A DNA stretch of 64,000 nt. Origin: Rahnella laticis. GTDB lineage: Bacteria; Pseudomonadota; Gammaproteobacteria; Enterobacterales; Enterobacteriaceae. The position numbers and the translations under genes are program-made. This document shows positions 1 through 64,000 of this stretch, one piece after another. The first letter of the stretch is position 1. Every line of letters begins with the position of its first letter. The stretch lies in NCBI RefSeq assembly GCF_015644585.1, contig NZ_JADOBI010000001.1, forward strand, positions 1 to 64,000, in the 5' to 3' direction. The notes beneath the pieces are model-generated. The model saw only the letters and a program-made list of their open reading frames with translations, had not been told where the DNA came from and did not search any database.

Positions 1-436
1 CAGTCAGAAGGGCGTCACGGCGTTTGATAAGTGACTTCAGCTCTCGAATTTCTGGCGGTGGTGCTATCCATGCTGTTGGTTTTTTAAGTTCACCGTAGCG
101 TGCGAGTACGAAGGCATCAACAGTGTCTGTTTTTGTTAAAATGCCCATGCCTTTAGCAAACTCACGGATACGATATGGGTTAACAATAGAGAGGTGAATG
201 CCTGCGTCGTACAGGCTATTACAGAGGATTTCGTGATAAGTGCCGGTAGATTCCAGAGTGATTCTGATATCCTCGAACGAGCACTTTTGTTTACCCAACC
301 AGTCGACGATAGCACTGGCAGAGTTATGGTTATTATCAATAATTTTCGTCTTACGCTTAAGTTTTTCATCAGCGTCACGGATCAATAAACAGATATCTAA
401 TTTCTTCTTACTAATATCAATTCCAACATAATGCAT
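1..436 (-). mobile_element. IS110-family transposase, N-terminal part (runs off left edge)
   Basis: An open frame begins with ATG at 436 behind a GGAGC-type ribosome site and runs leftward out of the window, giving 145 residues without a stop. The protein starts MHYVGIDISKKKLD and has the order of acidic residues expected for the RuvC-like DEDD domain of IS110 transposases: D7 in GIDIS, E62 in LESTGTY, and D104 and D107 in KTDTVDAF. IS110 enzymes recombine a circular intermediate into a target using a RuvC-like domain and a C-terminal serine-containing domain. The latter lies outside the window, so completeness cannot be judged. Confidence 0.88.
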
Positions 437-627
437 GGGGGGCTCCTTTCACATAAACCATCACGCCTATTCGCCTTGTATATACAGAGTCAGAGCTCTT
501 GGTAACCGTCCAATTTCAATGCTGGCGTGAAAGGTGAAACAGAGGGCTTTTACTTAGGTCCAGGATTTTCTCATGAGGCTCGAATCAGGCTCACTCTGTT
601 TCATGTAATGGTAGCTAACCACTACGA
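437..627 (-). other. Non-coding end of the IS110 element, candidate bridge RNA region
   Basis: About 190 bases upstream of the transposase start hold no credible gene. In IS110-group elements the end before the transposase encodes a structured bridge RNA that picks target and donor sites (established for IS621). I infer that this stretch is that end. The outer boundary is uncertain: similarity to a dispersed repeat begins near 628, which suggests the element lies against or inside that repeat. Confidence 0.35.
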
Positions 628-818
628 AAAACAAGATACAAGGCTCTAGCACCGAGAGAAGGCACCGCGCAGCGGCAGGGTTTTGCGCCACGCGCCCAAG
701 CCTCAGAACATGTCCATCGGCCCAGCGACAGCGCGTAGTGATAAAACGCGGGAGTCCAGAGGGAGAAGGTTTATTCTCCCTCTGGTCGGTGTGGGCCGAT
801 GCCCACGACCTTGATTTT
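628..818 (+). repeat. Dispersed two-hairpin repeat, copy A
   Basis: This stretch shares a core with 43575-43760 (same strand) and, less closely, with 43200-43390 (opposite strand). The shared words include GAAGGCACCGCG, AGAACATGTCCATCG and CCAGCGA. The core is followed by a perfect 12-bp hairpin (756-767 with 774-785, loop GGTTTA) and, 5 bases later, a second hairpin (791-796 with 801-806). The stems differ in sequence from those of the other copies but keep the pairing. No protein is likely here. Confidence 0.75.
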
Positions 819-855
819 GAATTAGAATTTAAACCGGAAGCCAGTCAGCAGCCCG

Positions 856-1116
856 CTAAAATTCAACTTCAATATCCCCCACCGGCAGGCAGCAGCAGGG
901 AAGGACATCGCCTTCCGCCACAAACGCCAGGGGTTTCTCACTGTACTCAACCGTCCCGCGAACGAGCTTCATGCGACATGATCCGCAATAACCTTCCCGG
1001 CACTGGTATTCCACTTCAACCTGATGATGCTCAAACACTTCCAGCAAATTCCGGTGGCCGGATTTGCAGGCCAGTTGCTGGCCGGTTGCTGAAAGTGTGA
1101 TCGTCCTGTCCGTCAT
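856..1116 (-). CDS. yfaE: YfaE, 2Fe-2S ferredoxin for ribonucleotide reductase cofactor maintenance
   Basis: This 86-residue plant-type ferredoxin has the cluster motif C39-x4-C44-x2-C47 (YQCREGYCGSC) and a further cysteine run at 74-76 that supplies the fourth ligand. YfaE donates electrons to rebuild and maintain the diferric-tyrosyl radical of the class Ia reductase small subunit NrdB. The start codon lies directly after the nrdB stop with no gap, so it is the third gene of a nrdA-nrdB-yfaE operon, as in E. coli. Length and position agree with the family. Confidence 0.95.
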   Translation of the reverse strand: MTDRTITLSATGQQLACKSGHRNLLEVFEHHQVEVEYQCREGYCGSCRMKLVRGTVEYSEKPLAFVAEGDVLPCCCLPVGDIEVEF

Positions 1117-2247
1117 TTAAAGCTCGAAATCACTCAAATCGTCGGCGTGAACTTCAGAGTCAATCTGGCCGACCAGATAGGAGCTGACTTCCACTTCCTG
1201 CGGCGCAACCTGCACGTTGTCAGAAACCAGCCACGCGTTGATCCATGGGATCGGGTTAGAGCGGGTTTTGAACGGTGCGCTCAGGCCCACGGCCTGCATG
1301 CGGATGTTGGTGATGTATTCCACGTACTGGCACAAAATGTCTTTGTTCAAACCAATCATGGAACCGTCTTTGAACAGATATTCCGCCCAGTCTTTTTCCT
1401 GTTGCGCAGCCAGTACGAACAGGTCATGGCATTCCTGCTCACACTCTTTGGCGATTTCCACCATTTCCGGGTCGTCCTGACCTGAACGCAGCAGGTTCAG
1501 GGCGTGCTGAGTGCCGGTCAGATGCAGCGCTTCGTCGCGGGCGATCATCTTGATGATTTTCGCATTCCCTTCCATCAGTTCGCGCTCAGCAAAGGCAAAC
1601 GAACAGGCGAAGCTGACGTAGAAACGCACGGCTTCCAGCGCGTTAACGCTCATCAGGCAGATGTAGAGTTTCTTCTTCAGTTCACGCAGGTTTACCACCA
1701 CGGTTTTGCCATTCACCTGATGTGTGCCTTCGCCCAGCAGGTGATAGTAACTGGTCATTTCGATCAGCGTGTCGTAGTAACCGGAGATGTCTTTCGCGCG
1801 CTTGAGGATTTCTTCGTTGGTCACGATATCGTCAAACACAATCGCCGGATCGTTCACGATGTTACGGATGATGTGCGTGTAAGAACGAGAGTGAATCGTT
1901 TCTGAAAACGCCCAGGTTTCGACCCAGGTTTCCAGCTCTGGAATGGAAATCAGCGGTAACAGCGCAACGTTCGGGCTGCGTCCCTGAATGGAATCGAGCA
2001 GAGTCTGGTATTTCAGGTTGCTCAGGAAGATGTGTTTTTCGTGATCCGGCAAGGCCTGAAAATCGATACGGTCGCGGGAAACATCAATCTCTTCAGGGCG
2101 CCAGAAGAAGGACAGCTGCTTTTCGATCAGCTTCTCAAAGATCTCATGTTTCTGCTGGTCGAAACGGGCAACGTTGACTGACTGGCCGAAAAACATCGGT
2201 TCCAGCAATTGGTTATTTTTGTTCTGAGAGAAAGTGCTATAAGCCAT
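1117..2247 (-). CDS. nrdB: Ribonucleotide-diphosphate reductase class Ia, beta subunit NrdB
   Basis: This 376-residue R2 subunit houses the diiron-tyrosyl radical used to start reduction of ribonucleotides to deoxyribonucleotides. Iron ligands and radical tyrosine are visible: D85, E116, H119 and Y123 in [10 protein letters not shown], and E and H in ARDEALHLT. The acidic C-terminal tail (DDLSDFEL), which docks on NrdA, is present. An in-frame ATG 15 bases upstream exists, but I chose 2247 because the protein then starts MAYSTFSQ like E. coli NrdB, with GAGGA 4 bases before it. It lies between nrdA and yfaE. Confidence 0.97.
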
Positions 2248-2261
2248 ATTGTCCTCGGACA

Positions 2262-2283
2262 AAAGCCCCGTTTAAGGGGCTTT
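2262..2283 (-). terminator. Hairpin between nrdA and nrdB
   Basis: An 8-bp perfect stem AAAGCCCC/GGGGCTTT with a six-base loop lies in the 64-base nrdA-nrdB gap. There is only a short T run, so it may attenuate or stabilise the nrdA message rather than end transcription. Confidence 0.5.
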
Positions 2284-2311
2284 ATTTAAAATGATAAATC
2301 AAAACAGACGA

Positions 2312-4594
2312 TTAGATTTTGCAGGCACCGCTTTCGCAGTCGTCAGCCACTTCAGCCTTCATATCTTCCTGCACATCGTCAGCACCGTCGCGGGTGTTCT
2401 GATAGTACAGCGTTTTTACGCCGAATTTGTAGGCCGTGAGCAGGTCTTTCAACAACTGTTTCATCGGCACTTTGCTGTTCGGGAAGCGCGACGGGTCGTA
2501 GTTAGTATTCGACGAAATCGCCTGGTCGATGAATTTCTGCATCACGCCAACCAGTTGCAGATAACCGTCGTTGTTTGGCATGTCCCACAGTAATTCGTAC
2601 TGATCTTTCAGACGCTCATACTCAGGCACAACCTGGCGCAGGATGCCGTCTTTCGACGCTTTAATGCTGATGTGGCCGCGCGGTGGCTCGATGCCGTTGG
2701 TAGCATTGGAGATCTGCGAAGACGTCTCGGAAGGCATCAGCGCGGACAGCGTGGAGTTACGCAGGCCGTGGGTTTTGATGCTTTCGCGCAGGGAATCCCA
2801 GTCCAGATGCAGCGGCTCGTCGCAAATTGCATCCAGATCTTTCTTGTACGTATCGACCGGCATGATGCCTTGCGAGTAAGTGGTTTCGTTGAACCACTGG
2901 CATGCGCCTTGTTCTTTCGCCAGTTCGTTGGAGGCTTTCAGCAGGTAATACTGAATGGCTTCGAACGTTTTGTGCGTCAGGTTGTTGGCGCTGCCGTCAG
3001 AATAACGCACGCCATTTTTCGCCAGATAGTACGCGTAGTTGATCACGCCGATACCCAGAGTACGGCGGCCCATCGCACCGCGTTTTGCGGCCTTGATCGG
3101 GTAATCCTGATAATCGAGCAGGGCGTCGAGTGCGCGAACGGCCAGAACCGCCAGCTCTTCCAGATCGTCGAGGCTTTCAATTGCGCCGAGGTTAAAGGCA
3201 GACAGCGTACACAGCGCAATCTCGCCGTTTTCGTCGTTCACGTCGTCCAGCGGTTTGGTTGGCAGCGCGATTTCCAGACACAGGTTGGACTGGCGAACGG
3301 GCGCGATAGCCGGATCAAACGGGCTGTGAGTGTTGCAATGGTCAACGTGCTGAATGTAGATACGGCCGGTAGAAGCACGTTCCTGCATCATCAGTGAGAA
3401 CAGCTCAACCGCTTTCACTTTCTGCTTACGGATGCTGCTGTCTTGCTCGTATTTCTCATACAGACGCTCGAATTCGTCCTGATCGGCAAAGAACGCATCG
3501 TACAGGCCAGGCACGTCGGACGGGCTGAACAGCGTGATATCGCCGCCTTTCACCAGACGCTGATACATCAGTTTGTTGATCTGCACGCCATAGTCCATAT
3601 GACGGACGCGGTTGCCTTCAACACCACGGTTGTTTTTCAGCACCAGCAGGCTTTCTACTTCCAGATGCCACATCGGGTAGAACAAAGTCGCGGCGCCGCC
3701 GCGAACGCCGCCCTGAGAGCAGGACTTCACCGCAGTCTGGAAGTGTTTGTAGAACGGGATACAACCGGTGTGGAACGCTTCGCCGCCACGGATCGGGCTG
3801 CCCAGCGCACGGATGCGACCGGCGTTGATGCCGATACCGGCACGTTGGGAAACGTATTTCACGATGGCGCTGGACGTTGCGTTGATGGAATCCAGGCTGT
3901 CGCCACATTCAATCAGAACGCAGGAGCTGAACTGACGGGTCGGTGTGCGCACGCCAGACATGATCGGCGTAGGCAGGGAAATTTTGAACGTTGAAATTGC
4001 GTCGTAGAAACGTTTGATGTAGTCCAGACGGGTTTCACGCGGGTAGCCGGAGAACAGGCACGCGGCAACCAGAATATAGAGGAACTGTGCGCTCTCGTAG
4101 ATATCGCCGGTCACACGGTTCTGGGCCAGGTATTTCCCTTCGAGCTGTTTGACAGCAGCGTAGGAGAAATTCATGTCGCGCCAGTGGTCAATAAAACTGT
4201 CCATCTGCTCGAACTCTTCAGCCGTGTAGTCTTCCAGCAGATGTTTGTCGTATTTACCCATTTCAACCATGCGGGTGACCTGAGCCAGCAGTTTTGGTGG
4301 TTCAAACTGGCCGTAGGCTTTTTTGCGCAGATGGAAGATCGCCAGACGGGCAGCCAGATATTGGTAATCCGGGGCATCTTTGGAGATTAGATCGGCAGCC
4401 GCTTTGATAATCGTTTCATGAATATCAGCGGTTTTAATCCCGTCATAGAACTGGATGTGTGAACGAAGTTCTACTTGAGAAACTGATACGTTTTGAAGAC
4501 CTTCCGCTGCCCAGTCAATGACACGGTGGATTTTATCAAGGTTGATGCGTTCTGTGCGGCCATCACGTTTAGTAACAAGCAGACTTTGGTTCAT
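2312..4594 (-). CDS. nrdA: Ribonucleotide-diphosphate reductase class Ia, alpha subunit NrdA
   Basis: This 760-residue catalytic subunit (E. coli: 761) converts all four NDPs to dNDPs. It begins MNQSLLVTKRDG, with the ATP-cone activity domain over roughly residues 5-95. The redox and active-site cysteines are visible in SSCVLIECGDS (near 225), SNLCLEIALPT and ALCTLSAFNLG. The C-terminal shuttle pair is in DDCESGACKI. It is the first gene of nrdAB-yfaE, and its promoter region carries NrdR and DnaA boxes (separate entries). Confidence 0.98.
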   Translation of the reverse strand: MNQSLLVTKRDGRTERINLDKIHRVIDWAAEGLQNVSVSQVELRSHIQFYDGIKTADIHETIIKAAADLISKDAPDYQYLAARLAIFHLRKKAYGQFEPPKLLAQVTRMVEMGKYDKHLLEDYTAEEFEQMDSFIDHWRDMNFSYAAVKQLEGKYLAQNRVTGDIYESAQFLYILVAACLFSGYPRETRLDYIKRFYDAISTFKISLPTPIMSGVRTPTRQFSSCVLIECGDSLDSINATSSAIVKYVSQRAGIGINAGRIRALGSPIRGGEAFHTGCIPFYKHFQTAVKSCSQGGVRGGAATLFYPMWHLEVESLLVLKNNRGVEGNRVRHMDYGVQINKLMYQRLVKGGDITLFSPSDVPGLYDAFFADQDEFERLYEKYEQDSSIRKQKVKAVELFSLMMQERASTGRIYIQHVDHCNTHSPFDPAIAPVRQSNLCLEIALPTKPLDDVNDENGEIALCTLSAFNLGAIESLDDLEELAVLAVRALDALLDYQDYPIKAAKRGAMGRRTLGIGVINYAYYLAKNGVRYSDGSANNLTHKTFEAIQYYLLKASNELAKEQGACQWFNETTYSQGIMPVDTYKKDLDAICDEPLHLDWDSLRESIKTHGLRNSTLSALMPSETSSQISNATNGIEPPRGHISIKASKDGILRQVVPEYERLKDQYELLWDMPNNDGYLQLVGVMQKFIDQAISSNTNYDPSRFPNSKVPMKQLLKDLLTAYKFGVKTLYYQNTRDGADDVQEDMKAEVADDCESGACKI

Positions 4595-4659
4595 TCGGGG
4601 TGATACCTCAAAGGTTTATACAGTGCCTGACCTGGCCGTGAAAACACGCGCGACAGCAC

Positions 4660-4707
4660 AAAGAGTCCCTTGTGTGCTGGTCAGGATATAAACACAATAT
4701 ATTGTGG
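4660..4707 (-). promoter_or_regulatory. Pair of NrdR boxes before nrdA
   Basis: The 16-mer at 4692-4707 holds the perfect palindrome CACAATATATTGTG, an essentially consensus NrdR box. A weaker box lies at 4660-4675 (ends in TTGTGT, about 10 of 16 consensus positions). The two centres are 32 bp apart, about three helical turns, which matches the paired-box layout of known nrd promoters. NrdR represses ribonucleotide reductase genes when dATP is high. In the remaining nrdA-ubiG gap up to 5049 I see only the DnaA box. Confidence 0.85.
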
Positions 4708-4776
4708 GTTTGTTATTTTCTGATGACAAGATAGTGACTGAATGGCCCTTTTGCAAGTGAACAAAATGGCCTGTTT

Positions 4777-4785
4777 TGTGGATAA
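4777..4785 (-). promoter_or_regulatory. DnaA box upstream of nrdA
   Basis: TGTGGATAA is the exact complement of the high-affinity DnaA site TTATCCACA. It lies about 185 bases before the nrdA start. DnaA control of nrdAB is known in E. coli, so a regulatory role is likely. Confidence 0.7.
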
Positions 4786-5049
4786 GTTGGGGAGAAATTT
4801 TTGCCTCAAGCCTGAGGAGTCCGTCATTGCTGGCGCGACAAACCTGTCAATATCTGAGATACGATTTTCTTATATTTTTGCGAAAGGTGATCGACTGCCG
4901 GTTTATTAAACGTTAGAAAAAAACGCTATATTGATCTGGATAACTATTCTAAAAAAACATGTTGCGCCTGCCGGATGAACCAACGCCCTAAAAACTAAGG
5001 TTTAAGTGAAATTAAGAGCAGGGATGTTCGGGAAAACTCTGAAGATTTG

Positions 5050-5073
5050 AGCCCGGAACGCATCTTCCGGGCT
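5050..5073 (-). terminator. Possible terminator after ubiG
   Basis: An 8-bp perfect stem AGCCCGGA/TCCGGGCT with an eight-base loop lies 25 bases past the ubiG stop. The T run is poor, so termination is only probable. Confidence 0.5.
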
Positions 5074-5097
5074 TGACGTGGAGGTGATTTCGCGCAC

Positions 5098-5835
5098 TCA
5101 GCTCGCGCTGTTATTTTCAGCCTGGGTATGAATCATGTAATTCACATCGACGTTTGGCCCGAGCTTGAAATGGTCGGTCAGCGGGTTGTAATGCAGCCCC
5201 ATAATGTGGCGTTCAAACAGCGGTGTGCGGTCAATCATGTTCAGCAGCTCTGACGGCTTGATGAACTTTTTAATGTCATGCGTGCCCTTCGGCACCATCT
5301 TCAGCACATATTCTGCGCCAAAAATCGCCATCAGCCAGGCTTTGTTATTGCGGTTGATGGTGGAGAAGAAGACGTGGCCGCCGGGCTTCACCAGACGGGC
5401 GCAGGCCGCAACCACGGACGCCGGATCCGGCACGTGCTCAAGCATTTCCATACAGGTGACCACATCGTATTGCTGTGGATGGGTTTCGGCGTGCGCTTCA
5501 ACCGTTTCCTGCACGTAAGTGACTTTCACACCGCTTTCCAGCGCATGCAGACGCGCGACCTGCAACGGCTCGCCGCCCATGTCCAGACCGGTCACTTCTG
5601 CGCCGGCCACCGCCATGCTTTCACTTAAAATTCCGCCGCCGCAGCCGACGTCGAGAACCTTCTTCCCGAACAGGCCGTCGGCGCGCTCAAGAATGTAGTT
5701 CAGGCGAAGTGGATTAATGCGGTGAAGGGGTTTGAATTCGCCTTCCAGATCCCACCAGCGCGAGGCGACGGCCTCAAACTTGGCGATTTCTTCATGGTCA
5801 ATATTCTGTGGCTTAGAGGCCGGTGTGGTTGTCAT
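5098..5835 (-). CDS. ubiG: UbiG, SAM-dependent O-methyltransferase of ubiquinone synthesis
   Basis: This 245-residue class I methyltransferase carries out both O-methylation steps of ubiquinone synthesis. The SAM-binding motif I is [13 protein letters not shown] (near residues 63-75), and the motif II region is [12 protein letters not shown]. The N-terminus ([19 protein letters not shown]) is typical of UbiG. It is transcribed away from gyrA from a shared 260-bp intergenic region, the same arrangement as in E. coli. Confidence 0.97.
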
Positions 5836-6095
5836 GAGCGTGATGAACTCCTTATATCCAGATGAGCGGATTATACATATTCCGTCCGGTTTGGTTCAGT
5901 TTTGTCGCCGCTGGCTAATCTTTGTACGAATTCACGCGCTTTGCGCAAAGGTTTGAATCATGTTGGATAATACTGCGCAAAAGGGGGAGGTTGTTTTCCA
6001 CGTTTGGCTGGTTTGTGGTATAGTTTTACACCTTTGCGCTATATATGCCTACGTGGGCAGCGGCCATGAATAATCAGTAGAGGGATAGCAGCTCC

Positions 6096-8747
6096 ATGAG
6101 CGACCTTGCCAGAGAAATCACACCGATTAACATCGAAGAAGAGCTGAAAAACTCTTACCTGGATTATGCGATGTCCGTCATTGTCGGACGTGCGCTCCCA
6201 GATGTGCGAGATGGTTTGAAACCGGTGCACCGCCGCGTACTTTTCGCAATGAATGTCCTCGGTAACGACTGGAATAAAGCCTACAAAAAATCGGCCCGTG
6301 TGGTCGGTGACGTTATCGGTAAATATCACCCGCACGGTGATACTGCTGTTTATGACACCATCGTTCGTATGGCTCAGCCTTTCTCACTTCGCTATATGCT
6401 GGTGGACGGGCAGGGTAACTTCGGTTCGGTGGATGGCGATTCCGCCGCCGCCATGCGTTATACCGAAATCCGCATGTCAAAAATTGCACACGAATTGCTG
6501 GCAGACTTAGAAAAAGAAACTGTCGATTTCGTGCCAAACTATGACGGCACCGAACAAATTCCTGCGGTAATGCCAACGCGTATTCCTAACCTGCTGGTTA
6601 ACGGCTCGTCAGGTATCGCGGTCGGTATGGCGACCAATATTCCGCCGCATAACCTCACAGAAGTGATCAACGGCTGTCTGGCGTACATCGAAGATGAAAA
6701 CATCAGCATTGAAGGGCTGATGGAACACATCCCGGGGCCTGACTTCCCGACGGCGGCGATCATCAATGGTCGTCGTGGTATCGAAGAAGCTTACCGTACC
6801 GGCCGTGGCAAAATCTCCATCCGTGCCCGCGCTGAAGTGGAAGCGGACGCCAAAACCGGTCGCGAAACCATCATTGTTCACGAGATCCCGTATCAGGTGA
6901 ACAAAGCCCGTCTGATCGAAAAGATCGCCGAGCTGGTGAAAGAAAAACGTGTCGAAGGCATCAGCGCTCTGCGTGATGAGTCCGACAAAGACGGTATGCG
7001 TATCGTCATCGAAATCAAACGCGACGCCGTCGGTGAAGTGGTTCTGAACAACCTCTATTCACTGACTCAGTTACAGACCTCTTTCGGCATCAACATGGTG
7101 GCATTGCACCAGGGTCAGCCGAAGATTCTCGGTCTGAAAGAAATCCTGTCTGCGTTTGTTCGTCACCGCCGCGAAGTCGTGACGCGCCGTACTATTTTCG
7201 AACTGCGTAAAGCCCGTGACCGTGCGCATATCCTTGAAGCACTGGCGATCGCGCTGGCAAACATCGATCCTATTATCGAACTGATCCGTGCTGCACAATC
7301 TCCGGCTGAAGCGAAAGCGGGCCTGATTGCGCGTTCATGGGATCTGGGTAACGTTGCTGCGATGCTGGCAAGCGCCGGTGATGATGCGGCCCGTCCTGAA
7401 TGGCTGGAACCTGAGTTTGGTATTCACGACGGAAAATACTTCCTGACTGAACAGCAGGCACAGGCGATTCTGGATCTGCGTTTGCAGAAACTGACCGGCC
7501 TTGAGCACGAAAAACTGCTGGATGAATACAAAGAGCTGCTGGTTCAAATCGCCGAGCTTTTGTACATCCTTAACAACCCTGACCGTCTGATGGAAGTCAT
7601 TCGTGAAGAACTGGAAGCGATCCGCGATCAGTATAACGATCCGCGTCGCACCGAAATTACGGCGAACTCTTCTGACATCAACATCGAAGACCTGATCAAT
7701 CAGGAAGACGTTGTGGTGACATTGTCGCATCAGGGTTATGTGAAATATCAGCCTCTGACCGACTATGAAGCGCAGCGTCGCGGTGGTAAAGGCAAGTCAG
7801 CCGCACGTATTAAAGAAGAAGACTTTATCGACCGTCTGCTGGTGGCTAACACCCATGACACCATTCTGATGTTCTCAAGTCGCGGACGTCTGTACTGGAT
7901 GAAAGTCTATCAGTTGCCGGAAGCCAGCCGCGGTGCCCGTGGCCGTCCGATCGTCAACTTACTGCCGCTTGAGCCAAACGAACGTATTACTGCCATTCTG
8001 CCAGTACGCGAGTACGAAGAAGGCCGTCATGTGTTCATGGCCACCGCCAGCGGTACCGTGAAGAAAACTGCTCTGACCGATTTCAGCCGTCCGCGCAGCG
8101 CCGGCATCATCGCTATCAACCTGAACGAGGGTGATGAGCTGATTGGTGTTGACCTGACTGACGGTAAAGATGAAGTCATGCTGTTCTCTGCGGCCGGTAA
8201 AGTGGTGCGCTTCTCTGAAGAAGCCGTCCGCTCGATGGGCCGTACGGCGACCGGTGTTCGCGGTATCCGTCTGGGTGAAGGCGACAGCGTTGTGTCCCTG
8301 ATTATCCCACGCGGCGACGGTTGTATTCTGACTGTGACGCAAAACGGCTTCGGTAAACGTACTGAGTCCACCGAATATCCAACCAAATCCCGCGCAACGC
8401 AGGGCGTTATCTCAATCAAAGTGAGCGAGCGTAACGGACCGGTTGTTGGCGCGATTCAGGTAGATGAAGCGGATCAGATCATGATGATCACCGACGCCGG
8501 TACGCTGGTGCGTACCCGTGTTTCTGAAGTGAGCACCGTAGGCCGTAACACCCAGGGTGTGACGCTTATCCGTACCGCAGAAGAAGAACACGTCGTCGGT
8601 CTGCAACGTGTTGCAGAGCCGGTGGAAGACGAAGAACTGGATGGCGTAGCCACTGAAGCGGGCGAACTGGAAGCGGCACAAGCAGCCGATTTGCCGGACG
8701 ACGCAGAAGGTGAAGACGATCAGCCAGCAGACGACGAAGAAGAATAA
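6096..8747 (+). CDS. gyrA: DNA gyrase subunit A
   Basis: This 883-residue breakage-reunion subunit of type II topoisomerase introduces negative supercoils with GyrB. The catalytic tyrosine is Y122 ([12 protein letters not shown]), and the GyrA box QRRGGKGK is present near residue 560. The C-terminal beta-pinwheel is followed by an acidic tail rich in D and E. The quinolone-determining residue at position 83 is threonine ([10 protein letters not shown]) where E. coli has serine, while D87 is kept. Thr83 is natural in several enterobacteria. The start is supported by the [11 protein letters not shown]-terminus. Confidence 0.98.
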
Positions 8748-8770
8748 GTTTTCTTAGTCGGATAAATGAA

Positions 8771-8800
8771 GGGCATAACTTTGGTTATGCCCTTTTTTTA
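8771..8800 (+). terminator. gyrA rho-independent terminator
   Basis: A 9-bp perfect stem GGGCATAAC/GTTATGCCC with loop TTTG is followed by seven T, 23 bases past the gyrA stop. The next 230 bases are AT-rich and hold no gene that I can support. Confidence 0.92.
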
Positions 8801-9031
8801 TTTAATTTATCATGAATATTAATACCTATTCACTGATGTAATGATGTGAAGTCAAAATATATGCTTTGCTTTTGTCATGATGTTACTATTTTTATGGTCA
8901 ATACTGTTATTTTAAAAATACGATAATTAACCTCGTGAAAAATATTGATTCCTTCTATTCTTATCTTTGTTAAGTCTGAGGTCAGTTGCGTCTTATTTAA
9001 AACAAGATGAAAATTAAAGGATGTATTTAAA

Positions 9032-10282
9032 ATGGAATTCCGAAATCTGACGCCCTTTGCGGCGATGCAGTTCAAAATGCTCGATCTGGAAGATAATGAA
9101 ATTTATGTGGTGGTAATGAAGGCGGGTTACCAGCTGGAGCCTGATGACAGCGGAGGTTATCGTGTGAGGATTTGCGACGATGATTCAGTCAGTCTCAGTG
9201 TTCAGGATGAGTATTTAGGAAAAATAAATACCTCTTCGGTTATACAAGAAAGCGATCTTGCTCCGTATAAACCCGCCTGCGATATCATTGTTACCGGAAG
9301 TGCTTGCGCAGATAACTGTTCCCCGGTATTAAAACAGAACGTTAGTGTGACCATTAATAACGTATCCGGTGATTCTATTTTAGAAAAGAAATTAACTGTC
9401 TATGGAAAACGGGATTTCTTAAAAAATAAAATCACCAAGCAATGGTCACTGACAGAACCCGAGCCGTATATCCGTCAGCCTATTATTTGGGAGGCGGCAT
9501 TTGGCGGTGAATGCCGAATGAATAAATCAGATGAGGGGGCTGATTCCATTCCAAAAGCCGATCAACTGACCGATATCCAGAAAGCCAGCCATCCCGATTC
9601 AGAAAATTTACCGCTCGCTCACAGCGTTTGCGAGAACAACCCGCTCGGTAAAGGATTTATCACGCCATGGTACGCACACGCGACACAAGCTGACCGTTAT
9701 CCTGCACCGCAGATTACCGATCCGCATTATCCATTGACGAGTGAGGATTTTGCATCGCTGATCGCCGGCCGCGCAGACTTAACGGCAAAACAGTTTCAGC
9801 CTGCCGGATTCGGATTTACCGGGCGCGCCTGGCTGCCGCGACGTCTGAAAGCAGGAACCTATGACGAGGAATGGCTGAAAAACCGGCATCCGGGCCTGCC
9901 TGAGGATTTTGATTTTAACTACTGGAATGCGGCTCCCGCAGACCAGCAAATCCCCTATCCGCAACTTTCACTCTCTGTAGCTTTACAAGGTTTTTCCCCG
10001 GATGGCGGGATACGGTTTTCACTTCCGGCTCATGAAGCGTTCGTGCTGTTGCGTATGGACGACGGCACGCTCCTTCCCCGCCAGATGAACCTCGACACAC
10101 TGCATATTGATACCAACAGCCTTAACGTCACCGTGTGCTGGCGCTTTCTGCTGCCTGCCTCCGTGCCGGTTCGGGTGATCGAAGCCCGCTACGAAACGGA
10201 GCCGGAGAAACTGCTGGAGAAACTGTTCGGCTTTTCTATGCCGAAACCCATTACAAACACGGAGGAACCCGCTCATGGCTGA
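9032..10282 (+). CDS. DUF2169 family protein, likely adaptor for the downstream PAAR-Rhs effector
   Basis: This 416-residue protein starts MEFRNLTPFAAMQF and has the DUF2169 layout, including IRQPIIWEAAFGG and the later GFGFTGRAWLPRR region. DUF2169 genes usually sit just before PAAR- or Rhs-containing type VI secretion effectors and are thought to help load them. Here the gene overlaps the Rhs start by 8 bases, so the two are translationally linked. An AAAGGA ribosome site precedes ATG 9032. The first third is AT-richer than the rest. No signal peptide or membrane segment is visible. No other type VI genes lie in the window. Confidence 0.85.
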   Translation: MEFRNLTPFAAMQFKMLDLEDNEIYVVVMKAGYQLEPDDSGGYRVRICDDDSVSLSVQDEYLGKINTSSVIQESDLAPYKPACDIIVTGSACADNCSPVLKQNVSVTINNVSGDSILEKKLTVYGKRDFLKNKITKQWSLTEPEPYIRQPIIWEAAFGGECRMNKSDEGADSIPKADQLTDIQKASHPDSENLPLAHSVCENNPLGKGFITPWYAHATQADRYPAPQITDPHYPLTSEDFASLIAGRADLTAKQFQPAGFGFTGRAWLPRRLKAGTYDEEWLKNRHPGLPEDFDFNYWNAAPADQQIPYPQLSLSVALQGFSPDGGIRFSLPAHEAFVLLRMDDGTLLPRQMNLDTLHIDTNSLNVTVCWRFLLPASVPVRVIEARYETEPEKLLEKLFGFSMPKPITNTEEPAHG

Positions 10283-13200
10283 GAACTACATGGCGCGTAA
10301 GGACGGACTGTGGACAGTCGTTTGTCTGTCGCCCGACGTCTGTAAAACCCCGATGGGGCCTGCCACGCCGCCGGTGCCTTATCAGGTGACGGCAAACCTC
10401 GGCAATGCGGTGCAGGAAGTGAAAAAGGTAAAAGTCAATGGCTGCCCGGTGGTCGTTCTCAATCAAAGTTTTATCCCGAATACGCAAGGCGATGAGCCTG
10501 GCGTTGCCAAAGGCGTGCAAAGCGGGACGGTCGGCGCGAAATGTGAGCCGATGGAACACAGCAAAACGGTACGTGTAGGTGGGAAACCCATATTGCGCCA
10601 CGGCGATAAATTCTGGATGAACGAAAAAAACACCACTGGCGTCATTGTCGGGCAGCCGCCGGAGATGAATATTTCTTTGAAGGAAATCAGTTCAGCAGCC
10701 AGCCCTGAAACCGATGAAGAAAATGAACCCGACGGAAAAAATGATGGGAAGCTGCCTGACAGTGCTTGGTATGGCGCTTTTCTGGCTGCCGGTGCTATGC
10801 GAAATGGTAGTCCGGAATCTTATGAAGTCATTGCCGGATCAGCGGGTCCGGATGCGTTGCGCGGGTTTCGTACGGCGATGGAGAATCAGTATGTTTTCAT
10901 GGCAGCCGCCATCGTTATTGGTGGTGCTATCAGCGAAAAACAAAAGAAACAGCAAGGCAAAGGTTCAATAATACCCTGGGAAGACTCAATGCCTTCCGCC
11001 AATGCCTATCCTCCACGGCCTGCTAATTTAGGCGGCGGCGGAAAAGTCAAATTCCGCACGGAAGGCAACGGCAAAGCGTCCACCAGCAAGCATGGCGAGC
11101 CGACGGTTTCCGACAATAAGGAAGGTAACTTCGGCGGCACCTGTAGCGTGAAAGGTGATCCGGTTGACATCGCGACCGGCGATTTCCTGCAAAACCTGCA
11201 AGTCATCGACCTGCCCGGTACGCTGCCGCTGACACTCAACCGAACCTACCGCTCCCGATCCCACGCTTCGGGTATTTTCGGCGCTAAGTGGGCCGATAAC
11301 TGGTCGCATTCTTTACGGCTTGATGACCGGGAAATCCACTTCACCACAGAGGAAGGTTCCACCCTCAGCTACTATTCCGCCGCTGATAAAGACAACGTGG
11401 ACGGGATTAATCTTCATCAGGCACACCTTCATCTGTACGGCAACCGCAGCGGCACGCTGTTTATCTTTAATCGCCATACTCAGCAAACGCTGTGCTTTGA
11501 CGCACAGTCTGGCCCGCGCCGCCGGCTGACTTCCCTGCGCGACCGTGCCGGTAATCATATCGACTTTATTTATCAAAATGATCGTCTGGTTGCGCTCACG
11601 CACAGTGACGGTTACCGCGTTGAGCTTAGCTGGCAAGAGGGGCAACTGATCACTATTGCGCGTGTCGATAAGCAACAACGCCAGTGGTTAGCCCAATGTA
11701 CTTACAACAACTCAGGCAGATTGGGTGAGTGCAAAACCTTCCAGTTCACGCATCTTTATCACGAATATGACGCCAGTGGTTTCATGACCCGCTGGAAAGA
11801 CACAGATAAAACGGACGTGAGCATCCGCTATGATGCCAAAGGTCGCGTGACGGGCACGCTGGCAGAAGGCGGTTACTATCGCGACAGTTATCTCTACGAT
11901 GACGTCAACCGCGTGACGACCTGCCTCGATGGCGAAGGTGGCCGGACGGTTTGCGAATACAACGTTTTCGGGCTGGTGACACGGGAAACGGACCCGCTTG
12001 GCCGCATCACGCTGACGCGCTGGGATCGCGGGAACAAAGTGTCACACACCGATGCCCTCGGGTGGGAAACCCGCTACAGCTATAACCCGCACGGGCAGAT
12101 AATCCGCGTTCAACGTACCGGCGGCGACGTGACGCGCTATCAGTACGATGAGCACGGGCAGGTCGTTAAACTGATTCAACCCGACGGCGGCGAATGGCAG
12201 TTCACCCGCAACATGCAGGGAAAAATGCTCAGTCGAACCGATCCGCAGGGGCAGGTTCAGCGTTTTGAATATACCCCGCAGGGGCTGCTGACTGCCGATA
12301 TCCGGCCGGATGGCGCTGAGCATCGCTACGTCTGGAATGCGTATTACCAGCTGAGCCAGGCGATTGCGCCGGATGCTGCTGCGACCCACTACACGCAGGA
12401 CCATTTTGGTCGCCTGCAAAGTGTTACCGATCCGCAGGGGCAGATAACCCGCTATACACAGAGTGATCAGCACGCCGGGCAACAAGGCAGTGTAACGGCC
12501 ATCCATCTGCCCGATGGCGTAACGCAAAAGATGCGCTACGACAGTGAAAAACGCCCTGCGACCCTGACCGATGGGGAGGGTAAAACCACTTGTTACACCT
12601 ACGGTGCGTTCGACCTGCTGTCGGTGCAAACACGGCCCGATGGCCAGAAACTCCACTTTGGCTACGATTCGCTGACCCGGCTGAATCAGGTCACGAATGC
12701 CAGTGGAGAAACCTATCACTACGGGCGTGACGCTGCCGGGCAAGTGATCAGTGAAACAGACTTTACCGGCCGCGTGACGCAGTACAACTACGACGCTGCC
12801 GGAAGGCGGATTCTGGCGCGGTATGCTGACCAGCGTGAAGTCCGCTGGCACTGGTCGGTCCGTGATGAGTTGCTGCGCGAGGAGGTCTGGCAGGAAGAAG
12901 CGACGCAGTGCACGCTGCTCTCCACCACGGCCTATGAATACGATGTCCAAGGGAGGATGACGCGGGCGCAAAACGACGATGCAGTGGTTGAGTTTGAATA
13001 CGACGCCAGCGGGCATCTTGTGTGCGAGCGTATTAATGGCCGCGAAGTGGTTCACGAGTGGAATGAGCATTCTCACAGGGCAATGTTCCGCAGAAACGGT
13101 GCGCAGGCGTTGTCGTTTGACTACGACATCAGCGGCAGACTGACACAACTGCGGGCAGATGATCTCACTCCGCTGGAAATGGAACACGACCTTCTCGGGC

Positions 13201-14468
13201 GTGAAACCCGGCGGCACAGCGCCGCCGGATTTGCTCAGGCGCAAGGTTTTTCACCGACAGGGATGCTGCTGGAGCAAAGCGCAGGACGCGAGCCGGCAGT
13301 GAACCGCCGCTGGGCGTACGACGGCGCATACAACGTCCGGCGCATCGACGATACCCGCTGGGGAGCGTCTCATTATCACTACAACAGTAACGACCAGATA
13401 ATCCACGCGGAACAAACTGGTGTACACCCACTGCTGGAGCTTTTCAGTTACGACGACAACCTGAACATCACCAGCAACGGATGGCGTACGGGGGAAAATG
13501 ACGGTATCCCTGAACGGGTCAGTCAGGTGCAACCCGCCGGGCGGGTGGTGCGGCGGGGAAATTGTGAATACCGCTATGATATCGCCGGACGGCTGGAAGA
13601 GAAAAAGACAGAAATACCCGGTTTCCGCCCGCAGGTCTGGCGTTACCGGTGGGACGCTTTTAATCAGATACGCGGGCTGATCACCCCCGAAGGTGAACGC
13701 TGGCAGTACGCCTGCGATGCCTTCGGCCGCCGGATCAGCAAACGGCGTGAAGGTGGCAACGGCAATAAACCCACAGGCTACGATTATTTATGGAGCGGCG
13801 ACCAGCTTATCGAAGAAACGCCGGTCTATGCCGACGGCACCCCGGCGTATGGAGAAAGCATTCACTGGCTGTATGAACCCGGTGCCTTGACGCCTCTCGC
13901 ACGCCGTGAAAAAGGTCAGCTGCATTATGTCGTCAGCGATCACATGGGCACGCCACGTGAGCTGTTGACAGAAAAAGGCGATGTGGCATGGGCCAGCAGA
14001 CTAAGCACATGGGGTAAAGAAACCCGCTACCGTCTGGCAGTAAATGATGACCGCCCGACCTGCAACCTGCGGTTTGCCGGGCAATACGCCGACGAAGAAT
14101 CCGGGTTGCATTACAACCGGCACCGTTACTATGATAGTGAAACGGGGCAATATCTGAGTCCGGACCCTATAGGGCTGGCGGGCGGATTTAATCCTTACGG
14201 ATATGTGCATAATCCGCTGGCTTGGGTTGATCCGCTAGGGTTGGCTTGTTGTCCGCCTAAAGATGCAAGAAATCAAGTAAGGAAAGGCCAGGGACCAAAA
14301 GAAGTTACAAGAATTGATGCCCCAGAGGAAAGCGTTCCTGGTTCACAATGGCATGCACATGGTGAAAATGGCGGAGCAATTAATCAAAATGGTTCTATTC
14401 ATGATGCAGATCCTAATTTTACCCGTAAGACATTAAAATGGCTTAAAGAACATGGTTGGGATATATAA
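10275..14468 (+). CDS. PAAR-like/Rhs polymorphic toxin
   Basis: This 1397-residue Rhs effector has a DUF4150/PAAR-like N-terminus (about residues 1-130), which would cap the type VI spike. A hydrophobic patch follows (YVFMAAAIVIGGAI, about 210-225), then a start-of-shell domain with GDPVDIATGDF near 295. A long run of YD repeats (about 500-1240) and the conserved core end come next, including YDSETGQYLSPDPIGL and the DPLGL boundary at 1319-1323. The last 74 residues are the variable toxin tip, containing GSQWHAHGENGG and KTLKWLKEHGWDI. The tip DNA is clearly AT-richer than the core. I do not recognise its activity; a small nuclease is a guess. The next gene is its likely immunity protein. Confidence 0.93.
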   Translation: MAENYMARKDGLWTVVCLSPDVCKTPMGPATPPVPYQVTANLGNAVQEVKKVKVNGCPVVVLNQSFIPNTQGDEPGVAKGVQSGTVGAKCEPMEHSKTVRVGGKPILRHGDKFWMNEKNTTGVIVGQPPEMNISLKEISSAASPETDEENEPDGKNDGKLPDSAWYGAFLAAGAMRNGSPESYEVIAGSAGPDALRGFRTAMENQYVFMAAAIVIGGAISEKQKKQQGKGSIIPWEDSMPSANAYPPRPANLGGGGKVKFRTEGNGKASTSKHGEPTVSDNKEGNFGGTCSVKGDPVDIATGDFLQNLQVIDLPGTLPLTLNRTYRSRSHASGIFGAKWADNWSHSLRLDDREIHFTTEEGSTLSYYSAADKDNVDGINLHQAHLHLYGNRSGTLFIFNRHTQQTLCFDAQSGPRRRLTSLRDRAGNHIDFIYQNDRLVALTHSDGYRVELSWQEGQLITIARVDKQQRQWLAQCTYNNSGRLGECKTFQFTHLYHEYDASGFMTRWKDTDKTDVSIRYDAKGRVTGTLAEGGYYRDSYLYDDVNRVTTCLDGEGGRTVCEYNVFGLVTRETDPLGRITLTRWDRGNKVSHTDALGWETRYSYNPHGQIIRVQRTGGDVTRYQYDEHGQVVKLIQPDGGEWQFTRNMQGKMLSRTDPQGQVQRFEYTPQGLLTADIRPDGAEHRYVWNAYYQLSQAIAPDAAATHYTQDHFGRLQSVTDPQGQITRYTQSDQHAGQQGSVTAIHLPDGVTQKMRYDSEKRPATLTDGEGKTTCYTYGAFDLLSVQTRPDGQKLHFGYDSLTRLNQVTNASGETYHYGRDAAGQVISETDFTGRVTQYNYDAAGRRILARYADQREVRWHWSVRDELLREEVWQEEATQCTLLSTTAYEYDVQGRMTRAQNDDAVVEFEYDASGHLVCERINGREVVHEWNEHSHRAMFRRNGAQALSFDYDISGRLTQLRADDLTPLEMEHDLLGRETRRHSAAGFAQAQGFSPTGMLLEQSAGREPAVNRRWAYDGAYNVRRIDDTRWGASHYHYNSNDQIIHAEQTGVHPLLELFSYDDNLNITSNGWRTGENDGIPERVSQVQPAGRVVRRGNCEYRYDIAGRLEEKKTEIPGFRPQVWRYRWDAFNQIRGLITPEGERWQYACDAFGRRISKRREGGNGNKPTGYDYLWSGDQLIEETPVYADGTPAYGESIHWLYEPGALTPLARREKGQLHYVVSDHMGTPRELLTEKGDVAWASRLSTWGKETRYRLAVNDDRPTCNLRFAGQYADEESGLHYNRHRYYDSETGQYLSPDPIGLAGGFNPYGYVHNPLAWVDPLGLACCPPKDARNQVRKGQGPKEVTRIDAPEESVPGSQWHAHGENGGAINQNGSIHDADPNFTRKTLKWLKEHGWDI

Positions 14469-14974
14469 TGAAAAATTTTGAAGATGAATTTAACACCCTC
14501 ATAAAAAAAGAGAAACTGAATGATTTATCTATTTATTTCAGTGACTATGAATCGTATGAGGAAATCCCACTATTCTCTCGTTATAAAAACATATCTTTCC
14601 TTAGTGAATTATCTTTTAATGAAAAAAATAAAATTTTAATTCGCAAAGGAATTGAACTCATTAGACATGTTAGTGAGGTATCTTTGAGTTATCTAAAGGA
14701 AGATGAAACGGAGGATTATTTTATCTGTTTATCTATAACGGATTGGGATTTTGATGATTATAAGGAAATAAACTGTTTATCCCCGCATATATATATATCC
14801 AGAAAAAAAGAATGGCTTTTATCTTGTTTAGAACTAACACAAAAAAACTCCATTGAGGAGAACCTTGTTAAGGAGTATTTAACCTTTTTAGACTTAAATA
14901 GCTGTGATGTGTATGTTTCAGGAAAATGCACCAATACTAATAGGGTGTATATATTAGAACAGCCTATTGACTGA
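14468..14974 (+). CDS. Candidate immunity protein to the Rhs tip
   Basis: This 168-residue acidic protein begins MKNFEDEFNTLIKKEK. I chose ATG 14468, which shares its A with the Rhs stop codon (TAATG), over an in-frame codon 12 bases upstream inside rhs. I recognise no domain. It has no signal peptide or membrane segment, so a cytoplasmic protein is expected. It is very AT-rich, like the Rhs tip before it and unlike the Rhs core. Position directly after a polymorphic toxin, overlap and shared composition make immunity the best inference. Confidence 0.75.
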   Translation: MKNFEDEFNTLIKKEKLNDLSIYFSDYESYEEIPLFSRYKNISFLSELSFNEKNKILIRKGIELIRHVSEVSLSYLKEDETEDYFICLSITDWDFDDYKEINCLSPHIYISRKKEWLLSCLELTQKNSIEENLVKEYLTFLDLNSCDVYVSGKCTNTNRVYILEQPID

Positions 14975-14985
14975 GTTAGCATCAA

Positions 14986-15014
14986 CCGGAAAGATCATCA
15001 GATCTTTCCGGCTC
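14986..15014 (+). terminator. Hairpin after the immunity gene
   Basis: An 11-bp perfect stem CCGGAAAGATC/GATCTTTCCGG with a four-base loop starts 12 bases after the stop. Only a short T stretch follows (CTCGTTT), so termination is likely but imperfect. Between here and 15314 I see AT-rich sequence without a supportable gene. Confidence 0.7.
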
Positions 15015-15314
15015 GTTTATCTAACCAGTCATTCCACGTAACACATTTTAATATTTTAATTAGATAAATTAACATCCCTAAATTGCTGGATAAGCAACAC
15101 CTACTCATGCTTCAGGTTGTCCACTATGTCTCTATAAAGAATAACCACAATACAGTCGCTCGTTATTTTAACGGTGAAGTGTAAATCCGTCTAAAAACCC
15201 ATCTCGCGCTGCCATGTACCTTTTAAATGAATATTTGGTGTGCAGGTATCGCCCCAGTTAGGAATATATCTGGCGTTGCGCTTTTGAAATTATCCATGTT
15301 CGTTTTAGCCACAA

Positions 15315-15969
15315 AACTGCCACCGACGATGCCCGCTGAGGAGTGTCTCTTTATCACTACAACAGCGACGACCAGATAATCCACGCGGAACAAACCGGTG
15401 TACACCCGCGGCTAGAGCTGTTCAGTTACGACGAGAACCTGAACATAACCGGCACCGGATGGCGTACAGGCGGCAACGACGGTATCCCTGAACGGATAAA
15501 TCAGGTCCAGCACGCCGAGCGGGTGATACGGCGGGGAAATTGTGAATACCGCTACGATACCGCCAGACGGCTGGAAGAGAAAAAGACAGAAATACCCGGT
15601 TTCCGCCCGCAGGTCTGGCGTTACCGGTGGGACGCTCTTAATCAGATACGTGGACTGATCACCCCCGAAGGTGAACGCTGGCAGTACGCCTGCGATGCCT
15701 TCGGCCGCCGGATCAGCAAACGGCGTGAAGGTGGCAACGGCAACAAACCCGCAGGCTACGATTATTTATGGAGCAGCGACCAGCTTATCGAAGAAACGAC
15801 GGTTTACGCCGACGGCACCCCTGGCCGTGAAGAAAGCATTCACTGGCTGTATGAACCGGGGGCATTAACACCTCTCGCGCGCAGTGAGAAAGGTCAGCTG
15901 CATTATGTGGTCAGCGATCACCTGGCTAGCATTCCGTTTACACCAGCCTATTTCCCCAACGCTTTTTAG
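15315..15969 (+). pseudogene. Broken duplicate of the Rhs core (orphan rhs fragment)
   Basis: From about 15315 to 15925 the DNA repeats the Rhs core segment found at about 13341-13933. I count roughly 22 amino-acid differences over about 190 aligned residues. The tryptophan codon of the parent at the left end is TGA here (CGCTGAGG), and the match stops abruptly after VVSDH. Unrelated codons up to the stop at 15969 replace the core end and toxin tip. The residual open frame (15343-15969) has no Rhs N-terminus and no tip, so it is a remnant. Such fragments are typical left-overs or donors of tip exchange in rhs loci. Confidence 0.85.
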
Positions 15970-16036
15970 AAAGCCGATCAATAGTGTATTCTGATCTACA
16001 TTCTGCTCACTGAGCCGCTACACCAATGGTTAATCC

Positions 16037-18907
16037 TTGAAATATCTTGCTTCGTTTCGCACAACGCTGAGAATCTCCCGTTACCTTTTCCGGGTGCTGG
16101 CGCTTATGTTGTGGACACTGGGTGTGTTGCTGACCACCTTTTATGTGCTGAATATCTTCCACAACAAAGAATCTGAGATCCGCGATGAGGATAACCTCAA
16201 CTACGATCTGGCGCAGAGCTACGTCAAAAACTCCAATGACGTCATGCACAGCATAAAGTTTATGGCCGAAAAGCGTCTCAGCGATTCCATGAACGGGCTG
16301 GATATCATCAATGGCATGATCAGCACCAAAAACACGCCACCGACCTATCTTTCGCTGTTTCCTGAATCCGACTGTTCCCAGATTAACAGCAGCTACCGCA
16401 ACTCGCTGGCCTCGCTGGGTAACATGATCCATTACTGGAAAGACAATTTCTCCGATGCCTACGATCTGAACCGTGTGTTCTATATCAGCGGCGAGAATTT
16501 GTGTCTGGTGGATTTTGGGGTCAGCAGCGAACCGCTGGAGCGTGAAAGTCAGGAGCAGCTGAAATCGTTGCACGAGAAAATCCTGCAATACCGCAACGGC
16601 AAGAATCAGGACAAAGCCAACAGCCTGTACTGGGTGTCGCAATCCGGCAATAAAGATTCCGGCTATCTGTATGTATTAACGCCAATTTATGTCGGTAATA
16701 AACTCGAAGCGCTGATGGGCATTCAGCAAAATTTGCGTCTGGAAGATTTGCTGAATCCTAACGCCCAGCACACCGGCGTGACGCTGCTGGATGAAGACGA
16801 TCAGCCGTTGCTGAGCATTTCTGAAGATGACGGCAACACGGCGACGCTGGGAAATTACCCGGAAGAAAGCTCCTATTTCGGCTACATGAACGGCTATAAA
16901 GATCTCATTTATAAAAAACCGCTGACGCCATCCACGCTGAGCGTGGTTTATTCAATGCCGTTCAACACGCTGCTTGAACGGTTCAAGATACTGATTTTCA
17001 ACGCCGTATTGCTGAATATTTTCTCCGGCCTGCTGCTGTTTATTCTGGCCTGGGTGTTTGAGCGCAAGATGTTTTTACCGGCGGAAGAAAACGCCTTCCG
17101 TCTGGAAGAGCATGAGCAGTTTAACCATAAAATTGTTGCCTCGGCGCCGGTGGGGATTTCGATTCTGCGCATCAGCGATGGCGTGAATATCCTGAGTAAC
17201 GAGCTGGCGCATAATTATATCAATATGCTGACGCAGGAAGACCGCCAGCGTATTACGCGGATCATCTGCGACCAGCAGGTCAATTTTGTTGATGTGATTA
17301 CCAAGAATAACAACAATATCCAGCTGAGTTTCGTTCACTCGCGCTACCGGAATGAGGACGTGGCGATCTGCGTTCTGATTGATGTCAGCTCGCGGGTGAA
17401 AATGGAGGAATCGCTCCAGGAAATGGCCAATGCGGCGGAGCAGGCCAGCCAGTCGAAATCCATGTTTCTGGCGACGGTCAGCCATGAATTGCGTACGCCG
17501 CTTTACGGGATTATCGGTAACCTGGATTTACTGCAAACGCAGGGTCTGCCGCAGGGCGTTGACCGCCTGGTGACGGCGATGAACAACTCCTCGGCGCTTT
17601 TGCTGAAAATCATCAGCGACATTCTCGACTTCTCGAAAATCGAATCCGAGCAGCTGAAAATCGAGCCGCAGGAATTCTCATGCCGTGAAGTGATTACCCA
17701 TATTGCCGGCAACTACCTGCCGCTGGTGGTGAAAAAACACCTCGGCCTTTACTGCTTTATTGAGCACAACGTGCCGCTGTCGTTTAACGGCGATCCGGTG
17801 CGTTTGCAGCAGGTGATTTCCAACATCCTGAATAACGCGATCAAATTTACCGATACCGGCTGTATCGTTCTGAACGTCAGAACCTGCGGTAATTATCTGG
17901 AATTCCAGGTGCGCGATACCGGCGTGGGCATCCCGGAGCGGGAAATCACGCGCCTGTTTGACCCGTTCTTCCAGGTCGGAACCGGCGTGCAGCGCCACTT
18001 CCAGGGCACCGGGCTCGGGCTGGCGATTTGTGAAAAGCTGATCAACCTGATGGATGGCGATATTGACGTTGAATCTGAACCGGGGCTGGGCAGTTCGTTT
18101 ACCGTGCGTATTCCGTTGTACAACGCCACGTTCCCGTCCGCAGAACCGCTCGATAACTGGCAGGACAAAACGGTCTGGCTGGATGTGCGTAACGCGTATC
18201 TGGAAAGCTATCTGATGCAGCTGTTGCGTTACCACGGTGCAAATATTCAGCGCTTTGAGGCGGGAATGCAAAGCCAGCGCGAAGATGTGCTGATCACCGA
18301 TACGCCGCTCATCCACAAAGGTGAACTGGCGGCGCAGATTGAGTTTTCTATCGCACACATCGGGCCGCCGGTCGAGACGCGTCCGGGGTACTGGGTTCAC
18401 AGCACCTCGACGCCGCTGGAAATCACCGCGCTGCTTAACCGTATTTACCGGCTGGAAACGTCAGCAGAAGAGGGCGGTTTACCGGCACCGGAAATCACTG
18501 TGGTTCACGATTACAGCGATATCACATTGCTGGTGGTAGATGACCATCCGATAAACCGGCGTCTGCTGGCAGATCAGCTGGGCACGATGGGATACGTCGT
18601 GGTGACGGCGAATGACGGTATGGACGCGCTGGACGCCATGCGTTCTCACGATATCGACATCGTGCTCAGTGACGTCAACATGCCACGGCTGGACGGTTAC
18701 GGCCTGACGCAAAAACTGCGTGAGCTGGGCCATACGCTGCCGGTGATTGGCGTGACGGCCAACGCACTGGCCGAACAACGTCAGCGTTGTCTGGAAGCGG
18801 GGATGGATAACTGTCTGTCGAAACCGGTCACGCTGGAAACGTTGCGCGATACGCTGAGTTACTACAGCGCGCTGGTCCGCAAGAAGCGGGAAAGTGAGCC
18901 GGAATAG
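16037..18907 (+). CDS. rcsC: RcsC, hybrid sensor kinase of the Rcs phosphorelay
   Basis: This 956-residue inner-membrane hybrid kinase senses envelope stress (through RcsF/IgaA) and passes phosphate to RcsD and then RcsB. Visible parts are membrane segments near residues 18-38 and 313-335 around a periplasmic domain, a PAS-like region, and the H-box ATVSHELRTPLYG. The ATP-binding domain has DTGVGIP and GTGLGLAIC. A receiver domain starts at VVDDHPINRRLLADQLG with phospho-acceptor D in VLSDVNMP. The start is TTG at 16037, chosen because the protein then reads MKYLASFRTTL like E. coli RcsC. Only 67 bases separate it from the rhs remnant. Confidence 0.96.
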   Translation: MKYLASFRTTLRISRYLFRVLALMLWTLGVLLTTFYVLNIFHNKESEIRDEDNLNYDLAQSYVKNSNDVMHSIKFMAEKRLSDSMNGLDIINGMISTKNTPPTYLSLFPESDCSQINSSYRNSLASLGNMIHYWKDNFSDAYDLNRVFYISGENLCLVDFGVSSEPLERESQEQLKSLHEKILQYRNGKNQDKANSLYWVSQSGNKDSGYLYVLTPIYVGNKLEALMGIQQNLRLEDLLNPNAQHTGVTLLDEDDQPLLSISEDDGNTATLGNYPEESSYFGYMNGYKDLIYKKPLTPSTLSVVYSMPFNTLLERFKILIFNAVLLNIFSGLLLFILAWVFERKMFLPAEENAFRLEEHEQFNHKIVASAPVGISILRISDGVNILSNELAHNYINMLTQEDRQRITRIICDQQVNFVDVITKNNNNIQLSFVHSRYRNEDVAICVLIDVSSRVKMEESLQEMANAAEQASQSKSMFLATVSHELRTPLYGIIGNLDLLQTQGLPQGVDRLVTAMNNSSALLLKIISDILDFSKIESEQLKIEPQEFSCREVITHIAGNYLPLVVKKHLGLYCFIEHNVPLSFNGDPVRLQQVISNILNNAIKFTDTGCIVLNVRTCGNYLEFQVRDTGVGIPEREITRLFDPFFQVGTGVQRHFQGTGLGLAICEKLINLMDGDIDVESEPGLGSSFTVRIPLYNATFPSAEPLDNWQDKTVWLDVRNAYLESYLMQLLRYHGANIQRFEAGMQSQREDVLITDTPLIHKGELAAQIEFSIAHIGPPVETRPGYWVHSTSTPLEITALLNRIYRLETSAEEGGLPAPEITVVHDYSDITLLVVDDHPINRRLLADQLGTMGYVVVTANDGMDALDAMRSHDIDIVLSDVNMPRLDGYGLTQKLRELGHTLPVIGVTANALAEQRQRCLEAGMDNCLSKPVTLETLRDTLSYYSALVRKKRESEPE

Positions 18908-18913
18908 AAAAGC

Positions 18914-18940
18914 AAAAGGCACCCGGAGGTGCCTTTTTTA
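18914..18940. terminator. Bidirectional terminator between rcsC and rcsB
   Basis: A 10-bp stem AAAAGGCACC/GGTGCCTTTT with loop CGGA has T runs on both strands. It lies between the convergent rcsC and rcsB genes. Confidence 0.9.
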
Positions 18941-18979
18941 TGTCTTAACGTTCAACAATCAGAGTAACGTCCTGAAACG

Positions 18980-19630
18980 TTAGTCTTTATCGACCGGCTG
19001 AGAGCTGACGGAAGACAGATAGTTAAGCAGGGCGATATCGTTTTCCACGCCCAGTTTCAGCATCGCAGATTTCTTCTGGCTGCTGATAGTTTTGATGCTG
19101 CGGTTCAGCTTTTTAGCAATCTCAGTCACCAGGAAGCCTTCTGCAAACAGACGCAGAACTTCGCTTTCTTTCGGAGACAGACGCTTGTCGCCGTAACCGT
19201 TGGCGCTGATTTTTTCCAGCAGTTTGGCAACGCTGTCAGGGGTAAACTTCTTGCCTTTCTGCAATGCGGCCAGCGCTTTGGGTAAATCGGTTGGCGCGCC
19301 TTGTTTGAGCACAATCCCTTCAATATCCAGATCCAGTACAGAGCTCAGGATCGCCGGGTTATTGTTCATGGTCAGAACAATAATGGACAGCTGCGGATAG
19401 TGACGTTTGATGTACTTGATCAGCGTAATGCCGTCGCCGAATTTGTCGCCCGGCATTGAAAGGTCAGTAATCAGAACATGGGCGTCAAGTTTGCTTAAGC
19501 TGTTAACCAGTGCTGTCGAGTCTTCGAATTCGCCGACAACGTTCACCCATTCAATTTGTTCAAGGGACTTACGAATACCAAACAGGACGATAGGATGGTC
19601 ATCAGCAATAATTACGTTCATATTATTCAT
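18980..19630 (-). CDS. rcsB: RcsB, response regulator of the Rcs phosphorelay
   Basis: This 216-residue regulator has a receiver domain with acceptor D56 (LITDLSMPG) and a C-terminal LuxR-type helix-turn-helix (LSPKESEVLRLFAEG ... IKTISSQKKSAM). It controls capsule, motility and envelope genes, alone or with partners such as RcsA. A longer frame to 19708 exists, but ATG 19630 gives MNNMNVIIADDHP, identical to the E. coli start, and lies 4 bases after the rcsD stop. It is therefore in an operon with rcsD. Confidence 0.98.
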   Translation of the reverse strand: MNNMNVIIADDHPIVLFGIRKSLEQIEWVNVVGEFEDSTALVNSLSKLDAHVLITDLSMPGDKFGDGITLIKYIKRHYPQLSIIVLTMNNNPAILSSVLDLDIEGIVLKQGAPTDLPKALAALQKGKKFTPDSVAKLLEKISANGYGDKRLSPKESEVLRLFAEGFLVTEIAKKLNRSIKTISSQKKSAMLKLGVENDIALLNYLSSVSSQPVDKD

Positions 19631-19634
19631 GTGA

Positions 19635-22325
19635 TTAGCTACCTTGCTGGAGCAGTCTGGAGACAAAAGAATCAATGTGATTGATGGTTTCAGTAATCTG
19701 TAATGCATCGCCGTCTGCGATGTATTGTTCTAACGCTTCGCACATTTGCTTGCCGGGAGTCAGATTCAGCATGGCGAATACCCCCTTAAGGCGATGTGCT
19801 GTTTGTGACAGTGATGTAAAATCACGACGTTGGTTTTCATTATACAGTTTCTCAAGATCTTCCGGTACTGTCTCGACAAAAAGCTGATAGTAATCGCTTG
19901 ATTTTAACTGCTTTTCGTACTGGTCGAGAGAGTCTTCGCCGGGTTCTTCGGGTGAAACACTGTCATCGGAAACAGAAAATTGCTGTTCGATTAACAGTAA
20001 GGTTGCGTCGATCAGCGCACTGCTGATGTTGTAATTGACGCGAATATAATGCTTTTCAAGCGGCTGGAAACCGGCTTCATCGTCGGTCAGCAGCAGCGTA
20101 TATTTATCGCTGTTTTGTGCGTTATCCGTCAGCAGCACGTCGTACTCGCGCGTCACCTGGCGCTCATCTGCCACAATACACACCGCGCCATACGCATTCA
20201 TGGTACGGGTGACAATGCCGCGAACTTCCTCCGACGTGATGTCGAGTAAAACCGTGACATCATTGAGCAGTTTCTCATGTTCGGCTTCGACTTCCTGCGC
20301 CTGCGGACGCTGCTTCACGCGCACGGTGTAGCGGGTTCCGATGTTCAGCTTACTGCGGATTTCGAGCTGACCGCCGAGCTTTTTGCACAGCTGATTACAC
20401 AGGAAGAACGTCAGTCCTGACCCGTGATTAAAGCGATCGACTAACGTCTGGCTCAGGAAAGGATAATTCAGATTGCTCAATTCTTCCTTCGAAATTCCGC
20501 TGCCGGTGTCGGTAATGTGGAAAATCAGCTGGTCCGGGCGATCTTCGTCCTGTTCGCTGGTCAGCGTGATTTTGCCCAGCGACGTGGTCACGATGGCGTA
20601 ATCAATCAGCAGTGACAGAATTTTCTTCACCGCCTGCATATCGCCCACGAAGGACGCTTCCGGCGCAATCTGGAAATGGTTCAGCAACCCTAACCCTTTC
20701 TGGCTGAGGCGGGGAAGGGCGTCGAGCAACAGTTCATCAACCATCGCCGATAACACATAACCGTCGCTGGAAGGCTGCCAGTCCTGCGTTTCCAGCCGCG
20801 TCAGCAGGGTAATATTGTCCACCAGCGTCAGCGCGTTACGCGATTCGTTGAGCAGCTTGGCTTCCAGCGTCAGACGCTCTTCCGGTTGCTGTTCTTCGGT
20901 CAGCGCCTGCGCCAGTCCGTTGAGTTCCTGAAGCGGCTGGTTAAGCTCAATACCCAGGTTATGCAGCATCAGTTTGCGCGCCTGCAGGTTCTTTTCGAAC
21001 TCGCGTTTGGCCTGTTGCAGCGTCCGGTTCACCATCACTTCTTTGTCCTGGTCGTGCAGCATGAACAGGTAGGTTTCCGGTGAAATCTGGCTGCGGATCA
21101 TGCGGATCTCGTACACCTCATTATTGACGGTGGCCTGGATCGTGCCGTGATGCTGCTCGGCCATATTGGCAATTTTATTCAGGCTCAGGTGCGGCAGCAG
21201 CTGATCGGCAATCTTGTTGCTCAGGATCACGCTGTGGTTGCTGAAGTTGTACACCAGCAAACCGAGCGGCAGACCGGAGATAATTTCCTGATTGAGCGCC
21301 TGCTGCATCTGCAACTGCGCCGCCATATTTTCGCTTGGGCGGATGTACTGATGGCGGATGAAATAGATGCTCGCCATCGCCAGCCCCATCAGGAACACAT
21401 TGATGAGGATCAGCCAGAAGTTGTTGCGCGACAGATCCACAACCAGACTAAACAGCGGCACATGATAAGTCAGCGACAGCGGGGAATTGTTCAGCGGAAC
21501 ATTAAAGACCAGCGACCAGCCTTGCAGCGCAATGGTGCTTGCGGCGCCATCGTCGGTCGGATCTCCTTCATTGACGTCCGCGGTATTGCCGTTGAGCTGG
21601 AAATTATCCCGCGCCATGCTTGACGGGATCAGGTCGCTCATCGGCAAATCGAAGGCAATTACCGTCGCCAGATGGCCCGGATTATTGAAAGTCGTGCGCA
21701 GGGAGAATGAATATTCATTGCTCTGGCGGGATTTGCGCAGCGGAGAATAACTTTCCCGCTCGTCCAGCGTGTTGGCCTGCTGGAGCATTTCCGCACGGCG
21801 CGATTGCAGCGTGCTGGTGAAATAGTTTTCTTTCAGCCGGGAATCCTGCTGCTGCAACGGCACGGTAGTAATCAGCATCATGCTGTTGTCCTGGCCGTTG
21901 AGGTAATACAGGGAATAAGGCAGGGTGGTTGAGCCCCACTGATCGTCAAGAAATGCCGAGATTTTCAGCGTGAGATCCAGCGTCGAGCTGTCATGCGTGC
22001 CGAAAATCAGCGCATCCGTTTTCTTGTGCGGCTTGGAAACGAAGAACATATCCTGACGCAGACGAATTTCCTGCGCATTCACCGCATCGGGCGTCATCGG
22101 CTGGCCGGAAAAATCATCGTAAATCTGGTAGGTCATGTAGCGATATTTATCGATGCGCTTCTGCAACTGATCAGCAAGGGTTTGCGTCGTGTGCAGTTTG
22201 TCGTTCATGTACGCGTTGGTGTAGTTGTAACCGTAAAGGCCCAGCCCCACGACCAGCAACAGGATGAACAACCAGAAGAAACGCGTAATGTTGGTTGATG
22301 TCAGTGATAAATATTTACCAGCCAT
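19635..22325 (-). CDS. rcsD: RcsD, phosphotransfer protein of the Rcs phosphorelay
   Basis: This 896-residue inner-membrane protein relays phosphate between RcsC and RcsB. It has an N-terminal membrane segment (about residues 15-33), a periplasmic domain and a second membrane segment near 305-325. A degenerate kinase-like domain lacks the phospho-accepting H-box. A C-terminal HPt domain has its histidine in QTAHRLKGVFAML. It lies directly before rcsB. In E. coli its other neighbour is micF-ompC; here about 24 kb of accessory genes separate them. Confidence 0.96.
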   Translation of the reverse strand: MAGKYLSLTSTNITRFFWLFILLLVVGLGLYGYNYTNAYMNDKLHTTQTLADQLQKRIDKYRYMTYQIYDDFSGQPMTPDAVNAQEIRLRQDMFFVSKPHKKTDALIFGTHDSSTLDLTLKISAFLDDQWGSTTLPYSLYYLNGQDNSMMLITTVPLQQQDSRLKENYFTSTLQSRRAEMLQQANTLDERESYSPLRKSRQSNEYSFSLRTTFNNPGHLATVIAFDLPMSDLIPSSMARDNFQLNGNTADVNEGDPTDDGAASTIALQGWSLVFNVPLNNSPLSLTYHVPLFSLVVDLSRNNFWLILINVFLMGLAMASIYFIRHQYIRPSENMAAQLQMQQALNQEIISGLPLGLLVYNFSNHSVILSNKIADQLLPHLSLNKIANMAEQHHGTIQATVNNEVYEIRMIRSQISPETYLFMLHDQDKEVMVNRTLQQAKREFEKNLQARKLMLHNLGIELNQPLQELNGLAQALTEEQQPEERLTLEAKLLNESRNALTLVDNITLLTRLETQDWQPSSDGYVLSAMVDELLLDALPRLSQKGLGLLNHFQIAPEASFVGDMQAVKKILSLLIDYAIVTTSLGKITLTSEQDEDRPDQLIFHITDTGSGISKEELSNLNYPFLSQTLVDRFNHGSGLTFFLCNQLCKKLGGQLEIRSKLNIGTRYTVRVKQRPQAQEVEAEHEKLLNDVTVLLDITSEEVRGIVTRTMNAYGAVCIVADERQVTREYDVLLTDNAQNSDKYTLLLTDDEAGFQPLEKHYIRVNYNISSALIDATLLLIEQQFSVSDDSVSPEEPGEDSLDQYEKQLKSSDYYQLFVETVPEDLEKLYNENQRRDFTSLSQTAHRLKGVFAMLNLTPGKQMCEALEQYIADGDALQITETINHIDSFVSRLLQQGS

Positions 22326-22363
22326 GATGATGAATTTTTTCCTTCATTCTTGTTATCACTCTT

Positions 22364-23584
22364 TTATCGGAGCACGGCTTTCGCGCAGACCGTGACACAT
22401 AACATCATTGCCGCCACGCAGCCCAGTGCGACAGACAAACTGCTCAGTTGCGCGATAAAGCCAATCAGCGCGGGACCTGCCAAAATACCTGCATAACCCA
22501 GGGTTGTCACGGAAGCGATAGCCATGCTGGCGGGCATCGCCGTCTGATTTCCCGCGGCGCTGAACATGATCGGCACCAGATTCGACGCACCAAAACCGGT
22601 CATGATAAAGCCCAGACCGGCAAACCAGAGATTGTCCACCGTGGTCAGTAAAATCATGCCGAGGCTGGCGCACAGGCTGCCAAACATCAGCACTTTATAA
22701 CGTCCCATTGCCGCAATAATACGGTCGCCGGTCAGGCGGCCAATGGTCATCGCAATGGAAAATACCGCATAACCCAGACCGGCCTGATGGGCGGAAACAC
22801 CGCGTTCCGTGGTCAGGAACAGCGCGCCCCAGTCCAGCATTGAGCCTTCGGTCAGGAACATCACAAAACATAAAAAACCGAGCAAAATCACCCAGCCGCG
22901 CGGCAGAACAAACATCGGCCCGTCGCCGTCGTGGCGGGTGTCTTTCCAAAAATGAGGGCTGGTCAGCACCACTAAAACGGCCAGCGCTGCTACCACGATC
23001 ATCACCGAAATAAACGGTGTCATGCCCAGAAAAAGCAGGCCGGTGATCGCCAGCGCGCCAAAAATACTGCCCATGCTGAAAAAGCCGTGGAACCCGGACA
23101 TCATTGCGCGCCCGCTGGCTTTTTCGACCACCACGGCGTGAACGTTCATCGCCACATCGACCATGCCAATTGCTGCGCCAAACACCAGCAAAATCAGCGC
23201 CATACCTTCCACGCTGTTCATCAGCGTCAGTAACGGCAGCGCCAGCAAAAGCAATGTGCTGGCGATTAAAATCACGGTTTTGCACCCGAGTTTACCGGTG
23301 AGAAAACCGGTCAGTGGCATCGAAAATGTCGAGCCTGCGCCGATACACAGCAGCAATAATCCGAGCGTGCCGTCGCTGATATCCAGCCGTAATTTCACAA
23401 ACGGCACCAGCGGTGCCCAGGCTGCCATGGCAAAGCCGGAAAGCAGAAAAATAAGCCGTGTCGCGTGTTGCTGTGCGACGCCGGGCTGAGGCATTCCGGC
23501 GCTCCGTTCTTCTGAAGCATTCTGTGAATCAACGTCTGAAACACTTTCTGTAGCAGGCTGTGTGAGCAGCGGGTCATGAGGCAT
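22364..23584 (-). CDS. MFS transporter, YbjJ-like
   Basis: This 406-residue major facilitator protein has a roughly 45-residue polar N-terminus and about 12 hydrophobic segments. The segment pattern (GFAMAAWAPLVPFVK, DVAMNVHAVVVEK, HGFFSMGSIFGA, MTIGRLTGDRII) resembles the YbjJ branch. The substrate is unknown. It ends 38 bases before the start of rcsD on the same strand and may read into it. In E. coli no such gene sits at this place, so it probably marks the edge of the accessory block. Confidence 0.8.
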   Translation of the reverse strand: MPHDPLLTQPATESVSDVDSQNASEERSAGMPQPGVAQQHATRLIFLLSGFAMAAWAPLVPFVKLRLDISDGTLGLLLLCIGAGSTFSMPLTGFLTGKLGCKTVILIASTLLLLALPLLTLMNSVEGMALILLVFGAAIGMVDVAMNVHAVVVEKASGRAMMSGFHGFFSMGSIFGALAITGLLFLGMTPFISVMIVVAALAVLVVLTSPHFWKDTRHDGDGPMFVLPRGWVILLGFLCFVMFLTEGSMLDWGALFLTTERGVSAHQAGLGYAVFSIAMTIGRLTGDRIIAAMGRYKVLMFGSLCASLGMILLTTVDNLWFAGLGFIMTGFGASNLVPIMFSAAGNQTAMPASMAIASVTTLGYAGILAGPALIGFIAQLSSLSVALGCVAAMMLCVTVCAKAVLR

Positions 23585-24339
23585 GGTGCAAAATCCCTTT
23601 GTCCTGATTGGCGAAATTATAAAAAAAATTAATCAATCCTGCCTGCCGGTTTTTATCTCTCTGAAACGGGCCTGAAGGGGTTGCACGACAACCCGGTTTT
23701 TCGCTTAATCCGTCGCCTTTTAACGGCTGTCAGGCGCTGAAAAACATCACACAAACTTACTAACCGGGCATTTTATCAGAAAGCATAAGTCACTGTGATT
23801 GCGCATAGTCTTAATTATTTACCGGCGGAATACATTAGTGCCAGAAAATCTAAGAGGCGATCACACAATTGGTAAGTCAATTTGATGAGTTATCAGTGCG
23901 GCTAATGCTTGATTTTATTAATAATGATCCCGCTTAGTCTTTAAGGGGAAGTTGCAAACTTGTTATTTATCATCATGTTGTTTTTTAACGCTTTGGGCTA
24001 GAACAGGAATTACCCTCCGTCAAACTTATATTTCCACTCTGAACGATGAATAATTTTTATCTCAAAGATTATCTTTTTTTTATGCATTTAACTTAAATCA
24101 TGCATATAACTTATGGAGTTTCGGACAAAAAGTTACCGTAACGATTACATAAAAAGAACATTTTAGCCTTAAGTGACGTGTCAATTGCTCGATTTGTAGT
24201 CTATGGCATTCCCCAACACCAGTTGGAAGTTAACCCATTTTCGTAATGGTCTTCATACCTGCTGAACCTCCCTTCTCTGGAACCGGAAAGCGTGGGCCAT
24301 GCGCGTGTGAGTCTCAACTGGATGTTATAGGGGTACAAC
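23585..24339 (+). promoter_or_regulatory. Long AT-rich control region before the giant adhesin
   Basis: This 755-bp gap holds no gene that I can support and lies between the divergent MFS and adhesin genes. The last 150 bases are less AT-rich and contain CCAGTTG at 24219 and CAACTGG at 24315. These could pair across a leader. A clean ribosome site (AGGGG) sits 6 bases before the adhesin ATG. I see no certain promoter, Rcs box or cyclic-di-GMP riboswitch. Confidence 0.4.
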
Positions 24340-27300
24340 ATGGCTCAGAACGGTAGCGTTGTTATTGATGTTCTCTCTCGTAAAAATGGTGCAGTAATCT
24401 CTCAGGTTTCCAGTGCCAGTCAGGATGTTACCCTCAATCAGGCCAGCATAATTCGCATTCACGGCACCCGTGACGCGGTGTCCAGCTATGAGCGCGTGGG
24501 CAATGATCTCGTTATCCACATGAAAGACGGCAGCACCGTCCGCTACCACAGCTTCTTCAATACCGAAGGTGCCGAAGACAGCGTTCTGGTATTCGATGAT
24601 GGTGTTCATCCGATTGAACACGCCGCGTTTGTGGATACCGGTGCCACAGCCGGTGCCGTCCCGATTGTTCCCGCTTATCAGACCATCCCGGATATCGGTG
24701 TTCTGCTTGAAGATTCCTCCAATTTTAGCCCGGGCGTATTAGCCGCGGTGCTGGGCGTTGTGGCGCTCGGCGCGGGTATCGCGATTGCCGCAGGTGGCGG
24801 CGGTGGTGGTGGCGGGGGCAGCAGCAGTAATAACGGCGGAAGCGATGGCGGCAACAACGGGGGCAATAACGGCGGTAACAATGGCGGTAACAATGGTGGG
24901 AACGGGGGCAACAACGGCGGCGGGACTGTTGGCAGTGGCCAGCCAGCCACGTTATCCCTCGGAGCGTTTGCCGGTGACAACATCCTCAATGCGGCTGAAT
25001 CGCGCATTGCGCAAATTTTCTCGGGTACTGCAGGTAACGTGACTGCGGGTCAGACCATCACCCTGAGCATCAACGGAAAATCCTACACCAGCACAGTGGG
25101 CGCGGACGGCAAATGGAATATCAATCTGCCGTCGCTTGATTTACAAAATCTGGCAGATGGTACCTATGTCGTTTCCGTCACCGTGACCGGCACTGACGGG
25201 CAGTCTGTGACAAAAGGCGTCACCGTGGTGGTGGATACCACACCGCCGGTACTGACCGTCAATCCGGTGGATGGCGACAACGTCATCGATGCGATTGAAC
25301 ATCAGCAACCGCTGGTCGTGAGCGGAACCGCCTCGGTTTCTGAAGCCGGGCGCACCGTCGATGTGGTACTTAACGGCGTGCACTACAGCGCCACCGTGAC
25401 CTCAGAAGGCACCTGGTCCGTGACGATCCCGGCCAACGTCGTTTCTGCGCTGGCTGAGGGAAATTACACCCTCACCACCTCGCTGACGGATGCCGCCGGT
25501 AACTCAACCACGACGCCGGAAAGCTTTGTCATCAATGACAGCGCGGGCATTCTGACCGTCAATCCGATTTCCGGCGACGGCCAGCTCAACGCGACCGAAG
25601 CGCAGTCCGCGCTGGTGATCACCGGGACGACGTCAAATGTCGCGGCCGGTACGCAAATTACCGTGGTTCTCGGCGGCGTGACGTATCACACCACCACTAA
25701 CGCTGACGGCGGCTGGAGCCTTAGTGTGCCTTCCACGGCGCTGCAGGCGCTGACCGATGGCGAAACGACCCTGACCGTCAGTCTGGTCGATGCTCAGGGC
25801 AATACCATCAGCCAGACTGCCGATCTTAACGTGGCTATTCACGGCGTACCGCCAACGCTGGATCCGGTATTTGGCGGCGACAACACGCTTGATGGCAGCG
25901 AATCCACCGCCACGCAGACTCTGACGGGTAACACCGGCCTGAAAGGCGACGGCCAGACAGTCACCGTGACCATTGGCGGGCAGCAACTGACCGGCACGGT
26001 CGACAGCGATGGCAGCTTTACCGTCAGCGTACCGCCGTCTGTGCTCGGCACTCTGCCACAAGGCAGCAATAATATTACGGTGACCGTGACGGATACTGCG
26101 GGCAACCATAACACCCTCACCACGCCGGTGAGCGTTGACACCATTGCGCCAACGCTCACCGTCAATCCGCTGGAAGGCGACGGCTATATCAGCGTGGCTG
26201 AAGCGGCGGGTGCGATGACCCTGACCGGGACGGCGTCGGTGACTGAGGCCGGGCGTCCGGTGGTTGTTACGATCAATGGCGTGGATTATCCCGGTGCAAT
26301 CGTTCAGCCGAACGGCACCTGGAGCGTGAATATTCCGGCCGGTTCCCTGAGCAATCTCGATCAAAATGTCACGGTCACGGCGACCCTGACCGATGCTGCC
26401 GGTAACTCCACCACCAATACCAGCACAATTCACGTGGCTTCCGATCCGCTTCTGCCGCCGGTTATCACCGTGAATACGTTCGCGTCCGATAACATTCTTG
26501 ACGGAGCAGAACGTCTGACAGCGCAAACGATAAGCGGAACCTCAACCCGTGTCGAAGAAGGGCAGATTGTCTCCATTACCCTGAATGGTCACACATACAC
26601 TGCTACAGTCGGTGCCAGCGGTAACTGGAGTGTTATTATTCCGGCCGCTGACGTGGTTGTGCTGGGCGATGGCCCGCAGACCATTACCGCCAATGTGTCT
26701 GACAAAGCGGGCAACGTGGCGGCGCCGGGCACCGATCAGTTTAACGTGGACGCTTCCCGGGACGGCATCGCCATCGATCCGGTTGGTGGCGACAACGTCA
26801 TTAACGCCGTAGAAACGGCAGATGGTATTTTGGTCACTGGTACGACGCTGGGTGTCGCGCCGCTTGCGGTGGTCACCGTGACCTTTGGTGGCTTGGTTCG
26901 TCTGGCAATCGTTCAGTCGGATGGCCGCTGGTCATTAGCCCTGTCACAGTCTGATCTGCAATCGCTGGATCCGAGCACGCTCATCTTTACCGCGAGCGTT
27001 CAGGCGATCGACTTAACTATATTGAGCAATAGTGTCTCTGTAGGTGTCGATAATCTCGTACCTGTGCCAACCCTCAATACACCGTTTGGTGACGGCTATC
27101 TCAATATTGCCGAAGCGGCAACGGCTGAAACGCTGACCGGCACCACCGGGAAAACCGGTGACGGGCAGATTGTGACCGTGACGATTGGCGGTCATACCTA
27201 CAACGCCACGGTGGATGGCAACGGTGCATGGTCGGTCAGCCTTCCGTCCGCCGATTTGCAGGCGTTACCGGCGGGCAGTAACGCGATTGTGGTCAATGTG

Positions 27301-30300
27301 ACGGACAGCGCAGGCAACACCGCGACGCTGAACGCTACCACAACGGTCGATCTGACCGCGCCAGCGCTGGCCATCAACCCGGTCTCCGGCGACGGTTACG
27401 TCAATATCAGTGAAGCGGCAGCAGATATCGCCGTCACCGGCACGGCGTCCATAGCTGATGCAGGGCGCACCGTCACGGTAACGCTTAACGGCCAGACCTA
27501 CACCGGCGTTGTCGGCGTCAACGGGCAGTGGAGTGTGACAGTGCCAGCCGGTGCGCTGGCCGGTGTGGCCGACGGACAATATCCGCTGACCGCACAGCTT
27601 TCTGATGCAGCGGGCAACAGCACGACAGTCAGCGCGAATGTTCAGCTGGCCACCGATCCGGCTTCCGCGCCGACCCTTACCCTCAATGCTTTTGCGGGTG
27701 ACAATATTGTCGATGGCGCCGAGCAAAGAGCGGCACAGACCCTGAGCGGCACGACCACGCATGTGGAAGCCGGTCAGATCGTTTCCATCCTGCTCAACGG
27801 CATCACTTACACGGCGACCGTGCAGGCCAATGGCAGCTGGAGCACCAGCGTTCCTTCTTCTGCGCTGACCGCGCTGGCTAACGGAACGCTGCAAATCACC
27901 GCCACCGTGCTCGATAAAGCCGGGAATCCGGCCAGCGGTTCGGAAGAGATTACCGTTAACAATCTGCAAAGCGGTCTGTCCGTGAATCCGGTGACCGGCG
28001 ACAATCAGCTGAATGCGTTTGAAGCGGCGGCGGGTGTCACCATCAGCGGAACTTCGGTCAACGTGCCGGTAAACGGTGTCGTGACCATTACGCTGAACGG
28101 CAAAACCTATACCGCCACCGTCGGCGTGGGCGGTGCCTGGAGTGCGCTGGTTTCTGCCAGCGATCTGGCGACGCTCAGCGATGGCCCGAACACCATTCGT
28201 GTCAGCGCGACCGATGCCACCGGAAACCCGGTCAGCAGCACCGACGTTCTGAACGCCATTATTCATAACCTGCCAGCCGTAACTCTCAACCCGCCATTTG
28301 GCGATGGCATTCTGAATGCCGCCGAAACAGGCGTCAGCCAGACGCTGACCGGGAATACCGGCGTTTCAGGTGGTGGCCAGACGGTGACTGTCACACTGGG
28401 CGGTGAAACCTACACCGCAACGGTGGGCGGCGATGGTTCATTCACCGTCACCGTTCCGTCAACGGCGCTTTCCTCGCTGGGTCAGGGGGCGACAACGATT
28501 CAGGTTGCGGCTTCCGATGCTGCGGGCAATACCAGCAACATCACGGTTCCGGTCACCGTTGATACCGTGGCACCGACAGTCTCAATCAACCCGGTTGCCG
28601 GTGATGGCACCATTAATGCCGCAGAAGCGGGCGCGGTTATTGCGGTAACCGGCACGACGGGCGTGACAGAAGTCGGCCAGACCGTGACGGTTTCCATCGG
28701 CGGGCACACGTATACCGGTGTGGTCGCGGCAGGTGGTGCGTGGACGGTGAATATTCCGGCTGACGCGCTGGCCAGCGTTGCCAACGGTCAGTACACCCTG
28801 ACGGCGAGCATTACCGATGCGGCAGGCAACACCGGCAGCACCAGCACACCGGTGACTATCGTGGCGGATCCGGCACTTCTGCCAACGATTACTGTGAATG
28901 CCTTCGCCGGTGACAACACGCTCGATGGCGCAGAACGCCTGACCGCGCAGCTCATCAGCGGGACGACCTCCCATGTGGAAGCCGGGCAGACGGTGACCAT
29001 CACGCTGGGGACGCACACTTACAGCGCCACCGTGCTGGCCAGCGGCGCGTGGAGCGTTTCCGTTCCGGCGGCTGATTTGCAGGAACTGGGCAACGGTCCG
29101 GCGTCCATCAATGTTTCCGTCAGCGATAAAGCAGGTAACCCGGCGGCCGGCAGCGATGCGATTACCGTAAACTCAACACTTGGCGGCATTTCCATCGACA
29201 CCATTGCCGGTGACAACAACGTCAACGTGGCGGAAGCAGCGGCGGGGATCACCATCAGCGGCTCCGCCAGCAATGTCCCGATTGGCGCCGTCGTCACCGT
29301 CTCGCTGGGCGGGCAGAATTACCCGACAACGGTCATTGATGCCGCCGGTCACTGGTCAGTGAATATTCCGTCATCCGCCTTTGCGGGGCTGGCGGATGGC
29401 ACCAGCCATGTGATCGCCACCACAGTGAGCACCGATCTGGGTACCGTCACCAGCACGGTGGATATCGGTATTTACGCTCATGCGCCGGTACCGACGATCA
29501 ATACTCCGTTTGGTGACGGCCAGCTGGGCACCACCGAAGCGGCCGCCGCGCAGACTCTGACCGGGACTACCGGCCTGACCGGCGACGGCCAGACGGTTGA
29601 GGTGATCATCGACGGTCATACCCTGACCGGCACCGTAGCCAGCAACGGCACCTGGACGGTCACCGTGCCAGCGGGCACTCTGACGAACGCCACCGAAGGC
29701 CCGACGCCAATTCAGGTTAACGTGACCGATGCCGGTGGCAACACCGGCACCACGAGCGGTTCGGTCAATATCGACTTCACACCGCCGACGCTGACGCTTG
29801 CCAACGTTGCAGGCGATAACGTCATCAACGCGCAGGAACTGGCCGGTATTATCACGCTTTCCGGGCAGGCGGATGCGGCCGATGCCGGGCAGACAGTGAC
29901 ATTGCAATTTGGCGGCCAGACTTATCAGGCCCTCGTGCAACCTGGCGGTACGTGGAGCTTCGATGTTCCGGCGGGGACGCTGACCGGCACGGCAGACGGC
30001 AGCTATACGCTGACCGCCACGCTGAAAGATCTGGCGGGCAATACCACGACGACGACGGAAACGTACACCGTGGTTGCCGCGCATCCGCCGGTGCCATCAC
30101 TCAACACGCCGTTTGGCGATACCTTCCTCAACCGCAACGAAGCCGATGTTGCCCAAACCCTGACCGGGACGACAGGTCTTCTGGGCGCAGGCCAGACGGT
30201 GGTGGTGAATATTGAGGGCGTCAATCACCCGGCGACTGTCGATGCGAACGGTGTCTGGACGGTTACTCTCAGCGCAACGGATTTGCAGGCCATATCTGAA

Positions 30301-33300
30301 GGCCCGCAAACGGTTCTGGTCACGGCAACCGACAGCGTCGGCAACGTGGGCACCGTCAGCAGTGCAATCACAGTCGATTACACGTTGCCAACGCTGAGCT
30401 TTAACCCGGTGGCGACGGATAACATCATCAATGCCGCCGAAGCGCTGCAACCGGTGGTGATCAGCGGAACGTCCGATCTGCCGGATGCCGGCCAGACGGT
30501 TTCTGTCGTGCTAAGCTTCAACGGCGTGACTTACAACGCCGTTGTCCAGCCGGATGGCAACTGGAGCTTCACGCTGCCAAGTGGTGTGGTGCAGGCACTG
30601 ACGGATACTACCTACACGCTGACGGCAACCATCACCGATGCGGCCGGGAACGTCACAACCGGAACTCATACCTTCAGCGTCGATGCGTCTGCGGCTAATT
30701 TGCCAACGCTGACCATTACCGCAGTTTCCACCGATGATTACATCAACGCTATCGAGAAAGGGAATGATGTCCCGATCACCGGGACCACCACGCATGTTGA
30801 AGCAGGTCAGATTGTCTCGGTAGTGTTTAATGGAACCATCTACACCGCTATCGTACAGCCAAACGGAAGCTGGGAGGCGAGTGTACCGGCGGCAGATCTG
30901 GTCGGATTGTCCGACGGGCCGCTGACGGTTACGGCGTCCGTGACTGACACAGCGCAGAACCCGGCGACGGCGTCGCACAATGCCACCGTGATTGCCCAGC
31001 CGGGTGATTTGCCAACGGTGACCATTAACGCGGTGTCCGGCGACGGCAACTTCAACATCATCGAACACAACCAGGCGACGACCATTACCGGGACGTCTAC
31101 CCATGTTCCTGTGGGCGGAATTATCACGCTGGTCATCACCGGTGAAGGTTATACCCACACGTATACCGCGACCGTGCAGGCCAATGGTAGCTGGAGTATT
31201 CCGCTGACGGCGGCGCAGGTGCAGGAATTGCCAGCGGGCAATAACATCTTCACCGTGACGGCGGATGACGTGGCGCAAAACGTGGCGACCGCGACGCAAA
31301 ACGTCACGGTAGACCTGATTGCTCCGACGCTGAGTGTCACGGTGAATACCGGCGGTGACGGTTACATCAATCTGGCTGAGGCCGTGGCAGGCCTTCCGCT
31401 TACCGGTCTGACGGACCCGAATCTGGTCGTCAAAATCACGCTTAACGGTAAGGATTACTTCAGCACGGCCAACGACTCCGGCGTGTGGACGCTGAATATT
31501 CCGGGCGTGGATCTTCAGGCCATCACCACGGACGGCAGCAAAACGGTCAGCGTCAGCGTCAGCGATACAGCCGGAAACACCGCCAGTAACTCGGCTAATT
31601 TCACGCTGGCAATCCATGCGCTGCCAGCGCTGACGCTGGGCGTTGTGGCCGGTGATGGCGTGCTTAATATCAGTGAAGCGGCTGCCGGGATCACTCTCAC
31701 CGGCACCAGCAGCGGGCTGGCACCGGGGTCGATCGTTCTGGTGACCATTCCGGGGCTGGCGACGCCGGTATCGGGGACGGTCAATCCGGACGGACTTGGC
31801 TGGACTGCAACCGTTGCGCCGGGCGCGCTCAGCGACCTGACAAGCGGCGTGGTGCAGGTCACCGTGACGGCGCAGGACGTGGCCGGTAATCCGGCGTCTT
31901 CCAGCGCCAGTCTGGATATCGAGCTGGGCGCACCGCCGGTTCCGACGATTAATACGCCGTTCACCGACGGCATTCTGAACGTCGCTGAAGCGGCAGCCAC
32001 TCAGCTGATTACCGGTACTACCGGCATTACCGGCCCGGGCCAAACCGTACTGGTGACCATTGACGGCACACCGGTGCTGGCAACGGTCGGCAATAACGGC
32101 GTCTGGACGGCCACCGTGCCTTCCGGCCTGTTGCAGGGGCTGGCGGATGCGACGCACACCATCAGCGTGACCACCACCGACAGCGCGGGCAATGTCAGCA
32201 CTGCCGGTACCCTTGATTTCACCGCACTGACGCATACCTTGCCGGTAGCTGGCATCAACACGCCATTTACCGACGGCATCCTGAACTTCGATGAAGCGTC
32301 TAATCCGCTGGGGCAGGTCATCACCGGCACCACCGGGATCACCAGCCCGGGCCAGACCGTTACCGTGGTCATCAACGGTAATGCTGTGCCGGTTGTGGTT
32401 GATGCAACGAACGGAACCTGGAGCGTTTCACTCACATCCGCCCAGCTGTTGTCCTTGCAGGATGGCACCTGGCCGGTGGTGGTGACCGTAACCGACAGCG
32501 CCGGAAACTCCTCAGTGCTGCCAGTTTCTGTCGGGGTGCAGATTCACTCCCTGCCTGCGCCGACCATCGATTTGCCATTTGGCGATGGTACGCTGAATAT
32601 TTCGGAAGCTTCAGTGCTTACCGGTGGGCAGACAATTACGGGGACAACTGGTGTCATCGGTGCCGGGCAGACGGTCAGTGTGGCTATTGCTGGCATGACC
32701 GGAAGTCCGTTTACGGCAACCGTAGATGAGACCACCGGGCTCTGGAGCCTGACCCTGACCCCGACTCAACTGGCAACGCTGGGGCTGGCTACGGCCTCCC
32801 ACGTGATTACCGTCACGGCAACGGATTCCGTCGGTAACCATACGGATGCAACGCTGAGCTTTACCTCACACCTTTCTGCACCAACCCCGAGCATCGACAC
32901 GCCATTTGGGGACGATATTCTCAGTATCAGCGAAGCGGCTGGCATCAATGTTATTACCGGGAATACTGGCATTACTGGTAATAACCAAAACGTGAAACTG
33001 ACGATTGACGTCGGCGGTACGACTTACACAGGAACCGTTGATCCGCTCACCGGTGTCTGGGCTGTCTCTCTACCTGCCGGTGTCCTCAGCTCGCTGGGCA
33101 ATGGCACCCACGATATCAATGTGACGGTCACGGATGCGGCGGGTAACAGCACATTGACAACCCTGCCGTTTACCAGTTTTGTGACGACGCCAAGCGTGAC
33201 GATTGATACGCCGTTCGTTGATGGGCATTTGAGTGCAACTGAAGCCGGAAGTACGCAGACACTGACCGGGACTACCGGGATCCTCGGTGCAGGGCAAACT

Positions 33301-36300
33301 ATTTCAGTCCTGATTGCAGGTCAGACGTTTACCAATGGCACGGTTGAAAGCACCGGGCACTGGTCCTTGTCGCTGGACTCTGCGGCCCTCGCCACTCTGG
33401 CGCAGGGCGCTCAGACCGTGGTGGTCACCGTAACGGATCCGGGCGGTAACTCAGGATCGGCCTCGGCTAGCGTCGGCATTGCGGTAACACTGTTGCCGAC
33501 GGTCGCCATAACGTCCTTTGCCGGAACCGGGTTCGACCTGACCTACGCCGAAAGTCTTAACCCACAAACCATTACCGGGACGACAAGCCACGTTGAGGCC
33601 GGGCAGAAAGTAACGGTCACGGTAGGCGGTATCAGCCATGAAGCCACGGTTCTGGCCGACGGCTCCTGGAGTGTGACACTAACATCAGCTGAGCTGAACA
33701 CATTAGCCGGCGCTACTGCTGTCAGTGCATCGGTTTCCGATGTGGCGGGTAACGCTGCGCCAACTGCCGTTGCGCCAATTACGGTTGACCTCAGCGTTCC
33801 TGCTACGCCTACTCTGACTATCGATCCGGTGACCGGTGATAACGTTATTAACGTGGCCGACGGCAATCCGGTGAATATCATTGTGTCCGGTAAAACGATT
33901 AGTGTTCCGGATAATACGGTCGTCACGGTCTTCGTCGGAGGAAATGAGCATACGGCAACCGTTACTGCCGGTGTCTGGACGTTAAGTGTGGCGGCCAGTG
34001 AGTTTGCGGATGGCGGCACGACAACGGTGACGGCGACAACGTCGAGCCCGGTAACCAGTGCCATACAAACGGTGCTGGTGGATATCACCACACCAACCGT
34101 CACCATCAACGCCTTTACAACTGACGATATCCTGAATAATACCGAGTCAAAATCGGCACAAACCATTTCAGGTACGGCAGACCTGTCGGATGTGGGCCGC
34201 GTGGTGACCGTCACGCTGAACGGTAAAACCTATAACGCTACGGTGTTATCAAATGTGACCACGGGCGTATGGTCGGTCAGCGTACCGGCTGCCGATTTGC
34301 AGGCATTACCGCAGACCGCGACAGGCGGAAACAACGTTATCACCGCAACCCTGACGGATGCGGCGGGTAACACCGGCAGTGCGGTACCGCATCCGATTAC
34401 AGTTGATACCGCACCACCGCTGCTGGGTATTGATGCGGTGGCTGGCAACAACGTTCTCAATCTGGTGCAGGCGCTGGGTACGGTCTTACTGAGCGGAACA
34501 TCCTCGGGTGCTGACGGGCAAACCGTCACCTTGACGTTGGGCGGCAGTCCGCTGGCCACAGCGGTTATTCAGCCGGGCGGCCTGTGGTCGGTTAACCTGA
34601 CGCCGGGGCAACTGAGTTTGCTCAATGACGGCACACTGACGCTGGCCGCGACGGTCACGGATGCTGCGGGTAACACCACTTCCGTCAGCACCGGGCTGAA
34701 TATCTTCTTCAACCATCTGCTGGATCTGACCCTGACCAGTGGTCTGGGGCTGACCGACGGCTACCTGAACCTGGCGGAATCTCAGGTTGCGCAGGTGCTT
34801 AGCGGAACAGCCATCGGGGCCGGAGTAGGCTCCATTATCACCACCACCATTGCCGGAACACCACTGTCTGCAGTCGTCGGTGCTAACGGCTTGTGGTCAA
34901 TGGTGATACCGGCGGGCGTTCTCGGCGCGCTGACGAGTGGTGCCAAGGTCATCGATCTGACCATTACCGACTCAGCAGGCAATTTAAAACTTGAAACGCT
35001 GAACCTTGATGTCGTCAAAACGGTTCCTGTGCTGGGCGCGCTGAATCCTATCTTCGGCGGCAACAGCCTGCTCAATGCGCTTGAATCTGGGGTTGCTCAG
35101 GCCATTGGCGGGGTGGCAACGGCGGTGGACGGCACGGCAGTGACCGTGACGCTCGGCGGTAAAACATACAACACCACCGTGACGGCGGGTGCCTGGAACA
35201 TCAATATTCAACCGGGGGATTTGGCGTTACTGACGGACGGGAATCTGAGTCTGGGGATTACCCTGACCGATGTGGCGGGCAACTCCACCAGCACCAATAT
35301 TCCGGTGGGCATTGCAATCCACAACCTGCCAACCGTCGTGCTTAACACAGTGTTTGGCGACGGCGTGCTCAATATCGCCGACTTGCTGGTCAGTCAGACG
35401 ATCAGCGGGACCGTGTCGAACGTGGCAGCAGGAACGGCGATTGCGGTGCAGGTCGGTACACAGACGATTAATGGCGTGGTCGATGCGACGGGGCATTTCC
35501 TGGTCACCGTCACACCGGACATTCTCAGCACACTGGCTGGTACGACAGCGGCGGTGAGCGTCAGCGTCGTGGATGCGGCAGGTAACGTCGGCACTGCGGC
35601 GGCCAACGCCGTTCTCGACCTCGTCAGACCGGTCATTAACCTGACTTCTGTGCTCGGCGACGGGCTGCTCAGCGCGGCTGACGCCCTGACCACGCAGGTG
35701 ATTGGCGGGACGATCGGTGGCGTGGCGACCGGCACGCAGGTTCAGGTGACGCTCGGCGGAAAAACCTTCCTCGGCGTGACCGACAACACCGGTGCCTTCA
35801 GCATCACCCTGCAACCGGGTGACCTGAAAGCGCTGGGCGACGGCACCTTTGTGGTCGGCGTTTCGGTCACGGACAGCGGTGGCAACACCACCACGGTCAA
35901 TGGTTCGCTGACGTCCATTGTCAACGCGATACCGAAAATCGTGCTGGATCCGATCTTTGGCGGTGACGGAATTCTCAACGCTGCCGAAGCGCTGCTCACG
36001 CAGACCATCAGCGGGACGGTCACAAACGGGCGCGTCGGTGAAACGGTCAATATCAACGTCGGCGGCGGTCTGTTCAATCTGACCGCAACAGTGGGCAGCG
36101 ACGGCAAGTTCTCCGCGTCACTCTCGCCGCTGCAACTGGCCGGATTGCTTGACGGTAATCTGACGATCGTCACCTCGGTGACCGATCCGGTGGGCAACAC
36201 CGCATCGAATACTGTCGGCATCAACGTCGGTATCCACAATCTGCCATCGATTGTTCTTAACCCAATCTTTGGTGATGGCGTGCTTAACGTCGTTGACCTG

Positions 36301-38169
36301 CTGACGGGTCAGACCATCAGCGGTGTCGCCAGCAACGTGGCGGTGGGAACTCAGGTACAGATTAGCCTCAACGGTAAAAACTACGTGGCAACAACCGGTA
36401 CCGGCGGCGTATTCAGCGTCACCGTTCCGGTGGTGGATCTGAAGACCATTCTCAATGGCTCGCCAAACGTGGTCGCCAGCCTGACGGATGCCACCGGCAA
36501 CCCGGCGTCGGTGACCAGTGTACTGAGCGTGGTCGCGCAGTCTCTGCCAACCATTACCCTCAATCCGCTGTTTGGCGATGGCCTGCTCAACGCCGCCGAT
36601 GCGCTGCTCACCCAGACCATCAGCGGGACCACCACGAACGCGCAGGGTTCGACCGTCAGCATCAATGTCGGCGGTAACATCCTGACCGCGCTGGTGAAAG
36701 CCGACGGCACCTTTAGTGTCGCGATCCCGCAACTGACGCTTTCGAGCCTGCTCGACGGTACGCTGAACGTGGGCGCATCTGTCACTAACGCCGCCGGTAA
36801 TGCGGTGAGCGGCAACGCAACGGCGACGGTGGGGATTCATACGCTGCCATCGCTGGTGGTCAACACGCTGTTTGGTGGCGACCATTATCTGAATGCGGCG
36901 GAAGCGGGCGCAAACACCAACATTACCGGGACGTCCAACCTGGCGAACGGCACGGTGAGCGTAACCGTCGGGACGGTGACGCATACCGGCACCATCACTA
37001 ACGGCGTCTGGAGCGTGCCGTTTACCTCCGCAGAACTCAAAGGGCTGGCCGACGGTTCGACGCAGGTTTCCGTGGTGGTTACGGATGCGGTGGGCAACAT
37101 TGCGACCTCCTCGAATCTGCTGACCGTGCTGACCCATGAACTGCCACTGGTGGCGCTCAATCCGTTACTCGGCCTGACCCTTGGCGTGGTGGGCGGTATT
37201 CTTGGCGGGCAGGGGCTGACGCTGAGCGGGACCAGCCGCAACATCGCACAAGGCGGTCTGGTCAGCGTGACCTTGCTGGGGAATACGCTGGCGGGCACCG
37301 TTCAGTCCGATGGTTCATGGACCGTTAAGTTCAGCAGCGCATTGCTGAGCAGTTACGGACTGACCGGGTTGCTGGCGGCATTACTTGGCGCGGTTGTTGA
37401 GCTTAAAGCCGTCGATGTGGCAGGTAATGGTTTTGATGCGCACGTCGGGCTGACCGTTGGTTCAACGTTGCCTGCTGACACCCAGACGCTCGCCGTTCAG
37501 TCCCTGGCAGTCGAGGACACCCATACGCTGGCAGCGGTTCACACCACCGATACCAGCAGTTCAACCACAGACACCACCACCCACACCACCAGTACGCTGA
37601 CCGATCCGCTGGTCACGGCGGACACCAGTTCGTCTGCCGCCAGCACCTCGACCAGTACAACGTCGGAAACCACATCTCATGCGGACACGGCGTTCTCAAT
37701 TGGCGGCGTCACCATCGACCTGACGGCAACGGACGGCGTGGCGATCGGCGGCTCCGGTAACGACACCATTTCGGTTCATACCCTTGATTTCTCGCAAATC
37801 GACGGCGGAACCGGTGTCGATACCTTGCTGCTGGCGGGCACCAACCAGCATCTGGATCTGACCCTGCTCGGGCTGAAAGTTGAACATATCGACATCTTCG
37901 ATTTGGGCACTTCCGGCACCAACAGCATCTCGCTGAATCTGCACGAGGCGCTGAACGTGAAGGACAACCCGACGGATGAAGTGATCATCAAAGGGGGCGA
38001 AGGCAGCCTGGTGAACCTGCAAATGGGCACCGACGGCGCGTGGGCTGAAACCGGGCAACGCACGGTGGATGGCCTGACCTTCGACGTTTACCACAATGCT
38101 TCACTGGATGCATCCAACACGTTGGGAGACGTACTGGTGCAACACGGTTTACACGTTCAGCAAAACTAG
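24340..38169 (+). CDS. Giant BapA-like repeat adhesin, type I secreted
   Basis: This 4609-residue surface protein probably acts in biofilm formation or attachment. Residues 1-130 form a BapA-prefix-like beta region. A hydrophobic helix follows (about 132-151) and ends in IAAG and a Gly/Asn-rich linker (to about 200). I count 41 Ig-like repeats of about 100 residues, each opening with a variant of NPxxGDGxLNxAEA...TLTGT, to about residue 4373. A Thr/Ser-rich linker comes next, then one RTX-like GGSGNDTIS (about 4470) and a T1SS C-terminal targeting domain. I noticed no cysteine. The next three genes encode its exporter, the layout of Salmonella bapABCD. Confidence 0.93.
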   Translation: MAQNGSVVIDVLSRKNGAVISQVSSASQDVTLNQASIIRIHGTRDAVSSYERVGNDLVIHMKDGSTVRYHSFFNTEGAEDSVLVFDDGVHPIEHAAFVDTGATAGAVPIVPAYQTIPDIGVLLEDSSNFSPGVLAAVLGVVALGAGIAIAAGGGGGGGGGSSSNNGGSDGGNNGGNNGGNNGGNNGGNGGNNGGGTVGSGQPATLSLGAFAGDNILNAAESRIAQIFSGTAGNVTAGQTITLSINGKSYTSTVGADGKWNINLPSLDLQNLADGTYVVSVTVTGTDGQSVTKGVTVVVDTTPPVLTVNPVDGDNVIDAIEHQQPLVVSGTASVSEAGRTVDVVLNGVHYSATVTSEGTWSVTIPANVVSALAEGNYTLTTSLTDAAGNSTTTPESFVINDSAGILTVNPISGDGQLNATEAQSALVITGTTSNVAAGTQITVVLGGVTYHTTTNADGGWSLSVPSTALQALTDGETTLTVSLVDAQGNTISQTADLNVAIHGVPPTLDPVFGGDNTLDGSESTATQTLTGNTGLKGDGQTVTVTIGGQQLTGTVDSDGSFTVSVPPSVLGTLPQGSNNITVTVTDTAGNHNTLTTPVSVDTIAPTLTVNPLEGDGYISVAEAAGAMTLTGTASVTEAGRPVVVTINGVDYPGAIVQPNGTWSVNIPAGSLSNLDQNVTVTATLTDAAGNSTTNTSTIHVASDPLLPPVITVNTFASDNILDGAERLTAQTISGTSTRVEEGQIVSITLNGHTYTATVGASGNWSVIIPAADVVVLGDGPQTITANVSDKAGNVAAPGTDQFNVDASRDGIAIDPVGGDNVINAVETADGILVTGTTLGVAPLAVVTVTFGGLVRLAIVQSDGRWSLALSQSDLQSLDPSTLIFTASVQAIDLTILSNSVSVGVDNLVPVPTLNTPFGDGYLNIAEAATAETLTGTTGKTGDGQIVTVTIGGHTYNATVDGNGAWSVSLPSADLQALPAGSNAIVVNVTDSAGNTATLNATTTVDLTAPALAINPVSGDGYVNISEAAADIAVTGTASIADAGRTVTVTLNGQTYTGVVGVNGQWSVTVPAGALAGVADGQYPLTAQLSDAAGNSTTVSANVQLATDPASAPTLTLNAFAGDNIVDGAEQRAAQTLSGTTTHVEAGQIVSILLNGITYTATVQANGSWSTSVPSSALTALANGTLQITATVLDKAGNPASGSEEITVNNLQSGLSVNPVTGDNQLNAFEAAAGVTISGTSVNVPVNGVVTITLNGKTYTATVGVGGAWSALVSASDLATLSDGPNTIRVSATDATGNPVSSTDVLNAIIHNLPAVTLNPPFGDGILNAAETGVSQTLTGNTGVSGGGQTVTVTLGGETYTATVGGDGSFTVTVPSTALSSLGQGATTIQVAASDAAGNTSNITVPVTVDTVAPTVSINPVAGDGTINAAEAGAVIAVTGTTGVTEVGQTVTVSIGGHTYTGVVAAGGAWTVNIPADALASVANGQYTLTASITDAAGNTGSTSTPVTIVADPALLPTITVNAFAGDNTLDGAERLTAQLISGTTSHVEAGQTVTITLGTHTYSATVLASGAWSVSVPAADLQELGNGPASINVSVSDKAGNPAAGSDAITVNSTLGGISIDTIAGDNNVNVAEAAAGITISGSASNVPIGAVVTVSLGGQNYPTTVIDAAGHWSVNIPSSAFAGLADGTSHVIATTVSTDLGTVTSTVDIGIYAHAPVPTINTPFGDGQLGTTEAAAAQTLTGTTGLTGDGQTVEVIIDGHTLTGTVASNGTWTVTVPAGTLTNATEGPTPIQVNVTDAGGNTGTTSGSVNIDFTPPTLTLANVAGDNVINAQELAGIITLSGQADAADAGQTVTLQFGGQTYQALVQPGGTWSFDVPAGTLTGTADGSYTLTATLKDLAGNTTTTTETYTVVAAHPPVPSLNTPFGDTFLNRNEADVAQTLTGTTGLLGAGQTVVVNIEGVNHPATVDANGVWTVTLSATDLQAISEGPQTVLVTATDSVGNVGTVSSAITVDYTLPTLSFNPVATDNIINAAEALQPVVISGTSDLPDAGQTVSVVLSFNGVTYNAVVQPDGNWSFTLPSGVVQALTDTTYTLTATITDAAGNVTTGTHTFSVDASAANLPTLTITAVSTDDYINAIEKGNDVPITGTTTHVEAGQIVSVVFNGTIYTAIVQPNGSWEASVPAADLVGLSDGPLTVTASVTDTAQNPATASHNATVIAQPGDLPTVTINAVSGDGNFNIIEHNQATTITGTSTHVPVGGIITLVITGEGYTHTYTATVQANGSWSIPLTAAQVQELPAGNNIFTVTADDVAQNVATATQNVTVDLIAPTLSVTVNTGGDGYINLAEAVAGLPLTGLTDPNLVVKITLNGKDYFSTANDSGVWTLNIPGVDLQAITTDGSKTVSVSVSDTAGNTASNSANFTLAIHALPALTLGVVAGDGVLNISEAAAGITLTGTSSGLAPGSIVLVTIPGLATPVSGTVNPDGLGWTATVAPGALSDLTSGVVQVTVTAQDVAGNPASSSASLDIELGAPPVPTINTPFTDGILNVAEAAATQLITGTTGITGPGQTVLVTIDGTPVLATVGNNGVWTATVPSGLLQGLADATHTISVTTTDSAGNVSTAGTLDFTALTHTLPVAGINTPFTDGILNFDEASNPLGQVITGTTGITSPGQTVTVVINGNAVPVVVDATNGTWSVSLTSAQLLSLQDGTWPVVVTVTDSAGNSSVLPVSVGVQIHSLPAPTIDLPFGDGTLNISEASVLTGGQTITGTTGVIGAGQTVSVAIAGMTGSPFTATVDETTGLWSLTLTPTQLATLGLATASHVITVTATDSVGNHTDATLSFTSHLSAPTPSIDTPFGDDILSISEAAGINVITGNTGITGNNQNVKLTIDVGGTTYTGTVDPLTGVWAVSLPAGVLSSLGNGTHDINVTVTDAAGNSTLTTLPFTSFVTTPSVTIDTPFVDGHLSATEAGSTQTLTGTTGILGAGQTISVLIAGQTFTNGTVESTGHWSLSLDSAALATLAQGAQTVVVTVTDPGGNSGSASASVGIAVTLLPTVAITSFAGTGFDLTYAESLNPQTITGTTSHVEAGQKVTVTVGGISHEATVLADGSWSVTLTSAELNTLAGATAVSASVSDVAGNAAPTAVAPITVDLSVPATPTLTIDPVTGDNVINVADGNPVNIIVSGKTISVPDNTVVTVFVGGNEHTATVTAGVWTLSVAASEFADGGTTTVTATTSSPVTSAIQTVLVDITTPTVTINAFTTDDILNNTESKSAQTISGTADLSDVGRVVTVTLNGKTYNATVLSNVTTGVWSVSVPAADLQALPQTATGGNNVITATLTDAAGNTGSAVPHPITVDTAPPLLGIDAVAGNNVLNLVQALGTVLLSGTSSGADGQTVTLTLGGSPLATAVIQPGGLWSVNLTPGQLSLLNDGTLTLAATVTDAAGNTTSVSTGLNIFFNHLLDLTLTSGLGLTDGYLNLAESQVAQVLSGTAIGAGVGSIITTTIAGTPLSAVVGANGLWSMVIPAGVLGALTSGAKVIDLTITDSAGNLKLETLNLDVVKTVPVLGALNPIFGGNSLLNALESGVAQAIGGVATAVDGTAVTVTLGGKTYNTTVTAGAWNINIQPGDLALLTDGNLSLGITLTDVAGNSTSTNIPVGIAIHNLPTVVLNTVFGDGVLNIADLLVSQTISGTVSNVAAGTAIAVQVGTQTINGVVDATGHFLVTVTPDILSTLAGTTAAVSVSVVDAAGNVGTAAANAVLDLVRPVINLTSVLGDGLLSAADALTTQVIGGTIGGVATGTQVQVTLGGKTFLGVTDNTGAFSITLQPGDLKALGDGTFVVGVSVTDSGGNTTTVNGSLTSIVNAIPKIVLDPIFGGDGILNAAEALLTQTISGTVTNGRVGETVNINVGGGLFNLTATVGSDGKFSASLSPLQLAGLLDGNLTIVTSVTDPVGNTASNTVGINVGIHNLPSIVLNPIFGDGVLNVVDLLTGQTISGVASNVAVGTQVQISLNGKNYVATTGTGGVFSVTVPVVDLKTILNGSPNVVASLTDATGNPASVTSVLSVVAQSLPTITLNPLFGDGLLNAADALLTQTISGTTTNAQGSTVSINVGGNILTALVKADGTFSVAIPQLTLSSLLDGTLNVGASVTNAAGNAVSGNATATVGIHTLPSLVVNTLFGGDHYLNAAEAGANTNITGTSNLANGTVSVTVGTVTHTGTITNGVWSVPFTSAELKGLADGSTQVSVVVTDAVGNIATSSNLLTVLTHELPLVALNPLLGLTLGVVGGILGGQGLTLSGTSRNIAQGGLVSVTLLGNTLAGTVQSDGSWTVKFSSALLSSYGLTGLLAALLGAVVELKAVDVAGNGFDAHVGLTVGSTLPADTQTLAVQSLAVEDTHTLAAVHTTDTSSSTTDTTTHTTSTLTDPLVTADTSSSAASTSTSTTSETTSHADTAFSIGGVTIDLTATDGVAIGGSGNDTISVHTLDFSQIDGGTGVDTLLLAGTNQHLDLTLLGLKVEHIDIFDLGTSGTNSISLNLHEALNVKDNPTDEVIIKGGEGSLVNLQMGTDGAWAETGQRTVDGLTFDVYHNASLDASNTLGDVLVQHGLHVQQN
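26449..30087 (+). repeat. Three tandem four-domain super-repeats (about 1.2 kb each) within the adhesin
   Basis: Repeats 6-17 of the adhesin follow a fixed order of four subtypes: A (xxAFAGDNxLDGAE), B (xPVxGDNxxN), C (xTPFGDGxLN) and D (NPVxGDGxxN). The D subtype ends in a longer linker with DP (SDPLLPP, TDPASAP, ADPALLP). Block starts at about 26449, 27661 and 28871 are 1210-1212 bp apart. Repeats 4-5 and 18-19 look like partial units. This implies growth by duplication of four domains at a time. Confidence 0.8.
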
Positions 38170-38190
38170 TTGTCAATCGGAATGCGGTCT

Positions 38191-38293
38191 GCTCCCTCCC
38201 CTGCGAAGGGGAGGGTTGGGGTGGGGTATTAATGGCGACTCGGGCGTTGCCAGCCAAACCCCCTCCCAACCTCCCCCTTGGCAGGGGGAGGAG
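38191..38293. repeat. MITE-like palindromic intergenic repeat, copy 1
   Basis: The left arm (38191-38228) and right arm (38257-38293) are inverted repeats of each other of about 37 bp. Each arm can also fold on itself (CTCCCCTGCGAAGGGGAG). The same arms occur at 56362-56488 around a different centre. This copy starts 22 bases after the adhesin stop and separates it from its exporter genes, so it may stabilise the adhesin message or reduce downstream expression. Confidence 0.85.
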
Positions 38294-38332
38294 TTAAACC
38301 AAATCTATCGGCGTAATTAAGTGGTGTCGGTA

Positions 38333-39712
38333 ATGAAAAATAAGAAAGTGATACGGCCCGTGGCCGTCATCTTGGGCACCTTGTGTCTGACCGGGTTAAC
38401 AGGGAATTTCAATGTGGTTGTGGCGGCGGTTAAACAGCCGGAATTTAACTGGCAGGCGGCACCGACGGAAGAGATGCGCGCCAGTCTGACATTACGTGAT
38501 GCCATCTTGCGGGCGTTTGCGCGAAATCCACAAATCGCGGAAGCGGCGGCGCAAATCCGCGTGGGCGGCGGGAATCTCGATGCGGCGAAAAGTGCGTGGT
38601 ATCCGCAGGTTTCATTACAGGGGGCGGGTGGGAAATCCCGTCAGACGTATGCTTCGGGAGACCAGAGCAGCAACGGGTCGGCGGGCATTCAGCTCAGCCA
38701 GCTGCTGTGGGATTTCGGCAAAACCAACGGCAGTATCAGTGAGCAGGAGTATCTTTCGGACTCTTACCGGTTTTCACTTTACAGCACGATGACTGACGTG
38801 GCGCTCAGCACCATGCAGGCCTATCTGTCGGTCAAACGCTATCAGGCGCTGGTTCTGGCGTCTCAGGACAATATCGAATCGCTGACCCGCGTCAGGGATA
38901 CCGCCAAACTGCGCGCCGACGCCGGACTGAGTTCTCAGTCTGACGTCTTGCAGGCGGAAACCCGCATCGCCGGAATGCGGGCAACCGTCGAACAATACCG
39001 TGCGCAGGCGCGTTCCTCACAGGCGCAGCTGACCGTACTGACCGGTGTGGTATCAAACGACCTGCCGGACCTGCCTGAAAGTCTGCTCAATCAGAAAGTC
39101 ACTCTCGACAAAATCCCTTATGAAAACAGCACGCTGGTGCGCGCGGCGCAGGCCAAGCAGCAGGCAGCGATTGAGCAGGTCAATCAGGCTGAGGCGCAGC
39201 ACTGGCCGACGGTGAAAGTCCAGGCCGGGCGCACGCGTTATGACAATAACGGTGGCAGCGGTTCGTACTGGGACGATCAGCTCCAGCTGGCGGTGGATGC
39301 GCCGGTCTATCAGGGCGGCGCGGTCAGCGCCAAAGTTCGTGCGGCGGAAGGCCAGCGTCAGGCGGCGCAGGCGGATGTGGAAAAAGCCAAGCTGGATATC
39401 AACCAGAAAGCCTCCACCGCCTATGCCGACATGATCGGCGGCCAGCAGCGGCAGGTGGCGGGTGAGGAACAGTATTCCAGCGCCACGCATACCCGCAGCG
39501 TGTATCAGGACGAATACAAACTCAGCAAGCGCAGCCTGAACGATTTGCTCAGCGTCGAGCAGGACGTTTTTCAGGCCGACACCATGCGTATCGGCGCGCT
39601 GTATGACGGCTGGGACGCCACGGTGCGTTACGCCGCGGCGGTCGATAATCTGGTCGATATGCTGGGCATCGACCGCCAGAAACAATCCGGTGACACCCTC
39701 CCGGCGCTGTAA
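38333..39712 (+). CDS. TolC-family outer-membrane factor for type I secretion
   Basis: This 459-residue outer-membrane channel protein has a signal peptide (MKNKKVIRPVAVILGTLCLTG, likely cut after VVVAA). Two TolC-type repeats are rich in long helices. Family features include LRDAILRAFARNPQIAEA, DLPDLPESL and the late YKLSKRSLNDLLSVEQDV. An in-frame GTG at 38321 would add four residues; I prefer ATG 38333, which gives the cleaner signal peptide. It is the first of three exporter genes after the adhesin, comparable to bapB. It should form the outer exit of a tripartite exporter dedicated to the adhesin. Confidence 0.92.
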   Translation: MKNKKVIRPVAVILGTLCLTGLTGNFNVVVAAVKQPEFNWQAAPTEEMRASLTLRDAILRAFARNPQIAEAAAQIRVGGGNLDAAKSAWYPQVSLQGAGGKSRQTYASGDQSSNGSAGIQLSQLLWDFGKTNGSISEQEYLSDSYRFSLYSTMTDVALSTMQAYLSVKRYQALVLASQDNIESLTRVRDTAKLRADAGLSSQSDVLQAETRIAGMRATVEQYRAQARSSQAQLTVLTGVVSNDLPDLPESLLNQKVTLDKIPYENSTLVRAAQAKQQAAIEQVNQAEAQHWPTVKVQAGRTRYDNNGGSGSYWDDQLQLAVDAPVYQGGAVSAKVRAAEGQRQAAQADVEKAKLDINQKASTAYADMIGGQQRQVAGEEQYSSATHTRSVYQDEYKLSKRSLNDLLSVEQDVFQADTMRIGALYDGWDATVRYAAAVDNLVDMLGIDRQKQSGDTLPAL

Positions 39713-39760
39713 AAACAGAGCCGCCGGGAGAAGCCAGAAGCATTCGATAACGAGGTTGAA

Positions 39761-41938
39761 ATGAGCAATGAAGCAGCAACACCTTTGTCGATCGACGTCT
39801 GGATAAGCGCCATGGGGCGCGTGGCCGAAACATTCGGTAAGCCAGCAGATCCCCTTTTTCTTCGCCAGCAAATGCGCTGGTTCGAACATCAGCCGTTACG
39901 CCGTCAGCTTGATCGCCTGAGCGGCCTGATGGGTTTGCAAATTGGCATGGTCAGCTGGAATCAGGTGCGCTGGCGGCAGGAAGTTTTGCCTGCCGTTATT
40001 ACGCTGGAGCAGGGCGGTATCGCAGTACTTGAACAGCTGCATGATGACGGTAACGTCGATTACTGGCTGAGCGACGGCGGCGATTTACTGCGTTCGGCGG
40101 AACTGGTGACCTTGCTTGAACAAAGTACCGGCCCGGTCTTTCTCGTCGGTGTGGCGCCTCGCGGGCGCGATCAGCGTATCGACCAGTTTGTTCAGCCGCA
40201 TAAAAAACACTGGTTCTGGGAAAACTTCCGCGGTTCCGGGCGCAAAATTGCAGAAATCTCGCTGGCTTCCATTTTGGGTAACGTGCTGGCACTGGCGGGC
40301 ATCTTGTTCTCCATGCAGGTTTACGACCGGGTGATCCCGGCGCAATCTTTCCCGACGCTGTGGGTACTGTTCTTCGGCGTGGTGCTGGCGGCGGGGATGG
40401 AATACATCATCCGCCTGATGCGCACGCTGGTGTCGGATCTCATGGGCAAAAAGATTGACCTCAAGGTGTCATCGCTGTTTTTCGTGCGGGCGATGAGCAT
40501 CAAAAATGACGACCGGCCAAAATCCACCGGCTCCTTTATTTCCCAGCTGCGCGAAATCGATCAGGTGCGCGAACTGCTGACATCCACCACCGTAAGCGCC
40601 GCCGCCGATATGCCGTTTGTCCTGCTGTTTCTTGGCATCATGTTCTTCATTGGCGGCCCGCTGGTGATCATCCCGCTGCTGGCTATACCGCTGATTGTTA
40701 TCCCCGGCATTCTGATCCAGTGGCCGATGGCAAAACTGGCGAAAGAAGGCATGCGTGAAAGTGCGCTGCGCAACGCCGTGCTGGTGGAAACCATCGAAGG
40801 CATTGAGGACATCAAAGCCTTGCAGGCGGAAGCGTATTTCCAGCGTCAGTGGGAGCAGACTCATGAAGTCAGCGCTGCCGTGGGCATGAAGCAACGTTTG
40901 TGGGGCGCGCGCCTGACCGGCTGGGCATCGACGGTTCAGCAACTGACCTACGGCGGCATGCTGGTGTTCGGGGTCTATCTGGTGCTGAACGGCGATATCA
41001 CTACCGGTACGCTGGTCGCCAGCAGCATGCTTTCCTCGCGCACCATCGCGCCATTAATGCAGCTGACGATGGTGTTTTCCCGCTGGCAGCATGCGAAAAG
41101 CGCCATGCGCGGGCTGGATGAACTGCTGAAAAAACCGGTCGATCGTCCGGCTGATGCGGAACTGTCGCATTGCCCGACGCTGAGTGGCCATTTCAACGTG
41201 CGCAATCTGCAATATACCTACGACAAAGAGAATTCGCCGAACGTGCTCGGCATTGGTCAGTTGGAAATCAAACCCGGCGAACGCGTGGCGATTTTGGGCA
41301 AAGTCGGGGCGGGTAAATCGACGCTGCTGAAATTGCTTTCCGGCCAGGCCAGCCCGTCGCAGGGCAAAATTCTGATTGATGGCGTCGACATGACCAAAGT
41401 CGAACCGGCGGATATCCGCCGCCAGATTGGTTATCTGTCCCAGGATTCGCGGCTGTTCTTCGGCACATTGCGCCAGAACCTGATGCTCGGTTACCCGCAT
41501 GCCACCGATCAGGAAATGCTACAGGCGCTGCGCATCAGCGGCGCGTTATCAATGGTGCAGGCCGATGCCTCCAGCCTCGATAAAATCATCAACGAAGGCG
41601 GGCGCGGATTGTCCGGCGGGCAACGTCAGATGGTGATGCTCAGCCGCATGATTTTACGAAATCCGCAGGTGGTGTTGCTCGATGAACCGACCGCGTCGAT
41701 GGATGAACAGCTTGAGGATTACGTGATCCGCCAGCTTCATGCCTGGCTGGTCGGACGCACGCTGATTGTGGTCACGCACCGTCCGGCGCTGCTCAAACTG
41801 GTCGACAGAATTGTGGTGATGGATAACGGACGGGTGGTCGCCGACGGGCCACGGGATCAAATTCTGGCAACTGCCGCCACCAACACACCGGCTCCGGCCG
41901 CGGCGGTGGTGGCTGAAACCAAACAGGGCGCAGCCTGA
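39761..41938 (+). CDS. Type I secretion ABC exporter (LapB/BapC-like)
   Basis: This 725-residue inner-membrane ABC transporter has an N-terminal C39-peptidase-like domain (about 1-145) without the catalytic cysteine, as in RTX-type exporters. The membrane domain follows (about 165-440), then the nucleotide-binding domain. Walker A is GKVGAGKST, the signature is LSGGQRQM, Walker B is VVLLDEPTAS and the H-loop is VVTHRP. It would drive export of the adhesin in one step across both membranes. It follows the outer-membrane factor after 48 bases. Confidence 0.95.
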   Translation: MSNEAATPLSIDVWISAMGRVAETFGKPADPLFLRQQMRWFEHQPLRRQLDRLSGLMGLQIGMVSWNQVRWRQEVLPAVITLEQGGIAVLEQLHDDGNVDYWLSDGGDLLRSAELVTLLEQSTGPVFLVGVAPRGRDQRIDQFVQPHKKHWFWENFRGSGRKIAEISLASILGNVLALAGILFSMQVYDRVIPAQSFPTLWVLFFGVVLAAGMEYIIRLMRTLVSDLMGKKIDLKVSSLFFVRAMSIKNDDRPKSTGSFISQLREIDQVRELLTSTTVSAAADMPFVLLFLGIMFFIGGPLVIIPLLAIPLIVIPGILIQWPMAKLAKEGMRESALRNAVLVETIEGIEDIKALQAEAYFQRQWEQTHEVSAAVGMKQRLWGARLTGWASTVQQLTYGGMLVFGVYLVLNGDITTGTLVASSMLSSRTIAPLMQLTMVFSRWQHAKSAMRGLDELLKKPVDRPADAELSHCPTLSGHFNVRNLQYTYDKENSPNVLGIGQLEIKPGERVAILGKVGAGKSTLLKLLSGQASPSQGKILIDGVDMTKVEPADIRRQIGYLSQDSRLFFGTLRQNLMLGYPHATDQEMLQALRISGALSMVQADASSLDKIINEGGRGLSGGQRQMVMLSRMILRNPQVVLLDEPTASMDEQLEDYVIRQLHAWLVGRTLIVVTHRPALLKLVDRIVVMDNGRVVADGPRDQILATAATNTPAPAAAVVAETKQGAA

Positions 41939-41955
41939 GCTGCTAAGGGTTCCGC

Positions 41956-43125
41956 ATGGCACACGTAACATTGAATGATGAGTTCGAAGCCGAAAGCCGG
42001 AAAGTGTCGTGGATTATCTGGGTGACGCTCGGCAGCCTGCTGGTCTTTTTCGTCTGGGCGCGTTTTGCCGTGCTGGATGAAGTGACGGTGGGTACTGGCA
42101 AAGTGACACCGTCGAGCAAAGCGCAGCAGATTGATTCTCTGGACGGCGGCGTAATTTTAAAACTGATGGTGCAGGAAGGCTCGGTCGTCAGCCGAGGCCA
42201 GCTTCTGGCCCAGCTCGACCCGACCCGTTCGCAATCAAACTACGGCGAAGCGGCGTCACGCGTCAGAACCCTTCGCGCGTCTTCTGAGCGTCTGAGCGCG
42301 GAACTGACCGGCGCACCGCTGAAATTCAGCCCGGAAACCATGAAATCCCCGGAACTGGTGGCACGCGAACGTCAGCTTTATTTATCGCGTAAGCAGAACC
42401 GTGATGAGACGGTGACCAACCTGAACCAGTCCCTCAAACTGGTGAATGACGAAATCAACATGACCCAGCCGCTGGTCGCCAAAGGTGCGGCGGGGCAGGT
42501 GGAAGTTATCCGCCTGAAACGTCAGGCCAGCGAACTGCGCGGCAAAATCGACGATGCGACTAACCAGTACGCGGTGCGTGCGCGTGAGGAGCAGGTTAAA
42601 AACAACGCCGATCTGGATGCAGAGTTGCAGGTCATGGCGGGTAAAGAAGATCAGGTCACGCGTTCCGAGCTGTATTCGCCGGTTCACGGCATCGTAAAAG
42701 ACATTCAGGTCTCCACCGTTGGCGGCGTGCTCCAGCCCGGCGGCAAACTGATGGAAATCGTCCCGATTGAAGACCAGTTGCTGATCGAAACGCGCATCAA
42801 CCCGCGTGACATTGCCTACATCCGGCCAGGATTACCGGCCACGGTAAAAATCTCAGCCTATGACTCGTCGATTTATGGCGATCTCGAAGGAAAAGTCGAA
42901 GGCGTTTCGCCGGACACCTTGCAGGATGAAGTGAAGCGCGACCAGTATTACTACCGGGTTTACGTCCGGACGGACAAAGCGTTCCTGACCAACAAAGCCG
43001 GGCGCCAGTTCCCGATTGTGCCGGGCATGGTGGCGAACGTGGATATCAAGACCGGGCAGAAAAGTGTTCTGGATTACCTGATTAAGCCATTGAATAAAGT
43101 GAAGGAGTCGTTGAGGGAGCGGTAA
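41956..43125 (+). CDS. HlyD-family periplasmic adaptor for type I secretion
   Basis: This 389-residue membrane fusion protein has a short cytoplasmic N-terminus, one membrane segment (about 20-38), and lipoyl/barrel halves around a coiled-coil (about 95-220). The HlyD signature region is SPVHGIVKDIQVSTVGGVLQPGG. It bridges the ABC exporter and the outer-membrane factor. It starts 17 bases after the ABC gene and closes the operon. No lapD/lapG-type cyclic-di-GMP release genes are nearby. Confidence 0.95.
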   Translation: MAHVTLNDEFEAESRKVSWIIWVTLGSLLVFFVWARFAVLDEVTVGTGKVTPSSKAQQIDSLDGGVILKLMVQEGSVVSRGQLLAQLDPTRSQSNYGEAASRVRTLRASSERLSAELTGAPLKFSPETMKSPELVARERQLYLSRKQNRDETVTNLNQSLKLVNDEINMTQPLVAKGAAGQVEVIRLKRQASELRGKIDDATNQYAVRAREEQVKNNADLDAELQVMAGKEDQVTRSELYSPVHGIVKDIQVSTVGGVLQPGGKLMEIVPIEDQLLIETRINPRDIAYIRPGLPATVKISAYDSSIYGDLEGKVEGVSPDTLQDEVKRDQYYYRVYVRTDKAFLTNKAGRQFPIVPGMVANVDIKTGQKSVLDYLIKPLNKVKESLRER

Positions 43126-43128
43126 ATT

Positions 43129-43150
43129 AACAGGTAAGCCGCCTGTTTAT
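43129..43150 (+). terminator. Possible terminator of the adhesin exporter operon
   Basis: AACAGG/CCTGTT can pair across a seven-base loop just after the stop and is followed by a short T run. A second small palindrome (CCTGAAATTTCAGG) follows. The stem is weak, so confidence is moderate. Confidence 0.45.
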
Positions 43151-43199
43151 TCGGCTTTAAAAGCCTGAAATTTCAGGTTAAAGCCTTGGGGGGCCATCC

Positions 43200-43390
43200 T
43201 GACTGGCAAACCTTGGGCTCGCCGCCCAAACTGGCCCAAAGGGCGCGTTAACGCGCGCGCCCTCTGGACACCCGCGCTTTTTAACTGCGCGCTGCCGCTC
43301 GCTGGCTATGTTCCAGAAACTCCGGCTATTGCCGCAAACGCCGCCGCTGCGCGGTACTTTCGCTTCGGGTTCGAACCTGCTCGGAAAAGA
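43200..43390 (-). repeat. Dispersed two-hairpin repeat, copy B (inverted)
   Basis: Read on the minus strand, this matches copies A and C: TACCGCGCAGCGGC, then a 12-bp hairpin with one G-U pair (43256-43267 with 43236-43247). A second hairpin follows (43224-43229 with 43213-43218). It faces copy C, so the two make a large inverted repeat around a roughly 180-bp centre without a gene. Confidence 0.75.
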
Positions 43391-43574
43391 CTCTCGCTGT
43401 TTCTCACCTCTCACTCAACGTCGTTTTGAAAGCGGCCACTGGCTATGTAATTCAGAATGCTTTTTGAAATCGGCTGGAGGTTTATCTAAATTCAAAATCA
43501 GGCTGGTTTTAATCTTTTACAAAGGCAATCTGGCGCACTCAGAAATTTTGCTGACCGAGGGTTCGAGACCGCAA

Positions 43575-43760
43575 GGCTCGAAGCCCTCGAGGAAGGCACC
43601 GCGTAGCGGCAAGATTTCGCGCCACACGCCGATGTTCCAGAACATGTCCATCGACCCAGCGATAGCGCGCAGTTTAAGAGCCCGGGATTCTCAAGGGGCG
43701 CGGCGATAGGCGCTCCTTGAGGCCAGTTTGGGCGGCGAGCCCAAGGTCTTGCCCGTTTGG
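43575..43760 (+). repeat. Dispersed two-hairpin repeat, copy C
   Basis: This is close to copy A over the core (AAGGCACCGCGTAGCGGCA, AGAACATGTCCATCGACCCA). Hairpin 1 is 12 bp with one G-U pair (43690-43701 with 43710-43721), and hairpin 2 is 43728-43733 with 43739-43744. Hairpin 2 and its flanks (CCAGTTTGGGCGGCGAGCCC) are identical to copy B. No gene is supportable from 43126 to 43854. Confidence 0.78.
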
Positions 43761-43854
43761 ATGGCAACCCAAGGTCTTGACCTGTGTTTTAAGCATGACT
43801 GCATGTGAAAAACTGAAATTTGCACCTTTCCAAAAGGTGTCACATGCAAATCCT

Positions 43855-44268
43855 CTACTCAATGAACACACTTGTCGGAACATTAAACCTTACCGCAAGC
43901 GCGCGGATATGCTCCACGGTCAGCGAGCGTTTACCGCTCAGTATCTGACTGACCAGCGATTTACCGCCGATCTCTACACGCAAATCACTTTGTTTCAGTC
44001 CGTAGTCTTTCATCAGCTGGCGCAAGGCCTCCACGCCGCGGGGCAGGTTTTCCAGTGCGGTATTGAACGGCACGAAATCGGCATGAAGGCGCTCATAACT
44101 TTCAATTTTTGCGCTCAGGAATTCAATAAGCGGGTTTTCATCATCATGTTCAATCAGGTAATCAATCAGCTCGATCGCACTTTTATAATCTGCCGTGCTG
44201 GTACTTCCGCCAAGCAAAGGTACTGCTTTCATCAGCGCTTTGCTGGCTTCAATGGCTTCCGCGATCAT
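43855..44268 (-). CDS. higA: HigA antitoxin, helix-turn-helix protein
   Basis: This 137-residue antitoxin of the YgjM/HigA type has an N-terminal dimer region (SAIELIDYLIEHDDENPLIEFL). A C-terminal helix-turn-helix follows (LMKDYGLKQSDLRVEIGGKS ... ILSGKRSLTVEHIRALA). It would bind and neutralise HigB and repress the operon. Its ATG overlaps the toxin stop by four bases (ATGA), and toxin precedes antitoxin, as usual for higBA. Confidence 0.92.
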   Translation of the reverse strand: MIAEAIEASKALMKAVPLLGGSTSTADYKSAIELIDYLIEHDDENPLIEFLSAKIESYERLHADFVPFNTALENLPRGVEALRQLMKDYGLKQSDLRVEIGGKSLVSQILSGKRSLTVEHIRALAVRFNVPTSVFIE

Positions 44269-44576
44269 TGTGTGTAAGTCCTGTAGTGTTTGTTCAATTG
44301 ATCGTAAACCCCGTGTGTGACGATGTGTTTGATATACACCCGCTTGTTCACGAAATTGATATAGGCAATGAGGCGAAGGTTATTGCCGCCGACGTTAATG
44401 ACCCACCATTTCGGCCTGTAGCGGAAGTTATCGAGACTGGGAAATACGGATTTCAAATGCTCTGGCGTGGGATAGTCACTCTCTTTAAGCCCGCGATAAG
44501 TTGCCAGTAAAGCCGTTTTGTCGTTTGGATGCAGCCGTACAGCCTGGTCGAATGCTTCCTTTGCAATAACATGCAT
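44265..44576 (-). CDS. higB: HigB toxin, RelE-like mRNA interferase
   Basis: This 103-residue toxin starts MHVIAKEAFDQAVRLHP. I chose ATG 44576 over a longer frame to 44606 because AGGAG lies 4-5 bases before it and the protein then matches E. coli HigB (YgjN) end to end. Conserved features are VFPSLDNFRY, FNVGG-like INVGGNNLRLIA and YIKHIVTHGVYD. Members cleave mRNA on the ribosome. It lies in an accessory region with repeats, typical for a mobile toxin-antitoxin pair. Confidence 0.92.
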   Translation of the reverse strand: MHVIAKEAFDQAVRLHPNDKTALLATYRGLKESDYPTPEHLKSVFPSLDNFRYRPKWWVINVGGNNLRLIAYINFVNKRVYIKHIVTHGVYDQLNKHYRTYTQ

Positions 44577-44587
44577 AGCGCTCCTGA

Positions 44588-44648
44588 GTTCACATCCTGT
44601 GAACAATATAAGGGGTAATATTGTGGTTTACAAGTTGTAAACCACAAT
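44588..44648 (-). promoter_or_regulatory. higBA operator: two perfect palindromes
   Basis: GTTCACA-TCC-TGTGAAC (44588-44604) and a 29-base palindrome (44620-44648) with perfect 13-bp arms ATTGTGGTTTACA lie just before higB. They are placed to bind the HigA antitoxin or HigBA complex for autorepression. The two have different sequences, so a second regulator is possible. Confidence 0.75.
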
Positions 44649-44673
44649 AATCTTATTCAGGAGGAATAGCGCT

Positions 44674-46704
44674 TTAGCTGTTGTCAGATTGCGGGACGGG
44701 TTCCAAAGAATTTTCAGAGAAGTTTTCATGGTTCTGACGGAACTCCGCGATCGGATCTTCCACTTCGGCTTTCCGTTTATCCTGCCATAAATTCATGCGT
44801 GCCCGCAGTGAGCCGTTGAGATCCTGATGCACCTGTCTGGCGGCTTCGGATTCGGGATTCAGTCCGAGAGCAAACTCAATAAACTTGCTGGCGGTGTAAC
44901 GGTTTTTCTTCGTACCGGTGCCCGTCAGCCATGCCATTCCCAGCGTGTAGGCGGCTTCGGCGCGATCGGGATGCGCGGCGTTATGCAGAATCTCGGGCAA
45001 CCACTGGCCGGTGGCGAGACGTTTTTCCGCTTCTGTACCGTTATCCAGCGCACAGCTGGCGCGAAAGTAGGCGGCGGAGAGATGTCCGGCGTCGGCGGCG
45101 CGCTGATACCAGTGCATGGCCTGCTCGTAATCCGGATCTGCACCGAGGCCTTCCCGCAGGGCGTTGGCGCAGGTAAACATGGCGGGTACCAGCCCGGAGC
45201 GTGCGGCGCTGAGCACGCAATCCATCGCGTTGCTGTCATTGTGATATTGCTCCGGCACATCCTGATGCCAGCCGTTGCGGTAGAAAAAGTACAGTTCGTA
45301 GCAGTGAATGGCGCTGCCGTGACGGGCCATTTCGGTCATCAGGAAATGCGCAGCGTCCAGATCGTCGTTGATCGCCATGTCGTGCGCCAGCGTGACCAGA
45401 TCTTTCACCGGCTGTTCGTCACCGGATTGCTGCATCAAAGACCAGGCGTGTTCCATTAATCCGCTGCTCAGCTCCGGTCTGGCGGGCAATCCGTACAAAC
45501 CATATTGCAACGCGGCGGCGGCGAAGCTGATCAGCACCGGATCGATGGCCTGACTCAGCGCACGGGTCAGCAACTGCGTCAGAACCGGCAACCCTTCCTG
45601 ATGGCCGTTCGCCAGCACCGCACGGGAAATAAAGAGCGCGGCAAAATGACCGGGCATCGCCTGCGGGGAAACCGCAAAGAGATCCTGATAAACCGCCAGC
45701 CCCGCCTGATCGTCATCCTGCCAGTACGCCATGCAGATCCCGGCCAGATCCAGCAAACGGACGCGGGTGGCGGGCTCCAGCGGTTGTGCAAGTAAACCGG
45801 CCAGCTGTTGCTGTAATTGCGCGGCGCGCGGGGATTCCCGATCCGCTATTTCACCGGATAAGGCATCGCACAGCGCATTTGCGCGGAACTGGTTGCGTTC
45901 ATCGTCGCTGAATTCCGCACACAGCGGGCTGTCGATAATCAGCATCTGCTGCTCATCGCTGCCGCCCCAGAATGCGGAATGGAATAAAAGGTATGACTCC
46001 ATCGTGCCGACGTCCGCGTGGCGTACCGACATCGCCATACGCAGCCAGTAACTGAGCGCTTCTTCATCCGCTTTACGGGTTTGTTGCAGGGCGGCTGGCA
46101 AAGCCTGCGGCCAGTGTGTCGCGGGTTCAAAACCCAGTGCATGGATATGCGCGATGCCCGCCTGCCAGATTTCGCTGCCCTGAATCGAGAATTTCTCATG
46201 CAGCGGTTTGGGGATTTCACCGGCGAATAAAGATTTAAGCCAGTACGGTTCACCGAAGCCGCCGCTGAGATTCATCATATGGCGGAAAGCGTGGGTCGGG
46301 CGGGGATGCAGTTCAATGGCTTTCAGGAAAGCCAGCACGGCGTAATCACAGCACAACTGGGCACCGAGCCACTGGTGATCTTCAATGTCTTCTTCATTGG
46401 GTGCCTGGCGGATCATCCAGGCATTTTCGTGCCAGACCATCCCCAGCAAAACATGTGCATGATAGCTCTGCGGACATTGCTGCGCCCAGTCGCTGAGGAT
46501 CTCCAGCGGATTGAGCGCCTGGAACTCCGTGCCGCCAAACAGCGTGGACGGATGCATTAATAATCCGTAATCGCTGTGGCTTTCGCCCTGATTCTGCCAG
46601 CTACGCATATGTGACAACAGCCACTCGTCGAGTTTGAGAAAACGGCGGGTTGCCAGAAGCATTCTGGCTTTGGAAATGTTATCTGGCTGGTCCTGTTGTG
46701 GCAT
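44674..46704 (-). CDS. Sel1/TPR-repeat protein of unknown function
   Basis: This 676-residue helical-repeat protein likely acts as a scaffold. The C-terminal third has Sel1-type units (YEQAMHWYQRAADAGHLSAAYF, AAYTLGMAWLTGTGTKKNRYTASKFIEFA). The N-terminal part (SKARMLLATRRFLKLDEWL ... AHVLLGMVWHENAWMIR) resembles DUF4034 proteins, which I cannot confirm. The frame opens further to 46845, but ATG 46704 has an AGGGA site and a normal N-terminus. No signal peptide is seen, so it is probably cytoplasmic. It is probably the last gene of the accessory block before micF-ompC. About 320 bases up to micF hold only AT-rich sequence. Confidence 0.7.
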   Translation of the reverse strand: MPQQDQPDNISKARMLLATRRFLKLDEWLLSHMRSWQNQGESHSDYGLLMHPSTLFGGTEFQALNPLEILSDWAQQCPQSYHAHVLLGMVWHENAWMIRQAPNEEDIEDHQWLGAQLCCDYAVLAFLKAIELHPRPTHAFRHMMNLSGGFGEPYWLKSLFAGEIPKPLHEKFSIQGSEIWQAGIAHIHALGFEPATHWPQALPAALQQTRKADEEALSYWLRMAMSVRHADVGTMESYLLFHSAFWGGSDEQQMLIIDSPLCAEFSDDERNQFRANALCDALSGEIADRESPRAAQLQQQLAGLLAQPLEPATRVRLLDLAGICMAYWQDDDQAGLAVYQDLFAVSPQAMPGHFAALFISRAVLANGHQEGLPVLTQLLTRALSQAIDPVLISFAAAALQYGLYGLPARPELSSGLMEHAWSLMQQSGDEQPVKDLVTLAHDMAINDDLDAAHFLMTEMARHGSAIHCYELYFFYRNGWHQDVPEQYHNDSNAMDCVLSAARSGLVPAMFTCANALREGLGADPDYEQAMHWYQRAADAGHLSAAYFRASCALDNGTEAEKRLATGQWLPEILHNAAHPDRAEAAYTLGMAWLTGTGTKKNRYTASKFIEFALGLNPESEAARQVHQDLNGSLRARMNLWQDKRKAEVEDPIAEFRQNHENFSENSLEPVPQSDNS

Positions 46705-47027
46705 GGGGTTCCCTGAACAGTTGAAAATAAGGTCTTGCGTGGCACCGGCAGTGTACCGGTCTCCCCTGAAGCGATCAGCGGGATTGGTCTGACTTTGCGT
46801 ATAGTAGCGGATCTGAACCGTCGCTGACCAATAAACCCTCTCCACAATATTAATTAATAATATTCCGGAAATTCCTTAATAATTCCTAGGATTAGATATC
46901 AACTATTAAGAAAATCGGGTTGTGAATAATGGAGAAACTGTGAGGTAATTATGGAGAAAAGTACTTGTTGTGCGCGATATAATTAAGTGATGAATATCAC
47001 ATTAAGTTATTATTTCTTATAAAAATC

Positions 47028-47111
47028 AAAAAAAACCGACCACTAAGGGTCGGCTGTTGTTTCCACAAGACGGGGAATGAGGGTAATAGAATAACAAATA
47101 ATGATGATAGC
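47028..47111 (-). ncRNA. micF: MicF small RNA
   Basis: On the minus strand an 84-base RNA begins GCTATCATCATTA, identical to the first 13 bases of E. coli MicF, the part that pairs with ompF mRNA. It ends in a strong terminator: CCGACC/GGTCGG stem with loop CTTAGT and eight T. The middle shares ATTACC and CTCATTC-like words with MicF. It is divergent from the porin gene at 47472, exactly the micF-ompC arrangement. It represses OmpF-type porin translation with Hfq. Confidence 0.88.
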
Positions 47112-47280
47112 GAGATGAAGTATATATTATTGCGTGAAAGTTGCTTTATCACTTAGTGCGGTAACTATCTGTGGTATCGTATTGTTTTTATTGAATTACT
47201 TATTAAATTAGCTTTGCGTGCTTTATTTTAACAATTATTTTCAGCTCTAAAAACGCTCAATTTTAATAAATTGTTACACC

Positions 47281-47370
47281 TTCTCATAAATAGGAAATGT
47301 CTTAACTAATTTCGTATCATTTTCTTTCTGGATTAATAGTAATTATATCCAGAGAATGGATTTGCCATGT
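47281..47370 (+). promoter_or_regulatory. ompC promoter and leader with OmpR-type site
   Basis: The stretch TTTCGTATCATTTTCTTTCT and the later AGAGAATGGATTTGCC match, with few changes, the OmpR C3 site region and transcription-start region of E. coli ompC as I recall them. An upstream TTGTTACACC is a further OmpR-like half site. A leader of roughly 110 bases then runs to the ATG. Control by OmpR is inferred. Confidence 0.65.
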
Positions 47371-47471
47371 CGGGCCAAAATTCATACAAGCGTTATGCAA
47401 TATCTAAAGCAGTAAAAAAACGTGTACTTTACATTCAGTGGCACGGTCCGACACCTATCGAGGACAGAAAA

Positions 47472-48593
47472 ATGAAACTCCGTGTTCTTTCACTCATGAT
47501 CCCTGCGTTAGTGGTTGCAGGCTCAGCAAGTGCGGCAGAAGTTTATAATAAAGATGGTAATAAACTGGACCTTTACGGTTTAGTTGATGGTTTGCATTAC
47601 TTTTCAAACAACGCAGGCAATGACGGCGATCAGAGCTACATCCGTCTGGGCTTCAAAGGTGAAACACAGATCACCGACCAGCTGACCGGCTACGGCCAGT
47701 GGGAATATCAGGTTCAGGCCAATCAGGCTGAAAGCTCAGACAACACCGCCTTTACGCGTTATGGCTTCGCGGGTCTGAAATTCGGTGACATGGGTTCTTT
47801 CGACTATGGTCGTAACAACGGCGTAATGTACGACGTTGCCGCATGGACCGACATGCAGCCTGAGTTCGATGGTTCCACCTACGGCGCTGACCAGTTCCTC
47901 TATCAGCGTACCAACGGCGTGGCGACTTACCGTAACGACAACTTCTTCGGCCTGGTCGACGGCCTGCATTTCGCTCTGCAATATCAGGGTAAAAATGACA
48001 GCGGCGGTTCTGAACCTGGCACACGTAATGTGCTGACGCAGAACGGCGACGGTTACGGTATGTCCCTGAGCTACGATATTGGCGCGGGCGTCAGCGTGGC
48101 GGGTGCATTCTTCAACTCTGACCGTACCGACGAGCAAAACTCAGCTGCCGGCATCATGGGCGACGGTAAAAAAGCCGAAGGTTATACCGGTGGTCTGAAA
48201 TATGACGCCAACAATGTCTATCTGGCCGCCATGTTTACTCAGGCTTATAACGCTTCACGCTTCGGTTCTACCGACTCAGAAGCTTACGGCTATGCTAACC
48301 AGTCTCAGGCATTCGAGGCCTACGCAAGCTACCAGTTCGACTTCGGTCTGCGTCCGTTCGTGGCATATAACCAAACCCGCGGTAAAGATTTGGGTAGCGA
48401 CCGTCTGGGCAACAATTACCAGGATCAGGATCTGGTTAAATTCGTCGACCTGGGTGCGACTTACTACTTCAACAAAAACATGTCGGCCTATGTTGACTAT
48501 AAAATTAACCTGATCGACAGCAGCACCTTCACAGACAACGCCGGTATTAACACCGATGACGTGACTGCGGTAGGTCTGGTGTATCAGTTCTAA
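47472..48593 (+). CDS. ompC: OmpC-type general porin
   Basis: This 373-residue outer-membrane trimeric porin has a signal peptide ([21 protein letters not shown], mature [15 protein letters not shown]). It has a 16-strand barrel pattern, loop 3 motif region and C-terminal phenylalanine (GLVYQF) needed for BAM insertion. The frame is open to 47367, but ATG 47472 with AGGA in front begins the signal peptide. It allows diffusion of small hydrophilic solutes and is a common phage and antibiotic entry point. The adjacent micF and ompC-like leader support the ompC assignment over other porins. Confidence 0.88.
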
Positions 48594-48672
48594 GAGTGCC
48601 TTTCTCAGACACAGAATAGCGCTTAGTTTTTGCAAGACTTTGAGTACAAGCAGTCAAAAAAAGCAGTAAAAG

Positions 48673-48702
48673 AACGCGGCCTCTGATGGCCGCGTTTTTT
48701 AT
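48673..48702 (+). terminator. ompC terminator
   Basis: A 9-bp stem AACGCGGCC/GGCCGCGTT with loop TCTGAT is followed by a T run, 79 bases after the ompC stop. On the minus strand it could also serve the convergent regulator gene. Confidence 0.92.
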
Positions 48703-48721
48703 TTTTGAAAGGCTGCGATTC

Positions 48722-49108
48722 TCAGGCTGATTTCTGATGGATCAGATGAAGCGGGGGAGAAACGTCGAGTTCGATGTCCGGGTTTTGGCGGAATTCATGA
48801 GGCGTGATGTTAAAACGCTTACGGAACATGTAGGTGAAATGCGACTGCGAGCCGAATCCGAAATCCATCGCGATATCGAAAATCGGGGTTTCACTGCTGC
48901 TCAGTTGATAAACAGCGCTCGCCAGACGGCGCTCCCTGATGTACTTCCCCAGAGAAATGCCTGTCGATTCTTTGAATAATTTTTGCATGTGCCAAAGCGA
49001 ATAGCCTGAATACTCAGCCAGTTCTTCAAGATGAATGACGCGACCAAGATGGCCTTCAATCCATTTGCTGAGTGCGCAGACGATAGCGATATGAATGTCC
49101 TGAGCCAT
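48722..49108 (-). CDS. AraC-family regulator, MarA/SoxS/Rob-like
   Basis: This 128-residue single-domain AraC protein has two helix-turn-helices: LEELAEYSGYSLWHMQKLFK and IFDIAMDFGFGSQSHFTYMF. The linker is GISLGKYIRERRL. It lacks a ligand-binding domain, so activity should depend on its own level, as for MarA, SoxS and RamA. Such activators control efflux, porins and oxidative-stress genes. Its place next to ompC is suggestive but not proof of regulation. I cannot tell which paralogue it is. Confidence 0.85.
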   Translation of the reverse strand: MAQDIHIAIVCALSKWIEGHLGRVIHLEELAEYSGYSLWHMQKLFKESTGISLGKYIRERRLASAVYQLSSSETPIFDIAMDFGFGSQSHFTYMFRKRFNITPHEFRQNPDIELDVSPPLHLIHQKSA

Positions 49109-49208
49109 AACCAGTCTGTATTAAGGTTGAATATCGCTATTATACACGACTTCGTCATGATGGCGTGGCAGGTGTTGCTCAGTTGATGGCGTAGCAGACA
49201 ACTTGCAG

Positions 49209-49251
49209 AAAAGGCCCGGTGGACAGAACGACGAGCGTCGCCTGGCGGGCC
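49209..49251 (-). terminator. Terminator of the small-ORF transcript
   Basis: On the minus strand GGCCCG (49246-49251) pairs with CGGGCC (49213-49218), encloses an inner hairpin CGAC-GCTC-GTCG (49229-49240), and is followed by TTTTC. It ends a leftward transcript just after the second small ORF and before the regulator promoter. Confidence 0.6.
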
Positions 49252-49257
49252 ATCATG

Positions 49258-49365
49258 TTAACGTAGCAGGATCCAGTGAATTAACCGCGCTATGCCATCG
49301 TCTACCACAACAATCCCGACGAGAATAAGAACGATCAAAATGACGAAGTTCTTACCGGTTGGCAC
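49258..49365 (-). CDS. 35-residue single-segment membrane protein (small ORF 2)
   Basis: The frame starts with GTG at 49365, seven bases after a strong GAGGGAGA ribosome site, and ends at 49258. The protein begins MPTGKNFVILIVLILVGIVV, then has two aspartates and a tail ending WILLR. It is mostly one hydrophobic helix with a charged kink. I do not recognise a family. It follows small ORF 1 by 26 bases and precedes a terminator by only a few bases, so it looks like a real, short transcript unit. Function is unknown. Confidence 0.5.
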   Translation of the reverse strand: MPTGKNFVILIVLILVGIVVVDDGIARLIHWILLR

Positions 49366-49391
49366 AGTGATTTCTCCCTCATGAACGCTGT

Positions 49392-49481
49392 TTACCAGGG
49401 GCCGCTACCCTGCATATTGAGGGCAATAACGCCCAGACAAACCGCGACAAAAACGATAAAAACGATAAGAAGCCGTTTCAT
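49392..49481 (-). CDS. 29-residue single-segment membrane protein (small ORF 1)
   Basis: From ATG 49481 the protein begins MKRLLIVFIVFVAVCLGVIA and ends LNMQGSGPW: a short basic start, one membrane helix and a polar end. The ribosome site is weak; GGAGGAAG lies about 23 bases upstream. An in-frame ATG at 49538 would give 48 residues, so the start is unsettled. The layout (MK start, one helix, NM motif, PW end) faintly recalls MgrB, but the cysteine pair of MgrB is absent. It lies between the penicillin-binding protein gene and small ORF 2, all on the same strand. Confidence 0.4.
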   Translation of the reverse strand: MKRLLIVFIVFVAVCLGVIALNMQGSGPW

Positions 49482-49609
49482 TTTTTTCTGACAGAGCGCG
49501 CCGCTCTTCCTCCGCGTGGACTTCAACTGACAAAACATCCGCACGTTAACCGCTTCTTTCGGTGAGATCCAGCGGGTCAGCGTTTTTTCGCGATTTTTCT
49601 ACGCTTCGT

Positions 49610-51382
49610 TTAACCATCAGTCGCTGGGCGACGCACCAGATCCGTTTTCTGACCGCCATTGATAACGGTGGTTGGCGGTGTTTCCGGCACCAGTGCATCT
49701 GGCGCGATGTTCATGTGGTTGAGAATTTCGCCCATGATATGCCCGAAAATCGGGCCCGCGACCGAGCCACCGAAGTGTTTACCGGCCTGCGGATTATTGA
49801 CCATCACCACCAGCGCCACGCGCGGATTACTGGCCGGTGCAACACCGGCGGTGTAGTTGATGTAACCGCCATCGTATTTGCCGCTGGCACCCATTTTTTC
49901 GGCAGTACCGGTTTTAATCGCTAAGCGGTAACCGGGCACCGCGGCGCTGAGGCCGGAGCCGCCGGGCAGGGCGTCACTTTCCATCATATGAATTACCGTT
50001 CTGACCACGTCGGCGGACATCACGCGGGTGCCGAGCACCGGAGGCGTGACTTTGGTGATCGACAGCGGACGGTAAATGCCTTCCGCGCCGATGGTGGCGT
50101 ATTCACGGGCGATTTGCAGCGGCGTGACGCGCAGGCCGTAGCCGAAGGAGAACGTGGCGCGTTCGATGTCCGCCCAGCGGTCACGGTGCGCCGGGAAGTA
50201 ACCGCTGCTTTCGCCGCCAATCCCTAAATCCGTGGCTTTACCCAGCCCGAATGACTGATAAAGCTGCACCAGCACGTTGGCAGGCATCGCCAGTGCAATG
50301 TGTGAGACCGCGATGTCGCTGGATTTTTGCAAGATGCCGGTAATGGTCAGCGCTGGCCAGTGGCCAACGTCTTTAATCAGGTGACCGTTAACGGTGTACG
50401 GATGGGTATCGAGCACGGAATCTGGCCGAATCATACGACGTGCCAGACCGGCCATGACCACCAGCGGTTTGACTGTCGAACCGGGTTCAAAACTGTCGCT
50501 GATGGCAACGTTACGCATGTCTTTAGGCTGAACGCCCGCGTAGTTATTCGGGTTGTAAGACGGGAAAGAAGCCATGCCCAGAATTTCACCGGTGCTCACG
50601 TCGACCAGCACGGCGGCGCCGGATTCTGCCTGGTTGAGCAATACGCCTTCACGCAGCCGCGAATACAACACGTACTGCATAAAGCTGTCGATACTGAGAT
50701 TTATCGTCGGCGGCTGCTGCGGCGCGACTTCTTTCAAAATCCCGATAACGTTGCCGTGGCGATCCTGACGGTATTCGCGCATGCCGGGTTTGCCCTGCAA
50801 CAAGGCATTAAAACCTTTTTCGATGCCGTTAAGACCTTCGTTATCAGTACCGACCACGCCGACAAGGTTTGCTGCGGCTTCACTCATCGGATAATAGCGG
50901 CTGTCGTCGTTCTGGCTGGAGACGCCGCCGAGATGCAGCTGGCCGATATCACCGGCTATGCCTTCTTCGATTTTTCGGCCGAGATAAACGAAACGGCGCT
51001 GCGGATCGCTGTTGATGGTTTGCTGTAATTGCGAAAGCGGGACATTCAGCGCAGAAGCCAGATATTGCCATTTCGGGCTGTTGAGATCGCTGTGCAGTTC
51101 CAGAATACGGAACGGATCAGCAATAATATCTTTTGACGCCACACTGAGCGCAAGAGGATGCCCGTTGCGGTCGGCAATCGTGCCGCGCCCGGCGGGGATA
51201 ATGCTGGAACGCAGTGAACGCGAGTCTGCTTCTTTTTCCAGCATGGGCTGGTTGAGCAGCTGTAAATAGCCGACGCGGCCCAGCAGAAGCGCCAGACAGC
51301 AGACAATGCCGAGACAAATCAGCGCAAAGCGCTTGGTGTAAAAATGAGGTTGGGCGCTGGATTTTCTTGGGCTCGGTGGCAT
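49610..51382 (-). CDS. FtsI-like penicillin-binding protein (PBP3 paralogue, PBP3SAL type)
   Basis: This 590-residue class B transpeptidase cross-links septal peptidoglycan. It has one N-terminal membrane segment (about 18-38), a pedestal domain, and a transpeptidase domain with EPGSTVKPL (active-site serine), KSSDIAV and IKTGTAEK. The second motif is SSD where FtsI has SSN. It does not sit in the dcw cluster (no ftsL, murE), so it is probably the extra FtsI-like enzyme known in Salmonella as PBP3SAL, used under acidic conditions. That role here is inferred. Two small membrane ORFs follow it. Confidence 0.85.
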   Translation of the reverse strand: MPPSPRKSSAQPHFYTKRFALICLGIVCCLALLLGRVGYLQLLNQPMLEKEADSRSLRSSIIPAGRGTIADRNGHPLALSVASKDIIADPFRILELHSDLNSPKWQYLASALNVPLSQLQQTINSDPQRRFVYLGRKIEEGIAGDIGQLHLGGVSSQNDDSRYYPMSEAAANLVGVVGTDNEGLNGIEKGFNALLQGKPGMREYRQDRHGNVIGILKEVAPQQPPTINLSIDSFMQYVLYSRLREGVLLNQAESGAAVLVDVSTGEILGMASFPSYNPNNYAGVQPKDMRNVAISDSFEPGSTVKPLVVMAGLARRMIRPDSVLDTHPYTVNGHLIKDVGHWPALTITGILQKSSDIAVSHIALAMPANVLVQLYQSFGLGKATDLGIGGESSGYFPAHRDRWADIERATFSFGYGLRVTPLQIAREYATIGAEGIYRPLSITKVTPPVLGTRVMSADVVRTVIHMMESDALPGGSGLSAAVPGYRLAIKTGTAEKMGASGKYDGGYINYTAGVAPASNPRVALVVMVNNPQAGKHFGGSVAGPIFGHIMGEILNHMNIAPDALVPETPPTTVINGGQKTDLVRRPATDG

Positions 51383-51601
51383 GGCTGTTTCGCAAAGTCG
51401 TTGACGCGTTTGAAGCGAAAAGCGATGGCGCGAAGGCAGTAAGCCGGATGAAAATAATCCAGGCTGTGCCCGATAAAACGGCGGCTCATCGCTCTGATAG
51501 ATAATGAATTTATATAACGTTCACATCTTATATTAAGCGATAGCTATGGGTTGTTTATTTCAATTGCTCTTTGTAACCAAGTGCAACGGGGACGCGCCTT
51601 T

Positions 51602-51844
51602 TTACTCTACCGAAAGCCATTCGTCGGCTTCTTCAAACATTTCTTCCAGCATTTGGTTTAATTGCGAACGTTCCTGCTTGCTGGCACCGTGCGTATTCAG
51701 CCCGTTGGCCTGCATCGGTTTCACTTTTACTTCAGCGTCAGGGAACATGCGGTGCACCCGCTTAACCAGTTCTGCCTCAATTTTTTCACTGGCATTTGGG
51801 ATCCTTGAGACATTCCGTTTGTCAAAAATCAGTTCGACCCGCAT
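51602..51844 (-). CDS. DinI-family SOS protein
   Basis: This 80-residue protein starts MRVELIFDKRNVSRIPNASE and ends in the acidic helix LNQMLEEMFEEADEWLSVE that marks DinI. DinI binds RecA filaments and tunes the SOS response. A consensus LexA box lies 37 bases upstream, which fits SOS induction. Whether it is the dinI orthologue or a paralogue of the same family cannot be told from the sequence alone. Confidence 0.88.
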   Translation of the reverse strand: MRVELIFDKRNVSRIPNASEKIEAELVKRVHRMFPDAEVKVKPMQANGLNTHGASKQERSQLNQMLEEMFEEADEWLSVE

Positions 51845-51880
51845 AGCTTTCCTCGTTTTCTGGCTGGGGGAGAAAAATAA

Positions 51881-51896
51881 CTGTTGAAATATACAG
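51881..51896. promoter_or_regulatory. LexA (SOS) box
   Basis: CTGTTGAAATATACAG has the CTG-N10-CAG form with an AT-rich centre and TA-type flanks. It sits 37 bases before the dinI-like start, between it and the end of the preceding gene. Confidence 0.88.
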
Positions 51897-51923
51897 TGTT
51901 ATCTTTGCGGGTCCAAGCAATTT

Positions 51924-52889
51924 TTAGCGTAGTTTCTGGATGATGCCCAGACTGTCCAGCCGTTCACGGTTATGGGCGCATCGTAAATCCAGTTCCGGAC
52001 CCGCCGGGACAATTCCGGTCGGATTCAGCCACAGAATTCCGTAATAGCCTTGTTTGATGTGCGCCAGACTGACGGTGTCGCTGATCCCCGGCCACTGATA
52101 GAGTTCACGCAAATAATTTGAAAGATTAGGGTAGTCCTCGATACGGCGGATATTGCATTTGAAAGCGCCGTGATACGCGCTGTCAAACCGCACCAGCGTG
52201 ACGAACAAACGCCAGTCGGCTTCGGTGAGATACTCCCCGGCGATATAACGGTGGCTGTCTAAATGGGTTTCCAGCGTATCAAACGTGCTGAAAAGCCGGG
52301 TGACGGCGGTGTTGTAGCTTTCCTGCGTTTTCGCAAAACCGGTTTTGTACACGCCGTTGTTGACGTCGTGATAAATAATTTCGTTCCAGCGGTCGATTTC
52401 CTCGCGAAGCAGGGCAGGGTAGAAATCATCCTGATTGCCGCTGAGCGCGTCGAAAGCCTGGTTAAGGATGCGGATGATATCGGCTGATTCGTTGTTCACG
52501 ATGCGGCCTTCCTGGCGATCCCACAAAACGGGCACGGAGACTTTGCCGGTGTAATGTGCATCGCTGGCGTTGTACAGCTCATGAACGTGGCGGATGGCCG
52601 GAATTTTATCTCCGGCGTCCTGCGGCTCGTCGAACGTCCAGCCATTTTCGCCAATGACCGGTTGTGCGATGGAAACGGAAATAAACGTTTCCAGCCCTTT
52701 CAGATGGCGGAATATCAGCGTGCGCGAGGCCCACGGGCACAGATAAGAAACGAAAAGCTGATAACGGCCTGCCTGCGGCTCGATGTGTGTTTCACGAAAC
52801 GCGGTTTCCTCGCGATGAAAGGCACCGTTTTTGATTTCTTCTTTAGCGACGTCGCCGCTTACCCATTTTCCGTTGACCAGTCCCGACAC
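51924..52889 (-). CDS. yqjG: Glutathionyl-hydroquinone reductase (YqjG-like, xi-class GST)
   Basis: This 321-residue enzyme reduces glutathionyl-hydroquinones to free hydroquinones through a cysteine. The active-site motif is SYLCPWASR (Cys near residue 51). The xi-class features include WTFDEPQDAGD, VPVLWDRQ, ESADIIRILN and the C-terminal FDSAYHGAFKCN with YLRELYQWPG. It is cytoplasmic, and its length matches the family. It lies upstream of dinI on the same strand, but dinI has its own promoter. Confidence 0.92.
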   Translation of the reverse strand: MSGLVNGKWVSGDVAKEEIKNGAFHREETAFRETHIEPQAGRYQLFVSYLCPWASRTLIFRHLKGLETFISVSIAQPVIGENGWTFDEPQDAGDKIPAIRHVHELYNASDAHYTGKVSVPVLWDRQEGRIVNNESADIIRILNQAFDALSGNQDDFYPALLREEIDRWNEIIYHDVNNGVYKTGFAKTQESYNTAVTRLFSTFDTLETHLDSHRYIAGEYLTEADWRLFVTLVRFDSAYHGAFKCNIRRIEDYPNLSNYLRELYQWPGISDTVSLAHIKQGYYGILWLNPTGIVPAGPELDLRCAHNRERLDSLGIIQKLR

Positions 52890-53030
52890 GATGGCTGCAC
52901 TCCGATAACGTTTTTATTGTTGATGAACCTACCGTAGCGGTTTTGTATCAGCCCATAAACGACATAATTTTCATAAAGAAGGTCAAATAAACTGAAGGGG
53001 ATTTTGACGGGAAGCGGAGGGCTGATTTCA

Positions 53031-53059
53031 TAAAAAAAACCAACCGGTTAAGGTTGGTT
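53031..53059 (-). terminator. yejM terminator
   Basis: The stem AACCAACC/GGTTGGTT has a six-base loop, and an eight-base A run on the plus strand reads as U on the minus strand. It is placed 23 bases after the yejM stop. Confidence 0.88.
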
Positions 53060-53081
53060 TTTCAGGTGTCCTGCAAAACGA

Positions 53082-54863
53082 TTAATTGGCCAGGAAGCGT
53101 TTTTCGTCGGTCAGTACCTGCAACAGCAGGCCAAGTTCCGGCTTCTGATCTTTAATCCGCTTGCCATTAATGTCGAAGGCGCGGTAATCCCCGTCGCTTT
53201 CCAGCTCAAGCGTCTGGTCTGGCGTGGTGATCACCAGCGTTCCGTCGTCGCTGGTCGTGACCCAGTTGTGACGGCGTTTCGCGGCAAACAAATCCTCACC
53301 CTGCGAATAATCTGCCGGTGACGTGGTGACGTGAAGCAGACGCTGCATCAGCGTGGTCATCACATCCGCGTGATCGGTAAGCTTGCTGATACTCTGAGCC
53401 GGTGTGCCCGGCCAGTGGATAATCAGCGGAACCTGCAACTGGCGGCGGTTCATCGCGTTACCCGAACCCCAGGTACCGTTCTCGTTAAACTCCATACCGT
53501 GCGAAGCGGTAATCACCACCACGGTTTTATCCATATCGCCGCGATCTTTCAGCGATTGCAGCATGACCGCAATTTGCTGATCAACGCTTTGCGCGCCGCG
53601 CTGATAGCGATGAATAAACGTATTTCCGACCGGTACGCTGTCGCCGTCCTGACGCAATGTGCTGCTGATGCCATTCAGGTTGACGTAGGAGAACCACGGA
53701 CCGTTGCCGCGCACATTCAGCCATTGCTGCCACTGAGAAACGGTTTGTGCATCCGACTGTTTTACCGGCGCAGGCAAGGTGAAATCAGTCAGCAGCGCCT
53801 GACGGTACAGCGGGCTGTAAAAGCCGTCCGAAGCAAACAGACCAAATTCATAACCCTGTTGCTCCAGCGATGTCACCAGCGCAGAAGGTTTACGTGCGGC
53901 CAGAATCCCCTGCATATAGGTCGGCGAAATTCCGTAGAACAGGCCAAACTGGCCGGTGTCGTTACGGTTGCCGGAGCTGAAATGCTGGTCAAAACGAATA
54001 TTGTGCTTGGCGAAATCGGCCAGCGCAGGCATGTCCTGATCGAGCGTCGCTTCATGCACGCCGTCAAGCACGACCATCAGCAGGTTATATTTCGAGCCGG
54101 TTTTGGCAAAACTGATGCTGTTAAGCGGATATTCCACCGCCAGCGCTTCCGGATTCCCTTGCTCAATCAGCCGCTTCTGGTATTCCTCGGCATTCAGCAG
54201 GCCGTGTTTTTCGAGGAACTTACGCGCCGTCATCGGATACGACAGCGGAAGATTCGCGCGCTGCATGGTAATCGGACGATAGAAATTTGCATCCGCCCAG
54301 ATGTACATCAGGTGCGACGCAAAGAAGCTCACGATAAACAGCACAACGATGGGCTTGGCGAAATTACGGCGGTTCAGGCTGCGCAGCTTTTGCCACGCCC
54401 AGGTGCCGAATAACATTTCGAGCAGAAAAATGACCGGCACGGCAATAAACATCAGTTGCCAGTCACGCGCCATTTCGCCCTGACCCGGGTTGACGACAAG
54501 TTCCCAGACCACCGGATTAATATGCAGGTGGAAGCGGGTGAACACTTCGGTGTCGACCAGAATCAGCGTCAGCCCGGCGGTTGCCAGTATCGCAGATAAG
54601 AATCGCAACAGCCGTTGTGACATCACCACGAATGTCAGCGGGAAGATAATCAGTAAGTAGGCGGCAAAACCGATAAAGCTGAAATGCCCAAGCCAGCTGA
54701 CCAGCGCGTAAATACGCCCTTCCAGAGAGGAAGGCCAGTCAGAAACAAACAGGTAGCGGCTGCCGAGCCCGAGAATCAACAGGATATTGAAGAGGGCGAA
54801 CCAGTGGCCCCAGCTGATCATCTGGGAAACTTTTTCGCGATAGCGCTGACTATTTGTCACCAT
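53082..54863 (-). CDS. yejM: YejM/PbgA, LPS-sensing regulator of LPS synthesis
   Basis: This 593-residue inner-membrane protein has five membrane segments in its first 190 residues, then an interfacial arm and a periplasmic sulfatase-like domain (LLMVVLDGVHEATLD, TASHGMEFNENGTWG). YejM (PbgA, LapC) binds LapB and controls LpxC turnover according to LPS level, so it is usually essential. The sulfatase-like domain lacks the full catalytic set. It follows yejL by 24 bases in the same operon, as in E. coli. Confidence 0.96.
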   Translation of the reverse strand: MVTNSQRYREKVSQMISWGHWFALFNILLILGLGSRYLFVSDWPSSLEGRIYALVSWLGHFSFIGFAAYLLIIFPLTFVVMSQRLLRFLSAILATAGLTLILVDTEVFTRFHLHINPVVWELVVNPGQGEMARDWQLMFIAVPVIFLLEMLFGTWAWQKLRSLNRRNFAKPIVVLFIVSFFASHLMYIWADANFYRPITMQRANLPLSYPMTARKFLEKHGLLNAEEYQKRLIEQGNPEALAVEYPLNSISFAKTGSKYNLLMVVLDGVHEATLDQDMPALADFAKHNIRFDQHFSSGNRNDTGQFGLFYGISPTYMQGILAARKPSALVTSLEQQGYEFGLFASDGFYSPLYRQALLTDFTLPAPVKQSDAQTVSQWQQWLNVRGNGPWFSYVNLNGISSTLRQDGDSVPVGNTFIHRYQRGAQSVDQQIAVMLQSLKDRGDMDKTVVVITASHGMEFNENGTWGSGNAMNRRQLQVPLIIHWPGTPAQSISKLTDHADVMTTLMQRLLHVTTSPADYSQGEDLFAAKRRHNWVTTSDDGTLVITTPDQTLELESDGDYRAFDINGKRIKDQKPELGLLLQVLTDEKRFLAN

Positions 54864-54887
54864 GAGAGGGTCTGGGCAATGAGTGAA

Positions 54888-55115
54888 TTAATGGGCTTTA
54901 TCTTCTCTTATCGACGCTTGCAAAGCTTTAGCAAAAGATTGGGACAATGCTTTGCGCTGTGCAGGAGCGACGCTGGTGTTAATAAGGTTTGTCACCATAT
55001 TGCCCAGGACCATCAAAGAAAGGTCGGTCGGGGCGCGGTGTTTTTCCAGAACAGTTGCCAGCTCGGAAAGGATCTGTTCAACGTGTTCGTCACTGTAACG
55101 GGATGATTGTGCCAT
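54888..55115 (-). CDS. yejL: YejL, conserved UPF0352 protein
   Basis: This 75-residue helical protein starts [19 protein letters not shown] and ends SIREDKAH, close to E. coli YejL throughout ([18 protein letters not shown]). An in-frame ATG 27 bases upstream was rejected because the E. coli length is then matched exactly. The biochemical role is unknown. It is the first gene of yejLM and divergent from yejK. Confidence 0.95.
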
Positions 55116-55337
55116 AGAGTAATGTGCTTCTTGATCTGACAAAGTCCAATATCTTAGCCGATCACGCCACCACTTTCCGCATTTTTATAACGGGGGTCGT
55201 GTCGGGGTCGTGATCGCATCTGTGAATCAGTATTTCAGGGGCTGGAACCAGTTGCGGCTTCGGCGCTTCGGTGTTTGAATACGCCCCGCAGGCAGACCCT
55301 TCTTATACGGCTGCAATTCTTACAGGAGAAAGTCCCC

Positions 55338-56339
55338 ATGAGTCTGGATATTGAGCAGATCGCTCTGCACCAGTTGAATAAACGTGATGAGCAAACGCTG
55401 GATGTTGTGCTGCGCGATACGCTTTTGACGCCGAATGCCGCCGTTGATGAAATGATGGCTGAACTGCACCGCGTTTACAGCGCGAAAAGCAAAGCCTATG
55501 GCCTGTTCAACGAAGACAGCGAACTGTCAGCAGCGCTGCGCAGTTGCCGTAAAGGGGACGACGATTTCCTGTCTTTCAGCCGTGCCGCGACCGGGCGTCT
55601 TCGTGATGAGCTGGCAAAATACCCGTTCGCAGAAGGCGGCGTGGTGCTGTTTTGTCATTACCGTTTCCTGGCCGTGGAGTATTTGCTGGTTGCCGTGCTT
55701 AACAGTCGCAGCAGCATGCGCGTCAACGAACAGCTCGACGTCAGCAGCATCCATTATCTGGATATCAATCACGCCGATATCGTGGCGCGTATTGATCTGA
55801 CCGAATGGGAAACCAATCCTGAATCTTCCCGCTACCTGACGTTCCTGAAAGGCCGCGTCGGGCGCAAAGTTTCTGATTTCTTCATGGATTTCCTGGGCGC
55901 TTCTGAAGGCCTGGATACCAAAGCGCAAAACCGCGGTTTGTTGCAGGCGGTAGATGATTTCTGTGCTGAAGCGCAGCTCGATAAAAATGAGCGTCAGAAC
56001 TATCGTCAGCAGGTGTACACCTACTGCAACGAGCAGTTGCAGGCCGGCGAAGAAATTGCGCTGGATGATTTATCCGAAGAGCTGCCGCCGTGGAATGACA
56101 AGAAATTCAAAGAATTCACGCAGGAACAAGGTTATCAGCTGGAAGAAACGTTCCCGGCCGATCGCAGCACGCTTCGCCAGCTGACCAAATTTGCCGGCAG
56201 CGGCGGTGGCCTGAGTATTAACTTCGATGCGATGTTAATGGGCGAACGTATTTTCTGGGATCCGGCGACCGATACGCTGACCATTAAAGGCACGCCGCCG
56301 AACCTGCGGGATCAGTTACAGCGTAAAGCGGGCAAATAA
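55338..56339 (+). CDS. yejK: YejK/NdpA, nucleoid-associated protein
   Basis: This 333-residue protein begins [19 protein letters not shown] after a clear AGGAGA site. The longer frame from 55275 lacks a ribosome site. NdpA family marks are visible: [36 protein letters not shown] and the C-terminal [15 protein letters not shown]. It associates with the nucleoid and can inhibit gyrase or topoisomerase IV. It is divergent from yejLM, as in E. coli. A MITE-like repeat follows its stop. Confidence 0.95.
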
Positions 56340-56361
56340 ATACCCGAAGATAGCGCGATCC

Positions 56362-56488
56362 GCTCCCTCCCCTGCGAAGGGGAGGGTTGGGGTGGGGTAT
56401 TAAAGCAGAATCATTACGGTAAGTTTGCTTTAACGGGGTGTTTGCCCTTAAAACCCCCTCCCGGCCTCCCCCTTCGCAGGGGGAGGAG
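56362..56488. repeat. MITE-like palindromic intergenic repeat, copy 2
   Basis: It has the same arms as 38191-38293: left arm 56362-56398 and right arm 56452-56488, mutually inverted, with a different and longer centre of about 53 bp. It starts 22 bases after the yejK stop, the same distance as copy 1 from its gene. Confidence 0.85.
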
Positions 56489-56514
56489 CAGGAAACGGGT
56501 AAACCGCAGACAAT

Positions 56515-56552
56515 AAAAAACGCCGCCTATATTGCTATGGCGGCGTTTTTTA
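56515..56552. terminator. Bidirectional terminator between yejK and rplY
   Basis: AAAAAACGCCGCC pairs with GGCGGCGTTTTTT across about ten bases, with T runs on both strands. It serves the convergent yejK and rplY. Confidence 0.92.
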
Positions 56553-56597
56553 TTTGTTCTCGCACGGCGTCCCGATGCGCAACAACTCAGTCAGCGA

Positions 56598-56888
56598 TTA
56601 AACGCGAACGAAGTCGATGTGAGCCAGTTTTGGCTTGAACGGGTGACGCTGTACAGCCTGAACTTTAACTTTGGTTTCTTTACCGTCGATAACCAGAGTA
56701 ATAGCTTCAGAGTAGAACTCCGCTTTAACTTCCATGTTCTTAACAGAATCATGGTCCAGTTTGATAGAAACTGGAGCAGCTGAGCCACCGTAAACGATAG
56801 CTGGGAATTTGTTTTCTGTACGCAGGCGGCGGCTCGCACCTTTGCCCTGCTCGTCCTGTGGACGTACTTCTACATTGATAGTGAACAT
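56598..56888 (-). CDS. rplY: 50S ribosomal protein L25
   Basis: This 96-residue single-domain L25 binds 5S rRNA (E. coli: 94 residues). It starts [20 protein letters not shown] and ends HIDFVRV. It has two extra residues (PQDE) near position 10 compared with E. coli. A longer frame to 56963 is ignored because the family start is unambiguous. Confidence 0.97.
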
Positions 56889-57040
56889 GTCTGTTTCTCT
56901 ATATAAGAAAGTTTGCCCCGCCACCTGCGACCGAGTGACGAGTTGAGTACTACAAGCTTCCACACAAGGCGAAAGCGGGCGGTATGATACCGGAGCAGGG
57001 CGGTTGCAGCAATATAAATAGCCGGTTTCAGGTTATTTAC

Positions 57041-58804
57041 TCACCCGCGCAGCTCATTGGCGCGTCGGTAACGCCCTTCATAATCGAACATTTTCTCGCG
57101 CACCTGCCAGAACTGGCCCTTCATCCGCGCGACAACAAAATCCGGATGACGCAGTAAAACCTGCTGCGCCACGATATCTGCGGCAGACTTCCATTCCAGC
57201 GGCACGCCCGGTGCGCGCTGATGCGGGCGCAGGAAATTATGCAAAAACGCCATCCGCTGCGCGGGCGTTTGCAGGCGGAAACGCTCGGAAACGTCCGCGC
57301 CGTCCTCATCGTAATAAGTGATTTTCAGCCATTCGCCTTTGTCGTCGCGCCCGTGTTCAAGGTTCATGCCGCCGCAGCGCAAGACCAGCGCATCTTTCAG
57401 ACGCAGCGCGGCTTTCAGCATATCGTCCGGGTCGACCAGAATTTCCTGACACTGATGACAGCGCCGCGCCGCAATATCGTTTTCCGCGCCGCAGTGCGGG
57501 CAGCTTTTGAAGCGGAAACGGAAATCACACTGCTCGCGGTTGCCGTCGTCATCTTCCAGCACGCCCTGACAGCGGCGGCCAAAATGTTCGATGACGGTGC
57601 CGTCTTCGGTGGTTTTTCCCCAGAAGATATTGGCGAAACCGCAGGCCGGGCAGAAAACCTGCACCGGTTTGTTGTCGCCCGCCGGTTTGTGACTGCCCAC
57701 TTCCGGCGTAAACAGGTCATGTGGATTTCCGGCGTAATCGAGGATCAGGCAATCCGTTTTGCCCGGCGACAGACGCAGCCCGCGCCCGACAATCTGCTGA
57801 TAAAGGCTGACGGATTCGGTCGGGCGCAGGATCGCAATCAGATCGACATGCGGCGCATCAAAGCCGGTGGTCAGCACCGAGACGTTTACCAGATAGCGCA
57901 GTTCCTGCTGCTTAAAGGCGGTGATCATCCGGTCGCGTTCGACGGCGTGGGTTTGTGCGCTGATCAGCGCCGCTTCGCCTTTGGGCAGCAAACCGAAAAT
58001 TTCACCGGCGTGTTCCACCGTTGAAGCAAAAATCATCACGCCTTTGCGGTCGTGCGCGAACTCAATAATCTGGCTGATGATGTGCGGCGTGATGCGTTTT
58101 TGCTGACGCAACTCATCGTTAAGATCTGCCTCGCTGAACAGCCCGTTGCTGTTGGCCTGCAACCGGCTGAAATCGTAGCTGACGACCGGCATATCGAGCC
58201 GTTCCGGCGGCACCAGAAAGCCGTTTTTAATCATGTAACGCAGCGGCAGTTCATAAATACAATCGCGGAACAGGCTGTTGGAATCGCCGCGCACAATGCC
58301 CTGATGATGATACTGATAAATCCAGCCTTTACCCAGACGATAGGGCGTTGCCGTCAGCCCGAGCAGTCGCAGCCGCGGGTTTTGCGCTTTAAGATGGCCG
58401 ATAATTTGCTGGTACTGGCTGTTATCGTAGTCGGAAATTCGGTGGCACTCGTCGACAATCAGCAGGGAAAACTCACCGCTGAATTCTGCCAGATTGGGCG
58501 CAACGGACTGCACGCTGCCGAACACCACTTTGCCGCTGCTTTGTTTGAGATTCAGGCCCGCCGCGAAGATATCCGCTTCCAGCCCGTAAGAAAGGTATTT
58601 ACTGTGATTCTGCGCGACCAGTTCTTTGACGTGCGCCAGAACCAGCACGCGCCCGCGCGCCACCCTTGCCAGCTCGGCAATCACCAGGCTTTTTCCGGCA
58701 CCGGTAGGCAATACGATCACAGCCGGTTCATCGTGCTGGCGGAAATGACGCAGCGTGGCGTCAACGGCATCCTGCTGATAGGGACGAAGGGTAAAAGCGG
58801 TCAC
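57041..58804 (-). CDS. radD: RadD (YejH), SF2 helicase-like DNA repair ATPase
   Basis: This 587-residue superfamily 2 protein has Walker [14 protein letters not shown]-like box IVDECHR, motif [13 protein letters not shown], and motif [14 protein letters not shown]-terminal zinc-binding region has [19 protein letters not shown] and ARRCHQC. RadD helps process branched recombination intermediates with SSB. The start is GTG 58804, which follows GAGGTGAT and aligns with the E. coli start (FTLRPYQQ). A second GTG 12 bases upstream is possible. Confidence 0.95.
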
Positions 58805-58851
58805 AGGGAGAATCACCTCAGACTGACTTATTAAAAAAGCCTGTTATTTAC

Positions 58852-58899
58852 GATCATTGTTAATAACGATTACTGTTAATAGCGATCACTGTTAATAAC
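58852..58899 (+). repeat. 16-bp tandem repeat, three copies
   Basis: GATCATTGTTAATAAC, GATTACTGTTAATAGC and GATCACTGTTAATAAC stand head to tail in the radD-rsuA gap, each with a GTTAATAAC-like centre. They could be a cluster of protein sites or simple replication slippage. Confidence 0.85.
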
Positions 58900-58932
58900 T
58901 ACAGTGGTGAAGTATGCCAAGAAATCTGCCCA

Positions 58933-59121
58933 ATGGCGATCTGCAATCAAATCACCTTCCGTGAATGTTTAGCCTGCTTATTTTTCCTCTTCCTCCTAGG
59001 ATGCGCCGCCAAGCACGGCTATACTCTTCCGCTCAATGCGGCAGTGAATCTGCCCCCTCGAAGTAATAATCACTCGTTGCAGCTATACGAACTGAAAGTA
59101 TTACGAATCGAACAACCCTGA
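58933..59121 (+). CDS. Possible small lipoprotein, 62 residues
   Basis: The ORF has an N-terminal basic residue (R10), a hydrophobic stretch [12 protein letters not shown] and a lipobox LLGC, so Cys24 could be lipidated. The remainder ([20 protein letters not shown]...) is short and proline-rich. No good ribosome site precedes ATG 58933. I know no family for it. It lies alone between radD and rsuA, after the tandem repeat. Confidence 0.4.
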
Positions 59122-59210
59122 ACCCTGTCAGTTGCCCTGTTGCAGCGGCGGGGTCTTGTGTTTTATCAGTAACGCGATCACTCAGATCGCCACGAAGGCA
59201 AGACTATCCA

Positions 59211-59918
59211 ATGCGTCTGGACAAGTTTCTATCTCAGCAATTAGGTGTAAGCCGCGCGCTCGTTTTACGTGAGCTGCGCAACAAACGTGTCACCGTTGAC
59301 GGCGAAATCGTCAAAACCGGCTCGATGAAAATCAGCCCTGAACAGCGCGTCGAGTTCGACGGCAATGTGCTGGATCTCATCACCGGCCCGCGTTATTTCA
59401 TGCTTAACAAGCCGCAGGGTTATGTGTGTTCCACCGATGACCCGGATCATCCGACCGTGCTGTACTTCCTCGAAGAGCCGGTGGCCTACAAGCTGCATGC
59501 CGCAGGGCGTCTGGACATCGACACCACCGGTCTGGTGTTAATGACCGACGACGGCCAGTGGTCGCACCGCATCACTTCACCGCGCCATCATTGCGAGAAA
59601 ACCTATCTGGTTACGCTCGAAAATCCGCTGGCTGACGACACCGCCGCGCAGTTTGAAGCGGGCGTACAGCTGCATAATGAAGATTCCCTGACCAAACCGG
59701 CGAAACTCGCGCAAATCGAAGAGAACCTGGTGCGTCTGACCATCAGCGAAGGCCGTTACCATCAGGTGAAACGTATGTTTGCGGCAGTCGGTAACCGCGT
59801 GGTCGCGCTGCACCGTGAGCGGATCGGCGAAATCGTGATGGATGAAGATTTAGAACCGGGCCAGTACCGGCCTTTAACTGAGCAGGAAATTGCCAGCGTT
59901 GGCGTTCCCTCGCGATAG
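59211..59918 (+). CDS. rsuA: RsuA, 16S rRNA pseudouridine-516 synthase
   Basis: This 235-residue enzyme converts U516 of 16S rRNA to pseudouridine. It has an N-terminal S4 RNA-binding domain ([20 protein letters not shown]) and a catalytic domain with the aspartate in [11 protein letters not shown] later motif is [17 protein letters not shown]. The order radD / rsuA / bcr is as in E. coli. Confidence 0.96.
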
Positions 59919-59944
59919 TTTTCTGTTAACTGGAGCAGCTGAAA

Positions 59945-61156
59945 GTGCAAGAAAAACCGGTATCCCACATCGGACTGATTTTCATCCTGGGATTGATATC
60001 GATGCTGATGCCTTTGGCTATCGATATGTATCTGCCAAGCATGCCCGTTATCGCCGAGGAATATGGTGTGGAGGCGGGCAGCGTGCAAATGACCCTCAGC
60101 GCGTATGTGCTGGGTTTTGCTATCGGGCAGCTGTTTTACGGACCGATGGCCGACAGCCTCGGGCGTAAGCCGGTTATCTTCTGGGGCGTACTGATCTTTG
60201 CTGTGGCGGCCGGTGCGTGTGCGCTTGCGCAGTCCGTCGAACAGCTGGTGTGGATGCGTTTCTTGCACGGTTTAGCGGCGGCAGCGGCCAGTGTGGTCAT
60301 CAACGCGCTGATGCGTGACATGTTCACCAAAGACGAATTCTCGCGAATGATGTCTTTTGTGGTGCTGGTGATGACCGTTGCGCCGCTGCTCGCGCCAATG
60401 CTCGGCGGTCTGCTGATGGCGATTTTCAGCTGGCACGCGATTTTCTGGGCGATGGCGATTGCGGCGTTGATTGCCGCCACGCTGGTGGGCGTTTACATCA
60501 AGGAAACGCTGCCCAAAGAGCGGCGGCAAAAATTCCATCTGCGCACCACCGTTGGCAATTTTGTCTCCCTGTTCCGCCACAAGCGCGTGCTGAGCTACAT
60601 GCTGGCGAGCGGTTTCTCGTTTGCCGGGATGTTCTCTTTCCTCAGCGCCGGACCGTTTGTTTACATCGAACTCAATCACGTTTCGCCGCAGCATTTCGGT
60701 TTCTACTTTGCCCTGAACATCGTGGCGCTGGTGATCCTGACGCTGATTAACAGCCGCAACGTGCGCCGTGCGGGCGCGGTGAAAATGTTCCGTTTCGGCC
60801 TGTTTGTTCAGCTGACGATGGGCATCTGGCTGCTGGTGGTCTGCGCATTCGGGCTGCCGTTCTGGGCGATGGTGATTGGCGTGGCGGGCTATGTCGGCGT
60901 GATTGCGATGGTGACCTCCAACGCGATGGCGGTCATCATGGATGACTTCCCGCACATGGCGGGCACCGCGGCCTCTCTGGCCGGCACGATTCGTTTTGGC
61001 ACCGGTGCGGCCATTGGTTCCGTGCTTTCGCTGTTTACCGCCAAAAGCGCCTGGCCGATGGTCGGATCGATGGCGTTTTGCGTCATTGCCGCCACGTTGC
61101 TGTATCTCTACGCCAGCCGTCCGGCGAAAGTCACGGCGCAGGCGCTGGCCGACTAA
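59945..61156 (+). CDS. bcr: Bcr/CflA-type multidrug efflux transporter
   Basis: This 403-residue MFS antiporter has about 12 membrane segments. Family marks are the acidic first helix [12 protein letters not shown], the loop [12 protein letters not shown], and [18 protein letters not shown]. coli Bcr exports bicyclomycin, sulfonamides and L-cysteine. The start is GTG 59945, 26 bases after rsuA. Its stop overlaps that of the convergent fucR by two bases, so no terminator separates them. Confidence 0.93.
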
Positions 61157-61884
61157 GGTTTTTCGCTTTGCTGCTCTGCATCACTCAGGTCGTAAATGAC
61201 CTGAGTGACATCGTCAAGATGCCCAATCTGCACTTCACTGGTCCGGTTCAGTTTACTTTTATCTAGTAATAAAAGGCTCTGCGCCGCGCGCCGGAGCAGG
61301 GCGATTTTGTATTCCGCATTGCTGTCGTTGGAATCCCAGATTGCGCCAGCGGCGTCCACCGCCTCGCAGGAAAACAGAAACAGATCAATTTCCAGCGTTT
61401 TCAGCTGTGAGAACAGCGCCGGATTAACGTAACAGTCGTATTTGCGCAGAAGCCGGCCGCCGGAGCTGATGAGCTGAATATTCTGGCGTCTGGACAGTTC
61501 CCGGCACACGCGGGCGCTGTTGGTAAACACCGTGATGCCGATATCCGGCAGCTGCCGCGCCAGCGACCAGCAGGTCGAGCTGGCATCCAGCGCAATCACC
61601 ATTCCTTCATCAATCCACGACAGCGCCTGCCGGGCAATGTCCGTTTTCCGGTTCTGATGGCTTTTTTGCCGGGCGCGGAAAGAATCCCCGCTGTCCTGCG
61701 TTTCCCGCTTAACGATCTTCGCCCAGCCGTGGCGGCGGATCAGCTGGCCCTGCGTTTGTAATTCCTGCAAGTCGCGGCGGATGGTTTCCTTGCTGACCTG
61801 TAAATGGCTGGCCAGATTTTCCGTGCTCTGGCTGCCCGTTTCGCGGATCAGTTGCAGGATGGCCTGATGACGCACTGCTTTCAT
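61153..61884 (-). CDS. fucR: FucR-like DeoR-family regulator
   Basis: This 243-residue DeoR protein has an N-terminal helix-turn-helix ([23 protein letters not shown]) and a sugar-phosphate-binding domain ([38 protein letters not shown]). Length and sequence follow E. coli FucR, the fuculose-1-phosphate-responsive activator of the fucose genes. It is divergent from fucA, which it should control. The intergenic region up to 62112 is about 230 bases. Confidence 0.88.
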
Positions 61885-62112
61885 TTTTTATTTTTCTCCC
61901 GGCAACGACGGCAATCCCGAATGACCGTTTTTAACATTTTGCGCTGAAACGGACACGCCAATGCGTGGCGGTTTGCGCGAATCGTTCCCTGAATGCGGGA
62001 TAATCAGAAGCCAGTCACATTTTTACCGCCCGGCCACCGGTCAGCGCCGCCTGCGTTACAAAATAAGGTGACAGAAACCAACAATACGCAGACCAAAACC
62101 GACAGGGTAAAC

Positions 62113-62766
62113 ATGAAAAGAGAACAGCTGGCCGAACAAATTATAGAAACCTGCCTGCAAATGACGCGCATGGGGCTGAATCAGGGAACGTCCGGCAATG
62201 TCAGCGTGCGTTATGGCGACGGAATGCTGATTACGCCAACCGGGATCCCGTATGAAGAGCTGACGCCGCGGCAGATCGTCGAGGTCAGCGAGGATGGCAG
62301 ACACGATCCGGCCAAAACGCCGTCCAGCGAATGGCGTTTCCATCAGGCCATTTATCGCGCGCGACCCGACGCACAGGCCGTTGTTCACAACCACGCAGTG
62401 CATTGCACGGCGGTTTCCATTCTTAACCGGCCCATTCCGGCCATTCATTACATGATTGCGGCGACCGGCAGCACGGTGATCCCGTGCGCACCGTACGCGA
62501 TTTTCGGGTCGCAGGCGTTGTCTGATCATACCGAAGCGGCGATCAGACAATCCAAAGCGATTCTTCTGCAACACCACGGAATGATTGCCTGCGGCAGTAA
62601 TTTGCAGAAAGCGCTCTGGCTGGCGCAGGAAGTTGAAGTGCTGGCGAGGCTTTATCTGTTGCTGTTGCCGGTGACGCCGGAAGTACCGGTTCTGTCCGGT
62701 GAAGCGATGGAAGCGGTACTGAACAAATTCCATCACTACGGGATTATTACGCGGGAAGAAGCCTGA
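62113..62766 (+). CDS. fucA: L-fuculose-phosphate aldolase
   Basis: This 217-residue class II aldolase splits L-fuculose-1-phosphate into dihydroxyacetone phosphate and L-lactaldehyde. The catalytic glutamate (SSEWRFH) and zinc histidines (VVHNHAVH, LLQHHGM) are all visible. The frame is open to 61993, but ATG 62113 gives MKREQLAEQIIETCLQMTR, matching E. coli FucA. The other fucose genes (fucP, fucI, fucK, fucO) are not in the window. Confidence 0.93.
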   Translation: MKREQLAEQIIETCLQMTRMGLNQGTSGNVSVRYGDGMLITPTGIPYEELTPRQIVEVSEDGRHDPAKTPSSEWRFHQAIYRARPDAQAVVHNHAVHCTAVSILNRPIPAIHYMIAATGSTVIPCAPYAIFGSQALSDHTEAAIRQSKAILLQHHGMIACGSNLQKALWLAQEVEVLARLYLLLLPVTPEVPVLSGEAMEAVLNKFHHYGIITREEA

Positions 62767-62773
62767 AATAATA

Positions 62774-62798
62774 ATGCCCGTCACGACATGACGGGCAT
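62774..62798. terminator. Hairpin between fucA and the convergent MFS gene
   Basis: A 10-bp perfect stem ATGCCCGTCA/TGACGGGCAT with a five-base loop lies just after the fucA stop. No strong T run follows on either strand. Confidence 0.6.
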
Positions 62799-62816
62799 CA
62801 GCATATTCAAAAGTAC

Positions 62817-64000
62817 TCAGTTCACGCCCTGCGCTTCCATTTGCTGGAGTTTGCGGGCTTTTTTGGCGCGGGCATATTCATCCGCCATAGCCTTGGCTTT
62901 TGCGCCCGGGATCAGCGCCATATCGCACTCTTTCGGCAACAGCGTGGTTACCAGCGCGGCAATCAGCAGGGATGCGACCAGCGCATAAATCGCCGTGCTC
63001 TGACCGTACAGGCTGACTAACACACCGACCAGATACGGGCCGCAGAAGCCACCGAGATTCCCCAGACCGTTAATCACACCGCGTGCGCTGCCTGCCACTT
63101 CCGGCGTGGTGACTTTACCCGGAATGGTCCAGAAGGCGCTGGTCGCGGCTTGCAGGAAGAACCCGGCACCGACCAGAAAACCGTAGGCCGCCATAATATT
63201 GTGACCAAACGCCACGGACGCAGCCAGACAGGCGGCGAAACCGCACAATGGCAAGGCGATAAACATGCGGCGTTTGCCGGTTTTATCGGACAGCACGGAC
63301 ATCGCCAGGATCCCCAGCATGGTGCCGACGTAAGGGATAATCGCCAGCATGCCGACTGAACTCATGTCGCCGCCGGTGAGGTTTTTCAGGATAGTGGGCA
63401 GCCACAGCGTGTAGCCGTAAATCCCGGTCTGATAGAAGAAGTTAATGATAATCAGTTTGACGATAGATTTATTGCGAAAGACCTCTTTGAGCGGCGCGTT
63501 ATTGACCGGTGCCAGCGCCCGCAGTGCTTCGCGTTCACGGTTTAATTCGGTGACCAGATAATCGCGTTCGCGCTCAGACAGCCATTTCGCTTCTTCCGGA
63601 CGGTCGCTGATGGTGAACCACCAGAACAGCATCACCACGAAAGATAATGCCCCTTCGATGATGAACAACCAGCGCCAGTCGAGCGTATCCAGGATCAGGC
63701 CAGACAGCGGCGCGGTAATCATCCCGCCGAGCGGCGCGAACATCAGCACATACGCATTGGCGCGGCCACGTTCTTTATCCGGGAACCAGTTGCTGACCAT
63801 CGTCAGCACCACCGGCAACATCCCGCCTTCCGCCACACCCAGCGCAAAACGCAGGAACAGCAGCTGATACTGGTTAGTGATAAAGCCGGTCAGAATGGAA
63901 ATCACCGCCCATGCAATCAGCGAGCAGGCAATGAATTTACGGCCACTGCCGTGAACCGCCAGGCTTCCGCCGGGCACCTGTAAAAACAGATACCCGATGA
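62817..64000 (-). CDS. MFS transporter, anion:cation symporter type (start beyond right edge)
   Basis: The C-terminal 394 residues of a major facilitator protein are in the window; the frame stays open to the edge. Marks of the ACS/phthalate-permease branch are FALGVAEGGMLPVV, NWFPDKERGRANA and WRWLFIIEGALSF. A late positively charged tail (AKAMADEYARAKKARK) is also present. Members import sugar acids and other organic anions. It is convergent with fucA and is not FucP by sequence, so a link to fucose use is not shown. Confidence 0.88.
   Translation of the reverse strand, partial: IGYLFLQVPGGSLAVHGSGRKFIACSLIAWAVISILTGFITNQYQLLFLRFALGVAEGGMLPVVLTMVSNWFPDKERGRANAYVLMFAPLGGMITAPLSGLILDTLDWRWLFIIEGALSFVVMLFWWFTISDRPEEAKWLSERERDYLVTELNREREALRALAPVNNAPLKEVFRNKSIVKLIIINFFYQTGIYGYTLWLPTILKNLTGGDMSSVGMLAIIPYVGTMLGILAMSVLSDKTGKRRMFIALPLCGFAACLAASVAFGHNIMAAYGFLVGAGFFLQAATSAFWTIPGKVTTPEVAGSARGVINGLGNLGGFCGPYLVGVLVSLYGQSTAIYALVASLLIAALVTTLLPKECDMALIPGAKAKAMADEYARAKKARKLQQMEAQGVN

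Follow-up and report, generated by a model that had tools for sequence, protein, structure and literature searches.

The repeat found in a 64,000-nucleotide stretch of Rahnella laticis DNA (the window) belongs to a family of dispersed elements that is best read as a non-autonomous mosaic element of the REPIN/BIME kind, but much larger and apparently without a RAYT. The units are dispersed and arranged as inverted pairs, their hairpins covary with a strand polarity, they lie 3' of genes, loci share half tracts, and presence or absence varies between species. The explanation as a whole, i.e., genus-wide, non-autonomous, non-coding inverted pairs that are REPIN-like and whose fold is recognized, seems to us evenly balanced between right and wrong. 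Under it, a putative protein, probably a mobilizing enzyme, would recognize half-units in their folded, single-stranded form, be it ssDNA or RNA, and the hairpins would be kept through this recognition in the manner proposed for REPINs. Copies would be inserted or retained at harmless places beside gene 3' ends, and recombination between them would reshuffle halves and hairpin modules.

The sequence-only reading had listed three copies in the window, with a shared core and two hairpins that are confirmed by the sequences and their alignment. All three are at the places given, but those at 43200-43390 (-) and 43575-43760 (+) form the two halves of a single element. The first copy had been started at 628 and begins instead at about 640, as an IS110-family element ends at 639 (the junction at 639/640 comes from the comparison of four IS ends). 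The features are as follows.

2..436, minus strand: beginning of an IS110-family (DEDD) transposase, truncated at the window and contig edge (PF01548, E=1.9e-23); the IS splits the R1 element
437..639, no strand: non-coding end of the IS110-family element, within the small inner hairpin of the R1 element (four genome copies)
640..815, plus strand: half-element R1 (arm, hairpin 1, hairpin 2; outward is rightward; R1 model match at 724-815, 71.9 bits)
756-767/774-785, plus strand: hairpin 1 of R1, CCAGAGGGAGAA/TTCTCCCTCTGG, 12 bp, perfect (inverted-repeat scan; fold of 757-818)
791..806, plus strand: hairpin 2 of R1, GTGGGC/GCCCAC (sequence, fold)
41956..43125, plus strand: left neighbor, HlyD-type type I secretion adaptor gene (TIGR01843, E=3.2e-95), ending 79 nt from the left half-unit match
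43165..43823, no strand: inverted-pair element, outer limits approximate (nested inverted repeats)
43204..43390, minus strand: left half-unit R2, outward is leftward (R1 model match at 43204-43299, 89.8 bits)
43236-43247/43256-43267, minus strand: hairpin 1 of R2, outward CCAGAGGGCGCG/CGCGCCCTTTGG, 11/12 Watson-Crick pairs plus one G.U (inverted-repeat scan)
43213..43229, minus strand: hairpin 2 of R2, TTGGGC/GCCCAA (sequence)
43575..43753, plus strand: right half-unit R3, outward is rightward (R1 model match at 43658-43753, 100.6 bits)
43690-43701/43710-43721, plus strand: hairpin 1 of R3, CTCAAGGGGCGC/GCGCTCCTTGAG, 11/12 Watson-Crick pairs plus one G.U (inverted-repeat scan, fold)
43728..43744, plus strand: hairpin 2 of R3, TTGGGC/GCCCAA (sequence)
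43855..44268, minus strand: right neighbor, HTH_3 gene, convergent with the left neighbor (PF01381, E=4.6e-07)

The modules of 43165..43823 run in the order outer module, hairpin 2, hairpin 1, arm, center, arm, hairpin 1, hairpin 2, outer module, and its long, imperfect inverted repeats are nested (43165-43209/43749-43793, 43168-43179/43810-43821, 43210-43242/43715-43747 and 43260-43299/43658-43697), with the 43210-43242/43715-43747 arms 94% complementary. R1 adjoins the IS at the contig edge, and its other half is missing from the contig. With as many as three mismatches allowed, a 23-nt core pattern occurs twice in the window (0.00 expected). Read outward, a half-unit closes with hairpin 1 and then either hairpin 2 or a different short module. 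The earlier descriptions of hairpin 1 as a 12-bp stem in all three copies, with G-U pairs, and of hairpin 2 as altered on both sides between the first copy and the other two agree with the list above. Folding z-scores of hairpins 1 and 2 together were -5.2, -3.9 and -3.7 for the outward strand of the three copies and -7.9, -3.4 and -2.8 for the inward strand.

A model search of the whole genome and its relatives, suggested by the sequence-only reading, upheld the dispersal but raised the count from three copies to 122 half-unit matches in the R. laticis genome (from 150 scored of 2,701 first-look candidates). They form 71 clusters, of which 48 hold both orientations, invariably in (-,+) order; for 12 of the 23 single-orientation clusters, a contig end is no more than 760 nt away. 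All 14 Rahnella genomes examined matched, with 11 to 122 half-units each and 766 in total. The scope of the R1 and R2 model searches was the GTDB family, where a more general model matched 17 of 392 genomes, from 5 of 154 genera, and hairpins with the same layout are present in other genera. Plasmid records with a match numbered 11, all of them Rahnella plasmids of 514 to 617 kb with no annotated feature under the match. Phage records gave no match, nor did the elements of two other genera (G048 and G115) match any plasmid, or that of G048 any phage; the window element had no match in E. coli.

Over 121 distinct units of the R. laticis genome, all 12 pairs of hairpin 1 change on both sides, with 428 double-changed cells against 147.0 ± 13.2 in shuffled data and at most 175 in slid structures. 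In the 252 distinct half-units from across species there are 104 distinct hairpin 1 stems. Pairing was 99.2% for a unit's own arms and 71.8% for arms crossed between units, the former value arising partly by construction, as the arms are the best stem of each unit. Hairpin 2 has two covarying positions at which all four combinations occur. Since pairing of the hairpins is maintained through many sequences, selection appears to act on a folded single strand. This proposal, made from three copies, is now strongly supported by the covariation in both sets of units together with the same-layout hairpins of other genera. Template switching during replication could instead copy changes from arm to arm and keep the palindrome neutrally, with no selection on the fold. 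In its favor, 57 of the 104 stems are perfect, and at one locus (L089) both arms of hairpin 1 have changed between the R. laticis genome and G156, in a neighborhood that stays similar. However, nothing in that process would explain why G.U is left but A.C removed on a single strand of both halves, the commonest stems retain standing G.U pairs, and the arms show no G+T strand skew (0.497, 60 of 120 halves) pointing to strand-biased mutation, so we consider it improbable.

The pairs that depart from Watson-Crick rules show the polarity. Read on the outward strand and scored symmetrically, the 104 distinct stems contain 43 G.U (G.T in DNA), 2 A.C and 8 other such pairs; stems seen once have 19 G.T and 2 A.C (p=2.2e-4). 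That G.U is common and A.C rare on this strand speaks for a one-strand fold, either RNA or ssDNA, rather than a duplex cruciform. At 21 co-directional loci, the polarity was the same where the outward strand is sense to its neighbors (8 G.T and 0 A.C in 16 units) and where it is antisense (7 and 0 in 21 units), and therefore it belongs to the element. Raw folding energy favors the outward strand, whose RNA was lower in 112 of 120 halves, but z-scores after dinucleotide shuffling do not differ between the strands (-2.52 against -2.38, 60 of 120 halves), so the polarity is claimed from the pair counts only. The arm upstream of hairpin 1 by itself showed no clear sign of folding (z of -0.83, 60 of 120 halves), and the consensus fold of 120 whole halves, from a poor cross-subtype alignment, contained almost nothing on either strand.

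Much of this would also suit a structured RNA of benefit to the host, with halves transcribed outward or by read-through from the gene opposite and the hairpins acting, for example, as a 3'-end protector, an RNase III or RNase E site or a protein ligand. The G.U excess, the lower raw energy of outward-strand RNA and the sites adjoining gene 3' ends fit such a role, and an influence of ERIC and Correia elements on transcripts via RNase E/III has been reported (PMC10969869). On the other hand, the shuffled z-scores do not differ between strands, promoter-like sites at the window element are not above chance (1 against 0.5 expected), the polarity is independent of flanking gene direction, and the content of loci turns over between species. 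We regard this role as rather unlikely; between the RNA and the mobile structured element proposed at first, the evidence favors a dispersed, modular DNA element whose one-strand fold matters.

The elements lie downstream of genes, 32 of them between convergent genes, 26 between co-directional ones, none between divergent ones and 13 at contig edges, while the background, counted over 400 kb from three congeners in gaps of 80 nt or more, was 29 convergent, 106 co-directional and 45 divergent (p=7e-10). An initial ORF caller had classed 35 as convergent, 23 as co-directional and 1 as divergent, with 12 unassigned; the sole divergent call was the first copy of the window, with an ORF at 738-1100 (+) opposite a ferredoxin gene at 856-1116 (-). 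Strong hairpins and an excess of convergent placement might be expected of a bidirectional intrinsic terminator between convergent genes. In a first count, adjacent gene ends had their own terminator before the element in 8 of 74 cases, compared with 59 of 158 gene ends without an element, and an outward terminator-like pattern was seen in 14 of 100 half-units and in 19 of 300 randomly drawn stretches of comparable length. With length matching, however, the former comparison was not significant (8/41 versus 51/161, p=0.18). The pattern is lacking in 86 of the 100 half-units, no stem with a T-tract was seen at hairpins 1 or 2 of the inverted-pair element of the window, a terminator-like hairpin precedes the element at two loci (L004 and L089), and 26 of 58 classified sites are co-directional, all of which makes a terminator quite improbable.

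Sequence is shared between loci mostly in pieces. Near whole-element copies were found at different loci (702 nt at 93.6% and 618 nt at 95.8%), and 51 of the 55 shared tracts counted were of 317 nt or less. The comparison of occupied and empty sites, also proposed at the outset, showed that a congener (G158) is empty at sites occupied in the R. laticis genome: the half-unit match was absent at four of five sites with both flanks found, and the three that were read lack the element. The L089 site is occupied in both G156 and G158, with different content, and the site of the window element holds at least one half-unit in five of five other genomes with both flanks aligned, with a single match in two. 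Such occupied orthologous sites with different content look like old residents reshaped by recombination and not like active jumping. At another locus (L008), a fragment and a collapsed form of 140 nt are present in the two nearest relatives, which could reflect loss just as well as gain.

No mobilizing enzyme, clean terminal boundary or target-site duplication was found, and none showed on visual inspection of four elements that have both outer ends. The outer end motif also occurs in tandem and thus is not a proven transposon end. In the R. laticis genome the motif has 57 matches, each of which begins no more than 266 nt from the start of a half-unit and so gives no hint of a separate copy, and the search for an autonomous copy with the same ends led only to places beside half-units. 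The inner genes of two long-spaced pairs are PemK-like and C92-peptidase-like, not transposases. A coding role was rejected, as two long-spaced elements have short ORFs but the variation in hairpin 1 length, as judged by eye, would break the frame.

As a rule, small palindromic repeats of bacteria are linked to a RAYT or a parent IS, and BIMEs and the Rhizobium RIME are mosaics of palindromic modules of variable order and number near gene 3' ends. The Rahnella repeat is like the latter two in its mosaic palindromic modules beside gene 3' ends, but it differs from BIMEs in that the REP pair is unlike it, its scaffold is a conserved inverted pair and the covariation of hairpin 1 is strand-polarized. 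The family had not been recognized at first sight, and neither a lack of covariation nor a match to any of the known families tested came to light. Rfam covariance models gave no match at the gathering score in the whole window and none up to E=5 over 43100-43900, which covers only the inverted-pair element. When the E. coli RU-3 REP pair was compared with six element pieces and the window, its best element hit was at chance level (E=9.8), the best window hit (E=0.066) being outside the element. The best element-piece hits of ERIC (RU-1, E=3.6) and YPAL (RU-2, E=4.9), with the sequences given in PMC2759123, were not above chance. ERIC and YPAL are likewise intergenic, multicopy, MITE-like enterobacterial repeats, according to PMC2759123 and PMC10969869, but the Rahnella repeat is several times longer than their 127 and 168 bp, and no defined end or target duplication was found in it.

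The closest likeness is to the REPIN, the REP doublet with a RAYT, which also consists of two inverted hairpin units and is extragenic, with compensatory changes and tandem clusters (PMC3116915); an inverted two-unit entity of this kind is what the 48 paired clusters contain. The half-unit, however, is about 190-250 nt long with at least two hairpins (roughly 500-650 nt for the whole inverted pair), as opposed to a REP of 20-40 nt. Such likeness, to which the extragenic placement and mosaic ends contribute, might suggest a REP/BIME/REPIN member moved by a RAYT transposase, and Y1_Tnp did match in 4 of the 14 Rahnella genomes, one with ten intact copies. Against this, all 14 Rahnella genomes carry the element, yet 10 lack a Y1_Tnp match and R. 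laticis has only a broken one, six genomes with a unit match included 2 with a Y1_Tnp match, the 11 Y1_Tnp loci searched, of 15, gave 0 model matches to the repeat, and similarity to the REP pair was not above chance. A RAYT as the mover was therefore rejected, and we hold it very improbable. The REPIN-like, apparently RAYT-less reading leaves a repeat family that is abundant and structured with no visible mobilizer, and whose natural variation separates single-strand folding from a duplex cruciform. The dozens of natural stem variants and the differences between related species at shared loci allow a direct test of what maintains the hairpins of dispersed repeats.

The IS110-family element lies in the inner hairpin of the repeat in all four copies found, with a common end and the same joining place; a 34-residue piece at the opposite IS end matched no Pfam family. 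A REP has been described as the target of an IS with high target selectivity (PMC1525189), and here too a target-selective IS inserts in a repeat, the difference being that an IS110-family element and an unrelated repeat are involved. A bolder proposal, possible but clearly short of even, is that of a self-spreading element that replicates by half-elements, each recognized as a folded single strand of fixed polarity, with a hairpin 1 free in sequence but paired and mostly purine-rich in its 5' arm, with dozens of variants that recombine as cassettes between loci, independent of RAYT and parasitized by an IS110-family element of the RNA-guided kind. If this is true, the REPIN lifestyle would have a second solution, one that relies on an enzyme other than a RAYT. 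The repeat is in any case a natural target set for the IS110-family element, whose guide RNA, if any, should match the inner hairpin.

The three intergenic copies of the repeat in the window (628-818 on the plus strand, 43200-43390 on the minus strand and 43575-43760 on the plus strand) are real by sequence and alignment, and the 23-nt core pattern occurs twice there against 0.00 expected. The sequence-only reading had taken them as separate; all are present, but the second and third share a centre, both facing outward, within nested inverted repeats, and the first starts at about 640, preceded by the non-coding end of an IS110-family element.

43165-43209/43749-43793, nested inverted repeat, copies 2 and 3
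43210-43242/43715-43747, nested inverted repeat, copies 2 and 3
43260-43299/43658-43697, nested inverted repeat, copies 2 and 3

These inverted repeats around a common centre make copies 2 and 3 one element, an inverted pair of half-units, each consisting of an arm, hairpin 1 and hairpin 2 read outward. As previously described, hairpin 1 has 12 pairs in every copy, perfect in copy 1 and including a single G.U in copy 2 and in copy 3, and hairpin 2 has changed on both sides between copy 1 and copies 2 and 3.

A half-unit covariance model (R1), built from 34 sequences of this genome, found at least 122 matches in it (E<=0.001; 150 of 2,701 first-look candidates scored). Re-searching these places in 67 sources, with overlapping loci excluded (L001, L023, L027-L029 and all but one of L034-L063), gave 123 matches, 121 of them distinct, and the half-unit matches group into 71 clusters. 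Both orientations are present in 48 of the 71, in the order minus to plus in every one, so that the hairpins face outward; 12 of the 23 single-orientation clusters lie within 760 nt of a contig end. Some element ends show tandem repetition, with extra hairpin 2 modules and an outer module (GARAAACCGAAAYNTTCTCGRTC) whose matches in this genome (at most one mismatch) all begin no more than 266 nt from a half-unit start (57/57). Different loci have 55 tracts in common (at least 92% identity over at least 120 nt): four are near whole-element copies (702 nt at 93.6%, 618 nt at 95.8%, and 537 nt at 94.4% and 92.9%) and the remaining 51 reach at most 317 nt, which indicates exchange of halves and smaller modules.

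The covariation proposed from three copies held in the larger set, where hairpin 1 shows two-sided changes at all 12 pairs (121 distinct units). For both hairpins, 428 double-changed cells were counted against 147.0 +/- 13.2 after shuffling (none of 500 shuffles as high), the covariation score was 0.475 versus 0.193, and the true structure stood above slid versions, in an alignment fitted to the model's own structure. When 69 hairpins of several genera were aligned with MAFFT, double changes numbered 158 versus 55.2 and the score was 0.505 versus 0.241; one slide, of -1, came close to the true structure (149; 0.408). Among 252 distinct half-units from this genome and relatives there are 104 distinct hairpin 1 stems, 57 of them perfect (nine half-units without a recognisable stem were excluded from stem counts). 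With arms picked as the best stem, the 5' arm pairs at 99.2% with its own 3' arm versus 71.8% with those of other units. Hairpin 2 has two covarying positions, and all four combinations of them occur among 133 of the 252 units; these were picked out with a fixed pattern, which some mismatches could escape.

On the outward strand (from the element centre towards hairpin 1, then hairpin 2), the non-Watson-Crick pairs of the 104 stems are 43 G.T, 2 A.C and 8 others, all mismatches scored alike and common ancestry among stems being a caveat; stems seen once contribute 19, 2 and 8 (19 versus 2, p=2.2e-4). Since each G.T in one strand of duplex DNA corresponds to an A.C in its complement, a cruciform cannot yield such an excess. 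The polarity needs either a single-strand fold (RNA or ssDNA) or strand-biased mutation, and no skew of the latter kind is seen in the arms (G+T 0.497). Further caveats are that shuffle z-scores do not differ between strands and that the arm alone has no clear structure (60 of 120 halves in each case). Both halves are polarised outward regardless of flanking gene direction (37 units at 21 co-directional loci), and the polarity therefore belongs to the half-unit. Elsewhere, the sole mismatch in G040, a genome of another genus, is A.C on the inward strand and hence G.U outward, and the two mismatches inside the repeat in the genus g25 are T.G and G.T outward. We suggest that a protein recognises the folded outward strand of the half-unit; most simply, it would be a mobilising enzyme with ssDNA as its substrate, along the lines proposed for REPINs (PMC3116915). 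RAYT was considered for this role, and is not that enzyme in most hosts.

The main rival to such a mobilising enzyme is that the repeat functions as RNA at the 3' ends of genes. It is placed at such ends: 32 clusters have convergent neighbours, 26 co-directional ones and none divergent ones, and 13 are at contig edges, versus 29 convergent, 106 co-directional and 45 divergent reference gaps (chi-square p=7e-10; gaps of at least 80 nt over 400 kb from three congeners, including those that bear an element). Gene context comes from uncurated ORF calls; the window element is co-directional by the ORF caller and convergent by an HTH_3 match, and the first caller gave 35 convergent, 23 co-directional, 1 divergent and 12 unassigned. 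The evidence gives no support to a terminator function.

Thirteen congeners were fetched for comparison of the window site, and the five in which both flanks could be aligned all carry at least one half-unit, with differing hairpins.

L150 and L151, two half-units each
L148 and L149, one half-unit each
L146, one half-unit and a weak match

The nearest relative, G156 (flanks about 95% identical), retains the left half, and its right half is different. Six elements of this genome were also compared with stretches of three congeners; in G158, both flanks are present for five of them. Four of these five sites gave no half-unit match there (L002, L004, L008, L088), and direct reading of three of them found the element absent; L089 is occupied, with different content. 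L008 appears as a 140-nt collapsed form in G157 and as a fragment in G156, and at L089 both arms of hairpin 1 differ between this genome and G156, the surroundings being similar. Another dispersed repeat (GCTCCCTCCCCTGCGAAGGGGAGGG...), of a REP-like kind and including inverted pairs, is found at 38184-38241, 56355-56412 and 56444-56491 of the window, and also sits at the three G158 sites read without the first repeat. Half-unit pairs 1.2-1.4 kb apart at L089 (2072-3443) and L101 (7903-9360) enclose a PemK-like gene and a C92-peptidase-like gene; by eye, G156 has the PemK-like gene at the same place.

All 14 Rahnella genomes searched carry units (11 to 122 each, R1). Rahnella accounts for all 11 plasmid records matched and for all 28 named stretches that fit an exact pattern taken from one subtype. 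R1 matched 6 of 149 genomes drawn evenly from the GTDB family, including G040 at only E=8e-4. A more general hairpin 1 model (R2; 69 sequences, several genera) matched 17 of 392 genomes and 5 of 154 genera of that family (E<=1e-5); no more than 14 candidates were scored in each genome, and the filters were stricter, at the cost of weak matches. The layout recurs in other genera with different sequence: a scan found such hairpins at 10 of 12 loci (G048, 6/6; G115, 3/5; G040, 1/1), several flanked by AAAGCSCGGG and TCGGTT, and at 20 of 20 loci in two g25 genomes. The window element matched none of 20,395 E. coli records and no phages. We call the repeat a new variant within the REPIN/BIME/MITE kind; the matches listed from full-text open-licence literature included no published description. 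Related elements stand in tandem in G115 (L067 and L084, spacing about 400-1200 nt), and the arms of one in the genus of G048 (L066, 1600-2050) hold several short hairpins whose loops contain GGA, possible CsrA-type sites by their look. Hexamer repeats, (TTCAAC)n and (TTGAAG)n among them, adjoin the repeat at the flanks of L012, L067 and L293, in Rahnella and other genera.

The IS110-family element before copy 1 includes this coding feature.

2-436, minus strand, IS110-family transposase (PF01548, E=1.9e-23), continuing off the contig

It runs off because the window starts at base 1 of the contig. This genome has four copies of the element's end and 13 congeners have none; all four junctions lie at the same inner hairpin of the repeat (GAGACC..AAGGCTC). 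Four of nine other contig ends bear a common sequence, taken as the putative opposite IS end, joined to that hairpin; a Pfam search with a 34-residue piece of it gave no confirmation. IS elements specific for REP sequences likewise target a repeat (PMC1525189), and IS110 and IS1111 elements choose targets via a non-coding RNA (PMC11208160, PMC11187229). Within the element (2-639 of the window), the non-coding end contains AGGCTCGAA, also found at the target of other copies (AAGGCTCGAAG), a possible candidate for a guide match.

Elsewhere in the window, 24340-43125 holds the gene for a 4609-aa BapA-like adhesin that bears Ig-like repeats and, after it, genes of the OEP/TolC-like, type I secretion ABC and HlyD kinds. 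An RHS protein with a PAAR-like domain and then a second RHS fragment occupy 10275-15969; they have a 300-nt stretch in common at 89% (13343-13642/15321-15620) and together resemble a displaced RHS tip cassette.
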